Part shown: positions 1 through 64,000 of the stretch, piece after piece | How the letters are laid out: each line of letters opens with the position of its first letter | How positions within the stretch are numbered: position 1 is the first letter of the stretch | From: Trebouxia sp. TZW2008 | Lineage: Eukaryota > Chlorophyta > Trebouxiophyceae > Trebouxiales > Trebouxiaceae | Assembly: GCA_002118135.1 (NCBI GenBank) | Contig: BDIU01000325.1 | Coordinates: forward strand, 81,416 to 145,415 | DNA: 64,000 nucleotides | Direction of reading: 5' to 3' | Translations under genes and position numbers: made by a program | The notes under the pieces: model-generated | Told to the model about the DNA's origin: nothing | The model's input: only the letters and a program-made list of their open reading frames with translations | Database searches by the model: none

Positions 1-3000
1 ACATAGCAGCAAATACAGAGGCATGCACACAGTTTTGAAAAGGCTTGGTGTCTGACCTGACTCTGAGTCTTCGTCAAGGCTGAGTGCGCTTCTGAGTGTG
101 AGCCATGCTGCTTGCAGTAGTCTGCCAACAGCAGCATCCCGCAACCAGGGTGGCTCGACTCAAATCATCAGTAGACAGAGCAGGCATTAAGATGCCTCAG
201 AAAGAGCAGAATACAGGTGTCTGACCTGACTTTGGGCTTTCATCAAGGCAGAGTGTGCTTCTGAGTGCAGCCCATGCTGCTTGCAGTAGTCCGCCAGCAG
301 TAGCATGCTCCTGGTCGCCAGCCTCACACAGGCCTTGGGCCGCAAAGGATCCACAGAGTTGTAACGGTAGAAGGCCTCTCTGAAGAGGGATGTCACATCA
401 GACATGGGTGCACCTGTCATGAAGCTACTCAGCGCCAACATCTCCTGCAGCAAACAAGCACAAAGTGACCGCTGGGTTATGACTGAGCCGTATAAAACCT
501 TTCTCAATAGCTTGTGCAAATGCTGAATGAAGCAATGGTCGGGATTATGCAACAGATTGGGTGAGCGGGTGGGTGGATGGGAGGGTGCATGGGTACATGG
601 GACGCTGGGGTGGGAGCCTAGGTGGGCGCATGGGTGAGTGGGCCATGGAGGAAGACACGACAAAGCAAGCAAGGCGGCGATGACTGACTGAGCAATGTAA
701 CGCTGAGGGTATTGCACGTACCTGTACTCCTGCTAAGTGCTTCCAAGCCTTGTCAGTCTTGTAGTCACTAGCCAGCAGTTTCAGTGTTGACAGCGCAGTT
801 TCATAGTCCTGCATGACAAATGCCAGGTCCGCCAGCTGGCGCATCTGCCCCTCCACTGTGGCAGAACCATACTGGGATGAACCCCCTGGGCCCGCTTGAC
901 CACCCCTTGGGGTCTCAGATGCTGCGCTGCTTTTGCTGCGGAACAGAAATGTCTTCAGCTGATTGCGCAGTCCTCTTCGGCTGACTGTCACCTGCAGGTC
1001 ACTGCATTCATGTCGGAAACACGGCAGCGCTCCTTTCTGCTTTACAACAGCTTGTGTGCAATCGCTCAAGCAAAGATGGTGCTGGGTTGTCACATTGACA
1101 GCCACTGCATTGCACCATTGCATGCAGTTGTGAGAAGCAATATCACATGCTCCCGCTGTCAAGCAGCTTGTTGAGTGCTGTTTCAAACGCAACCTGCATC
1201 ATGTCAGGTGCATAAATCTGGCATTGATTGTTGTGTTCACACCTTTACCCAAAATCTCATTCAAAGTGCAACTCAGAGAACAATGACAATGAAGCTTGGC
1301 AACAGCTTACCTGATGATTGAGAGTCCTGACTCTGACCTCAAGATAGGGTAGCAGCACTCTGACCGCAAATTCCTCCAAGAATTTGGCTATGCTCTGCAT
1401 ATCTGTGGTGGACAGGCTGGCGCCATACCCCTGGGGGGGTATTGGGGGCCGCACCTGGGGTTCTCCTGCCAGCCAGATCAACTTGAAATCATTGTGCTAA
1501 ATATGTGCGGACATGACATGACTACAGCTGAGCTACATCTAAACTTTCCATTTTCAATGATGACAGTATAGAATGACACTAGTACTGTAATAGTATAACT
1601 GTGTGGAAACATATGCAGACGTTTTGAGGATGCTATCAAGATTTTGCGTGCATTTGCCTGAGTGTTATACTATGGTGAGCTGTCAGGGTGTAGACGGTAC
1701 CATCAAGGTGTGTGGAACATGCTGCATTGCAGATTGCAGCATCAACAGCATCTGATGTCATTGCTGCTGTGTTTGTGGACTACCACAGCTGCGTCTGGAG
1801 CTTTTTAAGTCCACAACCACAGCAGCAGTGACACTGCAACTGTCGGCACAAAGGCAGCATACCACACATCATGCAGGGACAGCGTCGAAGTTGCACTTGC
1901 AACGGGCCCATTGTGCCTGCCCTGACCCCTGATGCTGCTGCAGATTCACAATCAAGTCAAACAGCAGTGACTGCTCTGACCAGACTGTCTTTGCTGCATC
2001 TGTCAGCATACATGCAGAATGCCAGACAATATGCAGGGGCAGCATTGAAGGGGACTCTGTTCAAGGGACTGTTGTAATTGCCCCACCCCTAGTGTCACAA
2101 AGTTGCAACGAAGTCAAAATGCATTGATTGCACCAGATTTGCTGTCTTTGCTGCATCTGTCGGCACACAAGCAGAATGCCAGAAAGCCTGCAGGGGCAGC
2201 ATTAGAGGGGACTCTGTTCAAGGGGCTGTTATATTTGCATCGTCCCTGCTACGGTTACAGCTTTGCGAACAAGTCAGAAAGCAGGAAGCACACTGGCATG
2301 GCTGTCTTTGCTGCATCTGGCGGCACACAAGCAGAATGTTAGGCATCATGCAGGAGCAGCGTCAAAGCGGCTACTACATCTACCTGTCCCTGATGCATTC
2401 TACGCTTGGTAACCAACACAAACAGCAGTGACTGCGTCGGCAAGGGTGCACCAGCGACGCTGACACTTCTACATCTGTTAGCACACACAGAATGCCAGAT
2501 TTCATACAGAAACAGCATCAAAGCAGCAGTTCAAGGGACAGGTCGAGAGGGCATTTTCACAAAGGTAGGTTTAGAAGGGCATGCTGAAAGAAGCAGTTGT
2601 ACCTGCCCCACCCCCTGGCAAAGTGCCCCTGATGTGCGCCCTCCACAAGCCCTCATAGCCTATGCTGCTGTCCTTCTCTGCTTTGCCTGCCAGGTCCAGC
2701 ATGACAGAGTAAGAACGGCATGGATGATGCAGTGCAGGTGCTACGCAGCTGCATGTTGACAGAAAGGTGATGCAAACTGTAAACTCGAAGCCTGGCAAGA
2801 TGTGACTTGAGCCCCACTCCCACTGTGCACCTGTGCTGACATAGCGTACCAGTCATGAGGTTTTCGGCAAGGCAGCACCGCCAGGATTCATTGTGCCTGT
2901 ATGCAGCCTGAGGAGGTGGCAAGTGGTGGAGCCCAGGCTGGCCTGCAATGCTGTTTGTGCATGTGTTGGTGTGACAGCAAAGGCAAGCAACAGCTCAATG

Positions 3001-5076
3001 GTGTTCAAATGACTGTTAACGAGCATGTGAAGCCTGTGTTGACTCTAAGCAGAGTGGCAGGTGGAGGAGCCCAGGCTGGCCTGCAATGCGGTTTGTGCCG
3101 ATACAATGTTGAAGGAAAGGCAAAGAAAGATTGCACACACCCGTGTCGATTCTGAGGAGGTGGCAGGTGGTGGTCCCAGGCTGGGCTGCAATGCTGTTTG
3201 TACGCGTGCTAAGATCAAGCAAAAAGCAAACCACCGCTCAATGATGCATCAAAGAACTTTGTAGAACATGTCAGGTACCTGTGGTGATACCTGTATTGAT
3301 TCTGAGCAGGTGGCAGGTGGTGGAGCCCAAATTCGCTCGCCATGCCAGTTGTGCAGAGCTCAATGTCAGTGCCAAATGCAAAGCATACAACAGCTTAAGG
3401 ATGCTTGGAGGCTTGTCATTGAGCAAGTCACGTACCTGTGTTGATCCTGAGCAGGTGGCAGGTGGTGGAGCCCAGGCTGGATTGCAGCTGTCTCAACTTC
3501 TCCTCTGATCTGCCACCAAACACCATGTCAATGCGCTGAATTTCTCACTGTGCTGAACATGTAAATGCACTGAATATACAGATGCGCTTGACATGGGCAT
3601 AATAACATGAATTGACTAGAACTTTGCAACTCCCAACAGCATGTCAACACCGCAAAAATGGACAGAACAACAATGATTGGTCTTGTTTTTGCACGATCAA
3701 ACAGCATGTCAACGTATCAATACAATAAGCCCCAATTGGCCAACCCTTCTGAGACATTGGCAGCATCATTGTGCAGCAGCAGATTGCTGTTATGACATTG
3801 ATCATTCAAGACGTCTCTCACACTCACTTAGCAAACTCTTCTTGGGCATTTGCAGTATCACCACGCAGCAGAAAATTTGGATTGGTCTCAAAGTTGTTGC
3901 TATGACACTCACTTGGCAAAGGCTTCAGGAGCATTGGCCGCATCATCATGCAGTAGCAGGTAGTGCTTCAGAATCTGAGGTTCCATAAGGCCCTGCCGCA
4001 TGAGGGGCGGTATCGAGGCTGTTCTGAACAGCTCCCCATATGCTTTCACTGGGTCAGCCACGTGCGCATGCATCACCAGCAAGCCTGCAAGCACACTATG
4101 TGGTATGAGTTGCTGCTGTGCTGAACTTGAGTGTCAATGCAGGACTGACGAGAACCATAGCTTGTGTGAGATATCTCGTGTTGATGTTTATGCAATGTGC
4201 CGCCACGTGTTGGTAATGGGCAAGATAGGAATGTTGTGGCTTTGACTGGCAATCTGTCAGGAGCCAATGCATGCAGATTCTGAGTCACAGCTTTTGATTT
4301 TCGAGATTTGAAGCAAGCAGAGCAAAGACCTACATGCTACTGGATAGTCAAAGCTCTCATGATCTGAAAAGGCCAGCGTCCGTAGGTACTCCTGCTTATA
4401 CGCCTCAAACCAGGGTGTCTGCAAGTGCAGCTGACCTGCAATCAGAAGTTGTGTTTTTGTTGTCTGTCATACAGCAGCTAAATGCAGAAGCATCATGCAT
4501 GTATGCTTCTACCCATGTTTGTATGCATGTATGCATGCATGCTTCTGCGCATGCAAGCCTGCCGCACCTTGACTCACATCAAGTGGCACATTAGGAGCTG
4601 TATCTATTGGCACTTTTGTAGATGCTTCTGACAAAACCTTGTCCATGTATACATTTGCATCCTGTGTAGTGACACAACTATAGGTCAAGTGAGCTCTTCA
4701 ACAACGACATGACATTCGCCTGGGATTGCAATATTGTTGCAAACCTCATCTCTGGGTGCAAACATGTTCTGGCAGTGATAGAAGCGAAGCTTGAGCTCTT
4801 TAATGCGATATGATTGCTCTCCGACAGTTCTGACCGGGACTGCAGAGCGCGCATCGTCTGATGTAGGCAATATAAGCATCGCAACTTGCTCAGCTGCATT
4901 GTGTTGTTGATCGTGCGGCTGAGCATACCGCTCAGATGGTGAAAGAAACCATACGGACGCAACATGTCGACGACTGTCAGTCCATTGTGCTGCGCCACCG
5001 ATGCCTCAGCTTCAGCCGACGACACCACCATCACCACTGGCGTAAACGCCTCCATTATCCAGTTGCGGAAGTCCAT
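1..5076 (-). CDS. TRAPPC8: TRAPPC8/Trs85-like TRAPP complex subunit (N-terminal part, runs off the left edge)
   Basis: The product is a subunit of the TRAPP tethering complex, which acts in ER-Golgi traffic and autophagy. Eight exons join in phase: 5076-4929, 4839-4714, 4435-4334, 4084-3913, 3509-3436, 1465-1311, 991-722 and 444-226, giving 422 residues. The N-terminus has the family signature of a 'PVVMVVSSAEAEASVAQHNG' strand followed by VVDMLRPYG, then PVRTVGEQSYRIKELKLRFY. Further on come LAFSDHESFDYPVACLLV and MEPQILKHYLLLHDD, both close to plant and animal TRAPPC8. AWKHLAGVQEML and the RRGLRNQLKTFLFR stretch match the plant protein. The start is the ATG at 5076, just before the conserved strand. 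The 1.97-kb intron 3435-1466 holds two tandem arrays. The C-terminal half lies outside the window. The family call rests on recalled motifs, but several independent blocks agree and phases match at every junction. Confidence 0.9.
46..306 (-). repeat. Tandem duplication of the 3' part of a TRAPPC8 exon with its splice donor
   Basis: The real exon (444-226) ends KAQSQ followed by a GT donor. About 169 bp further downstream in the gene (46-139), the last 27 codons plus the donor recur as MLLLADYCKQHGSHSEAHSA and the following ALTKTQSQ. Most changes keep the reading frame. The copy is either a duplicated exon or an intronic relic; its acceptor side is not clear. Confidence 0.8.
1815..2620. repeat. 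Intronic tandem array, about five units of 155-170 bp
   Basis: The core 'ctttgctgcatctgtc' and the phrase 'aggggactctgttcaa' recur at roughly 1985, 2142 and 2305. Weaker copies lie near 1830 and 2460. The array lies in the TRAPPC8 intron 1466-3435. I could not match this unit to a TRAPPC8 exon, so unlike its neighbour it may be an ordinary minisatellite. Confidence 0.75.
2906..3509 (-). repeat. Five-copy array of a TRAPPC8 exon 3' end plus donor
   Basis: The coding copy is the exon 3509-3436 (SEEKLRQLQSSLGSTTCHLL, then RINT and the donor). Four diverged copies of the GSTTCHLLRI(D/N)T end follow inside the intron near 3305, 3158, 3050 and 2914, spaced 105-148 bp. The copies at 3305 and 3158 keep a GT donor, while those at 3050 and 2914 have GC at that place. 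Only the outermost copy gives the correct phase to the next exon at 1465. Confidence 0.85.
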
Positions 5077-5554
5077 TTCGACGTATAGTCCGGCAGAGTC
5101 AGACCGAAGAGATCAATGCCTTTGCCACATCTGAAGCTGTTCGAAAACGGTACAGCTCAGATTGCTGCTGAATCGATGCACTTTGCTTTTTGAGAGGGTG
5201 ATGGTGCCATCAAATTGGCTCAGCGCGATGTACTTTGCTGCATAGCGCAAATAGGTCAACGCAGTTGCAGAGAGAGCACCGATGAGCAAGAAGAAGCACA
5301 TAACAGGCAATTCACAAGTTGTACAGGCTGATTGCTTCTGTGCAGCAAAGCAACAAGTAACTTTCGAGGAATTTTGCAGGTGTTTGCCCTGTGCTGCACG
5401 CAAGGGAATCAGTTGCATGGCAGAGCTTTGATCTGGCAGAACCTGCTGTTCAGTATGCATGTACGATGTCATGTCATATGTAACAGCATGCAACTCGACA
5501 ATGAACAATGAATCTGTACCCAGTATATGTGTAACTAGGCGTGACGGTTACTGG

Positions 5555-5764
5555 ATGATTTTTGAGGCCAAGAAGGAGCTGCAGCAGTACCTCACTTGTA
5601 TCAACCCAATCTATGCAAAATACACAGAGAATCTGTGGGCGAACGAGGTCAACTCCATTTCTCGGCTGGGAGACGCTTCTTTGACAGTCTTGCAAGCATG
5701 TGGCGTTGAGAATCCAGTTCATGCTGGCAACATCATTGCTCAGTCACAGGCACCAGGCAAGTAG
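5555..5764 (+). CDS. Small SAM-like domain ORF, unassigned
   Basis: The 69-aa ORF begins MIFEAKKELQQYLTCINPIY and continues with TENLWANEVNSISRLGDAS and LTVLQACGVENPVHAGNII. The alternating LW..EV..I..LG.....L...GV..P.HA.NI pattern resembles a SAM-type helical bundle. It could equally be one exon of a larger gene: a possible acceptor lies at 5537-5538 (ag before GCGTGACGG, 16 bp upstream of the ATG), and a GTAG at the 3' end might be a donor. It lies between the divergent starts of TRAPPC8 and the 3' end of the HNH gene. I found no clear partner exons. An opposing Cys-rich ORF (5508-5113) with a hydrophobic stretch (VMCFFLLIGALSATALTYL) overlaps the TRAPPC8 upstream region and is not called. 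Confidence 0.35.
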   Translation: MIFEAKKELQQYLTCINPIYAKYTENLWANEVNSISRLGDASLTVLQACGVENPVHAGNIIAQSQAPGK

Positions 5765-6826
5765 TCCTCTAATTTATCCATTGTGTGACAAGTTAACACC
5801 TACTTGCTGCATCTGTGAGCACAGCGACTTCACAATGCATTCACAGCTGGATAATGAGCACTTTGTTGGACCTGCTGCAGTAATTTGAAGAGTTGCACAA
5901 AATGACATGCGCTGCCTCTCAAAGGTCCAGCTCATCAGCCTTTCAATTTTGCTACTCACTTGGGCTGGAACCGTGTCTCACAAAGTGTGTGCAAGCTTGT
6001 GCCCGAGGCTAGTTCATGTCTTCTAAACCTTGACCAATACAGCCTGATTGACTCATGGCTCAAGCAGCTGATGTGTAGCTTGCAAGCATTGAGTGAGCGC
6101 AACGTACCACATCAAACATAATCTATCTGCCTGTGGATTGCAATTCACATTGTCATATGTCAAAACGCCTAGCTATGATGGTCAGTTGCACATTTCTTTT
6201 GGCATCCTTATTCTGGCATCAGCAGCTGGTTGCTGCAGCTGACTAAGCTTATGCAAGCTGCCCTTCAGCAGCTTGGAAGCACAGGCAACCCATGTCTTTT
6301 GCGATGTCCTTGGCAGATCACAGTCTAGCCGTCATGGATGCTTTGTTTGCACCTTTTGTGTACGGTAGCGAACAGTTTTATGGTGGTAACAGAATCGCTT
6401 CCGAGCACAGTTTCGGGCGCCCTGCGCCTGACTTCTTGCGCCTTGAGACAATGCAGCCTCTGCACTGATGTTATTGTATGTATAGTATCATGTATCACGT
6501 ACAGCTAAAGACTACAGAACCAGGCATCTTCCGGGCATCCTCAACCTCACGACATTTGGGATTCTGTCCACAAATGACTGCACCCATGACCTGCAACGTG
6601 AGAATCCTCATGTCTCATTATGTTTGCTCATGCTAGCGAGCGCTTGTTTGGGTATGCACCAGCTTTTGTATGGCGTTACATGGCTTTAGCAGATGTATCT
6701 ATACAAATCTAATAGAGTATACAAATACGCCCAAAACGGCTGATACAACATATTCGGTAAATTACATGACAAAGCTAAAGTGCATGTCAAACCTGGATAA
6801 ATATCCTTCGCCATTACACATGCACC
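5765..6826. other. Region without a supported gene
   Basis: I see no convincing exon. On the minus strand a TGTAA motif lies around 6760, about 60 bases past the HNH stop. That is a plausible green-algal polyadenylation signal. Confidence 0.4.
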
Positions 6827-8341
6827 TTAATGCATGGAGTTATACCAAATTCTCAGCTTCTCAGACAACTCCATGCCTTCAGTAAGATAGTCTTCAAAAT
6901 TCCATGAGGCTGGCTGCCACCCGTGTCGGATTGCGTACGTTCTAGCTTGCCTTGCCTGGAAATTGAGGACTCTCTTGTATGGGCGCGGAGGCCTTCCAGG
7001 GTCAAACTCCAATGCTCGGTTGTCAATATCTTGGAAAGTAAGGTTTTGTAGTAGGTGGGGTGGGCTCCTCCAATCTGTTCCCATCTTATCCCGACCAATG
7101 TCAACCAGCTTCTTCATCAAAATGCTTGGGTCCGTTATCTTGGCAATAAACTTGTCAGAGTTTTTGTCAAATGTAAAGCACAACCGTGAGGTGTCAAATG
7201 CCCACTCTATAGGCTTCCACACAGGCAACCCATTCTTGACATCATTGATGTTATCAAATCCAAGCAAGTGAACATACTCAAACCATTCCCACTTGAACAA
7301 GTGGGAGACAATGACCGTAGAGGATGGCAGGACAGCATTGGTGAGCAGACACCAACACTTGCTACCTTGCAAAGCTCCATAGCCGGATTTGACACTCCTG
7401 CTGAAAAGTTGTGCCCCAGGATTGGTTTTGCATGTCACCTTCCCCTCAGTGTACATAAATCTGTCCAGCGGTAGCGCACTGTGAACTTGTAACAGACTCT
7501 TGATCTCATTCAAAGCCAGCAGGACTTCATTAGAGGCACCCGCATAACACAATGTATTGCAGTTTGCTATGCTGAACAGTAAGCATTCACCTAAAAAGGG
7601 CTTTGCAAACACAGCTTCCCAAGGGGAATGCAGTGGTGGGGGGTGTGCGCTTGCTCCTGTGACACTACACATAAACCATGCTTGCTGACCATGCCACTAG
7701 GGCATAAGCGACACACATGGCTTTGCAATACTGACTTGCATGCATTCAGGCGTGAAGCATATGCATGCTGACAGTCGTTTGAGTTGGAAACAGCAAACTG
7801 GTACACAAGCTCAAAGGCCTAGCTGAGCAACGCTTGAAGAGGCAAACATCAAATTTTGTGCCATGCTAAAGCTGAGGTGCACGCATGCCCAAACATTGTC
7901 AGAAATTGTGTCAAGTAATCTCTCTAACGGATGCAGTGAAACAAGACTACACGGCTATGCATGTAATCAGACACGACTGCTGTGTAACACTGCTGTGTAA
8001 CACTGCCGTGTAAACCTTGCTGTGATGCCAGAATGTGATTTGGTCACATTATCGGGGAGGGCCCAGGGAGACAGCAACATACCTGCGTTCTGTGGACAAA
8101 CGATCTTGATGCGTAGTGGGTCTCCCTCAGGTCCTGGCAGATCATCAGGGTCGTCCCACCTGAGCCATAGCTGACCATCCCAAAAATACAGCTTCCCATT
8201 TTTGGGCACATCACTTATATTCATGACTTGTTGTCTTAGATCATTCTTTGACTGCCATGTGGCCCTGAAGCCGGGTGCTCCAGTACCCACATCAGCATCT
8301 GGTGCATTATCAACCCCATACTGCACCCTTCTTCGAGCCAT
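6827..8341 (-). CDS. HNH endonuclease domain protein (HNH_2 type), two exons
   Basis: Exons 8341-8083 and 7656-6827 join in phase 1 and give 362 aa. The N-terminal exon (from MARRRVQYGVDNAPDADVGT) has a Trp-rich strand pair (LYFWDGQLWLRWDDPDDLPG). The second exon contains the nuclease core. This is CWCLLTNAVLPSSTVIVSHL with the first catalytic-type His, then GFDNINDVKNGLPVWKPIE and WAFDTSRLCFTFD. That order (C.lT, vSHL, D.N...NGLP, E.aFD) is the HNH_2 layout. The second HNH position is Glu instead of His, a variant I recall from fungal and algal members. The tail is charged (FEDYLTEGMELSEKLRIWY). The start could also be the upstream ATG at 8389. The substrate is unknown. Such genes are often found as lineage-specific families, some linked to mobile DNA, but nothing here proves mobility. 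Confidence 0.72.
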
Positions 8342-9946
8342 GCTAGCCTCCCTGTTCAAACAGCAATCCTGGTCAGCCTTTGTCAACATAAGGAAGTAAG
8401 ATTACAGCGACTTCAGCAGGTAAACACAAGTTGAGCACCAGCTTTAGCCAGTATGCAGTGCTTGCATTGATCCTGATGCATCATCAAGCATCCTAAGGGC
8501 TTTGTGCTGGTTGCTTGCAACACACAATGCACTGCATAATGGTTTGCAACATTGCTATGTACTAATTGTTGTGGTCATGGTGATAAGGCCTCCTTGCTCA
8601 GCTGCTGCCTAGTGCTGCTGAGGCTTGTCATGGGCTATCAGTTTGCAGCTTGCGCACGCACCACCGGGTAACACAACACACCTTTCGACTGATGTGTTGA
8701 CCAAGAGTCAGCACTCGAGACGCAAATGGCCTCACTGGAAGTCCATGTTCTCTGCAAGCAGCAGGACAAAGTCCTGCAACAAGTGATTGCAAGTGTTTCA
8801 ATAGGTAGAGCGCTCAGCAAGCACTCTGCCTGAAGCATCTGTGACTTTAAACAAGCTCAGAGACAGGGAAGACACTAGAGGCAGCCATCTCAGTACAGAT
8901 GGCAGCAGCATGGCAATACTGCATAAGCAACGTGGGGTTCACAGCTTACGGACCATGAACTTCTGTTACGCAGTGCTCGCTCACCACAAGCAAGCTTGCT
9001 GGAGCGCGCTGCAACGTTTGATGTGTCAAGTCACCCCTAAGGCCCTGCCACAGAAGAGCATCCACGTGGGGAGTGGCAAAGAACGTGGCGGATCAAAACC
9101 CGAAGCGTTCCTGAGCGCCGATACAAGTAGAGTCGTGGCATCGATGTAGAGCGCCGTTGCTGTCACGGTTACTGGAGCTACGATTCCAAGCAGGCCGTAT
9201 CCTCCACCCGGTGGCCCAACATCGTCGCCGTGAAAATCTGTGCTTGGGCTTGAGGTGTTCTTTCCTCCGCCGCCTCCGTAGCCTGCAGAGCAAGTGAACT
9301 CAGTGAGGCGGTCGGTCACCGCAACACCCGCATCCGAGACGTTTCAACAATTCACACAACGAGGCCGAGAGTGCGGCAATGAAGAAGCTTGCTTATTGCG
9401 TCTGCTGTTGGCACGCGTGCAACTATTGCACCGATGCAGCAACACGAGCTGATGACGGTATGGCTGCAGACTACACTGCAAAGTGGGCATATAACAGCAA
9501 GCGCATGTATGCGAGGATGGTCAACGGCGTTGACTCAACGCGTGGGCGATATCGAGCAGCTTGCACCACAGGATCGCGCCGCCACTTGCACAAAGCTACG
9601 ATGTGAGCCCGACAGAAGCATGTGAAGTGCGAGCGCCTCGCGCTGCAGTGCAAATTCGGCAAACGGTCTCAACCTTAGCAAATTTGCATGTCTAGCCAGG
9701 GCTGCATTCCCTGCTGGCCATGTCTCGCCCCCCCACGAGGCCTCTTAGGAGATCCAAACTGCCTCTGCAGATTTTTGAAAGTCAGCCTGGCAGCATGCTT
9801 TGTCCAGCTCCCGACCTCATCATTTTCTGGAGGTGAAAAAAGCTTCCGCCTGCGTGTCGCACAGACCATTTTGCTTCAGCAACAGCAAGTTGATCATGAT
9901 GCAGCAGCAAGATTGTGTTGACAGCACCAGAGCAAGCTTGCATGCC
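8342..9946. other. Mostly unassigned; possible Gly-rich exon on the minus strand
   Basis: The best candidate is a minus-strand exon of about 9290-9026. It follows an acceptor (tctgcag) and begins GYGGGGGKNTSSPSTDFHG. It then has a hydrophobic run (YGLLGIVAPVTVTATALYI) and ends at a stop. The surrounding DNA (9300-9660) is richer in CpG than the flanks, as gene starts here tend to be, but I could not find a first exon. A short plus-strand reading at about 8700-8810 is weakly coil-like and is not called. Confidence 0.25.
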
Positions 9947-10121
9947 CCCTGCGTTAAGACACACCGGATCCCAAAACCCTCTGTTGCAAAACGCAAAATC
10001 ACCCTAAAACCCTAAACCCTATAGCCACCCTAACTCCCCTAACAAAATTTTCAAAGTTCAAAATTTTTTAGGGTTTTGCAAAACCCTGCGCGCTCAGATC
10101 CGGTGTGTATTAACGTCAGGG
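9947..10121. mobile_element. MITE-like inverted-repeat insertion with telomere-like interior
   Basis: Left arm 9947-9970 and right arm 10097-10121 are near-perfect inverted copies of about 24 bp. They share CCCTG, then CGTTAA, then ACACACCGGATC, with one indel and one substitution. Just inside, both arms carry inverted 'ttgcaaaac' and 'aaaccct' blocks. The centre has CCCTAAA-type motifs around 10000-10020 and TTAGGG at about 10069. At 175 bp it is non-coding. A target-site duplication is not clear, so the superfamily is unknown. Confidence 0.65.
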
Positions 10122-10468
10122 CTTGCCAACTTTTTTTGCTTATCGTGTTTTGTTTTTGTTGTCGCTCATGACTTACAATGATACAATCACACAGTTCGGT
10201 TGATTGAATTAGAGTTTGCAACTTGTGGCACATGCGATTAGACTTGTTGTCTAGCTGAAGCATGTAAAATTACTCTCTCTCTCATGCACTGCACTTGATC
10301 GATCAAGATATCTGTGATGCCGCATGATCACTAGGCTCACAAGGCAGTCTCAGCATGTGCTGCACACTGAAGTTGCAGCTGCTTGCTACAGATCATGCAT
10401 GTAAGTAATTGCATTGGACGTGTGCTAGTTCATGAAGACTTGTTGTGATTCGGATGCTGGCAATCCCA

Positions 10469-10482
10469 TCGGTATATACCGA
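10469..10482. other. Perfect 14-bp palindrome in a gene-free stretch (10122-10973)
   Basis: TCGGTATATACCGA is fully self-complementary. It lies downstream of the kinase gene stop in about 850 bp of A/T-richer DNA where I see no gene. It could be a protein-binding site or chance. Confidence 0.4.
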
Positions 10483-10973
10483 ACATCAAAGCTGCTGTTA
10501 CATTAAATGATAGAAATTTTCTAAACTCAAATGCAGATCCAGAAGCCGGCACCAATGCTGTCAAAGTCTCCCGTAAGTGTGTATTTGATACAGTTTGATG
10601 TGACTTATGCAGTCTAAATCAGTTCACGCAGTGACATGTGTGGGTACCCATATTGCGTTACAATCTGATCAACAAAATTTTGCAGATCTAGAGAACTCAA
10701 CAAAGTCTTTCTACAGCAAAATCTGGAACACAACACCTATTTTTATGATCAACACCCCTGGCTGATCAGGCTGTCACCTGCTCAAACACTCTCAAGCAAC
10801 AAACGAATTCTACTAAACAAATTGCAGAACCTCAACTCCTACATCAAATGCAAAAAGGTCACACTATGCCCATTTATCAGTAAGACTCATACTGGTACAC
10901 ATCAATTGATTCAACTCTGAATCTACACTGAAGGAATGTGTTTTGATCATGCGCAAGCTTGCTCTGGCAACTC

Positions 10974-13900
10974 TTAATTCAAACTCGGCATTGGCATGTC
11001 CATGCCAGAGAACAAATCCTGCTGAAGCACTGTCTTCAGATCGCCTCTCCATGTCACGTCAGGATGCAAGCTCTGTTCAGCAAAGTCACAGATGCAACCA
11101 ATGTCATCCTTGTAGCCTTCCACCAAGCCTTGAATCATCGGATATTTACACTCATCCAACACTTCAGAGTGATAGAACTCGCAAGTCTGCATAACGGCAA
11201 AACAAGTTCAGGACAAACATTGCCAACAAAATACAGAGCGAGAAGCATGAAATTGCCGCATGACACAACATGCGTGTGATCATGACAGCAGACAGTCGCA
11301 GCTGCACAGTTACTCAGAGCAGAGCCTTTGCGCATGTCCGCGCTATCATCAATATCATGTGTGCGGACATTGACAAGCACTGATGTACTTACCCACTCAT
11401 CTCGTAGATCCAGAATTTGGACAGCTAGTGGACGATCGTCCCTCTGTGTCTCTGAGGGCATGAACCACTCCATGTTCTGTGTCAGGATGTAGACAAACAG
11501 GCAGCCTACAGCCCATATGTCTTGCTCTGTTGCACCAATGGGTCTGATTTGCATGCAATGGGCACCGACCAACTCTGGGGATGCAAAGGCCAGGCTGTAT
11601 TGCATCCATCTTGGTGCGCTAGATGCTGTCCCTGCAATGCAACCAAGGCATCAAGCCATGTGCTTACATGAGCCAAACGTGGGAGAATACCAACTCAACC
11701 AGCAATGAAAATACAGTCTAGATGGATGTTTCCAGACTTTCAGCGTCAGCAGCAGCTGCTACAGAAATCTGCAAGACATTGAAGGGCAAGTCTGGTAAGA
11801 ACATGCATGTGTATAATTCCAGCATGGCTCGTATTTCTAAGAGGGCAGTGATATATTACGACAAGCATATGGACCACACAAGCTTTTCTAGATCTACAAA
11901 ATCCCCAGCTCGGCAGGCAGAAGCATAAACGACTCCCAATGACAGCATAGACAAGTATGCATGCCAGTATTGCAAGCAACAAGACTGCTATGTGTCAATT
12001 TTGTCAATGGCGCAATCCTGGTTAGTGGCCTTACAACTGCTTGTATGCAGGAGTTTGATCCAGCTCAAGTGGCAAGCTTTCCATGTTTTGTTGGTGGCAT
12101 TGACATATCTTTAGGGTTTAGATACAAGACTGACCTTTGTATGCAGCAGATCCTGATAAATCTATCACGCAGCAGTTGAGGAAGCTGCCGTCATCAGCAA
12201 CTTGGATCATCAGGTTGTCAGGCTTCAGATCACACACTCCCCGCCCTTGAGCATGGAAGCCCTCTAGCGCCTGTACACAAAAAACAGCATCAGCATTGAG
12301 ACAGCAATCAGGATTGCCTGATACAGTCAAACATGCGCGTTTGGAAGATAATCCTCACCTCATGTACCTGTACATGTGCATGCACAGGCACTTGTTGAGT
12401 GATGTTTGACTGGAACCAAGGCAACATGTCGGCCAAATGTGCGAGTTGGGCATGATGTGACGTGCTGTACGACACAAGCCACAGCAAGCAAACATGTTGC
12501 ACCTGTCTCAAAAGGGTATGTCTCAATAGCTAAGCATTCCCTGTATCGCTAAAGTAGAAGTAAAAATGTTTGCCAAACTCTTTTAGTTGCATGATGTTGT
12601 GTTCAGAGACCATTGCATCAAGTGCAGCAGATTCTGCCAAGTGGCAGATAGAGAGGGAGAGAGCGTGCTTACAATCAGAATATCCCATGCAACGCGCTTT
12701 CCAGCTTGCATCCATGCAGCCGCCTTTTCTCCTTGCTTGTACCTTCCAGCTTCGATTGCAAGTTTTGTACAGCAGCATCCAAATTCATGCCTTCTACGAA
12801 TCTGTGACAGCAACCACAAGAAGTTGCAGTGTCAGCTGTACACTCAACCAACCAGGTCATGCAAGTGCAGCAGCTGGCAGGCAGACGTCTGTACCATTGC
12901 AACTGTTGAAACGTGCCTGCAAATGCTTGAACACCATGTTATGCTTCACAGCATGCAGTACAAGCTGCATCTCAACTCACCATTGCCAGAGCTGATGGCA
13001 GGATGTTCTGCAAGACAATACCACCTGGCAATGGCTGTGAATGACTCCCTTGCTGAGCAAATTGCAGACCAACGTGAGGACCTGGAGATAGGAGATGTAA
13101 GTGATGCGACAAGTCAGGAAGACTGACCTAGTCATAACCCACAATTGCTCCTGGTTGGTATCAGGGCAGCAGCTCTTGAATGCAGCCAGTCCCTGAACCA
13201 TATTTGGCAAGCCAAGAGCCAGGTGCAGGCTCTCCAGCTCTGCATGGGCGAACTCCTTCTCTTGGAATATCTCATACGGCAGCTGCTTGCAAGCGCATGC
13301 CTCCACTGTGCCATCTGGCATACAAAGGTGCCCACTGCAAATACACAGGACTGAGTCAAGGGTCAGCAACTGAGGTAAATGCAGGTCAGTCTTACAAATG
13401 CAGGCCTACACACCTCCGCTGTGCTGTGTGACCTGCACACATCACATATATAGGACTGCGTCAGGGGTAGCAAACTAGAGCAGCATTCAGGTAGATATTG
13501 CAATTCAGCCCTATTAAAGCATACATCAGCATATTGACAAGATCAACTGCTGAAACTGATTAAGGCACAAAATGGTGAGATGACCAAAGACGCTTGACCA
13601 AGCAAAGAGCGTTGTGGGTACAGCAACTGCAAAGGCCTCTCTGAACATATGTCTGAGGGAACATGCCCAGGGGAGGCTGATTGGATGCAGCCAAGAAAGA
13701 TGGCAATGCAACCAATGGACATTAACACAGTTGCCAGAATGAGAGAACTCACTAGAGGACTTCAGTGCCCCTGCTGGTCTTGCCAATCACCCCAACTCCC
13801 TCAGCAAGTACAGACACAGCAGCGCTGAACGGCGATGCCACCATCTCCCAGGCGCCCTCTGGGGCTGCTGGGAACAGCCCTTCATGGCGCTGCTTCAGCG

Positions 13901-16003
13901 CATCGCACGCACTCAGGAGCTGCAAATTTTGCACGTTCTGTCAGTAGATGCAGACATGCAAATCCTGAGCACATTACATAAGCGTAATGCCCAACACATC
14001 GTACTAAGTCAGCTTAGCAGCTCTCACAGCCATCATTGGTCAGCAGGTTGACAAGCAGATGTGACCAAAGCAGCAAACACAGCATTGTAGAGTGTGCAGC
14101 GCACAGCCACTACTGCTTGCAACAATAACAGGCTGGACACGTACACAGCATATGCATGTTTCTTGTGATGCATCAGTCAACACTGATTTTACCTCTTCCT
14201 CATGCAGGCTGCTGTTGGCTGCTTCATTACACACCCTTCCAGCACCTTCAAAATGCTGTAGGCCAGCCTGCACAGACACATGCAATGCTTCAGAGGCAGA
14301 AGCAGCAGCAGCAGAAGCAAGACAGACATTCAAATATACATGGCTGTGAATGCTTGGGTGAGCAGGCACTGCGATTCATGTCAAGGACCAACCTCACCTG
14401 ACAGCACAGCATCAGCACAGTGGATCCAGTACGCAGCACAGATGCTCACCCATGTAAAGTCATCTCAAGGCAGGTCAGTGCTTCAGGAGACTTACAGTCT
14501 CACACATAAACATGTGCTAGTGATAATCCTGCAAATGATGACAGATACTCACCAAAGAAGGACCTTGCTGGAAGCTCTGCAGAAAGGCCGCCATGTTGAA
14601 ACCGCCAAAGCTTGGAGCGTCGCTGCTGGCATGCTCTGCACCCTCCGCTGCATCCTCAGCAGCCTGCAAGCAACAGAACTAAGTCAGCATGAAATGCCTG
14701 GCCTGTTGTTTGGATGCATGTTTCAGTGCCGGTTCCTTAGTGATGATTCGAACACACTCGACTGCACACAAACTTGCAACTTTGCATCTGTCATCATCGA
14801 GTGCCGTGGCAGCTGCTGTGCATCGACAAGACAAGCTTGCTGGCTATCATTGAGTTGTTGCAGATTCAGAAGTATAGGTGTGTAGATGTTTGACAAAGGG
14901 CGTGCTGGATTTGGGTTTGACAAGCTGCCATCACATGCACATCATCATCCCTGGATGATGCTCAGGTGACTACAACAAACAAGAAAGAGGTCAACATCAA
15001 CTCAGAAAACCTATGTTTGTCTGTCATACAGACTCATCTGTTCCCAGACAGGATCACAGTCTCCTTACCTGCTCATCATTGCTGCTCCAGTCATCAGTGG
15101 TCTGCACTTGCATTGCTGCTGCTGTGTTTTCCTCTGACAAGTCTGCAGACCCTGCACCCTCATGCAACTGTCCCTCATGAACTGCGGTTGCCTCATCCCA
15201 GCCATCTGCCACTGTTGCATCCTCATGCAACTCTCCCTCCATTGAGGTTGCCTCCATCCTTCTTCCTTCTATTGGGCTTCCCTCCATCATGCCTCCCTCT
15301 GCTGGGAGACCCTCATACCGGCCATCTGCCACTGCTGTACTCCCACTCAACTCTCCTTCCACTGAGGTTGCCTCCATCATTACTCCCTCTAGTGCTTGGT
15401 GGTGCTCACTCAAAACCTGCAGAATTTATTTATTGTATCAGCAGATGCAGATGTGCAGAGCCCAACATAATTATGCAGAAACAAGCATGATGCTGAACGC
15501 AGTGTGTGGGGTCAATCAAGCAGCGATTGAGGCACTTAGTCGTCAAGAGGGAAACAAGTTTATACGAGAAACCCGGCACTAGACAGCATGCAGAGGACAA
15601 GCACCCTTGCTTGTAACAACTATACGCTGGGTATGCACACAACATTTGCATGTGTGCTGTTATGGGTCAACACCTCTTGCACACGCACGTCATCGGTCTC
15701 TGCGTTGTTGCTTGCCCTTCCGGCACCCTCAAAATGCTGTAGGCCAGCCTGCACAAGCACATGCAATGCTTCAGAGGCAAGCAGCAGCAGCAGCAGCAAG
15801 ACAGACAGTCCACCACACACGGCTTAGGATGCTTCTCTTCAGCAGGCACTGCTGTTACCAAAATTCAACCTGACCTAGTTTTATAGCAGTAGCACAGTGC
15901 AGCCAGTAAGCAGCACAGATGCTCATCTCTGGCTGCTTACTGGAGTCATTCGAAGATTGTTCAGGGCTTCTTTGGACACTTACAACCTCACAAGTTGACA
16001 GCA

Positions 16004-16035
<32 letters not shown>

Positions 16036-19000
16036 ATGATGATGTTGATGATGATGGCGACAATGACAATGATGGTGCTAATGGTGACTCAGGCAATGCT
16101 GTTCCTACGCGGTCATCTGGTGAGGATGATGATGATGACAATGATGATGGTAATGATGATGGTGATGATGACAAAGATGGTGATGATCACAATGCTGTTG
16201 GAGGTGATGAACATGCAAATGATGACAGAAGCTCACCAAAGAAGGACCTGACTGGATGCTTTGCAGAAAGGCCGCCAGATCGAAAGTACCAAAGCTTGCA
16301 GCTCCGCTGCTGGCATGCTCTGTACTCTCCGCTGTCTCTTCATTGGCCTGCAAGCAATGCAATCCAGTCAGCATCAAGCAGTTGGCGATCCCTCTGCATG
16401 GTTCAGCGCTTTTACCTGAGTAGTACTTCCAAGGACGCACGCAACTTGACGTGCACTCACGACAGTGCATCTGTCATGCTGAAATGCTCTGATAACTGCT
16501 GTGCATCAACAAGGCTTTGCAAAACTGTTCCCTATATTCCAAATCAGGGCAGATCAAAAGGCCACTACCTGCCCATCATTGCCTGCCCAGTCAGCAGCTG
16601 ACTCAAGCGGGGCCTCAATGTTCTGCGCTTGTAGCGCTGCCGCTGCCTCTCCCTCTACTGGGAGTCCCTCATCACAGCCATCTGCCACTGTTCGATCCTC
16701 ATGCAACTCTCCCACCACTGGGGTTGCCTCCATCATTCTTCCCTCCACTGGGCTTCCCTCCATCAGTCCCTCCGCTGGGCTTCCCTCATCCAAGCCGTCT
16801 GCCACTGTCGTACCCTCATGCAACTCTCCCTCCACTGAGGTTGCCTCCATCCTTCCTCCCTCTACTGGGGCTGCTACCATCCCTATTGCCTCATCTGGGT
16901 CTTCCGCAATCATCCTTTCCTCCACTGAGGTGCCCTTGTCTGACCCTTCTGCTACATTCTCACGATCCACTACATTTGCCACCTGCAAGCACAAATTGAT
17001 CATGCCAGGTCCTGAGTGTAATTGCTTGGCTGGATAGAGCAACTAAGTCAGAACAGAAGGTAGATTGCGACCACAACAAATTGGCACATGATGGTCGCAG
17101 TCATTCCAGCATCTACAGGGTTGAGTCAGCCCAAAGGCATCACACCTGATAATTAACAGCAGCAGCAGCATCAGCATCATAATAATGTCCAGCAGCATTG
17201 CTTTCTGGAAGGTGCGCTGGGTGTGTCACAAGCCCCAAGTCATTATCATTCTGGTGCAGCAAGTCAGACGTCATGGCATCACAGCAACGACAATGACAAG
17301 GACATGATGCACGTTCTGGCACAGGTTCTAGGTGTGTTATGTGCGGCACAACTTTTGTCTTGCCATGCCTCACAGCAAGGCAAGCCAGGTTGTTGCATGT
17401 GCAGTTTGTGCATGCAAGCTGGACACAAGAGGAAGGTAAGCTACCTGGCTTGTAGAGGGCAGAAGCTCTTGGGCGCCCTGGTCACGCTCTGCTCTGAAGG
17501 CTGCAATAAGGTTGTCAGGGTCAGCCTGCTTCTTGCCAGCTGCATTCCCGCCATTCTGCACGTCACAAAAGGCTCTCATCTTCAGATTCAGGTCACAAAG
17601 TGATCTCTACTCCTGACTTTGAGGCAGGGCTGTTGCTCAGCAGCACTGCTAGGTTGGAATTGGCGGCAAAGCAAGTTCGCAACAGTACACAGAAAAGAAC
17701 TTGGCTGTCACTTTTGGTGGCAAAGCGAGGCCACTGCAGCAAAAACAAGAACACTCAGTGGCAGGTTCAACAGCAAGGCCAGCTTACAACAGCATGCATA
17801 AGCATACCTGGCTGCCACGCTGGGTGGCTGTGAGATTGTACAGGTGCTGATGGAAGGCAGCATTGTCTGCTGCATTTCCTGCTGGTCCCCTGCCAGAGAA
17901 TGTCAGCTTCCTGCCGGCTGCCTCCTGCTCCCTGTTGAATACTGCTGCTCGCCTGGCAGGGAGTGCCAGCTTCTTGCCAGCTGCCTCCTGCCTGATGTTC
18001 AGTGCAGGCTGTTCCACGCTCGTCACTGAGCTAGATGCGCCGTGCTTGCTATCAACAGCTTGGTCACCATCCTGTATTGCACAAAGGCCTGAATGACTTT
18101 GCATGTGACTGTCAGCAGTACTGTGACTGCTCAAGGGCCCTTGTCTTGCGATTGCTGACAAGCTGTGTGCAGACGCAGCAGATTGCATGCACTTCAAGCA
18201 GGCAAAGCAAGCTGGACTTGGACGTTGTCATGACATGTGCTGGTGAATGATGATGACACTGACAATGACAATGCTACACACCCCTCTGGACCCCAGAAAG
18301 CCTGCATTAAAAGGCAATCATCTGAGGCATACATGCAATAGGCTCTGGACAGCACCCTGGGTTGTCCCAACTAGCCGCACTCAAGTCAGCTTCACATGTG
18401 CACACACCAGTTGCAAGGTGGCTTCTGCTCAGGGGAACAGCAAAGATTGTGCATACTGGTTCGGTCTGCCTTCCTTGTATATGCCTGCGCTGATGTGCCT
18501 TAAGCACAAGCTTTCCTGACGACCCCTCATTCATGATGGCAAAACTAGCATACAGCACACCACATTGCCATATGCATGCATGGTTGAAAATCATACCTGG
18601 TCGGCTGAGCTTCCTGCCTGTTCATGTGCTGGCACCTGCAACTCCTTGACCTCCTTGTTTCCCTTGTGCTTCTTCTTCACAGCTATGCTAAGCTGCTTCC
18701 TCTCAGAGTCAGAGAAATGACCCTGCACAAACATGACAGACAAGCATTACATAGAGACCTGGCAAGTCACAAATGCATGCCATTCAGCATTATCTTAGTG
18801 TGGCATAGCATAGGCTTAGGCTTTCATATCAACATCAACATGATGATCTCCAACACCAGAAATGTCAATGGTACCAGTAGCAACAATCAGAAACCAATAG
18901 TAATAGCTGTTGCACATTCCAGCACAACACTGGGTGTACATGTACCCAGACACATCTGACAAGTGTGTACCTTGTGAGGCAGTAGCTAAAGGTGCCATTT

Positions 19001-22000
19001 GCTGTGATGCTAAATGCCTTGCACACAGTAGTCATAGTGTCTTTCCTGATTCATCAACAGCAAAAATGCAGCTTGTGTGCGATCCATTCCAATATGCATT
19101 ACACAGAGCACACATGCTCTGCATAATGTGCCATTTTACCTTGAGCTGTTCAAGGGCTTGGTCACTGGCCTGGATTGCTGCCAGCAGCTGAATCTCCTTC
19201 AGTTCTGCTTCTTCCAGCAACTTTTGCTGCCTGCATCAGCATCTCCGATGAGCAAACTGAAACCGTCACAAAAAATAGATGACACAGCTTTCAACACATT
19301 TCTAAGCTTTCAGATGAATCGGGCAGCACAGTGCACAAGTAATGGCAAGTGGCACAAGATCAGCACAAGCAGCAAATACCTGGCACACTAATTTTGCAAT
19401 GCAAAATTTGAGCCGCAGAGCGATGAGCGAGATGTGTTGATGCATGCAAGTACCTGAGGCAACTTGCAGAGATGTCATTGAGTTGCTGCTGCAGCTCCAG
19501 GGTCTGACACTCAAGCTTTCCTTTCAATGCATTGGTTGCATCCAGCTGGTCAGTAAGAACAGCAAGCTTGTCCTGCAAAGCACCACCTCAGCATCAGAAG
19601 TTTGACATATGCACTGACGTAGATGCACCATATGCTTGATTCCAGGGGGTTGCAAGTCCTCAGGTCTAGAAGCACTAATGATTGCAGGTCAGCAACTTCT
19701 GCATCAGCCTGCAGCGCCACAACAGTTCACTTGATTGGATTACTGACAACCCGGCAGGGTGTGAGACTACACGCAAACTGCAGCACAGGTCTTGACTGCT
19801 ACGCTGTAGTGCACGCAGCACTGACAGACAGACAGACAATATACAAACAGAGGACTGACCTCGACGTGACACTGAGGTGCACACAGCACAGACGTACAGA
19901 AAAAAAAAAGGCTGACACGCGGACAGACAGGGCTGACCTCAGTTTCAGCCTGAGCTTGATCAGCCGCAATCTGTGCACTAACCAGCTGATCCTTGCTCTC
20001 CCGTTCCTGTTTGAGCTGGTTCTGCATCCTACATACCATGCCCAGGGATTGACTGTGACTGTGCAAAACCGTAACTCATAGTTTAGTCTCTATTGCCTGA
20101 ACCTTCCATAGCAGAGTTGTCAGAACACACATTGCAAGCAGTGATGTTGCATTGCAATCTCAGGTCATACATGCTGATTGGAACTACGCAAAGCAAACTG
20201 CATGGGACCAGTAGTAGGTCAGCTGGATGTGACTGTACACCTCAGAGCACCAGCCGTTGCCCAAGGCGAAGTCAACCAGATGCTTTGCTTGTGGCAAACT
20301 TGGCATTTCCTACATCATCAGCAACTAGGCCACTGCAATGATGCAACAAGACCAAGGCAACTTGGCACCAATTGAATCAACACATGCACAAACTGGATGC
20401 ACTGTGGGTTGCACTGGGCTTGTACCTGTCTGCAGCCATGATGTGAGTTTGCAACTCTTTTTTGAGGTCTGCAACCTCCTTCTCAAACTCACTGAAACCT
20501 TCTTCTGCAGCCTTTGACTGCTGGTCAGCTGATACCAACTGGTCCTGCAGGGACGACAGGATCAGTTAGAAAGACTATCTTCCCAACTCATCGACGTCTG
20601 ACAACAGAGGGTGACAAGGCTTGAAGCAGCTCGATGGAAATGCCACAATGAGCTCACCTCCATGCGCATGACCATAACACGCGGACAACACCATCAGCCA
20701 GCCCTTGTTGAAAGATGTGTAGAGTGCAGAAGAAGCAACAAAGAAGCCGGTCAGAGCTTGGCAGTGATGCATGCAGTTGTTAGACCTTGACACAGGGCAC
20801 TCTCTGTCATGCAAGGTGCAGCCAGTGTTGAGTCACCTGAATCTGTGCGAGGGAGTCATCAAACTGCGTCTGCTTTGCAGACAGCAGTTCCTCTGTGTCT
20901 TGCTGCTGCTCCTCAATCAAGGCGTGCAGTCTGCATGTCAGCAGGCAAATTGTGTCTGAAATGCTAAAAACGCATGCAGTCATACTTTAGGTACTGATTG
21001 CAACAGCTGAGAATTGGCATGATCTCACTGTCAGACACTTTGAGCCAGCTGTAGACGAACAAATGGTGTCTGAGCTGCTCAAAAGCATGCAGCCACATTT
21101 AGGTTGCTGAATGTAACAGCTGAGTACAGAAACAACCACACTACCCTGCATGTTGGACCCGGGAGCTCCGCAGCACAGTATTTGATTGGTTTGAGATGCT
21201 GAGAGGTTTTGTCTACAACAGATACAAGCAAATGAACAAATGAATTTACCTGTCAGTGTAATGGACCTGGTCTGACAGCTGCTGCCTCAGAGTCAGCAGC
21301 TGTACATCTGAAGCCTTGGCAACCTTGGCAGCATTTAACACTTTCTCCTGCAGCATATCGAGCGTGGTCAAGTTTTGCCAAGCGAGTGTACTATCCATGC
21401 ATGCATCACAAGACAGAAGACACAAGACATGCTTATCAGCATTCCATAAAGCCCAGAGCAATTGCATTGGCTCAAGATCTGACACAGAAACTTGGCTACA
21501 ATGCAAAAGATTGCAGTCAACCCAGGCTGAGCCAATGCTTGAGCATGGGCTCATCACAAATGCAACACCAGCAAAAGCTTCACAATGCAGACACTCTGCA
21601 GTTGGCACAACTGACCTGGGCTTCTGCCAGGGCTTTCTCAGACCCTTCTTGCACAGCTGTCAGGGTTTTTGAAGAGTCCTCTCTCTGAGCTGTAAGAGCC
21701 TGAGAAGACTCTTCTTGGTGGCGTGTGAGGAGCTGTTCATATCGCTCCTGTTGCATTGCTAGAGCAGCAGCTGATTCCACATTTTGGGCCGCAAGAGCAT
21801 CCTCAGACTCTGTATCTTGGGCAGAAAGGGTGTTGGCAGCTTCTGCCCTTGCATCTGCCAGGATCTTTCCACTGTCAAAAATCTGAGCTGCTAGAGTAGC
21901 AGCTGATTCTGCCCTTTGGGCTGCAAGAGCATGCTCAGACTCTGCCTCTTGGGCAGAAAGGGTGTTGGCAGCTTCTGCCCTTGCATCTGCCAGGGTCTTT

Positions 22001-25000
22001 CCACAGTCAGCAATCTGAGCTGCTAGGGTTGCTGCAGATTGTGCTGCCTGGGCTGCAAGGGTTTTCTTCGAGTCGGCCTCCTGGGCAGAGAGGGTTTTGG
22101 CAGCCTCTGCCCTTGCATCTGCCAGGGTTTGGGCAAAGTCGTCACTCTGGTCTGCTAAGGCATTGGCAGATGCCGCTTCAAAAGCTGCCAGTGCCTTGGT
22201 AGACTTTGCCTGGTGAGATGACAGAACCTCTGCAGACGCAGCCTTTTCAGCTGCCAGCATGTTGTCCCAATCGGCCTTCTGGTCTGCTAAGGTCTGGTCA
22301 AAGGCAGCTTTCTGAGCAGCCAAAGCATGACCAAACTCCTCAAGGCGAGCCTGCAAGGTGCTAGCTGAGGCACTCTCATGAGCCTTGAGGGCCCTGGCAG
22401 ATTGCTGTCGTTGAGCTGCCAGCAACTGAGCAATCTCTGCTGCTAGGGTAGTCACTGCGTCGCTGAAGTCCTGGTGTTGAGATGCAAGGGTGTCAGCACA
22501 GCCTTGACTCAAGGCTGAGAGGCTCTGGTCAAAGCCTGCCTTAGCATCTGCCAACACATTGGCAAATGTCTCCTGCTGAGCTGCCAACAACACTTGCTTG
22601 GAGTGCGTTTCCTGTTCCAAAAGCTCGTGAATCCTGCAGAAAGAAGCAACTCAGTTCATTGGTGCGTCAGGACCTGTCTGCTATACACACTGCTGAGACC
22701 TTTTGGCAGCCAAATAACCCCAAAACAACTTTCAGCGTGAAAACAAGCCATTGTCTGCCTGTGGTCCATGAAACTATATACTAATGATGCATGCATCACC
22801 TGGAGGTGTTGGGAAGTGTGCCAGCCATGTTCATGGCACGCTTTGCATGCTGTGGCAGGCCTTAGCACAATGTGTGGCATCACAACGTGAAGACAAGAAC
22901 TCAGACAGATCAAACTGATGCATTTTTGCAGCGCCATAGCAATCACCACAAAGTCGCTGACAGCAATAGCAAGCGCTTATACCTCTTGGCAGTGGCGTGA
23001 GAGTTTGCCAGCTCATGCACAAGCTCTGAGGTTGATGCCTTGGCAGCGTCCCGCTCAGCAATGACTGTAGACACTTGCACTTGGGCCTCACCAAGCAGAA
23101 CCTGCACCACACAGCATCGCCATTTGCATCACCACTGCTTGCATGCTGACTGGTGAGTTTCCAGAGCTCTGTTGAGTGGATGAAAAGCGCTGAACTGCCT
23201 CAACACGGGCATACGCAGCATGTTAGACAACTTTCTTCACACTGTTGAAACAGCGCAGGCAGCTGGGACGACAACCTGTGACAGAGGCCTCTGGCAACAT
23301 TGCAGTGCCAAGCACAGGTGACCTGCCAGTACAGATCACTCTATCTGAGCAGCAACATTTGCATGCGCCGTGCAGTCAGGAATTGTCAGCAGGTTTGCCA
23401 TTGCTATTCACCTGCAGCTCCAGGATGCTGGTGTTGTGCTCAGTCTGCTGTGACCGCAGAGTCAAGTCCCTCTTCTGCAGTTCTGCCTGGAACTGCTCTT
23501 CACTCCTGCAGTGAACCAGAAAAAAGGCTTGCATATACAGCTTGTTTACTTTACCCCTGCTTGCGTTGATCACATGACATGATGTGCAAGCATCACAGCA
23601 AGCTACGGCATGTAGTTGGTTCACAAATTGCTGGCTGATGCAAACGAGGTGCCTCATCTGCGAGCACCAATATGCAGGTATAACAGAAAGCTCGTGTATG
23701 CACTCAGCAGCAGACCACTGGCTGGTTGATTTTGCATGCAAGCATCAGGTGGTTGCATCCTTTGACAGATGCTGTATAGCCATGTCGATAGATACACTAA
23801 ACAACAGTGAAAAGGGAACAGGGCAAGTAATTTGACTTAATGGTAAGCTCACTTTCTGCTAGAGTGGGTGTGGTCCTGAATCCTTCTGTGCAGATCTTTG
23901 TTGGCCACCATTAGCGCCTTCTTATCTGCTCTGAGGCGTGTTGCGATGCTGATCACTTGCACAAGTTGACCCTGCAACAGTGACACCGCTTCATGAGCTT
24001 ATGTGCAGAATTGCACTAGCATTGATCACAAGGGTCTGTCAGCTGTTGAACCTTGGCATGTTCAGCGCTTCATGTAGTCTGACTGCAATGGACCAAAAGG
24101 CAACACTGTGAATATTGACAGCCAAGTGCATCACAGCAATCTGGTCATGTGCACTGTTTCCGACAAGTCAGTAGTGTAGTAAACAGAGTTTCAGCCTGCT
24201 GTTGCTCAAGAACTAAGCACATTGCATTGAGCAGCTGACAGAGTTTGACACCAAGAACAGAAGATATGAAGGTCAGCGGAGCTGCTGGCTGGTGACATGC
24301 CCATACGGCACATGACAAAGTTGTGGTCACATGCCCACAGAGTGCATGACAGATTTGTGGAGGCTGCACCTGAGTCTCCTGCACAGCTGCTTCATAGTCA
24401 GCCTTGACTGAAGCCAGCAGCTTCCCATCCTTGTTCTTTTCAAGACCCATCACTTTTTGCTGCCTGCAAATGCATTGCTCACGATCAGCTCGGGAAGTGT
24501 CTGCTGTGACCTCGCTGTCAGCTTCAACCAGGTGCATGCTGATCAATGCTGGGTGTGCAGTGCACTAACTAGTGTATGTCAAGCTGACAACAATGATTGT
24601 TGATGAGCAGTACGATTGGCATACAATGAAAGCAGCTTTCAAGCAGGCTGTGTGCCAGTAACAACAGATGCTTGTCTATTTTCATGGTCCAGTGCAATAA
24701 AACATGCTCTGTGCAGCGCATCAAGTAACAAGTGTGCAGTATGTTGGCAAGTAAGTGCATTTGGCAAAAGTGAATACATTTGATGACGCACCTGGCATAG
24801 TCTGCTGTGAGCTTCTTCATGTCTTGCATCAGCTATTCATTAGTACACTCTGTCTCAACCTGCAGGCATTCATGAGTATGAGGTAATGCATTGTAATGAT
24901 GTGCAGGTGACCTCATGATGTACAGCCTACAAAACTCTCCAATCCTGTGTGTTGTTTTGATAGGTGATTGCCCTTTCAGCTGTGTTGCCCCCTGCACACG

Positions 25001-27876
25001 TGCACGCAGACTGCCCAACATACTCAATTGGTGCATTCTCTCTGCAAGACAATGAAACACGTATGTTGTGACGGCCATTGTCAGTCCATCACAAGCTGCT
25101 GTTGATGCCAAGCTCTGGTGCTGTTAGTCAAACCCCCTTGCAGGCATTTGTCGGGCTTGCAACAGTTGGATTGAGACCAGATGACTTATCCGTGTGCATA
25201 TTGTTTCCAATGCATTTGACAAAACAAGCCTGCAGGTTTGATGCAGAATTGGCCTGACAGCTGCCACAAGCATTGTGCATCACTATGACCACAACTTGTT
25301 CACAGGGACGCATGACAGTCAACAGTGTCCCTCAAAAGATCAAGCAGAAGTGTGCAGAAGGTCCCACACCTTCTGCGCTTTCAGAGTGCTGCGCTCTTCA
25401 GTCAAAGCACTGAGCTGGATACGGTCTTCAGCTGCAGCTGCCTTCAGCCATGCCATTTGCAGCTCAAGGTGGAGGGTGCTGACCCCAGAGGCATCCTTTT
25501 GGGCCCTCAGTATGCTGCATTCCTCAGTCAATGCATTGAGACGTGCACAATTTTCAGCTGCAACTGCCTTCAGCCAGGCTGTTTGCACCTCAAGGTGAAG
25601 GGTGCTGACCCTAGAGGCATCCTTCTGCGCTCTCAGGGTACGGTTTTCCCCAGCCAATGCAGTGAGTTGGGTGCGGTCTTCAGCTGCAACCGCTTTTAGC
25701 CATGCAGTCTCGACTTGCAGCTGTAAGATGCTGAGCTTGAACTCATCCTTTTCAGGTTGAGCAGCCATGTGCCCCTGCCGGCAAATGCAACAGAGTCAAT
25801 GACGACAAATTGATGATGATGACAATGATGTGTTACATCTTGTAGGACAGGTGCTAACTTGGTGTGACGCAAGTCTTGCCATTTTGTCCTGCAACCCACA
25901 TGCCGAGATGAAAGTTGCTGAAGCTGAGGCAGACCAAGAAGTGCCTATAAGCAAAATCTGGTCAGAAGCACAGCCAGATCTCACACAGTGGGACTGATGT
26001 TTAGCGCAAGAAACCAATGTGTCTAGCGCATGCGGATGCATGCAGCTGATGTTTAGATTATAATCGCTGTGGGTTTAGCTAGTGGTGAGCTCATTGCAGA
26101 CTCAAAGAAGCTGTGGTTGGCTGTGCAATGCGCAGTTGACAGCATGCAATGCACCACACCCATATTGAAAGAAGATGCAAGATCAAATTCAAAAGCACAC
26201 AGGGCGAGCAGAAACTGGCAATGGCTGCAGATCACATGCATGGTTGAGCACAACGCAGGGAAGTTTGTCAAATGCAAGTGCAGTGGTCATTGCAGTAATG
26301 CATGCGCAGTGACATCAAGCATCAAGAAGCTTAAGCGATGCATCAACAGCTTTGGCAAATCAATGTCATGCAAAGGAGATATGCTGAAGAGTGTGCAAGG
26401 ACCAAACCTCCTTGAAGGAAGCCCTCTTGCTGTCCACCAAAAGGGTTCTCATCTCCTGCATGAGACAATACATTGGATCCTGAGTCAGCAATTGAGCACA
26501 CTTGTCAGTTGTAACACCTATCTTTTTTACACCCTGCAAGTAAGTGGACACCTGCCAAATGCATTTACAAATGGGCAATTCTCATATATGACACGTAGAA
26601 AACTTGGGCAAAGGACCTGCTGATCAGTATGCATGAAATTCATGCAATGCTTTACCTGCTGGTGGGACTGTAGAGGAACGACAAACGCTGCGCGCTGACC
26701 ACCCTTGTTGTAGCGCTCCAACTGAAACAGCTCACCCTGGAACATTTCGGATTGTTTCAGTGTATGATGGCTTGTTGCAGAGCAAACGGGATGCTTCAGG
26801 GCTGATTCAAATCACATACTGATGTTGAACAAGTGCTGCAGATCGAGAGTATTCCAGTAGATCGCGTCAGCGCATGCACGCAGATAATACACTCATGCTA
26901 ATTTAGCTGCCTCACCTGATTAATGCGCAGAGAAACCCCAACCTGGACGAGGGCGTCCGCAACAAATCGGTGTGGCTCAGCCTCCTCCACCTGTTCTTGA
27001 ATATTCTGGAACCTCTGGCAGAAGTTCAGCTTCCTCTGCTTATACAACTGCGCCACACAATTGTGCGTGACATCAGTAAGGTGCAGACTTGAACAGAATG
27101 CATCTGGCAAGCTTGCAACAAAATGTCCAAAAGCAGACAGCATTGCTGCCTCAAGTTTTCACCTGCTGTTGTCTAGCATCTGCCCCAGCAGGCAAATCTA
27201 AATCTAGAGCTGGAAAGACGCACGCCTGGGAGAACCTGACTGCTTGGTGCATCTCGCTGCACAAGTCCTCTCTTGACTGCACAGGAAGCAATTTTTCCAG
27301 CATCACTTACACATTGTGATGTAGAACGTGTGCCGCTCACGCAAGCAATGCAAACTCATCAGAAATGTCAGGATATGATAGCGGATTTACAGCTACTGAA
27401 TTGTGGTGTGGAGGTGCTGAACTTCACTTGGACTGACCTGCCGAAGAGCAATGCTCTCCTGTGTCATGTGCGCCAGTCCTGATGCAAGTTCTTGCAAGTG
27501 TGCAGTGTACATCATCTGTTTGCTATCGAAGTCCTTGCAAATCTGCATCAGCATTAGCAAAAATGTCAGCAGTCTTTCCCAGCCCTTGATCTCTGGGGTT
27601 GGGTCACAATGTTTGCATCAGCAGTCAGCTGTGTCCAAATGCTTTTTTGCGATTGGTCACCAGGCTCAAGACTTGAGTATACTTTAGTTCACAGACAGCA
27701 CGCAGCAGACCGCGAACAAGCTGAGAACACTCACACGTCAAACAAGATGTGCCACGGCAAATGTTTTGTTCCGTGAACGGCAATACTACACATCGCAAAC
27801 AGGTCCTCCAAGCACTTACCTGGCTGATTGGCCATTTGCTCTTTGTGAGCATAGCTGGAAGCTCTACAATTGCCAT
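10974..27876 (-). CDS. Giant coiled-coil protein with C-terminal protein kinase domain
   Basis: The start is the ATG at 27876 (MAIVELPAMLTKSKWPISQ), then exons 27590-27438, 27047-26916, 26736-26656 and 26533-26408. Next come many coiled-coil exons, including 25370 to about 25768 and the 1-kb exon 22633-21616. Acidic cassettes follow at 16982-14193, then the kinase exons 13919-13753, 13334-13128, 12801-12743, from 12633, 12270-12135, 11631-11393 and 11186-10974. Kinase motifs are VIGKTSRGTEVL/YGHL (Gly-rich loop, split by a phase-2 intron), VEACACKQ (Lys), AELESL (helix C Glu), VCDLKPDNLM (catalytic loop), VIDLSGSA (DFG position), FASPELVG (APE) and QDIWAVGCLF. The catalytic Lys, Glu and both Asp are present, but HRD is VCD and DFG is DLS. 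One short exon between 12560 and 12500 is unresolved. Whether all exons form one transcript is inferred: strand, phase-0 joins and absence of an internal gene start support it. Function unknown; an activity or scaffold role tied to the coil is a guess. Confidence 0.68.
13340..13500. repeat. Degenerate duplication next to a kinase exon acceptor
   Basis: Sequence around 13345-13390 ('aggactgagtcaagggt') recurs about 106 bp away at 13451-13493 ('aggactgcgtcaggggt'). It lies just upstream of the exon that starts at 13334. A weak echo of the acceptor side precedes the second copy. Confidence 0.5.
14193..16982 (-). repeat. Segmental duplication of three coding exons inside the kinase gene
   Basis: Unit A has exons 15416-15069 (116 aa), 14663-14553 (37 aa) and 14267-14193 (25 aa). 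Unit B has 16982-16569 (138 aa), 16347-16237 (37 aa) and 15748-15674 (25 aa). All six lengths are multiples of three with phase-0 borders, so doubling keeps the frame. Paired peptides are AFLQSFQQGPSL and AFLQSIQSGPSL, and AGLQHFEGAGRVCNEAANSS and AGLQHFEGAGRASNNAETDD. The first exon of each unit is itself made of acidic repeats such as MEATSVEGELHE..TVADG. The copies have diverged but stayed open. Confidence 0.85.
16003..16200. repeat. ATG/GATG microsatellite
   Basis: A run of imperfect (atg)n and (gtg)n triplets lies in the intron between two duplicated acidic exons. On the plus strand it would encode a Met-rich open frame, which is an artefact of the repeat. Confidence 0.9.
20945..21130. 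repeat. Tandem duplication, unit about 112 bp, in an intron of the kinase gene
   Basis: The phrase 'gcatgcagtcatactttagg' near 20973 matches 'gcatgcagccacatttagg' near 21085. Both are followed by a 'gtaacagctgag' or 'gcaacagctgag' block. It lies between coiled-coil exons. Confidence 0.7.
21845..22240 (-). repeat. 132-bp (44-residue) coding repeats in the coiled coil
   Basis: Inside the large exon, the block ADARAEAANTLSAQ followed by AAQ-rich heptads recurs with a 132-bp period: the ctgcccttgcatctgccagg block sits near 21845, 21977 and 22109. The repeats are Ala/Gln/Glu-rich with hydrophobic residues in heptad spacing, so they extend a parallel coil without changing frame. Confidence 0.85.
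24290..24365. repeat. Short tandem duplication, unit about 43 bp
   Basis: The 'acatgcccatacggcacatg' block is followed by a second 'acatgcccacagagtgcatg' block, each with 'gac.aagttgtgg' or 'gacagatttgtgg' after it. The array abuts the donor of a coiled-coil exon ending AAVQETQ. Confidence 0.65.
25370..25730 (-). repeat. Triplicated 38-residue coiled-coil module
   Basis: Three consecutive modules read AWLKAVAAEDRTQLTALAGE, AWLKAVAAENCARLNALTEE and AWLKAAAAEDRIQLSALTEE. They are separated by (T/I)LRAQKDAS(R/G)VSTLHLE. The period is about 114 bp and the whole block is in one open exon. Confidence 0.88.
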
Positions 27877-30044
27877 GATGTTTCGAGCTGAAAGTGCGTG
27901 CGCACGCTAGCTCTGATAGCTAGCTCTGACAGCGTTTGAACGGGCTTGCCTCTTCAACCTACCCCAGTGCTGAGTGGCAACTGTTGCCGTTTATGTTGTT
28001 CAACCTCCGGTATGCAGTGTCGACACCGCAAAAGCTGTGCGCATGCGACAGACCAAGCTCTAACGCATTGTAGGCGACACACGATTGCGCCCAGCTGCTC
28101 ACGCTTTTGCAGGTACCCTGTCTGTCCGAGCGGAAATCAAGCAAAAGTTTTACTGTAGAAGAGCCCAAATCCCAGTCCAAATCCCCAAAACCACTTCTCT
28201 GCAGCGTGTTGCCGCAGGCTGTGCTGGCACTAATCTCGCTGCCCACATCGTTGCACATCATTTTCACGAGATGAAAAAATGCCTGCATGCGCTAGGCATA
28301 TCGACTTGACAGAAGTCGTGCTGTGCAGCTTGACATCGAGCAAGGCGTCAGGGATCAGTGAGTTTGCGCTCCCAGGTTGGACAGCAAGTGTGTAGAAGGT
28401 GGGAGACGACAATCAACCAGGTTTTGGGACAGACGTGTCAGGAAGTGTGTCAAGCTGTCGGCGCACGCTGTTAGCGGTCACTTGCAAACATGTTCAACAT
28501 GTGCCCGCATCCAGGGCTTTTGACGTACCTGATCTTGAGACGTTGTGCACTATGGTTGTGACAGCTCTAATCTCGGTACGAATACAAAGCATCCGCTGCG
28601 AAGCTGGAAGTCATGTTGTACAGAGTGGAACCTTTCTTGCAAAACCCCTCTTGCAGCTGAGATAAACAAGTGACAGCAAGTTTACAGAAGCGGCCCTGCA
28701 GCATAAGGATTGGTGCAGATCCTCCTCAGCCACCAATGCTGATGTGTGTTGTGCCAATGTCAGCATTGTCATGTCCAATGGCCATTGGCAGCAGGTATGT
28801 ATAGAAGTGAGTGTGCTCAAGTTGGTGCACCTGCCATGTTGGCTTGCAAGCAGAAGACAAAGACTTGAGACAGATGTGCAATTGTGGCTATACAACAGTG
28901 TGAGCAGTCATGCACTGCTGCGTTGTCATTGTTTGGGCAAGCTGCCGTTCAGACAACAAATTGAATGAAAGATCTCTGGCCTTGATACATGATCCTTGTC
29001 GCATATCAGAAACAAGTAGGAAAGGACACCAGCAATGCATTCCTCCATGTTGCTGCCTCACGACTGTCACAGAGGCTCCACAAGACAGTTGCGTATGCAC
29101 ATTGTGACTTTGTGTGTTACAGCTTACTGAAGGCAAGCGCAAGAGCTCCACCTATGCGCAGCATTTGTGTGCGTCCATCAGCAAAGCTTCCTGCCTGCTC
29201 TGCGACAGTAAGGTGTCACTGACAGAGCCTTCAAAGGCTTTAGGACCAGTCAAGCTTTCATGCGTACTGCCTCACAATCATCAGTGAGTCTGTGATGTTC
29301 CCACACTGCAAGTGTGCTGAGACCCACAACTGAACAGCTGTGAATACTGGAAGACACTTGAGCCTTATGACATAGGTCCGACAACTCATTTCAGGATTGC
29401 TCGGCGCAATGTGCTGATGCCTGCTGTTGCAGGTGACAAGTTGTACATGCCTCTGCATGTATGATGTGTTGCAATCATCTCACATCGATGGTGAATTTGT
29501 CTGAGATTCAGATGCCAACCTCAAGCATGTATACACTCCGCTTGATCAGAGTGAGCAGAAACGGGTTCTAAGGCAGCGTATGTGCTACTGCTGGCGGTGT
29601 TTGTTTCACCACTGCAGTCATAGTGGCGCCTTGAATCTGCGTCTACAAACTTGCACCTAGCCTGCTCTGGCCAGAGCAGCCTGTAACAACAGATGTTGCA
29701 CTTGGATCCGCGACCGTATGCATGCATCATCGTGCAAGCAAGGTGAAGCAGTGACCAGTGTCAAGACCATGCGCAGAGTCTGACAGTCAGTGACGCTGAT
29801 CCTGAAACATCGGAAGGATCGCTGAAGAGAATTCGAAGCTGCTTCTGGAAGCTTCATTTTTGTACACGTGAGCATTTCCTTTTCTAAAACCAGGATTTCC
29901 TTTGTGAGGCTGCGCAATTTTTGTACAGCTCTGTCACTGTTTGCACATCACTGCAGGCCATCTGAGGAATCGCTGCGACACAGCCTTGACTCTGACGGCT
30001 GTTAGGCGGAGTAACAGAGTCAGCGGTGGTCTGAAAGCTGCAAC
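27877..30044. other. 2.2-kb region between divergent genes, no supported gene
   Basis: This separates the ATG of the coiled-coil kinase gene (27876, minus) from the ATG at 30045 (plus), so it should hold both promoters. Two minus-strand readings look mildly coding. One is from MQAFFHLVKMMCNDVGSEIS at 28288; the other is a coil-like RSLTKEILVLEKEMLT at about 29917. I could not connect them to anything. Confidence 0.35.
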
Positions 30045-32273
30045 ATGTCTCCAGTGGCGAATCGTTCTGTGGTAAGCGCCGACTAGTTGCCTCTGGCTTC
30101 AGCCTGTCCTTTGGCTATGCATTGCATGATGCACGTCAGGTGTATGCGCTGCATCCGTCGATGAAGCTATGGCCTGCAGCTGCAGCATGCACCTGTTTGG
30201 CTCGCCTTTCGGCCTGGTGCGCTCGACGTGATTTCACATCGTCGTATTGCTTGCTATACAGGAGCAGAGTCAGCGTCCAGGAGACTCTGCGGCGGCATCA
30301 GCGACTGGCAATGCCCTCAGCCAGGTAAGCAAAACTGGAGGTGCAAGTTGAATTTCATTTTAAACCAGCTGGGCTTCTCATCAGAGCGCTGGCATCACAG
30401 CTTTGCCATCAGGGTCATTGTATGCCATGCATTCTGGCAGATGCATCTTGAGCAACCGCTCAGCTCAATCATTAAGGTTGCAGCTGCAGGTTTCATAAAA
30501 GCTGCGAAGTCAATGTGCTGTGCAATGCAATGCAAAGCAATGCAATGCAATGCAATGCAATGCTTTGCCTGTCTGTGAATGGCATGGCTTTTGCCAAAGG
30601 CATGCGCATGACATGCTGATGCTTGTCAAGCTCTTGCACACAGCAATACCAATTGTCTCTTCTGCTGCATTTTTCGTGCTACTCTGTTGTGCAATAGTGC
30701 AGCTGACACTTGACTGCGCAACACATTTATGGCAGCGACGTACATGGCAGTAGTCTCGTCAATTTGCAAGTCCATGTAACCTGAAGATATGAGCTTATGG
30801 TTGACTCTCGGTGACAGTGCTTGCAGGCCACGGCAAAGAGGAGACAAACAAAAACCAGAGCGAAGCGCCAGCCCCTCACCTATGCTGCTGTAGGAACGCC
30901 TGAAAACCTTCAACAGCAATACCGTCAGCAAGCAACTGAAGCTGCAATGAAGAGCATCCATTTGCCGCATTTAGATGATATGATGGCCCAGCTGTCTTCC
31001 TGGGACCATACAGGAGATAAGCGAGTATGCTGACAACTACATACAACCACTTTATGTGTCAAGCTGTGAATGTTTGAGTATGTTAGCCATCAAGCTTTGC
31101 TGCATGCTGTCTATGTCTCCAACGCTTGCTCATCAAATGCTTGCGCATCCTTCTGGGTCGGTACAATTGAGCTTTGACTTGCAGGATTGAATAGCTTGCA
31201 TGCAATTTGCATTTGCGCGTCATGTTACAGCTTGAATGGAGCATGCAGTATTGCCTTGCCCATAGCATGCGACCCTTCGCTGCAGTCTGGCCTTGCAGAT
31301 GGCCTCTGAATCTGCTATCAACCAACAGAGCTCTCATCGTCATGCACAATCCCACTGCAACTTCTTATCAGCATTGTAAGCTCTGCTTTGCCTTTGACAA
31401 CCAGCTTTATGCTTGAACTTGAAAAGTGTGTTTGCATTTTGAGTGTGTAGTTTGTTTGTGCAGATTTTTGAAAGCGTGAGCCGGTTTGATCTGCGTGACA
31501 CGGCTGCCAAGCTGTCACAGCAGGGCTCTACCATCATGGTGCTACAGCATGACATAAGCCAGCTGGAAGACCAGAAGCACACCTGGCAACAGGAGCAGAA
31601 AGAAATGATAAGCGACCTCAGCTTGTCTGAAGAAGAAGTGCAACGACAAAAGGAAATGCTGTCTGACAGAGACAGTCATATCCTCAGTTTGAAACAGAAG
31701 TTGTCCAGCATGGAACTGAAGCTAGCTGACAGTAACAATGAAAATGGCCAGCTGAAGCAGCAGTTGTCAAGCACTAGTACTGGTAGCAAGGACGATAAGA
31801 TTCAGGAGCTACAGCAGGTTGTGCAGCAGCTGCGTCAGGAACTTGACCAGAAGAACACAGCTGCTACATCATCAAGGTCAGAGTCAGCACAGGCAGAATC
31901 CCTTACTCTGGCAGAGCTGCACAAGCGTAACCTGCGCTTGAAGGCTGCTATCAACACATATATGGCAACATCTGTGGCTTCAAATACTGCGCTTCACGCT
32001 CTGGTCAATGGCGGTAAGCTCTTCCACTCCTCTATTGAACTGCCTTGCATTGCTGCTAGCAGGCTTCCAAGTCACGCTGCATGAAGGGAGTGACAGCAAG
32101 TTGCAGCACTGGACGCCACTGTGCAGCTTGTCATGCCTGTGCTTTGAAATTTCATGCTGAGGTGCTTTTGTACTTGGACAGCAACTGACATGTACTTAGT
32201 GCAGCATTGCCATCCTCATATTGCACATCAGTTTCTCAATGTCACTGCAGGGGAGTTGGACGTGGAGACGTGA
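30045..32273 (+). CDS. Coiled-coil protein of 286 aa, unknown function (five exons, complete)
   Basis: Exons 30045-30071, 30262-30324, 30827-31024, 31464-32013 and 32251-32273 join in phase (861 nt). The N-terminus MSPVANRSV and an Ala/Ser-rich exon lead to a basic patch (ATAKRRQTKTRAKRQP) that could be a nuclear signal. A linker with KSIHLPHLDDMMAQL follows. The large fourth exon is a long coiled coil, from FDLRDTAAKLSQQGSTIMVL through RQKEMLSDRDSHILSLKQKL to IQELQQVVQQLRQELDQKN. It ends LHALVNGGELDVET and a stop. The ATG at 30045 is chosen because its nine-codon exon has a clean GTAAGC donor that joins in phase. A TGTAA at about 32405 may be the poly(A) signal. I do not recognise the family; it could serve in a cytoskeletal or chromatin complex. 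Confidence 0.72.
30522..30561. repeat. TGCAA pentanucleotide microsatellite
   Basis: There are seven to eight near-perfect units of tgcaa in the intron between exons 2 and 3 of the 286-aa coiled-coil gene. Confidence 0.9.
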
Positions 32274-33601
32274 TCAAGCTTGTTCAATCTATGAGAAGGC
32301 TATTTTCGACACTGTCAAGCAGGCCAGATCAGTGACTTCCAGCTGGTTTGCAGTCCATGGTGGTGGTTCTGGCGCAGTGCAGCAATCAGATGGCAGATAG
32401 TATATGTAATTGGGTCAGCAAGGCACTAGGCCTGTCAATGTAGTATGTATGCCCAGTGCAGATATGTCATCACGCTCATCACACAGGCAGCTGATGCTGA
32501 CTAGCCGATGTCAGGGTAGCTGATGTCAGATAGGGATTAGCATGTAGCAGGTGCAATGGCACCCCTCGTAGAGAGTAGCAGTAGGCAGTCTTGCAAATCC
32601 AGCAAAAGGTGTTTTGCTGTCACAAAGTTCACACAATTCCAATCTGGTTTGTTAGTCAAGCTTGTAGCACATTGGTCTGTTCCCATGTCTTTGAGAGGCC
32701 CTGGCAACAAGTAGTACAGCTGTAATGACTGATGTGCAGCCTGCTCAATGCTGCACTTTCATGCAATATGTTGCCAGACAAAAGCATGCAGCCATATCGT
32801 TTGAAAGAGTAGCTTCTGTCAGCAGAGCAGCCTAGGCCATGATGTGGTGACAATCTGCATGTGGTATTGCTGCCATTGTTTTAAGCTGCGCAATTTGTGC
32901 TCGACTTTGCATACAATGTCCTGATGAGCAGTAATAGCAGCTCATGTATATGCTGTTCTGAGCAGCACTTATGGCAGTCATCAGAGCACTGATGACAGGC
33001 TTGTGAGAGTTGGTGCATCATGTGCAGAATGAGCCGAACGTGCATGATGCAAGGTGGAACAAGCCCCTGCAAGCGCTGACCCAGGATCAGAAATCACGCA
33101 TGACGCCTCAGTGACGATCAATGCGGTTCAGCAGCTTTGCATGCACCCGCTGTATGCAAGTAGCAGACCAGACCGAATTTTACAAGCAGGCCATGCTTCA
33201 GATGCGCAGTGTGTCAGCACACCCAAGCGTTAAGCTGGATTCACAGAGCAGAGAGCACGACACCCATGGAAACACTACACTGAGCAGATCTAAAGACACT
33301 CAAAACGAGCAGCACAAAATCTTTCGTCGAATTATTGCACAGCCATCTACACGGCAAAATTTGCATGCATTCTTAGCATTCAGCATGAACCTGGCCATTG
33401 CGTTTTGCCCAGCATATGTTGTACAGCTATAATGTAGTGCCCATTGGGCAGACTGACACAGTGTATATAAAAAGCTCAAAGCTGACACTGCGCATGCGCA
33501 AACAAGATAGCACAATCAGGGTGTGGTGGGCATAGATAGAGATCTGTCTATCCTTTTGACTTGAATTGACCAAAACAGCTGCGCATACTGCCATGTTACG
33601 C
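32274..33601. other. Region between convergent 3' ends, no gene seen
   Basis: It separates the stop of the plus-strand coiled-coil gene from the stop of the minus-strand FN3 gene. Only scattered short ORFs are present. Imperfect 'gctgatgt' repeats occur around 32490-32530. Confidence 0.4.
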
Positions 33602-36600
33602 TCATCTACCAAAGTTGTAGCCTCTCCTGTCTACACCAGCACCAGGCTTCCATTTGATGATGATTGCCAGAAGCAGTATAGCTACCAGTGCAAGGATGAT
33701 GTGCCATCCATGCTTCTTGCATGCCTTGTTTGCAGCAGATATGCCATTTTTGCATGGCACATATACAGGCATCAGGGATTGAGGCACAGTGCCAACATTG
33801 ATTTGTTTGGGGATAAACCCAAAAGACCATCTAGTGACCCACTTCCAGGGCTTGACAACCACCAGATTTTCCGGCAGTGGCACCTTTGATGCTTTGACAA
33901 GGCCTGCAGCATCATCACAAGCTCTCAGCACATTCTGCTGCCGGATGTTCTTTTGCTTGCACAGCCGTTGGGTGGATGTGTACAGAAGTGCTTGCTTCAT
34001 CAGGAGGAAGCGCCCTGTTTTCCATTGACTGACACAGCTTGGGCACGGAAGGCAAGCACTTTGTTGAGTGCTGACATACGCAAACAGGAACATTGTATTT
34101 AATGCAGCCTTGCACATGACACACACGTTGCTTCTGCACTCACACGGAATCCAATGACAGGACATAACATTTTAAGACAATTCGTATGCGACAGCCAGTT
34201 ATTCACATAAGACTCATTCTGTACGGTAGTCGCGCACTCACCCCCTTTCTTGCGGATCTTGACAACACCACCGCTTGGATAGCTAGGCGGAAGACCGTCA
34301 GAATCTCCCTGTGCTGTACTGCCCCTTTGCCTCCTGACAGAAGTAGTGGAAAGGGCTTTTGCCTCTGCCCCTGTTGAAGGGCCGCCTTGAGCAGACGCCT
34401 CACTCATGACTGAGGGTGGCTTAGAGACTGGTTCCCTGTTGCCAGGCGTCTTAAAGCTGAACGTTGCGCTATGACTACCATGGCCTGAGCCCTGATCACC
34501 CACACACCTCATCCTTATCTGCAATGACCATGACATACTGTTGGCAACATGACACCTTACATAAGAGCCAGACTAGCTCTGCTTTGGCTTGGCTCAAAAC
34601 AAAAGCATAGCAGCTCTGGTCTTGATTACAGACCTAGATCGATGGCACCAGTTGTCAAGAATGCTTGCTGCTTGCATGCATGCCAGCTCGTGAAGCTTGA
34701 CAAGGGTGCACAACAAGTGTCAGTTGACGTGCAACTGTCAACCCATGAAAGTTGCAGGATGCCTTGCAAGACAATGACAATCACAAATGATACAGTAAAC
34801 TCTTGTTGTAACGACTGCTCTGGTTACCACAAAATTTGTCCTTACATCAAGTTGTCCTTACTCAGAGAGACCACTGCAGTCAGAATGCATTGCTTGATTA
34901 CCAATCGCACTGTCCTTACATCGAGATTGTCCTTACAACAAGAGTTTACTGTAGTACAAACCCTGCTACCTGACGTTGCCTTGCTTGCTTGCTGGCCTAG
35001 GACTGGTAAGCAAACAGATCGGTTTTGAACTAGTCAATATGTGAACAGTGCTCAAATGAAGACACCCACTGTGTATAGGGGCTGAACGCGCTTGTGACGC
35101 TGTCTGATCCTGTGTGCATATGCTTGGCCAATGTTGGTATAACTGGTCTTATGTGCCAAGCAGAGCATCTTGTCTATTTGACCCGTGCAATGATCCAGCA
35201 TAATGAACAAGCAAGCATGGTCACTCACTTGATACTGGGTGCCTGGTAGCAAATCGGGGATGGTGTGCTCCTGCACTTTGCCAGAGCATGTATGCAGCTG
35301 GCGGGCAGACTTGGCGGAAGAGGTGGACATATCAGTCAGCTCAATCTCGTGGGAAGCTGTGCTGGCACAAGCGGCGCCTGCTGTGCTGTTGCTGTTGCGC
35401 TGCCAGCTCACTGTCAGCTTTGGTCTGCAGCAGCATGAACAGAGTTTGTTGTGAGCAATGCTCAGCATGAAGAAAGCCCAGCATTCAGGAACTTTACATA
35501 TGTCAGGTGCTTGTGATACAGCATATGCGCATGAGGGCATGAAGAGTTGTCATTGACAGCTTGTTTGTTGTGGTATTAATACTGTATGGGCAGATGGCAG
35601 GCAGGAATGAAAGCTACTTGAAGGGTCCTGTTCAGCGTGCAAATAACCATACTCCTTCACAGAAGTGCCCAATGTTTGCCAAGACTTGCCATCAGTACTT
35701 ATATTTGAGCAGCAATGGCACCTGCATCTGTATGTTGTACAGAGGAGCTTCACAGTAGCTCTGACACCACAAACCAGACAGCAGGCTTGCAACATACAAC
35801 TAGATACCTTTGCAAGGGGTCGGCATCCACAGAGCAGTCCAGCTGTGACGGTGGCTCTGGCGGCAAACAGGTTGTGCCAAAGCTGCTTTCAGCGCTCCAG
35901 TCTCCTTCACCCACAGAATTGACAGCTTGCACTCTCACAGTGTAGCTGGTGCCGGCTGAAAGGCCTTGTAGCCTGTGTTGGAGCTGCTTGTCTCTGTAGG
36001 CATCTTGGAATTGGCTGCCTTGTTGGCTGTCATCACGATGTTGCAGCCTGGAAGCAAGTACAAGGGTGCAGCTTGGAGCAAACTGATGTTCACAGCTCTT
36101 GTAAGACAAGCTATTCCTGAGCACAAGCTTTGGGGTGAGGTATGGACAGCATGCATAGCTCTGTGGGGCCTTGACTCAAGGCCAGGACCCAGAGGCAGAT
36201 CGTCCAAAACGCAGACTGCCTTTCAGCACATGTTGCATCACGTGTTCAAGATCATAACAAGCAGAGTTGCCCACAGCTTGTGCTGCCTACAGTAGCGCAG
36301 GCGCCGTCGTGCTAAGCAAGAACCACAGCAGGGTGATTGCCTGGCAGGCTTTACAGATGTTGCCGTCGCTCAAGACGTCTATTGCTTGTGGGCTGACCAT
36401 CACAGCGCTGCTGACCTGTAGGCAAATACTTGTGCGCCGTTCTCTTGCTCAGGCACCTCCCACTTAACAAGCGCCCCAGTTGCGCTGCGTTTGCTGCAGA
36501 CTGGCTGAGAAGGCGGACCAGGTGCATCTGCTGCAGTTTTGGCTGAAGCTGTTGGTGACCAAGGACCTTGGCCCTGAGCGTTCTGAGCCCTGACTCTGAA

Positions 36601-39600
36601 TGCATAGCCTCTGCCGGGATGCAGCCCTGGTATCTGTGCATTGCAGATGTTGAACGTCAGGTCAAACAGGTTGTGACAACGCTGATTGTGCTGAATGACA
36701 TGCAAATAGGCAGGACATGCATATTCTCTACAGGTCAAGCTATTGGCTGTGCATGACACATGTGCAATGCAAATGACAATGATCAGCTTGTTTGCCAGCT
36801 TGTGTATCACATCTATGCAAACAGCTGCCATGCTTGCAGTGATTGTGCTAAACACTGATTGCCTGAAGGTGCAAGGTTGCTTACAAATGAAACAGATGTG
36901 TGAAGCCAGCCAACCCTTGCTCAGATGGTCAAGAACGTCACAGAGTACAATGTCTCCTGCCTCAAAGCTGCAGTGAGGCAGGACTCTACACATACTCGTG
37001 AATCAACATGCTATGTTTAGCTTACCTCGAAAGCATGGTCTGGTCCGCTGTAGCCTTTCTGCCAAGCTAGAGCAGAGCCTCTTCCAGAAATACTTGCACA
37101 CTCCAGAGTGTAGCCTGTCACAGGGCTGCCATTGTCCTGTTCAGGCGCATGCCACTGTACAGATGCACTGCTACTGCTGGCACCTGCAGAATCCAATGCT
37201 GTTGGCTTGATGTAGTCATGGCAAGCTCAGGAGGCAGACAGCTCTGCCTCCTGTGACAGACGTCACTTGCATCAATTATAACAGTCACAGGCACTTAGGC
37301 ACACATGCTGCTAGGCATACTCAATTTGGCATGGCCACAGCAAGCAATGTCGCTGCTGCTGTCGTCGTTCAGAGATGCTTGGATGCCACCAGGCAATGCA
37401 AGCTCCAGAGCAAGAGTGTCATACAGCTGCATACAGGTGCAGGGACAAAAGACATAGAATAACAGCAGTGCAGCTTCACTGCAGGACACAAGATATGTCC
37501 AATAGGATAGGAGTTGAACAACGGCTGTAAGCCTTTACCTTCAGCTTGCAAGCCCACGGGAGCAGAAGGTGATGATGCAGCAGTGACTACTTGTGCTGCA
37601 CCACTCCAGTCTCCAAACCCAGCGGAGTTGCCTGCCTGGACCTGACAGTTGTACTCAGTGTAGGGGTGAAGACCTGTACACACAACACAGCCCTTGTTCA
37701 GACCTCAAGTGCACAGAATGCAAAACTTCAGCCTGCAGAGTTGCCTGCTTGAACCTGGCAGTTGTAGTCAGTGTAGGGGCGAAGACCTGTACACGCAACA
37801 CAGCCCTTGTACAGACCTCAAGTGCACAGAATGCAAATCTTCAGCCTGCAAAGCCTGCAGAGTTGCCTGCCTGGACCTGGCAGTTGTACTCAGTGTAGGA
37901 GTGAAGACCTGTACAAGCAACACAGCTGTTGTTCAGATTTCAAGTGCACAGAATGCAAATCTTCAGCCTGCAGAGTTGCCTGCTTGAATCTGGCAGTTGT
38001 ACTCAGTGTAGGGGTGCAGACCTCTACAAGCAACCCAGTCCTTGTTCAGACCTCAAAAGCACAAATGCGGAAGTTCAGTTCCTAGAGCCAGCGGAGTTGC
38101 TTGCCTAGACCTGGCAGTTGTTATCATTGCAGGGATACAGATCTATGCACACAACACAGCGTGCGCTCAGAACTCAAGTTTACAATTGCATCACTCCACT
38201 TTCATGGTCATGCTGATAAGCAACATAGCTATTCTTCAAAGCATGAATTGACAAACTCAGAACCCTATGCATGACACATGCCTTTGGCCAAGTGTTGAAG
38301 AAAGCAATGCAGACCAGTTCAAGCAACACAACCCTGCATCCACAGATTGAAGCAATAGCTGGCAGTCAAAGAGCAGAGCCCTCGCTTTTGGCACTTTGGG
38401 TGTGTTTGGGGTGAAGACTATTCATGCCAGCTGTGCAAGATGCTGTTGGCTTGGTTTGTGCCTAGGAAGGCTGTCATACTGGCTCCTTACCTTTGTCTGG
38501 ACAAAGTCGTGTGCATGAATGCATGTCACACGCGCCGTAACAAGCATGCAATTCGCCAGAACTGTGAGCTCACAGAACTTGCAACGCCTTGCGTGCAATA
38601 GGTCATATGCACAAAGCAAACCTAGCAGTGGTTCTGACAATACTGGCAAACGCCACAAAGAGTCGTTTGGCTGACAGAGTGGCACTATTGCAACTGAAAG
38701 TGTAACGCGTCACATCTTAGCTGCAACAAGTCCTCGCTGTCAGCCAAATGGTGCACCTGTAGCTTCAGCCATCAGACCAATAGCATGAGGATGGACAGGC
38801 AAGAAGCAGTATCAGCCACCAATCCAATGGCATGAGAATGGATAGGCAAGGAACAGTATCAGCCATCGATCCAACAGCATGAGAATGGGTGGGCAGGGAA
38901 CAGAATGCGCGAACGAATCGTGGCTGACCTGTGATGCTGACAGATGGTTCTGCAGCCTTGGAGCTCATGTGCCATTCACCCACACCGCCAAAGGGCTTGA
39001 CACCTTGAGGAGGGCTCCCTTTCACAGCAGAGTTACCATGCAGTGATGATGCAGAGTCCATAGCCTGCAGTCACACAACATACATGGTCCTGCCCGTGCT
39101 AGTCTTTACCATGCAGTGATGATGCAGAGTCCATAGCCTGCAGTCACACAACACACATGGTCCTGCCAGTGCTAGTCTTTACCATGCAGTGATGATGCAG
39201 GGTCCATAGCCTGCAGTCACACAATACATATAACCCTGCCATTGCCAGTTAGCACTCCTGACTGTGCACCAACTGTGGCGTGCTACAGCAACAGTCTGCT
39301 GCATGCTGCACATGCATGCAGGTCTGTCACACAATGCAGTGTGACTTTCAAGCTATACTGATGTGGCGTTTGAGCTTATCGTGGGTCGTAACAGTGCATT
39401 AAAACCTTATTGAGTGCTCACACAGCACTCTATGGCTCCATGATCTGATGGGAGCTTGTCGTAGACAGGGCGCAGGATTGTAATGCAGAGCAATGTGACT
39501 GACAAGCTGCACTGTTGTGGGTTCAAGCCTTGCCTGTGTGTTCACAGTGCTGCTAGAGATGCCGAACTTGCAACTCTGATGCAATGCAGTGTGGCTGCCA

Positions 39601-42600
39601 AACAGCACTGATATGGGTTCAAGCCTTGCCTGTGTGTTCACAGTACTGCCAGAGGTGCTAGAGGCATCCCCCATAGAGTCCAGAACACCGTTGCCATTCA
39701 TGCTGTGGTGTGCAGCGCCCAAAGCACCAGAAGCAGCACCAGACAAAGCTGTGCTGGAGCCACTGCCTGTTCTGCCAGCAGCGTGTTGTATGCTGACCAT
39801 GTACTCAGAGACTGCAGCGCCTCTGGAAGGTGGGCAGGCCCATGAAAGCTTGAAGGATGAGGCAGTGACCGCTGTTGCTGTGGGGGGTTTGGGGGCTAGA
39901 GGGGGGGCAGGGCGAGTGGTGGCTGACCCTGCAGCAAGCAATGCTTCTTTCTTGTGTCTGGTTAGTTACAATGCGTCCAGTACTACACCCATGGGCATGA
40001 ACAAACTGAGGAAAGGGCCACACAGATGTATAGCTAAACATGAGGAGCATGAAGTTCAGCTTTGCAGATGAGGGCTGTATAGAAACACATTGCAAGCGCT
40101 TATAGTGAACTGCATGCAGAGTATGCATCTATGTTAATAAAGGGGCATGTTTGACATTCCAGACCCAACTGACTGATGATACGAACAAGAATTTTGCCAC
40201 TCACCTATATTGCTGGCAGGTGAAGCTCCTTGGCTGTTGATGGCATACACCTGGAAGCGGTACTGTGTGCCAGGCATTAGATCATGTACATCAGCTTTGC
40301 AACCTGACGCCGCCACTTGCGTGAGCACAGTCCTGAAGTCATTCGCTAAAGCACCTGCAGCAACACAGCAAACCTTGACCCACCTTCTGCCAGGTGTCGC
40401 ATCAAGTTCTGATAGCGGACAATTCTTGAGCAAGTGACTTTCACAACAAGCACTACTGAGTCAAGCTAGCTGCCTCAACTCGGGAAATCCACAACGTGCT
40501 TGCTGGTCTTTGATACGCTTCAAAACATTGCCCCAACAGTGCATACACAGATCCTGTGTCAAAACAAGCTGGTACCTGTGGACATCTCCAAGCGGTAAGA
40601 AGTCACGACGGAGCCGCCGTCATGCTGAGGAGCGTCCCATGCAACCTCAATGGCCACAGCACTCTGCCCTACTGCCCTAGGGGCTGTTGGGGCATGAGGC
40701 GCCCCAGCTGCTGCCCTGACGTCACTTGCAATGGAGTAGTTGCCCCAGCCAGATGTATTCTGTGCTCTGATACGGACTTGGTACATGCAACCGGCGTAAA
40801 GGCACCCCAGAGTGCAGGCCAATGCTTCACCCTGTAAGACAACACACATGATGTAGAATTGGTCGGAGGCACTTTGCTTCTTCTGTATGCACCTAGCAGG
40901 ATCATAAAGCATTCTCACAGACAAGCATGCAAATTATTCTTGTCATGACGGCACATGTGAGAATGACTTTCTAGTTCATACTGCATATGCAGTGCATGCA
41001 ATGCATACGCTGGAACAACAACAGCGGCAAAGCTCACCCATCACAAACTTCAGCAGAAGGCATGCATGTCTTGCAAAACCTATGCATGTTCTCATGCACA
41101 CATCCCTAGCGTACGTCCAGCCTGTGTGTGTGATTGGTCACCACTTCATATCTGCCGCATCTTGAATGACATTTAACAACTGCTTGTGGTGTCACAATCA
41201 GGTGACGGCTTATGGAGGCATCCAGTGTCAAGCTCACCTGATAGACAGTCACCCACTCATGAGGCATACTGGTCAATGCTGCTTTGCTCTTAGGCCTGAG
41301 CTCCACTTCATAGCTGTACACAGCGCTGCCACCGTCAGATGCAGGCGCATCCCACCTGATACTGACGCTTGTGCGGTTGCTGCCCAAGACTGTTGGAGCA
41401 GAGGGGGAGTCAGGGGGGATTGCAGCAGTCTGGGCTGTGAAAGGGTCACTCCACAGCCCTCTGCCCTCCTACAGAATTGCATTCACAAAGATGAGCGTCC
41501 CAGTTGCAAACTAAAGGTGCTGGCTTCTGCTGAGGCTGACGCTTGTGCGGTTGCTGCCCAGCATTGTTGGAGCAGATGGGGAGTCAGGGGGGATTGCAGC
41601 AGTCTGGGCTGTGATAGGGTCACTCCACAGCCCTCTGCCCTCCTACAGAATTGCATTCACAAAGATGAGCGTCCCAGTTGCAAACTAGAGGTGCTGGCTT
41701 CTGCTGAGGCTGACGCTTGTGCGGTTGCTGCCCAGCATTGTTGGAGTTGATGGGGAGTCATGGGGCACAGAAGCAGTTTGGGCTGTGACCAGGTCACTCC
41801 ATAGCCCTCTGCCCTCCTGTAAAATAACACCCATGAAAGTGAGCAAGCCACCAATGCACAAAACATGCTGACGCTTGTGCTGTTGAATCAGACGTGGAGT
41901 CTCTAGAGGGAGCAGCAGTCTGTACTGTGACAGCATTGCTCCATAAAACCCTGCCCTCCTGCAAGTCAACCTCACAATGATGAGCGTGCCACTCTGAAAC
42001 TAAAAGCACTGACTTCTTCAAGTCGACCACCCAGAAAAACTTTGAGATCATAGATCAACATCATGTCATGTAATGAGCAGCAGAGCCTTCGGCCCTTGGA
42101 CGGGTGCAGAGAAGATTGTCACCAACTATGTAGAGGTGCCAAGGAAAATCTGATAGCATATGGAACCCTTTGATAGGGTTGAAGGATGGCTTACGTTGGT
42201 TACGTTACGTTGGTGCTTTGCAAGGTGTTGCAGTCACGCTTAAAGCAATGCCAAAGCTTGAGCAGGCATTCACACTTCACAGATGTGGTTTGAACAAGTC
42301 TTTCTGCTTTCTGTGAGGGAATCTGCAGCCAGACCAATGCAGCAGGCATGTGACGCAGCAAGCTGCAACAAAATTGAATCCTCCGTGAACACATCTCATA
42401 TCTCCAGATACATATGGTGGCAAGAGCACATTCCTCCTGGCTGCACTTTTCTGCAGAACGTCTTCAGAAATAATTCAGGTGTCGTAGCTTGACACCCACC
42501 TCATTTTCTGCTTGGACTTTGAACCTATACTGCAGGCCGTTCTGCAAGTTGGCAGACAGGTACTGGCAGTCAGCCCCGCTATACAATGGCTGAAAGTCAC

Positions 42601-44725
42601 CACCCTGCCCATCATCCCTTTGCAGTTGGTAGGCAGTGATGGTACTCCCCCCATCTGAGGGGGCTTCCCATCGTACAAGCACAGCATTTGAGCTTTCTGC
42701 TGTGCATGAGACAGTCTCTGGCTTGGAGGGCACAGTGGCCTGAGTAGCGAAGGAAGCTGCAGGACTCCAGGGTGAGCTACCCATGATGTTGTGCGCCTGA
42801 GCAGTAAGTAATACATCAATCAAATCAAACAACCAAGCATTTGGTCAATGACTGGGTCAATCAAGCAAGCAAGCAGGCAAGCAAGCAGGCAATTGAATGA
42901 GACTTGCAGTGCAGGGCAAATCAGGCAGAATACATCAGCTGAGCAGGCTAGGATTGAGCTCAGCTGGACAAGCTGCGGTGAATGAAACTGAGACAGCTGA
43001 GCTGCAAAAGAATTGCCATTGACCATGGCAACGCTCATAGCTGTGATTGGTGAAAGCAGAGGCAGGGCTAAGCATCTGATAAACAAGTAAAGCATGTCCA
43101 AGCGCTCTGATGGGCACGGTGTAGGTCAGGTCAACTTCAGCCAAACAAGGCAAGCAACAGAGATTTGCTGATGTGTTGATGCGTGCATACATACAAGCAT
43201 GGCTCAACAGGCTTTGGGATGGTCAACAGCAAGGCGTGTCAAACAACACGAAGCAGAAGCCATAAGAGTTGAAAACATCAGTACGACTACCTTCACACGC
43301 GCTGTGTATTCATTGCCTGGTAGCAGCCTAGCTGCTTTGTATCGTTTCTCGTCACCCTCATACACCAAAACAAAACCCTGCAGCAAGTCCAACAGCAAGT
43401 CCAACAGCATGTATTGCAACAAAGAGGGTACGCAATGCAGCTGATGCACGCAAGAGACGTCACAGCACCTGCTCAGGTTTTGTCAACCCTGTGGCTGTTG
43501 AGCAGCGTCTAGTTCATAGACTGTGTAGCAGCATCAGTGAAGCAAGAGCCGCTGCAACCAGATGTCACATGTGGCAAACCAGGTGGATAATGATGCTTGC
43601 TAGCAAAGGTGACAACACCCACCTCATCTGTTTCTGGGTTTGTGATGCTGCTCGGTGACGCCATTTGCAGACTGTAGTTGTAAATGTCACACCCCCCTGT
43701 CTCATCAGGCTCTTTCCATTTGAACTACACAGCAAAATACAAGCCATCAACCCCCAAGACCAGCCCGGCACATGAGACACCATTGCACTTGGTACTAGCT
43801 CAGCAAAATTTGGCATGAGCAGGTTCCCGCTTCAAGAAACAAATACCCACCGTAAGATTAGTGCGGCCCTTCCCTCCGAGAGTTGGCGCTTGAGGTGCAT
43901 TTGGAAAGGTGGCTGGGGTTGCAAATGCCACCGGCTGAGACATTGGCTGTGTGCCTGGTGCTGTCAGTGGTGGCAGAACAACAGGCAGACACACAAGCCT
44001 GAAGGCATAACGCCGTCCTGGCCGCAGGTGACCTCGGACCTGCATAAGATGATACTGTCTTTGCCTGCTTGCAAGGCGTCAAGTGATCAGGGAATTGACT
44101 TGGCATGGTTGGGGGCACCTGAGTGATGAGGTCTGTGCCTTTGTACACCTCAATCCATTTGTCTGACTTGCACATCCAAGCAAGCTCTGCCCCAGTAGCT
44201 GTTGATCGCGTTTCAACCTGGTAAGCAGCAAGCTGTGTCTAGTGTCTAGACTTGTGTCAATCAGAACCCTAAGACCTTCGGTCACTGTACCTGCTGCATC
44301 TGAAGCTCGTATGCAATGCTGCACGGAGGAAAGTCAGTGCCTTGCGGAGGGGCCTCTGACAAGCCAGTCTGAGTCACAGCCGGCCACTGCAAGTTCATGC
44401 TTGTTGTGTCCACCAGCAGCATGGTCGGGGGCGAGACTGAACTGAACAGTGGAACGTAGACGGGAGCTAGCTGCTCATTTTGTGTTTCTGTGGGTGTCGC
44501 ATGGGCAATTTCTGGCTTATGAACGTCCAGAAAGCCTTTACGGAAACCGTTCTTTTGTTTCAGAACATGCGTGCTTCCAGCACCGTTCGACACACACGGC
44601 AGCGCTGCGTGACCGTTCTCAACAGCCGTGCCTGCCATGTCACTTGTGATTCTAGATGCGCTGAGCACAGAAACGCGAGTCAAGCCGTGCGCTCTGTGCA
44701 CAGGACCCTGACGTGCATCTAGCAC
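33602..44725 (-). CDS. FNDC3-like protein: nine fibronectin type III domains and a C-terminal membrane anchor (18 exons)
   Basis: Exons: 44725-44291, 44217-44119, 44039-43851, 43724-43623, 43377-43291, 42796-42500, 41468-41238, 40831-40576, 40354-40205, 39928-39642, 39064-38929, 37673-37539, 37183-37026, 36633-36416, 36047-35808, 35424-35229, 34518-34242 and 34014-33602. All phases agree (3906 nt, 1301 aa). Nine FN3 domains each show a Trp in strand B (for example VLVRWEAPSDGGSTITAYQL) and a Y.(F/V)RV.A.N..G strand-F end (AFRVRAQNAQGQGPWSP). After the ninth comes a Pro/Ser linker, then HGWHIILALVAILLLAIIIK, a single membrane span 16 residues before the stop, so the protein is probably tail-anchored. 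Nine FN3 domains plus a C-terminal span is the layout of animal FNDC3A/B. The start may be 44725, 44638 (MAGTAVENGH) or further upstream. Introns hold four or more exon-derived tandem arrays and a MITE. Homology to FNDC3 is inferred from architecture. Confidence 0.85.
34793..34951. mobile_element. Tc1/mariner (pogo-like) MITE with TA duplication
   Basis: The terminal inverted repeat CAGTAAACTCTTGTTGTAA (34793-34811) is matched perfectly in reverse at 34933-34951. TA flanks both sides (34791-34792 and 34952-34953). The element is 159 bp and non-coding, with a subterminal 'gtccttacatc' block repeated inside. TA targets and a CAGTA-type end are typical of pogo/Tigger-class elements. It sits in the intron between exons 16 and 17 of the FN3 gene. 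A transposase must come from elsewhere. Confidence 0.85.
37539..38155 (-). repeat. Five-copy array of an FN3 exon 5' end with its acceptor
   Basis: The coding exon is 37673-37539 (acceptor tgtacag, then GLHPYTEYNCQVQAGNSAGF). Upstream in the intron the acceptor plus the first ~20 codons recurs near 37788, 37908, 38021 and more weakly at 38140, with a period of about 113-120 bp. Copies read GLRPYTDYNCQVQAGNSAG and similar, mostly still open, then switch to a shared non-exon tail. Only the last copy is followed by the full exon. Confidence 0.9.
38766..38905. repeat. Three-copy 48-bp tandem repeat
   Basis: Units with 'caatggcatgagaatggata' and 'aggaacagtatcagcc' repeat three times with a ~48-bp period. 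They lie just beyond the donor of the exon 39064-38929. They do not include exon sequence. Confidence 0.85.
39036..39240 (-). repeat. Three-copy array of an FN3-gene exon 5' end with its acceptor
   Basis: The real exon 39064-38929 starts GCT ATG GAC TCT GCA after gactgcag. Two upstream copies of about 74 bp keep the acceptor and MDSASSLHG before running into 'taaagactag'. They are nearly identical, so recent. Confidence 0.88.
39413..39660 (-). repeat. Duplicated exon 3' end with donor in the FN3 gene
   Basis: The end of exon 39928-39642 (SSTSGST, then GTGAACAC) recurs about 96 bp into the intron as 'ctctagcagcactgtgaaca'. A weaker third copy ends near 39413. The block 'caggcaaggcttgaaccca' follows in each of the two good copies. 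This is a donor-side duplication, unlike the acceptor-side arrays on either side. Confidence 0.75.
41238..41980 (-). repeat. Four-copy array of an FN3 exon 5' half with its acceptor
   Basis: The full exon 41468-41238 starts EGRGLWSDPFTAQTAAIPPD. Upstream copies start near 41643, 41818 and 41961, a period of 143-175 bp. Each begins after a tgtag or tgcag acceptor and keeps EG(R)(G/V)LWS(D/N). The first two continue to LGSNRTSVS before leaving the exon sequence. The nearest copy is almost identical, the farthest is decayed, so the array seems to have grown stepwise. Confidence 0.92.
42842..42892. repeat. GCAA/GCAG microsatellite
   Basis: Short imperfect tetranucleotide run in the intron upstream of FN3 exon 6 (gcaagcaagcaggcaagc). 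Confidence 0.85.
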
Positions 44726-45222
44726 ACACGCCGATCACACGTAAGCCGAGGGGCAGCTCGTATTGCAAACTGCCGCAGTCAAGCAGCGAAGGTCAGGATG
44801 ACGAAGCTAGGCTTACATGTCGACTTCGTCACGTTGCATCGCAGCACCAAATCGCCTGCAGCAGTGTGCCCGCGCACGAAGCCTGCCTCGGCGAATTCCA
44901 ACAATTTAGTATAACCTGCCTAGGAAGTCATAGCTGGCTTGCCACCTGGCTGAAACCCCTCGAGCAGCACGAACGACAGTGCAGTTCTTGGAGCGATAGG
45001 CTTTGAACGGCACTTCAACGCCTGCCTGCTGGCCACCTGTCCCCCAGTCACCCGCTGACTTGCGTAAGCTCAGGCAAGGCAGGCCTATGGCTGCAGCTTT
45101 GGCCTGATCACAGCGTTGTGAGCCGTCAAACATGTGGGTGCAATAGTAGGCCCCGGTAGCTCTCAGCCGTAACTTATGGCGCACATCCAGGTCTGCATGA
45201 CCACTCGCTGCTCAGAGGGTCT
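44726..45222. promoter_or_regulatory. Putative bidirectional promoter between the FN3 and plastid-protein genes
   Basis: About 500 bp separates the minus-strand ATG at 44725 from the plus-strand ATG at 45223. The stretch is richer in CpG than the introns on either side. No TATA box stands out. Minus-strand coding-looking pieces inside it (next entry) could shorten the true promoter. Confidence 0.4.
44768..45184 (-). other. Possible extra 5' exons of the FN3 gene
   Basis: A minus-strand stretch reading GYTKLLEFAEAGFVRGHTAA then GDLVLRCNVTKST ends in a GTAAGCC donor near 44813 in phase 1. An acceptor just before the FN3 ORF (ctag, then ATGCACG) accepts phase 1. Further upstream an open frame starts MRHKLRLRATGAYYCTHMFD at 45184. 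If real, the FN3 protein has a longer N-terminus. The join between these two pieces was not resolved. Confidence 0.35.
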
Positions 45223-47869
45223 ATGTTCAAAACGTGCAGCTGGTTTGGCAAGCTTGCATGGGCCGTGCCTGCCAAGGCAAAGCTCCTCAACTTACGCAAG
45301 GTGAGATGCCCTCTCACAGTGCTTTGTTGGTGGCAGTGGGGCTGTGCAAGTCGCTGTGTCGCTCAAACTGTACCATGCTGTGTCAGGAGGTGCCTTGCTC
45401 TGCCTGTTGGTCCTCAGCGGCATGTACGAAAGGTGCAGTGCTCAGCTGCAGCAGAGCAGAATGCACAGCCATCAGGTCTTTTCAGATACTCAACAGAGCG
45501 GAGTAAGAAACCGCCGGTCAAGCCAGGCTTCCTTAACTACATGTAAGCAGGGTGCAAGTTGACTATGTTTGCTGCCTCCCTGTAAATCCAGGTAAGTAAT
45601 TGTCAGCCTCTGAATTTTGCTTTTATAGGGACAAGACTGAGGCTGATGCATGGAATAGGAAAATGTTTAAAGAGGTCACAGGGGTCAATATGCCTATCAA
45701 AGGCCAGCGCAAAGCATCTCCGCTGGGCTTTTTGCTGTGGCCAATTGTATGGGTCAAGTGGAAAATACCCTTGCCATTGCGCTATTTATGGTGGCTGGTC
45801 TGGTCAAGGGTTTTGGAACTTGGGCAATTTTTACACAAGCAGGTTGTCTTGCAAGGTAAGCCCTGAGCTGACTCAGATGCTTCAGTAGGCGTCAGCTCAC
45901 AGTAGCAGCTTGGGTGCAAACAAGTCAGTGTAGCGGGTTGATAGCCTAGGGAAGGTGCTCGTTGTCGCTTGGTGCACAATCCCTTTTTTCACAAGGTTTT
46001 GGGCGCCTGTGTCTGTCGCTCGGCGTAGTGCAAAGGACCAAAGAAAGATGAGTCGCAGGTTCAGCTGATATTGCAGTTTCTGCCAACATGCCTCATGTCT
46101 TTAATGTTATTCAAGACGCATACTAGACATGCTCAGCAGGCCCAGCAAGGTACATACTGGAGCAGTTGAATGTCTCACATCGCTTGGGTCTTGTGCTCAT
46201 CTGAACTATGTGTACTGAATGTGGAAGGTGGAGAGATCCTTGTTCAAAGATTTCTGCCAAGTGTCTCTGGGTTTATCCTTGGCAGCTCTTTCTTGCTCAT
46301 GTCATGCTGATTACGCTGGTTGCAAATGACTTGCACATCTGCCTACTTGGGATGTCTGTCCCACACTTTCGTGGCAGCTGCTTCCTAATTGTGGAACACA
46401 GACTTGCGCCACACACAACTAGCACATGTGGTTGAAGGTGAAACACATATGATCATCGTTATTCTAGTGAAACACATTGCTGTCTGCAGGTGCCAAGTTG
46501 GATGTTGAACTTATGCGTAGAAAACAGCCAGGCGCACCTGCGACTTTTTCTCGCCAAGTGGCTCTATTCCGCTTCCATAGGACTTTGAGCTGGTGGGGCT
46601 CCTTCATGTACAGGCTGCGGCTGTATAGGGTACAGTTCTCTTGGCTGATGTGATGTGACATAAGCAGTACAGTGCATTACATTTCATTACATTACAATGC
46701 ATCACATGCGTGGCGTGGCATGGCATTGCATTGCATTACACCGCTTTACATAACAATACATGACTCATATGGCATGGCATTGCATTACACTGCACTGCGT
46801 TATATTGATTTCCTGAAACTGACTTCATGAAGCCTTTTTATGCAATCTGCCATGCTGTGTCCTTGAGATTGTGGACTTGTGTGTTGAACGTTTGAAGCCT
46901 GCACTGCTGCTGCTTTTGGTAATCAGGCTGCTGTTGTATGGGGTACGCTTCTCCTGGCTCATGTACTGTGACTTGCTGCAATTTGCCATGCTGTGCATTC
47001 GAGATTGTGGTTTTGCGCATTAAGCATCTAAAGCCTACACTGCTGCTGCACTGAATGACCAGCCTGCGGCTGCATGGGGTACGCTTCTCCTGGCTCATGT
47101 ACTGTGACTTGATGCACTACAATGCATCACATTGTGCTGCATTGCATAACATGACATCAGACTGCATTTCTTAATGTCCAAAAGCTGAATGAACCAAGTA
47201 TTTGATGCAATCTGCCATGCCTTGTCCTTGAGGTTGTCCATTTGCACTTTGAGCATCTAAAGCCTGCTTTGCTGCTGCTTTTGATGACCAGGCTGCGGCT
47301 GTATAGGATACACTTTCCCTGGCTTATGTGAGATAACTTGATGCAATCTGCCATGCTGTGCATTGGAGATTGTGGTTTTGCGCATCAAGCATCTAAAGCC
47401 CACACTGCTGCTGCTTTTGATAAACAGACTGCGGTTGTATAGGGTCCATTTCTCCTGGCTCAGGCGATATGATTTCATGCAATCTGCCATGTGTATCAGG
47501 ACTTCACCTCCCTCCATGCTCATTGAAACGGTTTAGGATAACACAGGAGCAAACTGGTTGGAGAAATTTGAGTGCTCCAATACGTACCTAGCTGGGCTTG
47601 CTGAGCCTGTCTAGCATGCGTTTAAAATGAATCTGCCATACTGTGCTCGGGAGTTTGTGGATTTGCGCCTTGAGCATCCAAAACCTGTAATGCCGCTGCC
47701 TCTAACAACACGCTTAAGTGGGCTCAGCATATCTGACAGCAGCATGCGCCTGCTCAGCCTGTTGCTGATGTCAAAGCTTGCTGCAGGGGCGCCCACAGGA
47801 GGTGGCAGAAGCATATGCAAAAGTTGCGGCCGCAGCCAAAGCAAAACAAGTGGCGGCAAGTGGCGCTGA
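45223..47869 (+). CDS. Probable plastid-targeted membrane protein, unknown family (3' end unresolved)
   Basis: Exons 45223-45542, 45629-45855 and 46490-46649 join in phase (2, 1, 2). The N-terminus (MFKTCSWFGKLAWAVPAKAK) is basic and poor in acidic residues. It runs to RKVQCSAAAEQ, which resembles a transit-peptide cleavage region. The mature part has KKPPVKPGFLNYM, then DKTEADAWNRKMFKEVTGVN. Next is an aromatic, probably membrane-embedded segment (PLGFLLWPIVWVKWKIPLPL, RYLWWLVWSRVLELGQ), then GAKLDVELMRRKQPGAPATF and FHRTLSWWGSFMYRLRLYRV. After the donor at 46649 the DNA is an array of related exon-like units. The last one, about 47624-47869, is open to a stop (MNLPYCAREFVDLRLEHPKP), but I cannot prove it is the terminal exon. 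The first intron might be retained inside exon 1, since that whole stretch is open. Confidence 0.5.
46590..47660 (+). repeat. Exon-like tandem array, five to six units of about 130 bp
   Basis: Each unit contains a version of the third exon's 3' end plus donor: RLRLYRVQFSWLM, RLLLYGVRFSWLM, RLRLYRIHFPWLM. Each also has an upstream LP(C)..LE(I/V)V part beginning 'atctgccatgctgtg'. Units lie near 46600, 46850, 46975, 47205, 47340 and 47625. Several stay open and keep GT after CTCAT or CTTAT. Confidence 0.8.
46675..46800. repeat. CATTACA/TGCAT low-complexity block
   Basis: Imperfect short repeats (cattacatttcattacatta, catggcattgcattgcatta) lie between two exon-like units. Confidence 0.8.
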
Positions 47870-48344
47870 GTATAGAGTGTTTCAATCTTGAAGATAATCA
47901 TTTTCATTGCACTTTCTAGCTTACATTGCTAGGTGTGTGTGGCACAAGTGTTGTCTTGCCAGGCAGGCTTGTCCTGAGCATCACGAACTGAATCACTCCT
48001 TGCTCTTTTCAAGCCAACATGCTATGTGATTCTGCCTGAATTTTGGATCAGCAATAATCAGGCGGCAACAAGTAGAGGTCCAGATTTCAATTGCACTGAA
48101 ATTAGATGCCTCTGCGATCTAGATCTTTGGTCACTGACCACACATCACAGCCTGCGCATCACATCAAGGCATACGACGTGGCCTGACTCTCCGGGTGAGT
48201 GCTGGTACAGTACTCAGCTTACAAAGCTTCATACCAACTTTGCTGGGAATATTCACCAATATTAAGATCGATCAAAGTATTGCATCTAAGTGGTGGGCAA
48301 GTCCTCAAGATGGTTCCATGCTGCAACTGAATTTGTAAAGACAT

Positions 48345-48560
48345 TGTGTGCTGCCGTGGTGCTGAAAGGACGTTAAACTCTCAGTCGCAGGTCCGGGGTT
48401 CGATTCCCGGATCTATCGACACCGCTTAGTATACTGTGCGGGACCCCGGTGATAACCCAGCCGGTTGATAAAATTGGTTTGTCCGGTTGCTACAGACCGG
48501 CACTGGTCTGGTAACCACTCAGGTTGGCAAGAAATAATTTGCTACCTGCCCTTCATGGGC
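48345..48560 (+). mobile_element. tRNA-like relic, possible SINE head
   Basis: GGTTCGATTCC at 48397-48407 is a perfect B box. It is set in a stem of CCGGG (48393-48397) with CCCGG (48406-48410), like a tRNA T arm. An A box is not clear and no complete cloverleaf folds by eye. The following 150 bp is rich in CCGG and GGTCTGG hairpins and CpG, unlike its flanks. It may be a tRNA-derived SINE or a decayed tRNA gene. No poly(A) tail is visible. Confidence 0.4.
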
Positions 48561-49127
48561 GGTACCAGGATTGTTGCCAGCGGGCCGTTGATTCTTGAGT
48601 GGTCTTCATCAATGGTGCAGAAAGAGAAAGACAGGGAACAAGGCATGAGTAGCAGTGCCTCGGGTTGCAAATCCGATTGTCCCTGAGGACCAGGACGCTG
48701 CGGTCTATCTGCAGTCTCCTTATCACGCCTCACGGCGTAGTCATTTCTCTTTTTCTCATTGTGTGCCGCCAAGTCTCCTTCTACTCATACCTGGCAAGGC
48801 CTCAGATGTGGCAGCTGACTTCTTTAATACTGGGAAGTCAGGCTGCAAATCAATCTGCAGTGATGGCATTACAGACCGTGAAACCATATGAGATGAGTAG
48901 TGAAATCAGGAGTCAAATCAGTGATGTGTTTGACTTAAGTCTCTCAACAAGCAACGCGGCAGTAGACAATAACGACGCTTACGCCGACGATCGCTGCGTG
49001 CAGCATACCAAATCCGTCAGGAATGACTCTCAGCTAGCCGAGTGTAGACTGAGCTGGTGTCTCGTGGCGTTTTTACTGATCGAAGCAAGTGCATGCCCTT
49101 TCACACACCCGCGCTGATAGCCACGAA

Positions 49128-51622
49128 ATGGCGCCTAAGAAACCTCCCAGAAGCAACGAGGCCAAATTTGCTGTAGCATACCTCCGCAAACAGGGACAGT
49201 CCGTCAACAATCAAGTGTCGGACGCCGAGGTCATTGCCAGAGCTAAGGCAGGTAGGTCAGCCAACAGCTTGGCTTCGTGTGATCTCGTTCAGTGTTCTCA
49301 GTACGCTGCAAACCTCGTCAAGTCTGCTTTGACTGCAGAGCGAATCAGTGCAGCTGAGAAGCTGCCCTTGCCCCCTGTGACTGAGCAGCACATCCCAGAC
49401 GCTTGGCTGGCTTCTGCTATGCTGCAGGCCCCAGAAGCCGCAACTGTTGCCGGCGGTACTGACACCACAAACCAGCTTGTAACTGAAGCATTTTCTGGTA
49501 TGTTTAATGTCATGGCTGCTGTCAACCCTCAGTCCCAGGCTGCCAACCAACAGCTAATACTACAATGCCCTGTGCAGAGCCTGGCATGGCAGGGCGGTCC
49601 TCCTGCGTGCGCAGACCCAACCCAAAGTATGCGGCAGCTGATGAGAATCAGCTTCAGCCTAAGCAGGTCTCAAATGGTGATGCTGCTGATCCTTCCAAAG
49701 TTGATCATGACAAAAGGCAGCAGGGTACAGTCATAAGTGCGCCTCCCTCTACCATAGCAGCTCTTGGCTCCTGTGTACAGTCCCTGACATCAGCTGCAAC
49801 ACAATCAACTGAGCGCTCAGCCCTGGCAGTCATCCAGAGCACTGCAACAGACAGCCACCTGCCAGCTATCAATAGCGTCTAGGCTGTGTTGCATACCTCA
49901 CAGGCTGCACCCATTACCAACAGCAATGGCAGACATGTGGCGGCAGAGCAGCTTGGCAACGAGGCTTCCCAAAGTGCTGTTCCATCAACAGCTTCTCTCA
50001 GCAATACTGGCCCAGCAAACACAAGAGACTCTGCAGTGGCAGTAGCTCTGTCTGCAGCTTCCTCTGCTACTTCAATTGCTTCAGGCACAGGAGCTGCACT
50101 CAGCATTCCAACAGTGACTGCAACAATCGCTCCTGCCAGCAGCTTGACAGCAGCTGCTGCAGCCACTACCCCAGGCAGACCTGTTAGACCTGCTGGTACA
50201 GGACTTGCCCCAGCATCGGTGGTCAGCATCATCAGCTCTACTACAGCACCTGCTGCAATAGCAGCTAATGTAGGGGCAGTCGCCAGCAGCAGCAGGCCTC
50301 CTCCGCCCAGGTTTTCAGCAACTGCCAAACCTGCTGTTGTGTCACAAACTGTCGGTGCAAGAAGCAGAAACAGCACAGCTTCTGTTGGTGGAGCAGTGCC
50401 AGTCATGCCTGCCTCCAACATGGCCATTGTGCCTGTCAGCAATAGTAAAGACTTACCTGCTGAGGATCATCTGCGCACTCTTGACGATAGCTCAGCAAAA
50501 CATCTGTCAAGCATCATTGACAATGTGGACAGCATTTCAGAATGCCAGGATCCTCATGAGCTGCGCAAGGTTGTCCATGCGTTGCTGATGAAAATCCTGC
50601 AGCTTGAACGCGAGCTGGCGAACAAAGCTCAACTGATTGCCGTCATGGACAAGGCGGCAAACTTGTTCAATGTCCAGAGTGCTAGTATGAAGGACTTGTT
50701 CAAGACAATGAAGGCAGTTGCAGCTGGCGACAAGAAACCAGCAAAGCAGAAGAGCAGTGGCACTGATTATGAAGATTGGGTGCTGACAGTAGAAAGGGTG
50801 CAAGGGCCAACCATGATGCTTGCAGAAAGCGGTCCACCTGTCACACAAGTTTGGCTGTTCACCCTAGCGCCACCTGTCGGTGAAGACCAATCCTCAGACA
50901 CTGAACATGCTGGTGGATCTGGGCAGCAAAGTCTGACGTTGTTGCTGGCCAAGGATGCTTTGAACCTTGCTGGATTGCCAGAAGACAAGGTGGCTGGAAA
51001 GACATCATTGGTGAGCAAGCTTTCCTCATGCCGTTGTCATATTGCATCTCCGTAAGCTTTTGCACCATTGCATGCTATGCCTGCATAAACTTGAGGTCGG
51101 CTACACTCTGTTCAGCACTTGTATTGCAATGCTGGACTGATGCAAAGCATTAGCATTATTCATGGTGTCATGGCTGCAACTATGCTATGACCGGCATACT
51201 AGACACTGCATATGAGCGATCATCGTGACCTTACACCTGCATTTGTGATGCAGATCAGTAATGCCTTTGGACAGAGCAGAGGTAGCTCCCGTCTGAAGTC
51301 CCTTGAGCTGAACGCTCCCATGAAGGCACTCAGGAGGGAGCTTGATGCAGATGGCAATGATGCTTACTTTGACAAGCATGCAGCCAAAACCAAGTTTGTT
51401 GAGCTTGAGGTGATGAGTCAGCTTGTCAACAGGATTGCTGAGAACATGATGAAAGAGACTACAGATGCCCTTGCTGATGGTGGTAAGCTGGAGTGGTTGC
51501 GCCCAGACAAGGTCCAGCAGTATGTGGTGCTTGACAGAAAACAGTGGCAGATCCAGAAATGGATGCAAAGCCTAAATTCTAAAAACAAGGCACCATCAGA
51601 GCCTACAGCAGATGCTGAGTGA
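49128..51622 (+). CDS. Companion protein of the KDZ element, unknown function (possibly broken)
   Basis: The start is MAPKKPPRSNEAKFAVAYLR at 49128. Exon 49128-49251 joins 49339-49498 in phase 1, and a third exon reads on to NPKYAAADENQLQPKQVSNG. A TAG at 49880-49882 follows. The same frame, shifted by about 27 bp, continues from AAPITNSNGRHVAAEQLGNE to 51010, then joins 51254-51622 (ISNAFGQSRGSSRLKSLELN to EPTADAE). The middle is a long Ala/Ser/Thr-rich low-complexity stretch. It is followed by a helical part (ELRKVVHALLMKILQLEREL) and DALNLAGLPEDKVAGKTSL. The C-terminal exon is charged and well ordered. A 27-bp intron around the TAG is too short to be normal, so the TAG may be a disabling mutation or the gene may be two genes. 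I know no family for it. Confidence 0.5.
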
Positions 51623-52053
51623 TAGTGCATGAGACTTTAAGGGTGCCATTCAACTACTCGTTGCAACACAGTGTTTCATTTCATTGCTGATAGCCTGTGA
51701 TGTTGATTGAAAGCATGTGAATATGTCTTGCACATCACAGCACACAAGCCAAATGTGTCAACCAGTTGCAAGATCAGCTGCTGACAATCACATTCACCTG
51801 TTACTTTTTTATTATAATGATCTAGCAAGGAAATGTGTTGACAGTGGCAGCTCTGGTGTATTGTCTTGAGCCTGTTTTATTGCATCCAAGCTGAAGAAAT
51901 CAATACAAGTATGAAGAACCCTTATGCACGACGTTTTCTTTGATTCAAGTGTCGTCAAATGCATGGCTCTAGCTGTTGCATGCTCTTGTGTTGACATGCT
52001 ATATATTGTGTGTGATTTGTTCTGGAATGTGCATGACTGCAGACTACATGTGC

Positions 52054-55000
52054 TTACAACGCTTGGCTGAATTCTGTGTGAGTGACCATCTTGTCAATCT
52101 TCCGCTGATTCCACCTCTCAAGAAAGAATCTGACGCAGAACATAAATGTCGCCTGCTTCATCTGGCCAACACTGCCCTGAATACGCTTCAAAGCACTGTT
52201 GCACTGCTCAGCAATCTGGCTATTCAACACCTGCCACTCAGGATACAGTGACAAATTGTAGCTCCTAGCGCATGATACATGATTGAACCAGTGAAACCTG
52301 TCTGCCAGAAACATGGTGTCCTTGAAATGTTCAGGTTGCCGATTTAGACAGTAGTCCTGCAAAGCGCATGCAAAGTCGTACACAACAACCTTTGGAGCGA
52401 TTTCAAAGTATTTGAACAGCAACGAAAATGCTTCATCCCTGCCCTCAGCATCAGGAATGATGTAGAAACAGTAGCAAACACCATGCTTGCAAAACCATGT
52501 AAAAATACCACCAGTGCGCCGACTTCCACGTGAACCGCTGACAAATGCTTGACGGCACCCTTCCCATGAGTCTGCATTCCTATCCATGGCATAACGCTGT
52601 CTCACACGAACTTGCTTGACCCCAGAGCACACACCAGTCCGCAAACACTCATTTGACACACTAGATGGAGCATCTTCAATGCTGTCATCTGCAGCTATAA
52701 GAGGCCCACCAATCCCACATGCCATGCTGTTGTCAGCCAAGCATTTCAAAAACTTGGCATAGTTTGCATGCATAGCTTCCCCTGGACGTCTACAGCCACG
52801 CATGTGATCAAGAGCCAAGCAAAACTCGTAGAACAGTGGGGCATCAAGCTGTAATGTATCTATGAGTTCAGACCCAAATCCGTGTCCTATATCAGGGTCA
52901 ACATCAACAGCCAAAAACTGCAGCATGCTTTGCGCAACTGAATGTGGGAGGTACGACAAAGTTGGGCTGTCAGATGCCAATGTGACCAGCATCTTGGCCA
53001 GGATGCGCCTATTAGACCCAGATTGAGCATCACACATCTGACCAATATCATCAATCAAAGCAGACATGTCGAACCTCTGTACTAATGCCAAGAGCTCAGG
53101 ATGCTCCTGCTCATACACAAAGGGCTGCTCATCAGTTCTACGACCAGATGCTGTTTTGCCGTCACCTCTCACATGAGTAGCAAAGCGGGACAGCAGTTTG
53201 CGTGATGGGAGACTCCCTATAAAGCAGCGCTGCGCTCTGTCGTGAGGCCTCTCATGCCTGTGACCATCAGAAGGACCAACTTGCTTGATGGGCACACCAG
53301 TATAGTATTTGGCAAGGATACTCTCAGATGTTGCATCCCCTATCAGAACATCAGGGCAACTGCCACACTCAGGACATGTGAAGGCATACTGCAGATCCAG
53401 CTTGATCGCCCAGGCTTGAAACACCTCCCTAAAAGTCTTGTTTGTGCAAAACTTGAAGCATGAACCGTCAGGAAGTGGCGGCACAAGATGCTGGTAACTG
53501 TCTTTCTGAATCTGAACATAACCATTCAAGGTTTGACCATTAAGCACAAGCTCATTGGCATAGCCATACAGCATGCGAAGCGAGACACAACTTGAATCAG
53601 AGTAGTGAAACAAGCCGTCATCATACCCATCATAGACAATGGTGCAATCAGGGTTGTGCGCTGCACAACGTAACTCATACAAGGGACGTGTGCAGCCACC
53701 ACATGGATCTGGATATAAGACTACACAAGCAGGATTGACTTGTATTGACTGGTATGCATGCCCACAAGAACAGAGCTGCCTGTCATTGGCAGGTTCCAGC
53801 CGCTCAGGAATGCCCCTTCTGCTCCATGCATGGATAGCCTGTGTTGTGGCTGCATCAGGAGGATATGGGTATGACTGATGAGGAGACTTGCAATGCCAAA
53901 TCTTTGACCAGTCTTGTTCAGTCTCCTCCTCTTGATCAGCTTCAAGACCATCAGCTCCGACCTGCAGTGCAATGTGCACATGCTGAGACACTGACCCATG
54001 GGATGACACAAGGCCAGTCTGCTTGTTGTGCATCAGAGAAAGGCATATCCACAAGATACATGCTGCAAAGCATACTAGGGAATGTGGAACAAACTGAAAA
54101 CCTGCGCAGGATGACAAGCGCATGCAAATGCTAAATAACATAACCAATCTCACCTGCACCACATCTTCTTCATCTGACAAGCTGTTTGGCTCTGCATCTC
54201 CATGTGCATCAATATACTGTCTCACAGCTTGACAATGCTCACACTGGGTTCTGCAACTTGAGTGGCTACAACGCAGCGTGCTATCAACTCGTGAGGGTGT
54301 CACCAAGCACTGACCAACCCAGTAAGCGACAGGCGTAATGTTCTGATGTGCCGCACAAACTGGAATTACACCATGCTCTGGCAGCTGCACTGGGACTGAC
54401 GGACGAGCCGATACATGCGCGGTGTGAATAAATAACATTTCTGATTTGCATCTGTCCTGAAGTTCTCACAGCTGCAAACCAGACTGCCTCCTCGCCGAGA
54501 AACCTGCATCAACACCAGAACATATGAGCACATGGTAGGGAAGCTCCTAATACTGGTGAGACTGGGCAAACCAAGACTGCGTGCCCACCATGACTGGGCG
54601 TTGAGGAAGCAGTCTTGGCATGTGCACATCCACATCCGGCAGAGCCCAGCCATCATCTGGTAGAGGGGTCTGATATGCAAAAGGACTGATCAGCAATGCA
54701 TTGCGGAACCACTTAAGAGTGCCGGGCAATTCTCTTACAACAGCAGTCAGTTTGCGCTTTTTTGGTCTATTTGTGTCTGCAGCAGAATGCGGTTGCTCTG
54801 AAGGCTGCCTCCTTTGACGCTGCGTGCTGGCTGGCATGCTGCTGCTGCTGGCCTCGAATGACTGCGCTGGCACATCAAGCAACATCCAGTCACAAAGCTG
54901 CTGCCAGTACTCATTTGAGAACATGTGCTGCACTTTTTCTGTAGAGTATCTCCATGTGCTGATGTCATTGGAGCTGGGGCCTGTATGCATGTACACAAAA

Positions 55001-55422
55001 AATGCTCGCTGAGGATGAGTTGCTGCTATTGCTTTGGCTAGATATTGTAGGTTTGGCATGCGCCCTTCCCACAATTTCCGCCGTTTTACTGGCACAGTCT
55101 GCAGCTCTCCTTCCACTTCATCCACAGCTCTGAAGTCAGACGAAGAGTGTGAGTGAAGCTGTTGCTGCAAGAAGCCTAAAAAGTCATCACTGCTCTTCAG
55201 CTCTTGCAGTGAGTCGCTGACATAGTAACGCAAGATGTCTGCGACGTCTGTATATGCGACCAGGGCGTGACCCCCGAGCCTGATGCTGAGCTCTGCCACC
55301 TTTTTGATAAGCTTCTGACCTGCTGCGTCGAAGTTGCTCGGCATCTGAACTGCAGCCACGTTTGTCGCAGCCATCGGCCTGCGTGGAAGGCGGTCATCAG
55401 GACCAGCAATTCTTTGCAGCAT
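52054..55422 (-). CDS. KDZ transposase with N-terminal SWIM-like zinc motif
   Basis: The catalytic part is one open frame of 794 codons (54438-52054). Near its end it has KVVVYDFACALQDYCLNRQP, FLADRFHWFNHVSCARSYNL and NSQIAEQCNSALKRIQG, then FFLERWNQRKI. These are the D, D/H and E blocks of the RNase-H-like KDZ core (about residues 685-780). Cys-rich knuckles come earlier (LRCSHSSCRTQCEHC, CPDPCGGC-like, FTCPECGSCP). Upstream, an exon near 54507-54445 reads VSRRGGSLVCSCENFR, a CxC SWIM-type start. The ORF 55422-54547 (PKKRKLTAVVRELPGTLKWF, with a nuclear-signal-like patch) is probably the first exon, joining in phase 0. The junction at about 54450 is not resolved. The long open frame suggests a young or intact copy. 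Some animal KDZ copies are annotated as 'HMG domain-containing protein 3'. Confidence 0.8.
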
Positions 55423-56070
55423 AATTACCCATTCGAGCTAGAAGAGCAGAAGAGCAAACAGCACGAGCACAGCTGCGCGCAGAAACTGGTATGCATGATC
55501 CTGGGGAAAGCAAAGTACTTGCCTGCGGCTAGGAGTATAAAGTGGCAGGCAAAGGTCGTGATAGCTTCTCGAAGCTTCACAACGTAGTTTGCTGTGACTT
55601 CGAGGCGCTGATGTCTGTAAAGCAGCAACAAACGAGCTGAGATGCAGTATTGGGCAACAGTGCAATGCCAGTCTCAAGCACCCACGGGAGCTGCCCAATA
55701 CACACCTCTCAACGTCAGAAGTACTTGCAAATGGTCTGCCGACACTTTACCCCTGCTTTCATGGCGCTGGACCGCTGCCGCGAAGCCCTTGAACACCCAG
55801 TGCATTGCGCAAGCACCCGCACTTCTACTTGATTTGACTTATGATTTCACTAGCCAAATCAACGCGTTTCACGTCAGTGTGGGGGTGTAACGCCTGCAGG
55901 CATGCGCGGACGCATGCACTCGCGAGTGTATGAGACAAGAGCGTCACGTCGTCAAAATCACGACGACGCAACTACAAGCAGAGTGGGTTGTGGCAATCAG
56001 GGCAGCAGGCGTACACTGCACTTTCGACCTGTGAGTATCACAGCTCCTCAATCGGGTCTAGCCTTCCCGC
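55423..56070. other. Unassigned; weak minus-strand exon candidates
   Basis: Minus-strand pieces with splice-like borders include HQRLEVTANYVVKLREAITT (about 55610-55530), TFGLAQTPPADFEAYRRVAG (about 56360-56300) and a CVQALHAADVTLPELAGAVQ exon ending at 56482. They could form a small gene overlapping the FMO 5' intron, but I could not join them. Confidence 0.25.
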
Positions 56071-59000
56071 ATGCTGTGTGCGCGTCCTGGTCGCTTCATT
56101 GCCATATCTCTGCAAGCGGTGAGCATTCGCGCTGTCTGCAAATAAGCATGAGAAAGTTGGCATAAGCACGACCCTTGGCTTGAAGCATGTCCGGCACTTT
56201 TCACCCAGAAAAGCTTTGTAAAGGCTGACTTCGCTCGCGCAAAGCTTCTAGCGACCTTCATGCGCTGCAGCAAGCATACACTACCTGCAATGTACTCACC
56301 AGCAACCCTTCTGTAGGCCTCAAAATCAGCAGGAGGAGTTTGGGCAAGGCCGAAAGTCCAGATCAAAAAGGGCCCAGGGCACAGAGCAGCTATGGTGCAG
56401 TGCACTTCACAGCCAGCCGACCAGCGTCAAGCCCTGTCGGTGGTGAGCTGAACGTTCATGACACATATGCCAGCACCATACCTGCACGGCTCCTGCTAGC
56501 TCTGGCAGTGTAACATCAGCAGCATGCAGTGCTTGCACGCACTTGGTCAAAATCTGCAAAATGCCTGGGTTTTCCAGCTTGCCTCTTCAGCAGCCATAGC
56601 CCAGAATCCCAAAAGCTTTTCCAAATTGTCAGATCAAACCGATGGCTGCTCAGTCAGGCTATTTGCTCTTGGCTCAAATTCTTGGTCTATGAGCATAACA
56701 CTGACAAAGTCAAAGTGCAGCATCAGTACTTCCACAGTATGCTTCATACTGTTACAGGCTGTGATTGGGGCAGGGGCAGCTGGCCTGGTTGCTGCTAGGG
56801 AGCTGGTGCAGGAGGGGCACCGTGTGAATGTCTTCGAGAAGGGGTCCGCCCCCGGGGGAGTGTGGGTCTACACAGATGAAGTAGAGGCGCCAGACCTCCT
56901 CGGTAAGGACATATAAAGTTGTTCTTGTAGCTGCGAAATCAGCCTAGACATGTGCAACCCAAGTCTTGTCTTGCCAGGCCACCTTGTTTTGATCATCATA
57001 GAAAGGTTGTGATGAGTGCACCAATGGCTGGGAAGTTGCACAGCGCAATGCATTGTTTGTGGCTTACTTGGCATTCACAGTTAGTCAGTACACTGTGTAG
57101 CGCTTGGGCTGTTCTGCAGCAGACCCTGAAGCAAACATCAGAGCTTTCCACAACGCCTTTTGCCTTTCTGTTCAAGCTAATGGCAGCTGCCGTTGTGCTG
57201 CAGAGAGGACAATCGACTGTGACAGATTGTGATGTGCTGATCAATTGACTGCAGGGAAGGACCCCAACAGGCGCCTTGTTCACAGCAGCATGTATGCAAA
57301 GCTGCGTACCAATCTACCTAGGGAAGTCATGGCCTACACAGACTTTGCCTTCGATGACTTAGCAGGTCAAAGCAAAGACCCTCGCAGGTTTCCTTCCCAT
57401 GAAGAGGTCAGCTTTGCTTGCTTTTAGTGATTGCATTGAAGCACTTGACTGCTACATGTTGCACCAGACCTGCCATCATCACTGCTGCTTGCATGCTTGC
57501 TAAGCCCAAACAGTCACAAGAGCTGCCTTGCAAGCTTTCATGCATCACCGTTGTCCAGAGCTTGCAAGACAGGCTTTATCACTGTCTGCACTTATCAAGC
57601 ATGCGCGCAATGGTGATGGTGAGACGACTGCTGCCATGCATAGACTTTCATCGTTGATAAAGCCAACTCAGCATGCTGACCATAGCAGGTGCATGTTCTA
57701 CTTCTGACTCATTTCTGCTTTGCTTGGGCTTGTCCTGCTTTCAGAGTTTCGGCTTAGGGCGACGGTCATCAGCCAAGGGCGTACAACCACATGCCAACCT
57801 TAGTTGAGTCTCACAGCATTGACAGCTTGAGTGGGCATGCAATGCAAACCATTGATGCTACTTGCCATGAGCACACAGAAAACAGCATGCATATGTGGGG
57901 GCTCAGTACAGCCTTGTAATTGGTGCATTGTGATTGGTGCGTCTGTCCAAGTCTATCTATGTTTGTCTGAAACAAAAGTTGTATGGGCATTGCAGGTTTT
58001 GAGATACCTACAAGCCTTTGCAGCAGCATTTCAATTGAGCCGGTACATCAGATTCAACACAGAAGTGGTTGCAGCTGTCCCTATTGCATCTGACAGTCAT
58101 CAGCATCAGGATCAAGAGCGGCTGAAAAGCAATCAGCATGCAACTGCAAGCGGCCGTGACACCAGCTTGACTAATGGTGACTCACATGGCAATGAGTCAC
58201 AGCTGCCCTGGCCCAAGTGGCGCATCACGACTAAGGCAGTGCCAAAAAGGAAGCTACCAAGCAGCAATGAACACCTGCTGCAGCAGGAAACGAGCAATGG
58301 CAACATTAGCAATCACAGCAACAGCATAAATGGTCACTCTCATGATGCTACCACACACAGCAATGGTCACGCACACACGGACAATCCTCATGCATCCCCC
58401 CCTGTCTCAAGTGGCACGGACGCGCAGACAGGCTGTACAGAGGCCAATGGCAGTGACGTACAGCAGGACTTCACAATCCCTGCTGGCAGTGACGCACAGA
58501 CAGACAGCAACAGTCAGACTGCCACATACGACGCACTGGTGGTCTGCAATGGCCACTATAGCGCACCCAGATGTCCTGATGTCAAGGGTTCAGACGCATT
58601 TCCGGGGCAAGTCATGCACAGCCATAACTACAGGGAGAATGAGGTCTTCAGAGGTCAGACAGTGGTGCTTGTGGGTGCCTCTGCTTCTGGTGAAGATATA
58701 TGCAGAGAGATTGCGGAGGTAGCAGACAAGGTAAGTCCACTACAGCAGCAAGTGCTGGACCACAGCGACCAGACCCTGACAGCAATTGACGCTACAGCAT
58801 AGACTCTTGCCCCACACAACTCAATAGTCCTTTGTACAGAAGCACCGCTTTTTTCGCTAGTTGCAAGGCTTCCTATTCTCAGACAACTGCTGATGCTAGA
58901 GTGGAAACAGTGACACCTTTGATCAGTGCTTCTGAAGTGGTCCAGCTCGTGAACAGACTTGGTTGCTCAAAGACAGTCGCTTGGTCACTATACATACCTA

Positions 59001-61787
59001 GCAAGGCCTTTGAGCCCAACTAGCATGCGTTATTATGTATGTGTGTAGACAAGGTAACCCTGTTCATCCCAGGACGACCTGACCTGACTTGAGTCAAGCT
59101 GCTGGCAAGGCTGTCTCTTGAAAGTCAGACAATATGATCTGCTTGCACTAGACAAGGCAGCTTGATCTGAATTGTCGTAGCTTGTCTGTATGTACGTGTC
59201 GATCAAAGCTGCATCACTCTCATGCTCATGTATGCACAAGAAGCAAACCGCACATGCTCAGGAGGTGTCATCTGACTGTTGCTGCAGACTTTCTCCTGTG
59301 CCACCATTGGCAAAACACAGATTGGGCAAAACAGCCATCAGCATAACATGTGCATGTGACATGACTCATGCACATGTGACATGACTCATGCATATGCTGC
59401 TGCAGGTTTACTTGTGTGCCAGGAGTTGGCAAAACCCTGAGTGGGCGAAATCAACCAAACCCTTTGGCCATCAGTGCAACATTTGGCGGCGGCCAGTACC
59501 TTCAGAGCTCCATCAAGACGGCTCAGTCACCTTCACAGACGGACAGCACGTGGAGCATGTGGACACTGTCATGTACTGCACTGGCTACCTGTACACATTC
59601 CCATTCCTGGACAACGTTGTCTCAACAAATGACAACAGGTAATTTTACACAGCCAATTTGTTTATTTGTGTTCGACTTTCATCAGCTTGGGCACAATGTA
59701 TGACTGCGTTTCCATCAATGCTGGTTCTGGGTGACTGCCATGCGTTTTTGTAGCGCTACAATAGCTGTGCAGCAACCAGTCAACCCTGCACTGCAGTCAA
59801 TGTTGGGTTGACACATGGCTCCTGATTCTTTGAGCACAAGATCTATGATCTAACTGTCTTCAGCCCAGCTGAAGCCTGTCTTCAACCCAGCTGAAGCAAG
59901 GGATGAAATGTTTGCTTGAAGGCAGTCAGGGCGTCCACACAAACCATCTTAACACTGTGCTTGAACAATCTCCAAATGCTTTGCCAACTGCTTTGGTCCC
60001 AAAATCACATTTCAGTATTCGATGAATCAATTGAGACCACTAAGCGCAATCAGATCACTGATGCAGGGTGTCTCCTGTGTACCGCCACATCTTTCCAATC
60101 TCCACTGCTCCCACATTGTCCATCATTGGACTGCCCTGGAAGGTCGTACCTTTCCCAGAGTTCGAGGTGCAAGCTAAGTGGATTGCCAGAGTGCTATCCA
60201 ACAGAGTCAGTCTGCCTAGCACAGCAGCAATGCAGGCTGAAGTGGAGCAGTTCTATGAGGATTTGGAGCGTGAAGGCGTTCCTGCCAGGTGAGAACTGCT
60301 GCATGAATCTGCTGATCATACAATGATGCAACAATGGCTTGAGATGGTTGACAAGTAGCAATGGGAAACTGTTTCTTGCTAGGTGAGCTTTGTGTGAAGC
60401 TCATGTGCATTCATTCTGCAAGGAGTCAAAGCGTGAAGGCATCCCTGCTAGCTGAGTCCTGTTGTGTCACCCTGATGCATCCATTTGTTACAACACAGTG
60501 ATGCGCTGGCGTTGTACTTGCCAAATAAAGCTGAACTGCAGCAGACCAGGACTACAAAGATTTGGAGCCTGATGCTGTCCTTTCTAGGTGAGAGGAACTA
60601 CATCTGCAGCTGAAGTCCAGCAGTTTGTGAGAATCTGGAGCAGGTCTCTATTCTATTATGCTCTGCCGCAGGTACACACCTTTGCTTGGGGATAAACAAT
60701 GGGGGTACACGGACTGAATATGCAAGCAGTGTGGCCCAGATGCCGCCCAGACGTTGCCCAGACTGAGCAGTGGCGGCATACACATATAAACCCATGCATC
60801 AGTACAAGAGAGGAACCCCTGACAAACACAATACACATTTGTTGCAGGTATACACATCTGCTTGGAAACAAGCAATGGGAGTACAAGGACTGGATAAGCG
60901 AGCAATGTGGTCCTGATGTAGCCAAGACTGAACCATGGAGGCGCCAAATGTATGAGGCTACTGGGCAGAACAAGAGAGAATTCCCTGATAGGTATGCCAA
61001 GTCAACAACACTCACAGCTACCTCATGCCCAACAGCAGTTGTGATGCTATGCTATGCTTTTGGCCATAACATGAGAGAGTTCTCTGACTGTTATTCTTTT
61101 AAAACCAAAGCAAATCAGCTGCTCTGAGGCAGCACGATCTTTGACGGAAGTTGACTTGCACTATGTCTGTATCTATACCAAGACGGCAAGCCCTGTTTTC
61201 AATCCAAGCCTTTGCTCAGCATGGAGGGGCACAGATGCATAGCCTCGTTCCGTTGTCATGTGTTGTGGCCAGTGCGTTCTGACTTGCATGATAGCTCTGT
61301 ACCCACAGATGCACTGGAGCTATGATGCAAGTGAAAGCAGACTGGCGGCAGTGCATGCCGACAGCTCTATTCTTGTGGCTGCGTAAATTAAGTTTGCCAT
61401 TCCTGACAGCACATCAGGTGACAGATGTTGTATTGCATTGTTACGGTCAGTGCTTACCGTTGCATGGTGAGGGGACTTCTGGTTGCTCATTCAGTGCAAT
61501 GCAAGCGTTCTCCTGGAGCAGTGTACACTGCTACGTCTTGTTCAATACGAGCAATGCCTTGCTGTCTTTGCATGCTGCCTTCTCTGGCACTGTAGCACGA
61601 CTAAGCACATGACAGTCCGCTTGCACATTCAATCTCATGCAACACAGACAAGCTTGCAGTCATGTCATCTGACTGAGCAAGCATGGATGATGCTTGCAGC
61701 TACAGAGACGTGTGGCAAGATGACCATTTGGTAGAGGTAGCCAAGCAAGCTGTGAAGACCCAGTCAGCCAGCTTGAGAGCGGGCTGA
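56071..61787 (+). CDS. Flavin-containing monooxygenase (plant FMO GS-OX-like), nine exons, complete
   Basis: It oxygenates soft nucleophiles (S or N) using FAD, NADPH and O2. Exons 56071-56118, 56758-56902, 57255-57406, 57996-58730, 59406-59638, 60067-60288, 60848-60991 and 61700-61787 sum to 1767 nt (588 aa) with matching phases; an extra exon is not needed. Motifs in order are AVIGAGAAGLVAARELVQEG (FAD site), VHSSMYAKLRTNLPREVMAY and DPRRFPSHEE (plant FMO marks). Next come FPGQVMHSHNY (FxGxxxHxxxY signature), VVLVGASASGEDI (NADPH site) and MYCTGYLYTFPF (FATGY position). After that are NKQWEYKDWISEQCG and a YRDVWQDDHL end. A His/Asn/Ser-rich insert of about 130 residues interrupts the middle of the protein (58090-58520). 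The 16-codon first exon (MLCARPGRFIAISLQA) is the least certain part; the rest is firm. That gives eight listed exons; the word nine allows for a possible alternative first exon. Confidence 0.88.
60240..60991 (+). repeat. Exon-end plus donor copies, then an exon copy, in an FMO intron
   Basis: The real exon end is 'gaggatttggagcgtgaagg' to CCTGCCAG and GTGAG at 60288. Diverged copies of that end lie at about 60422-60460, 60553-60597 and 60605-60645. A decayed copy of the next exon's start with its acceptor (gccgcag, then TACACACCTTTGCTTGGGG, and a stop) lies at 60670-60755, ahead of the real exon 60848-60991. So both sides of one intron have been duplicated. Confidence 0.8.
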
Positions 61788-63519
61788 TTGCTCAGTTGTT
61801 CATGACCGGGAGCCCTGGCCCACTTTCTTCTGAGCAACATTGTGGTTTGACAGAGCTAGCCAAGCTATGCATCATGTCAGCATCAGCTTGCTTGACTCTC
61901 TTGTTTTTTACACATTTCTGCAGGGGAGTTTCTGCTTACTGCCAGAGCTTGTCAATTGATTGTCTTCGTTCATTCTAGTCAGTGTTGGTGAGTTGATAAA
62001 TAATGATGCAGCGACGCGTCAGCATTTCAATTATGAGACAATCTGCAACCTTTGGAGCAGGCGCAATTTTACAACAGCTGAGATGCTGTGACATTACAAC
62101 ATTGCATACTGATGTTCTGTTGTACATGGTAGTGGTCACACAATAAAGTTTTGAGGCATGTAGTGTTTTACTGTCATACTATTCTTTATGCTGCTGATCA
62201 ATAGTATTTACGTAGTGGTGTGATACACTTGCTGTTAAAAAGAGTGTGCAATAAAAATGATGCAAATGGAGACGGTTGATGCTCAATGATTGCAATCGCA
62301 CCGCTGCAAACAGACAACAGTGCAGCAGCTTAACATTGTTGCTGCAAGCACTGTTGCTGTTGAAATGCATCCTTAGCAAATACAAATGTCACAAAGCAAG
62401 CAGGCCTGGTGAAATCCAACTTTAGACACAGCTGGACTGTAACAGTTGCTCAGCAGAGCTTGTCCCTCTAGAAGGTTGTGTTAAAATAATGAATTATGGC
62501 ATTGACTGTAACACCATGGTCATCTCAGCTGCCTGCAGCCCAAGGGCAGCAGACGTGGGCAGGGTATACTGCGAGGACGTGTGGCCATATAGTACCCCAC
62601 AAATTGTGCACCCCCTCGGACTCACTGCCACCCAGCCGTGAGCCAGGAAGCAGACCACCTGTGGGTGCCCTTACCTGACTTCCAGCATGTTTGTGTTTGA
62701 AGGCGTAGTCAACTAAAGCGCCCTGCAATCAGACAACATCAAGGCAATAAGCTGAAGTTTGATTCAAGACATGCGGATGCTTCACAAGGTAGCCAATGTC
62801 CACCAATCTGCAGATTCAATCAGCAGATTGGAATCTGCAGATTCGACTGAGGGCGTTTACAAGGGCTGCTCGGTCAAGATCCAAGGCAGAGCCCTGAGGG
62901 CTTTGCCAAATCACAACACAAAGGCGCCTTTTTTTGGGACTGGACCCTCACACTTGCTCAACGCTCCGCACTTCCTGGCTCGCTTTGCAAACTTCAGGTC
63001 CGTCACGCGTGTCGCCTCTGGCTTGCTGCACCGTTGAGAGCTTGTGTTGCCCTTCTGTGTATCCACCTGCTTAGTGGTCCTGTACGTGTGTTTTGAATCC
63101 AACGGTAGCCTGTCTTGCTCGCAGCCTCAGCAGCTGCAATTATGCAAGTGCTGCTGCTAAGCTCTGTGTTGCAGCGGACTTCTAGCTGTAGCTTCCAGGT
63201 AGCTCAGGGAAGATCCCTTTTGCAGTGCCTGTTTTGAATCAGTGGCTCTGCGATACCTCACCGTTGCACACTATTTTGTTATGCCCCTTCACAACACGGC
63301 ATCTTTGGGGCGACCTTAGGAACCTCATTTTCAAGCTGCCTAAGCTTGCGAAAGTCAGGTCGACCAGCCATGCTTGCCAGAAACGCCTCTGAACTATAGG
63401 TAACCAAATCAAACGCTGCAAGTGCTGTAACGTCACTGAAACGAGTAACCAGGCTCCGAAACCAATTGTGACAAGTCTGCGCTTGTCACACAGTAACTTC
63501 CGTGAATAGGGAGTGTTGA
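61788..63519. other. Region without a supported gene
   Basis: An AATAAA lies at about 62142, some 350 bp past the FMO stop. Minus-strand pieces GALVDYAFKHKHAGSQ (ending in a GTAAGG donor near 62674) and TRVTDLKFAKRARKCGALSK (about 63020-62960) look mildly coding but unconnected. The direct repeat 'aatctgcagattcgac' / 'aatctgcagattc' occurs near 62808-62848. Confidence 0.35.
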
Positions 63520-64000
63520 GATAACACTGGTGGTCGTGTAGCAGACGCGATCCTGCTACCACCAACAACCTTGTACGATCTGTGGTTGGCCGCGAAGCAG
63601 ATTCTGGCTAAAGACAAGCTGTACTCCGGGGCCACTCAGATAGACGAGCGCGAGCAGTTCGCTTCAGCCTTCTGTTCAGTGTTCGACGAGCTCATCAGCG
63701 CTGAGGCTAAACGCGCACCTGACGCACCGGCCTACTCGGTTGACATGGCCACCTTCATGGTCATGCTGAAAGCGCAGCTCGACGAGCATAACCAGCTCAA
63801 CGACTACGGTGATCCGGATGACGCAGCTGAACCTATGGAACACGATGGTCAGGATGTCGGTGACCAGGCACCACCGGCTTCTCAACCAAACCTGGTTTCC
63901 TCAGCTGGACCATCTGCTTCTGTTGCTGCTGCTGAATCAACACCTGCCGCTGGTACCAATCCCACAGGCAATGTGTCTGAAACACTTGCAGCAACAAACC
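63520..64000 (+). CDS. Ala/Ser-rich ORF running off the right edge, possible second mobile-element gene
   Basis: The frame is open from 63520 to the window end with no Met until SVDMATFMVMLKAQ, so it is probably an exon after an acceptor (gtgtag or cag near 63540). It reads LYDLWLAAKQILAKDKLYSG, FCSVFDELISAEAKRAPDAP, then an acidic stretch and an Ala/Ser/Pro/Thr-rich tail (SAGPSASVAAAESTPAAGTN). Its CpG-rich codon use differs from host exons nearby. The low-complexity tail resembles the style, not the sequence, of the companion gene at 49128-51622. No family is recognised. Confidence 0.5.

Follow-up and report, generated by a model that had tools for sequence, protein, structure and literature searches.

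Copies of exon edges in the introns of a Trebouxia genome point to a probable chronic process of short tandem duplication

In a stretch of 64,000 nucleotides from contig BDIU01000325.1 of Trebouxia sp. TZW2008 (hereafter, the window), several introns appear to contain repeated pieces of the exons that flank them. A sequence-only reading had listed nine such arrays in unrelated genes, and described each as a fragment of an exon repeated, with its own donor or acceptor, inside the adjoining intron. This raises the question of whether these arrays are real, whether they lie at exon edges more often than expected by chance, and what kind of process leaves them there.

We have found that all nine listed arrays exist, eight by self-alignment and the ninth by a shuffle test. 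Self-alignment of the window (GC 49.7%) recovered the eight at or near the positions first read from the letters. The ninth, on the donor side of an FMO exon (60240-60650), was weaker than the threshold used for calling arrays. Its two copies each showed a Smith-Waterman score of 35 (exon 60231-60269 with 60605-60641, and exon 60267-60301 with 60430-60464) versus a maximum of 30 among 1000 shuffles, none of which reached either score. The coding copy had been placed at the exon end in every case. For six of the nine arrays (four in the FNDC3-like gene and two in FMO), this was confirmed by exon ends set by Trebouxia orthologs, and for the other three (two in the TRAPPC8-like gene and one in the gene at 46490-47660), it is indicated by gene models and sequence reading.

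The TRAPPC8-like gene, which lies on the minus strand and extends beyond the window edge, showed two donor-side arrays, both placed by gene model and sequence reading. In the array at 46-306, a coding copy at about 216-306, within the predicted exon 215-444, is accompanied by an intronic copy at 47-137 (85% identity, step 169). In the array at 2893-3509, which self-alignment recovered as 2893-3491, a coding copy at about 3436-3509 is accompanied by four decayed copies at lower coordinates, with steps of 107-150. A probable donor-side array of the predicted exon 3913-4084 (3733-3959, minus strand) was absent from the first list. On the plus strand, the predicted exon 46490-46629 has a donor-side array at 46603-47699 (step 136; gene model and sequence reading), the end of which also touches a dispersed repeat.

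The FNDC3-like gene, on the minus strand, was aligned exon by exon with its ortholog from Trebouxia C0005 (P0121), which has a single copy at the sites that are repeated in the window. The exon at 37540-37680, located by tblastn with residues 728-776 of this ortholog, has its 5' part and acceptor duplicated, and the resulting acceptor-side array at 37604-38198 (step 113) holds about four copies, one of them with a stop. Further acceptor-side copies carry exon 38929-39061 up to 39249 (array 39033-39249; three copies, step 73, 93%) and exon 41238-41468 up to 42017 (array 41356-42017; step 174), and the donor-side copies of exon 39642-39929 reach down to 39318 (array 39318-39658; step 96, 85%), self-alignment having given 39483-39658 for this array. 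In the array at 41356-42017, where P0121 again has one copy, the identities are 93%, 84% and about 70%, and here the view that copies decay with distance is borne out. The view that copies carry stops also holds for some of them: the 174-base unit reads HL*FATGTLIFVNAIL*EGRG and an FMO copy at 60670-60753 reads TD*I. One array at 38765-38906 (minus strand, step 47) lies entirely within an intron of this gene, and it is the sole interior array of the verified genes. At the protein level, the window FNDC3-like sequence finds matches along its full length, of 69% in C0005 and 62% in C0010, and these two orthologs align with each other through the array sites without extra copies.

In the FMO gene, on the plus strand, we found an acceptor-side pair at exon 59406-59638 (59277-59450), which the first list lacked, the donor end of exon 60067-60288 with the two decayed intronic copies of the shuffle test (60231-60641), and an acceptor-side array at 60668-60928 (step 176), in which the stop-bearing segment 60670-60753 is a copy of exon 60846-60991. 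The window FMO protein showed an 83% match in C0005 over half of the query. Two transcript-like contigs of 2.6 kb each, which encode a 612- or 608-residue protein and are presumably transcripts considering their length, go directly from VPAR to YTH over the copy-bearing intron, as does C0005. For VPS41 at another locus (L008), a query without the copies matches a Trebouxia-like contig protein (P0241) over 100% of its length at 87%, and in the intron between 7641 and 5880 the end of the upstream exon is matched three times, after which the start of the downstream exon is matched four times. A fourth gene, ARP3 (L002), was identified by the similarity of its protein to ARP3 structures. Where orthologs were compared, the protein runs on across one intron and the copies lie within that intron; intron gains may have occurred elsewhere. 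Separately, the annotated proteins P0003 (Trebouxia C0005) and P0008 (C0004) both differ from their transcript-like orthologs, the former lacking a stretch and the latter running into non-homologous sequence, which hints at gene-model errors in the published sets.

The minus strand of the window also contains tandem arrays within coding sequence, at 21757-22310 within a single predicted coiled-coil exon (step 132, or 44 codons) and at 25369-25750 likewise within a single predicted exon (step 126, or 42 codons); the former is the same kind of duplication, retained in frame. At 14193-16347 (minus strand), two predicted exons of a coiled-coil gene are repeated as a pair with a spacing of about 1.5-1.7 kb, which is a whole-exon duplication, and in the coiled-coil gene at 19140-24463 (minus strand) the predicted exons alternate between 91-98 and 119-140 bp, an alternation that suggests a possible repeated duplication of an exon pair. 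A large open frame at 52054-55422 (minus strand) appears by eye to resemble a KDZ-type transposase-associated protein. In addition, a MITE-like dispersed element is present at 34787-34945, at about 7383-7559 of the ARP3 locus and elsewhere, with at least 40 scored copies (1334 first-look candidates genome-wide), the best other copy being 92% alike. The ARP3 copy has the inverted ends CAGTGACTTCTCTTTGTAAG / CTTACAAAGAGAAGTCACTG and is located just upstream of an acceptor.

To the window, which forms the right end of its contig, we added twenty stretches from other contigs of the assembly (68.5 Mb, 527 contigs). Published Trebouxia genomes of 63-74 Mb (PMC11523091) and of 69.1 Mb with 49.68% GC (PMC12712428) are in line with this size and with the GC of the window. 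Three of these (L003, L007 and L016; 22,195 bp), with foreign base composition, were excluded from all counts, and the sample consists of 18 sequences of 232,092 bp, or 0.34% of the genome. The 18 retained sequences are depleted in CpG (0.31-0.47) with CA/TG in excess (1.59-1.71), the pattern expected from cytosine methylation. The excluded stretches, from contigs C7, C18 and C41 of the same assembly, showed observed/expected values of 0.25-0.57 for CA/TG, 0.28-0.62 for the GC dinucleotide and about 1 for CpG. L016 has a 2119-residue open frame with no Pfam match, L003 and L007 carry tRNAs, and the three may originate from an organelle, a contaminant or something virus-like.

An array was defined as a local direct repeat with an offset of 30-1000 bp at a fixed E-value, shorter steps being partly outside the range of the detector. 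The sample contained 114 arrays, versus none in dinucleotide-preserving shuffles, and they cover 21.0% of the sampled bases, with an array roughly every 2 kb. When the smallest offset of each array was taken, the median was 127 (quartiles 99-169), with 105 of the 114 within 60-210 bp, and the best identity per array showed a median of 83% (10th-90th percentile, 75-91%). Local alignments were direct in 347 cases and inverted in 14. Considering that the best alignment spans less than 0.9 of the step in 69 of 114, not every array is a clean tandem. Tandem Repeats Finder, run per array, called only 37 of the 114, with a median of 2.6 copies and 82% matches, and accordingly tables based on this program would miss most arrays; in excerpts of the Trebouxia A48 genome paper, simple repeats are listed as 1.82% (PMC12712428). 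Domain searches of the whole genome, in which only the best candidates were scored, were inspected by eye for same-strand neighbours less than 200 bp apart sharing at least 25 profile positions. Such overlapping pairs were seen in at least three places for kinases (134 matches), at least four for kinesins (146) and at least one for ABC membrane domains (32), and in none by eye among the 22 actin matches listed; they lie on eight different contigs, and four have a stop in one copy. Over the sampled contigs, the claim that such arrays recur in unrelated genes was upheld.

To locate the arrays relative to exons, we wrote a small gene finder, which was trained on the sample and then retrained in a four-fold cross-validation with the array bases masked; outside the four verified genes (FNDC3-like, FMO, VPS41 and ARP3), the gene models are ab initio. 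On 24 homology-checked exons of the window, the gene finder overlapped 23, and 24 of its 28 predictions were true, with 25 of 48 ends exact against reference ends from tblastn that are themselves approximate. Two of the four false predictions were array copies. In the cross-validated count, a junction array starts inside an exon and includes its splice site, and the exon continues for at least 30 bp past the array. The first, uncorrected models gave 76 junction arrays out of 114, versus 46.0 ± 5.2 by random placement, and the cross-validated models gave 66 versus 30.4 ± 4.7, a count that none of 500 permutations reached. When a coding threshold was applied outside the array, the numbers were 55 versus 23.8 (score 3), 46 versus 18.5 (score 5), 29 versus 11.8 (score 8) and 13 versus 6.7 (score 12). 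No permutation out of 500 reached the observed count at the first three scores, and 9 did at score 12, the strictest, where the excess is weaker. The 17 loci outside the window showed 58 of 95 versus 26.7 ± 4.2, or 25.5 ± 4.4 by joint rotation (0/500 each), and the window alone showed a modest excess (8 of 19 versus 3.9, reached by 12 of 500 permutations and 28 of 500 by rotation; at coding threshold 5, 4 versus 2.1, 74/500). A three-round cross-validation, in which 123 exons were retained, gave 24 of 114 versus 12.8 (ratio 1.88; 1 of 1000 permutations). The expectation that tandem units overlap splice junctions more often than under random placement was thus not refuted on this 0.34% of the genome.

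Donor and acceptor sides were represented by 31 and 36 cases in the cross-validated models. Retained exons flank 212 introns; junctions were hit 45 times, and interior arrays were present in 27 introns, a proportion of 1.67 to 1. The available positions predict 0.44 to 1 for the present introns or 0.67 to 1 for introns 200 bp shorter, which corresponds to an enrichment of 2.5-3.8-fold. In the first gene models, array coverage peaks at the junctions (0.29-0.31) and is 0.15-0.22 at 200-350 bp into the introns. Arrays enclosing a whole exon numbered 54 versus 51.2 expected for all predicted exons, and 13 versus 21.2 for exons scoring at least 15. In the four verified genes, of which VPS41 was chosen for its array-rich locus and not for its array positions, 38 introns with a mean of 506 bp have 30% of their bases in arrays, and 16 arrays are at junctions with one in the interior. 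Against the junction share (0.53) of the most permissive uniform run of the simulation given below, this yields p = 3e-4, a rough value in that the simulation counted introns with interior arrays and not arrays; without the ARP3 array at 7349-7592, a 28-bp repeat around the dispersed element that perhaps involves no tandem duplication, p is about 6e-4 by hand. On the other hand, a literal anchoring of the units to splice sites, as first proposed, was not borne out. The excess is flat, at 2.2-2.7-fold in each class of exon overlap from 12 to 150 bp, with a deficit (0.37) above 150 bp, and no constant spacing between the end of the unit and the junction was found in the sampled arrays. This flat profile indicates that the junction has no set place within the unit, and a general bias toward exons would account for the profile no less well than a bias toward junctions.

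We consider that the arrays probably reflect chronic short tandem duplication of DNA, by which introns are lengthened with neutral debris of exon edges. Head-to-tail duplications of 60-210 bp would be frequent in the genome, and a unit spanning an exon-intron boundary would provide the gene with a spare splice site. If splicing stays with the site joined to the intact exon, the protein would be unchanged and the new copy would become intron, where it would decay neutrally and may be duplicated again. In this way, introns would lengthen with the debris of their own flanking exons. Considering that donor and acceptor sides are about equal, that the units contain intron sequence and that their orientation is direct, duplication of DNA is a likelier route than copying via spliced RNA. 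The units may be produced by slippage during replication or nick repair, and their size range of 60-210 bp is reminiscent of lagging-strand fragments or of paired nicks. Splicing in this strain presumably ignores the copies, and the introns would, on balance, grow by such duplication.

The excess at exon edges could in principle arise from plain neutral duplication, in which units land anywhere, purely exonic ones are lost and junction ones stay visible longer through their conserved exon copy. The flat position of the junction within the unit and the neutral decay of the copies agree with this, and short exons and introns make junction units commonly expected. In our simulation, genes underwent tandem duplication at random; duplications of whole exons and most of the exonic ones were removed, exons evolved slowly and introns neutrally, and small indels as well as deletions that balanced length took place. 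The same detector was used, with parameters that were chosen, not fitted. However, all 14 uniform runs with 430-bp introns, in six of which intron turnover was raised and exons were slower, remained below the observed values although selection and exon conservation were included: the placement ratio was 1.09-1.61 against 2.17 observed (1.94-2.49 over five coding thresholds), and the intron-based enrichment was 1.28-2.36, near which the lowest observed value of 2.5 lies if the introns before duplication were 200 bp shorter. Other uniform runs showed ratios of 1.01-1.35, with a coverage of 0.09-0.19 at the junction that climbed to 0.28-0.46 inside the intron, the reverse of the observed trend. 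Since the 16:1 proportion in the verified genes also stands against it, we regard duplication free of any bias as rather unlikely to account for the whole pattern. When intron-only duplication was made five times rarer (four runs), the ratio was 1.52-1.95 and the enrichment 2.31-3.81, which reached the observed values only partly; at four times rarer, the ratio was 1.54-1.64 (one run), and at ten times rarer, 1.84-1.91 with a flat to falling profile (one run). Because the simulated excess (1.0-1.6-fold) is smaller than the observed one (1.9-2.5), some real exon-edge preference is likely, and since the parameters were chosen, its extent beyond neutrality is taken as probably about two-fold and not as a measured rate. 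Considering that the copies look neutral, this excess lies more likely in making than in keeping, and we infer that duplication starts more often in or beside exons, purely exonic cases being lost to selection. More tentatively, it is possible that a mutational process in Trebouxia duplicates 60-210 bp units preferentially (several-fold) in or beside exons, for example one tied to transcription, exon chromatin or lagging-strand repair, and that most intron growth in the genus is self-copying of exon edges. In that case, intron length would be a running record of targeted duplication.

The copies might instead be functional, as decoy or alternative splice sites or as exons of some transcripts, and 29 of 37 best copies are without an in-frame stop. 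The other eight contain one, however. Among the 37 exon-copy pairs, the two copies agree at 85.0% of the exon part versus 78.1% of the intron part, and the differences by codon position (0.130, 0.088 and 0.196) would roughly fit one constrained and one free copy. A first count restricted to the best copy found AG retained in 21 of 22, but this apparent preservation disappeared when all 68 copies were counted, with AG retained in 33 of 43 (control 0.711) and GT in 13 of 25 (control 0.578). Neither preservation nor purging was detectable for splice sites in the copies. Since these sites decay at the background rate, there is no sign in these copies of the retained decoys, alternative exons or new introns that the sequence-only reading had envisaged, and the C0005 and C0010 ortholog proteins as well as the transcript-like contigs are free of them; we consider a functional role very unlikely. 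Insertion of a transposon or introner with long target-site duplications, in place of tandem duplication, would suit the ARP3 array, where the 28-bp direct repeat surrounds the element with inverted ends, and 9 of 114 arrays overlap dispersed hits. Yet short, widely spaced repeats make up only 6 of the 114 arrays, and only 30 cross-locus matches at E 1e-8 exist among the 18 sequences, and such insertion is highly improbable as the general source. An artefact of assembly or gene models might be suspected from the draft state of the assembly and the ab initio models, but it can hardly be the cause, as the best identities are mostly 75-91%, unlike assembly echoes, the exon ends of four genes come from homologs, and arrays were masked in training.

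Chronic duplication, as the preferred reading, concerns the length of introns. The median was 766 bp for introns with a junction array (n = 37), 355 bp for those with none (n = 151) and 1150 bp for those with interior arrays only (n = 24), and intron length and array content go together for junction and interior arrays alike. Because the interior-only introns are the longest, length alone is no proof of growth by junction copies. The copies are also a trap for gene prediction, several of them having been called exons by our gene finder.

Several known systems resemble these arrays in part. In a minisatellite, near-identical units of roughly 10-100 bases follow one another in tandem; the arrays are likewise head-to-tail repeats of tens to hundreds of bases, but they consist of few, diverged copies from a local exon edge. 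Internal gene duplication, reportedly treated by Gao and Lynch in 2009 (as cited in PMC4974935 and PMC3443670), likewise takes place within genes, whereas here the units are short (60-210 bp) and dense, with a tested excess at exon edges. The copies that were read are partial exons, some with stops, and whole-exon arrays are not in excess, so that tandem exon duplication or mutually exclusive exons do not describe them. A further likeness is to intron gain by tandem duplication, as in the potato RdRp gene, where duplication across an intron-exon boundary created a new intron (PMC4974935), and excerpts of a review count 188 such gains in seven taxa, none an alga (PMC3443670). On the one hand, as far as these sources describe it, direct duplication crosses the intron-exon boundary and carries the parental splice signals in both; on the other hand, the cases checked here show no extra intron or exon, the copies sit in existing introns, and the event recurs gene after gene, not once. 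Introner elements, in the excerpts of PMC9860276, are likewise bulk makers of intron sequence, but they copy themselves into many genes, whereas the arrays are local copies of their own gene; no dispersed family of similar introns was found among the 18 sequences, the few cross-locus matches being touched by 9 of 114 arrays. In green algae, excerpts on the Asterochloris genome give nine introns per gene, without the word "tandem" in that text (PMC6652019), and in excerpts of two Trebouxia genome papers the words "tandem" and "exon" are absent and "intron" occurs once, in a reference title (PMC12712428, PMC11523091). Our literature search, with most subscription papers outside its scope, found no description of such duplication as a genome habit in green algae. 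The source sequences of introns are seldom identified, according to the excerpted text of PMC4974935. The process itself is known, and what is new is its intensity and its likely exon-edge bias. As such traces are frequent here, can be dated from their decay and are linked to known exons, they could serve to measure directly the rates at which duplications cross junctions, splice sites are chosen and introns lengthen.
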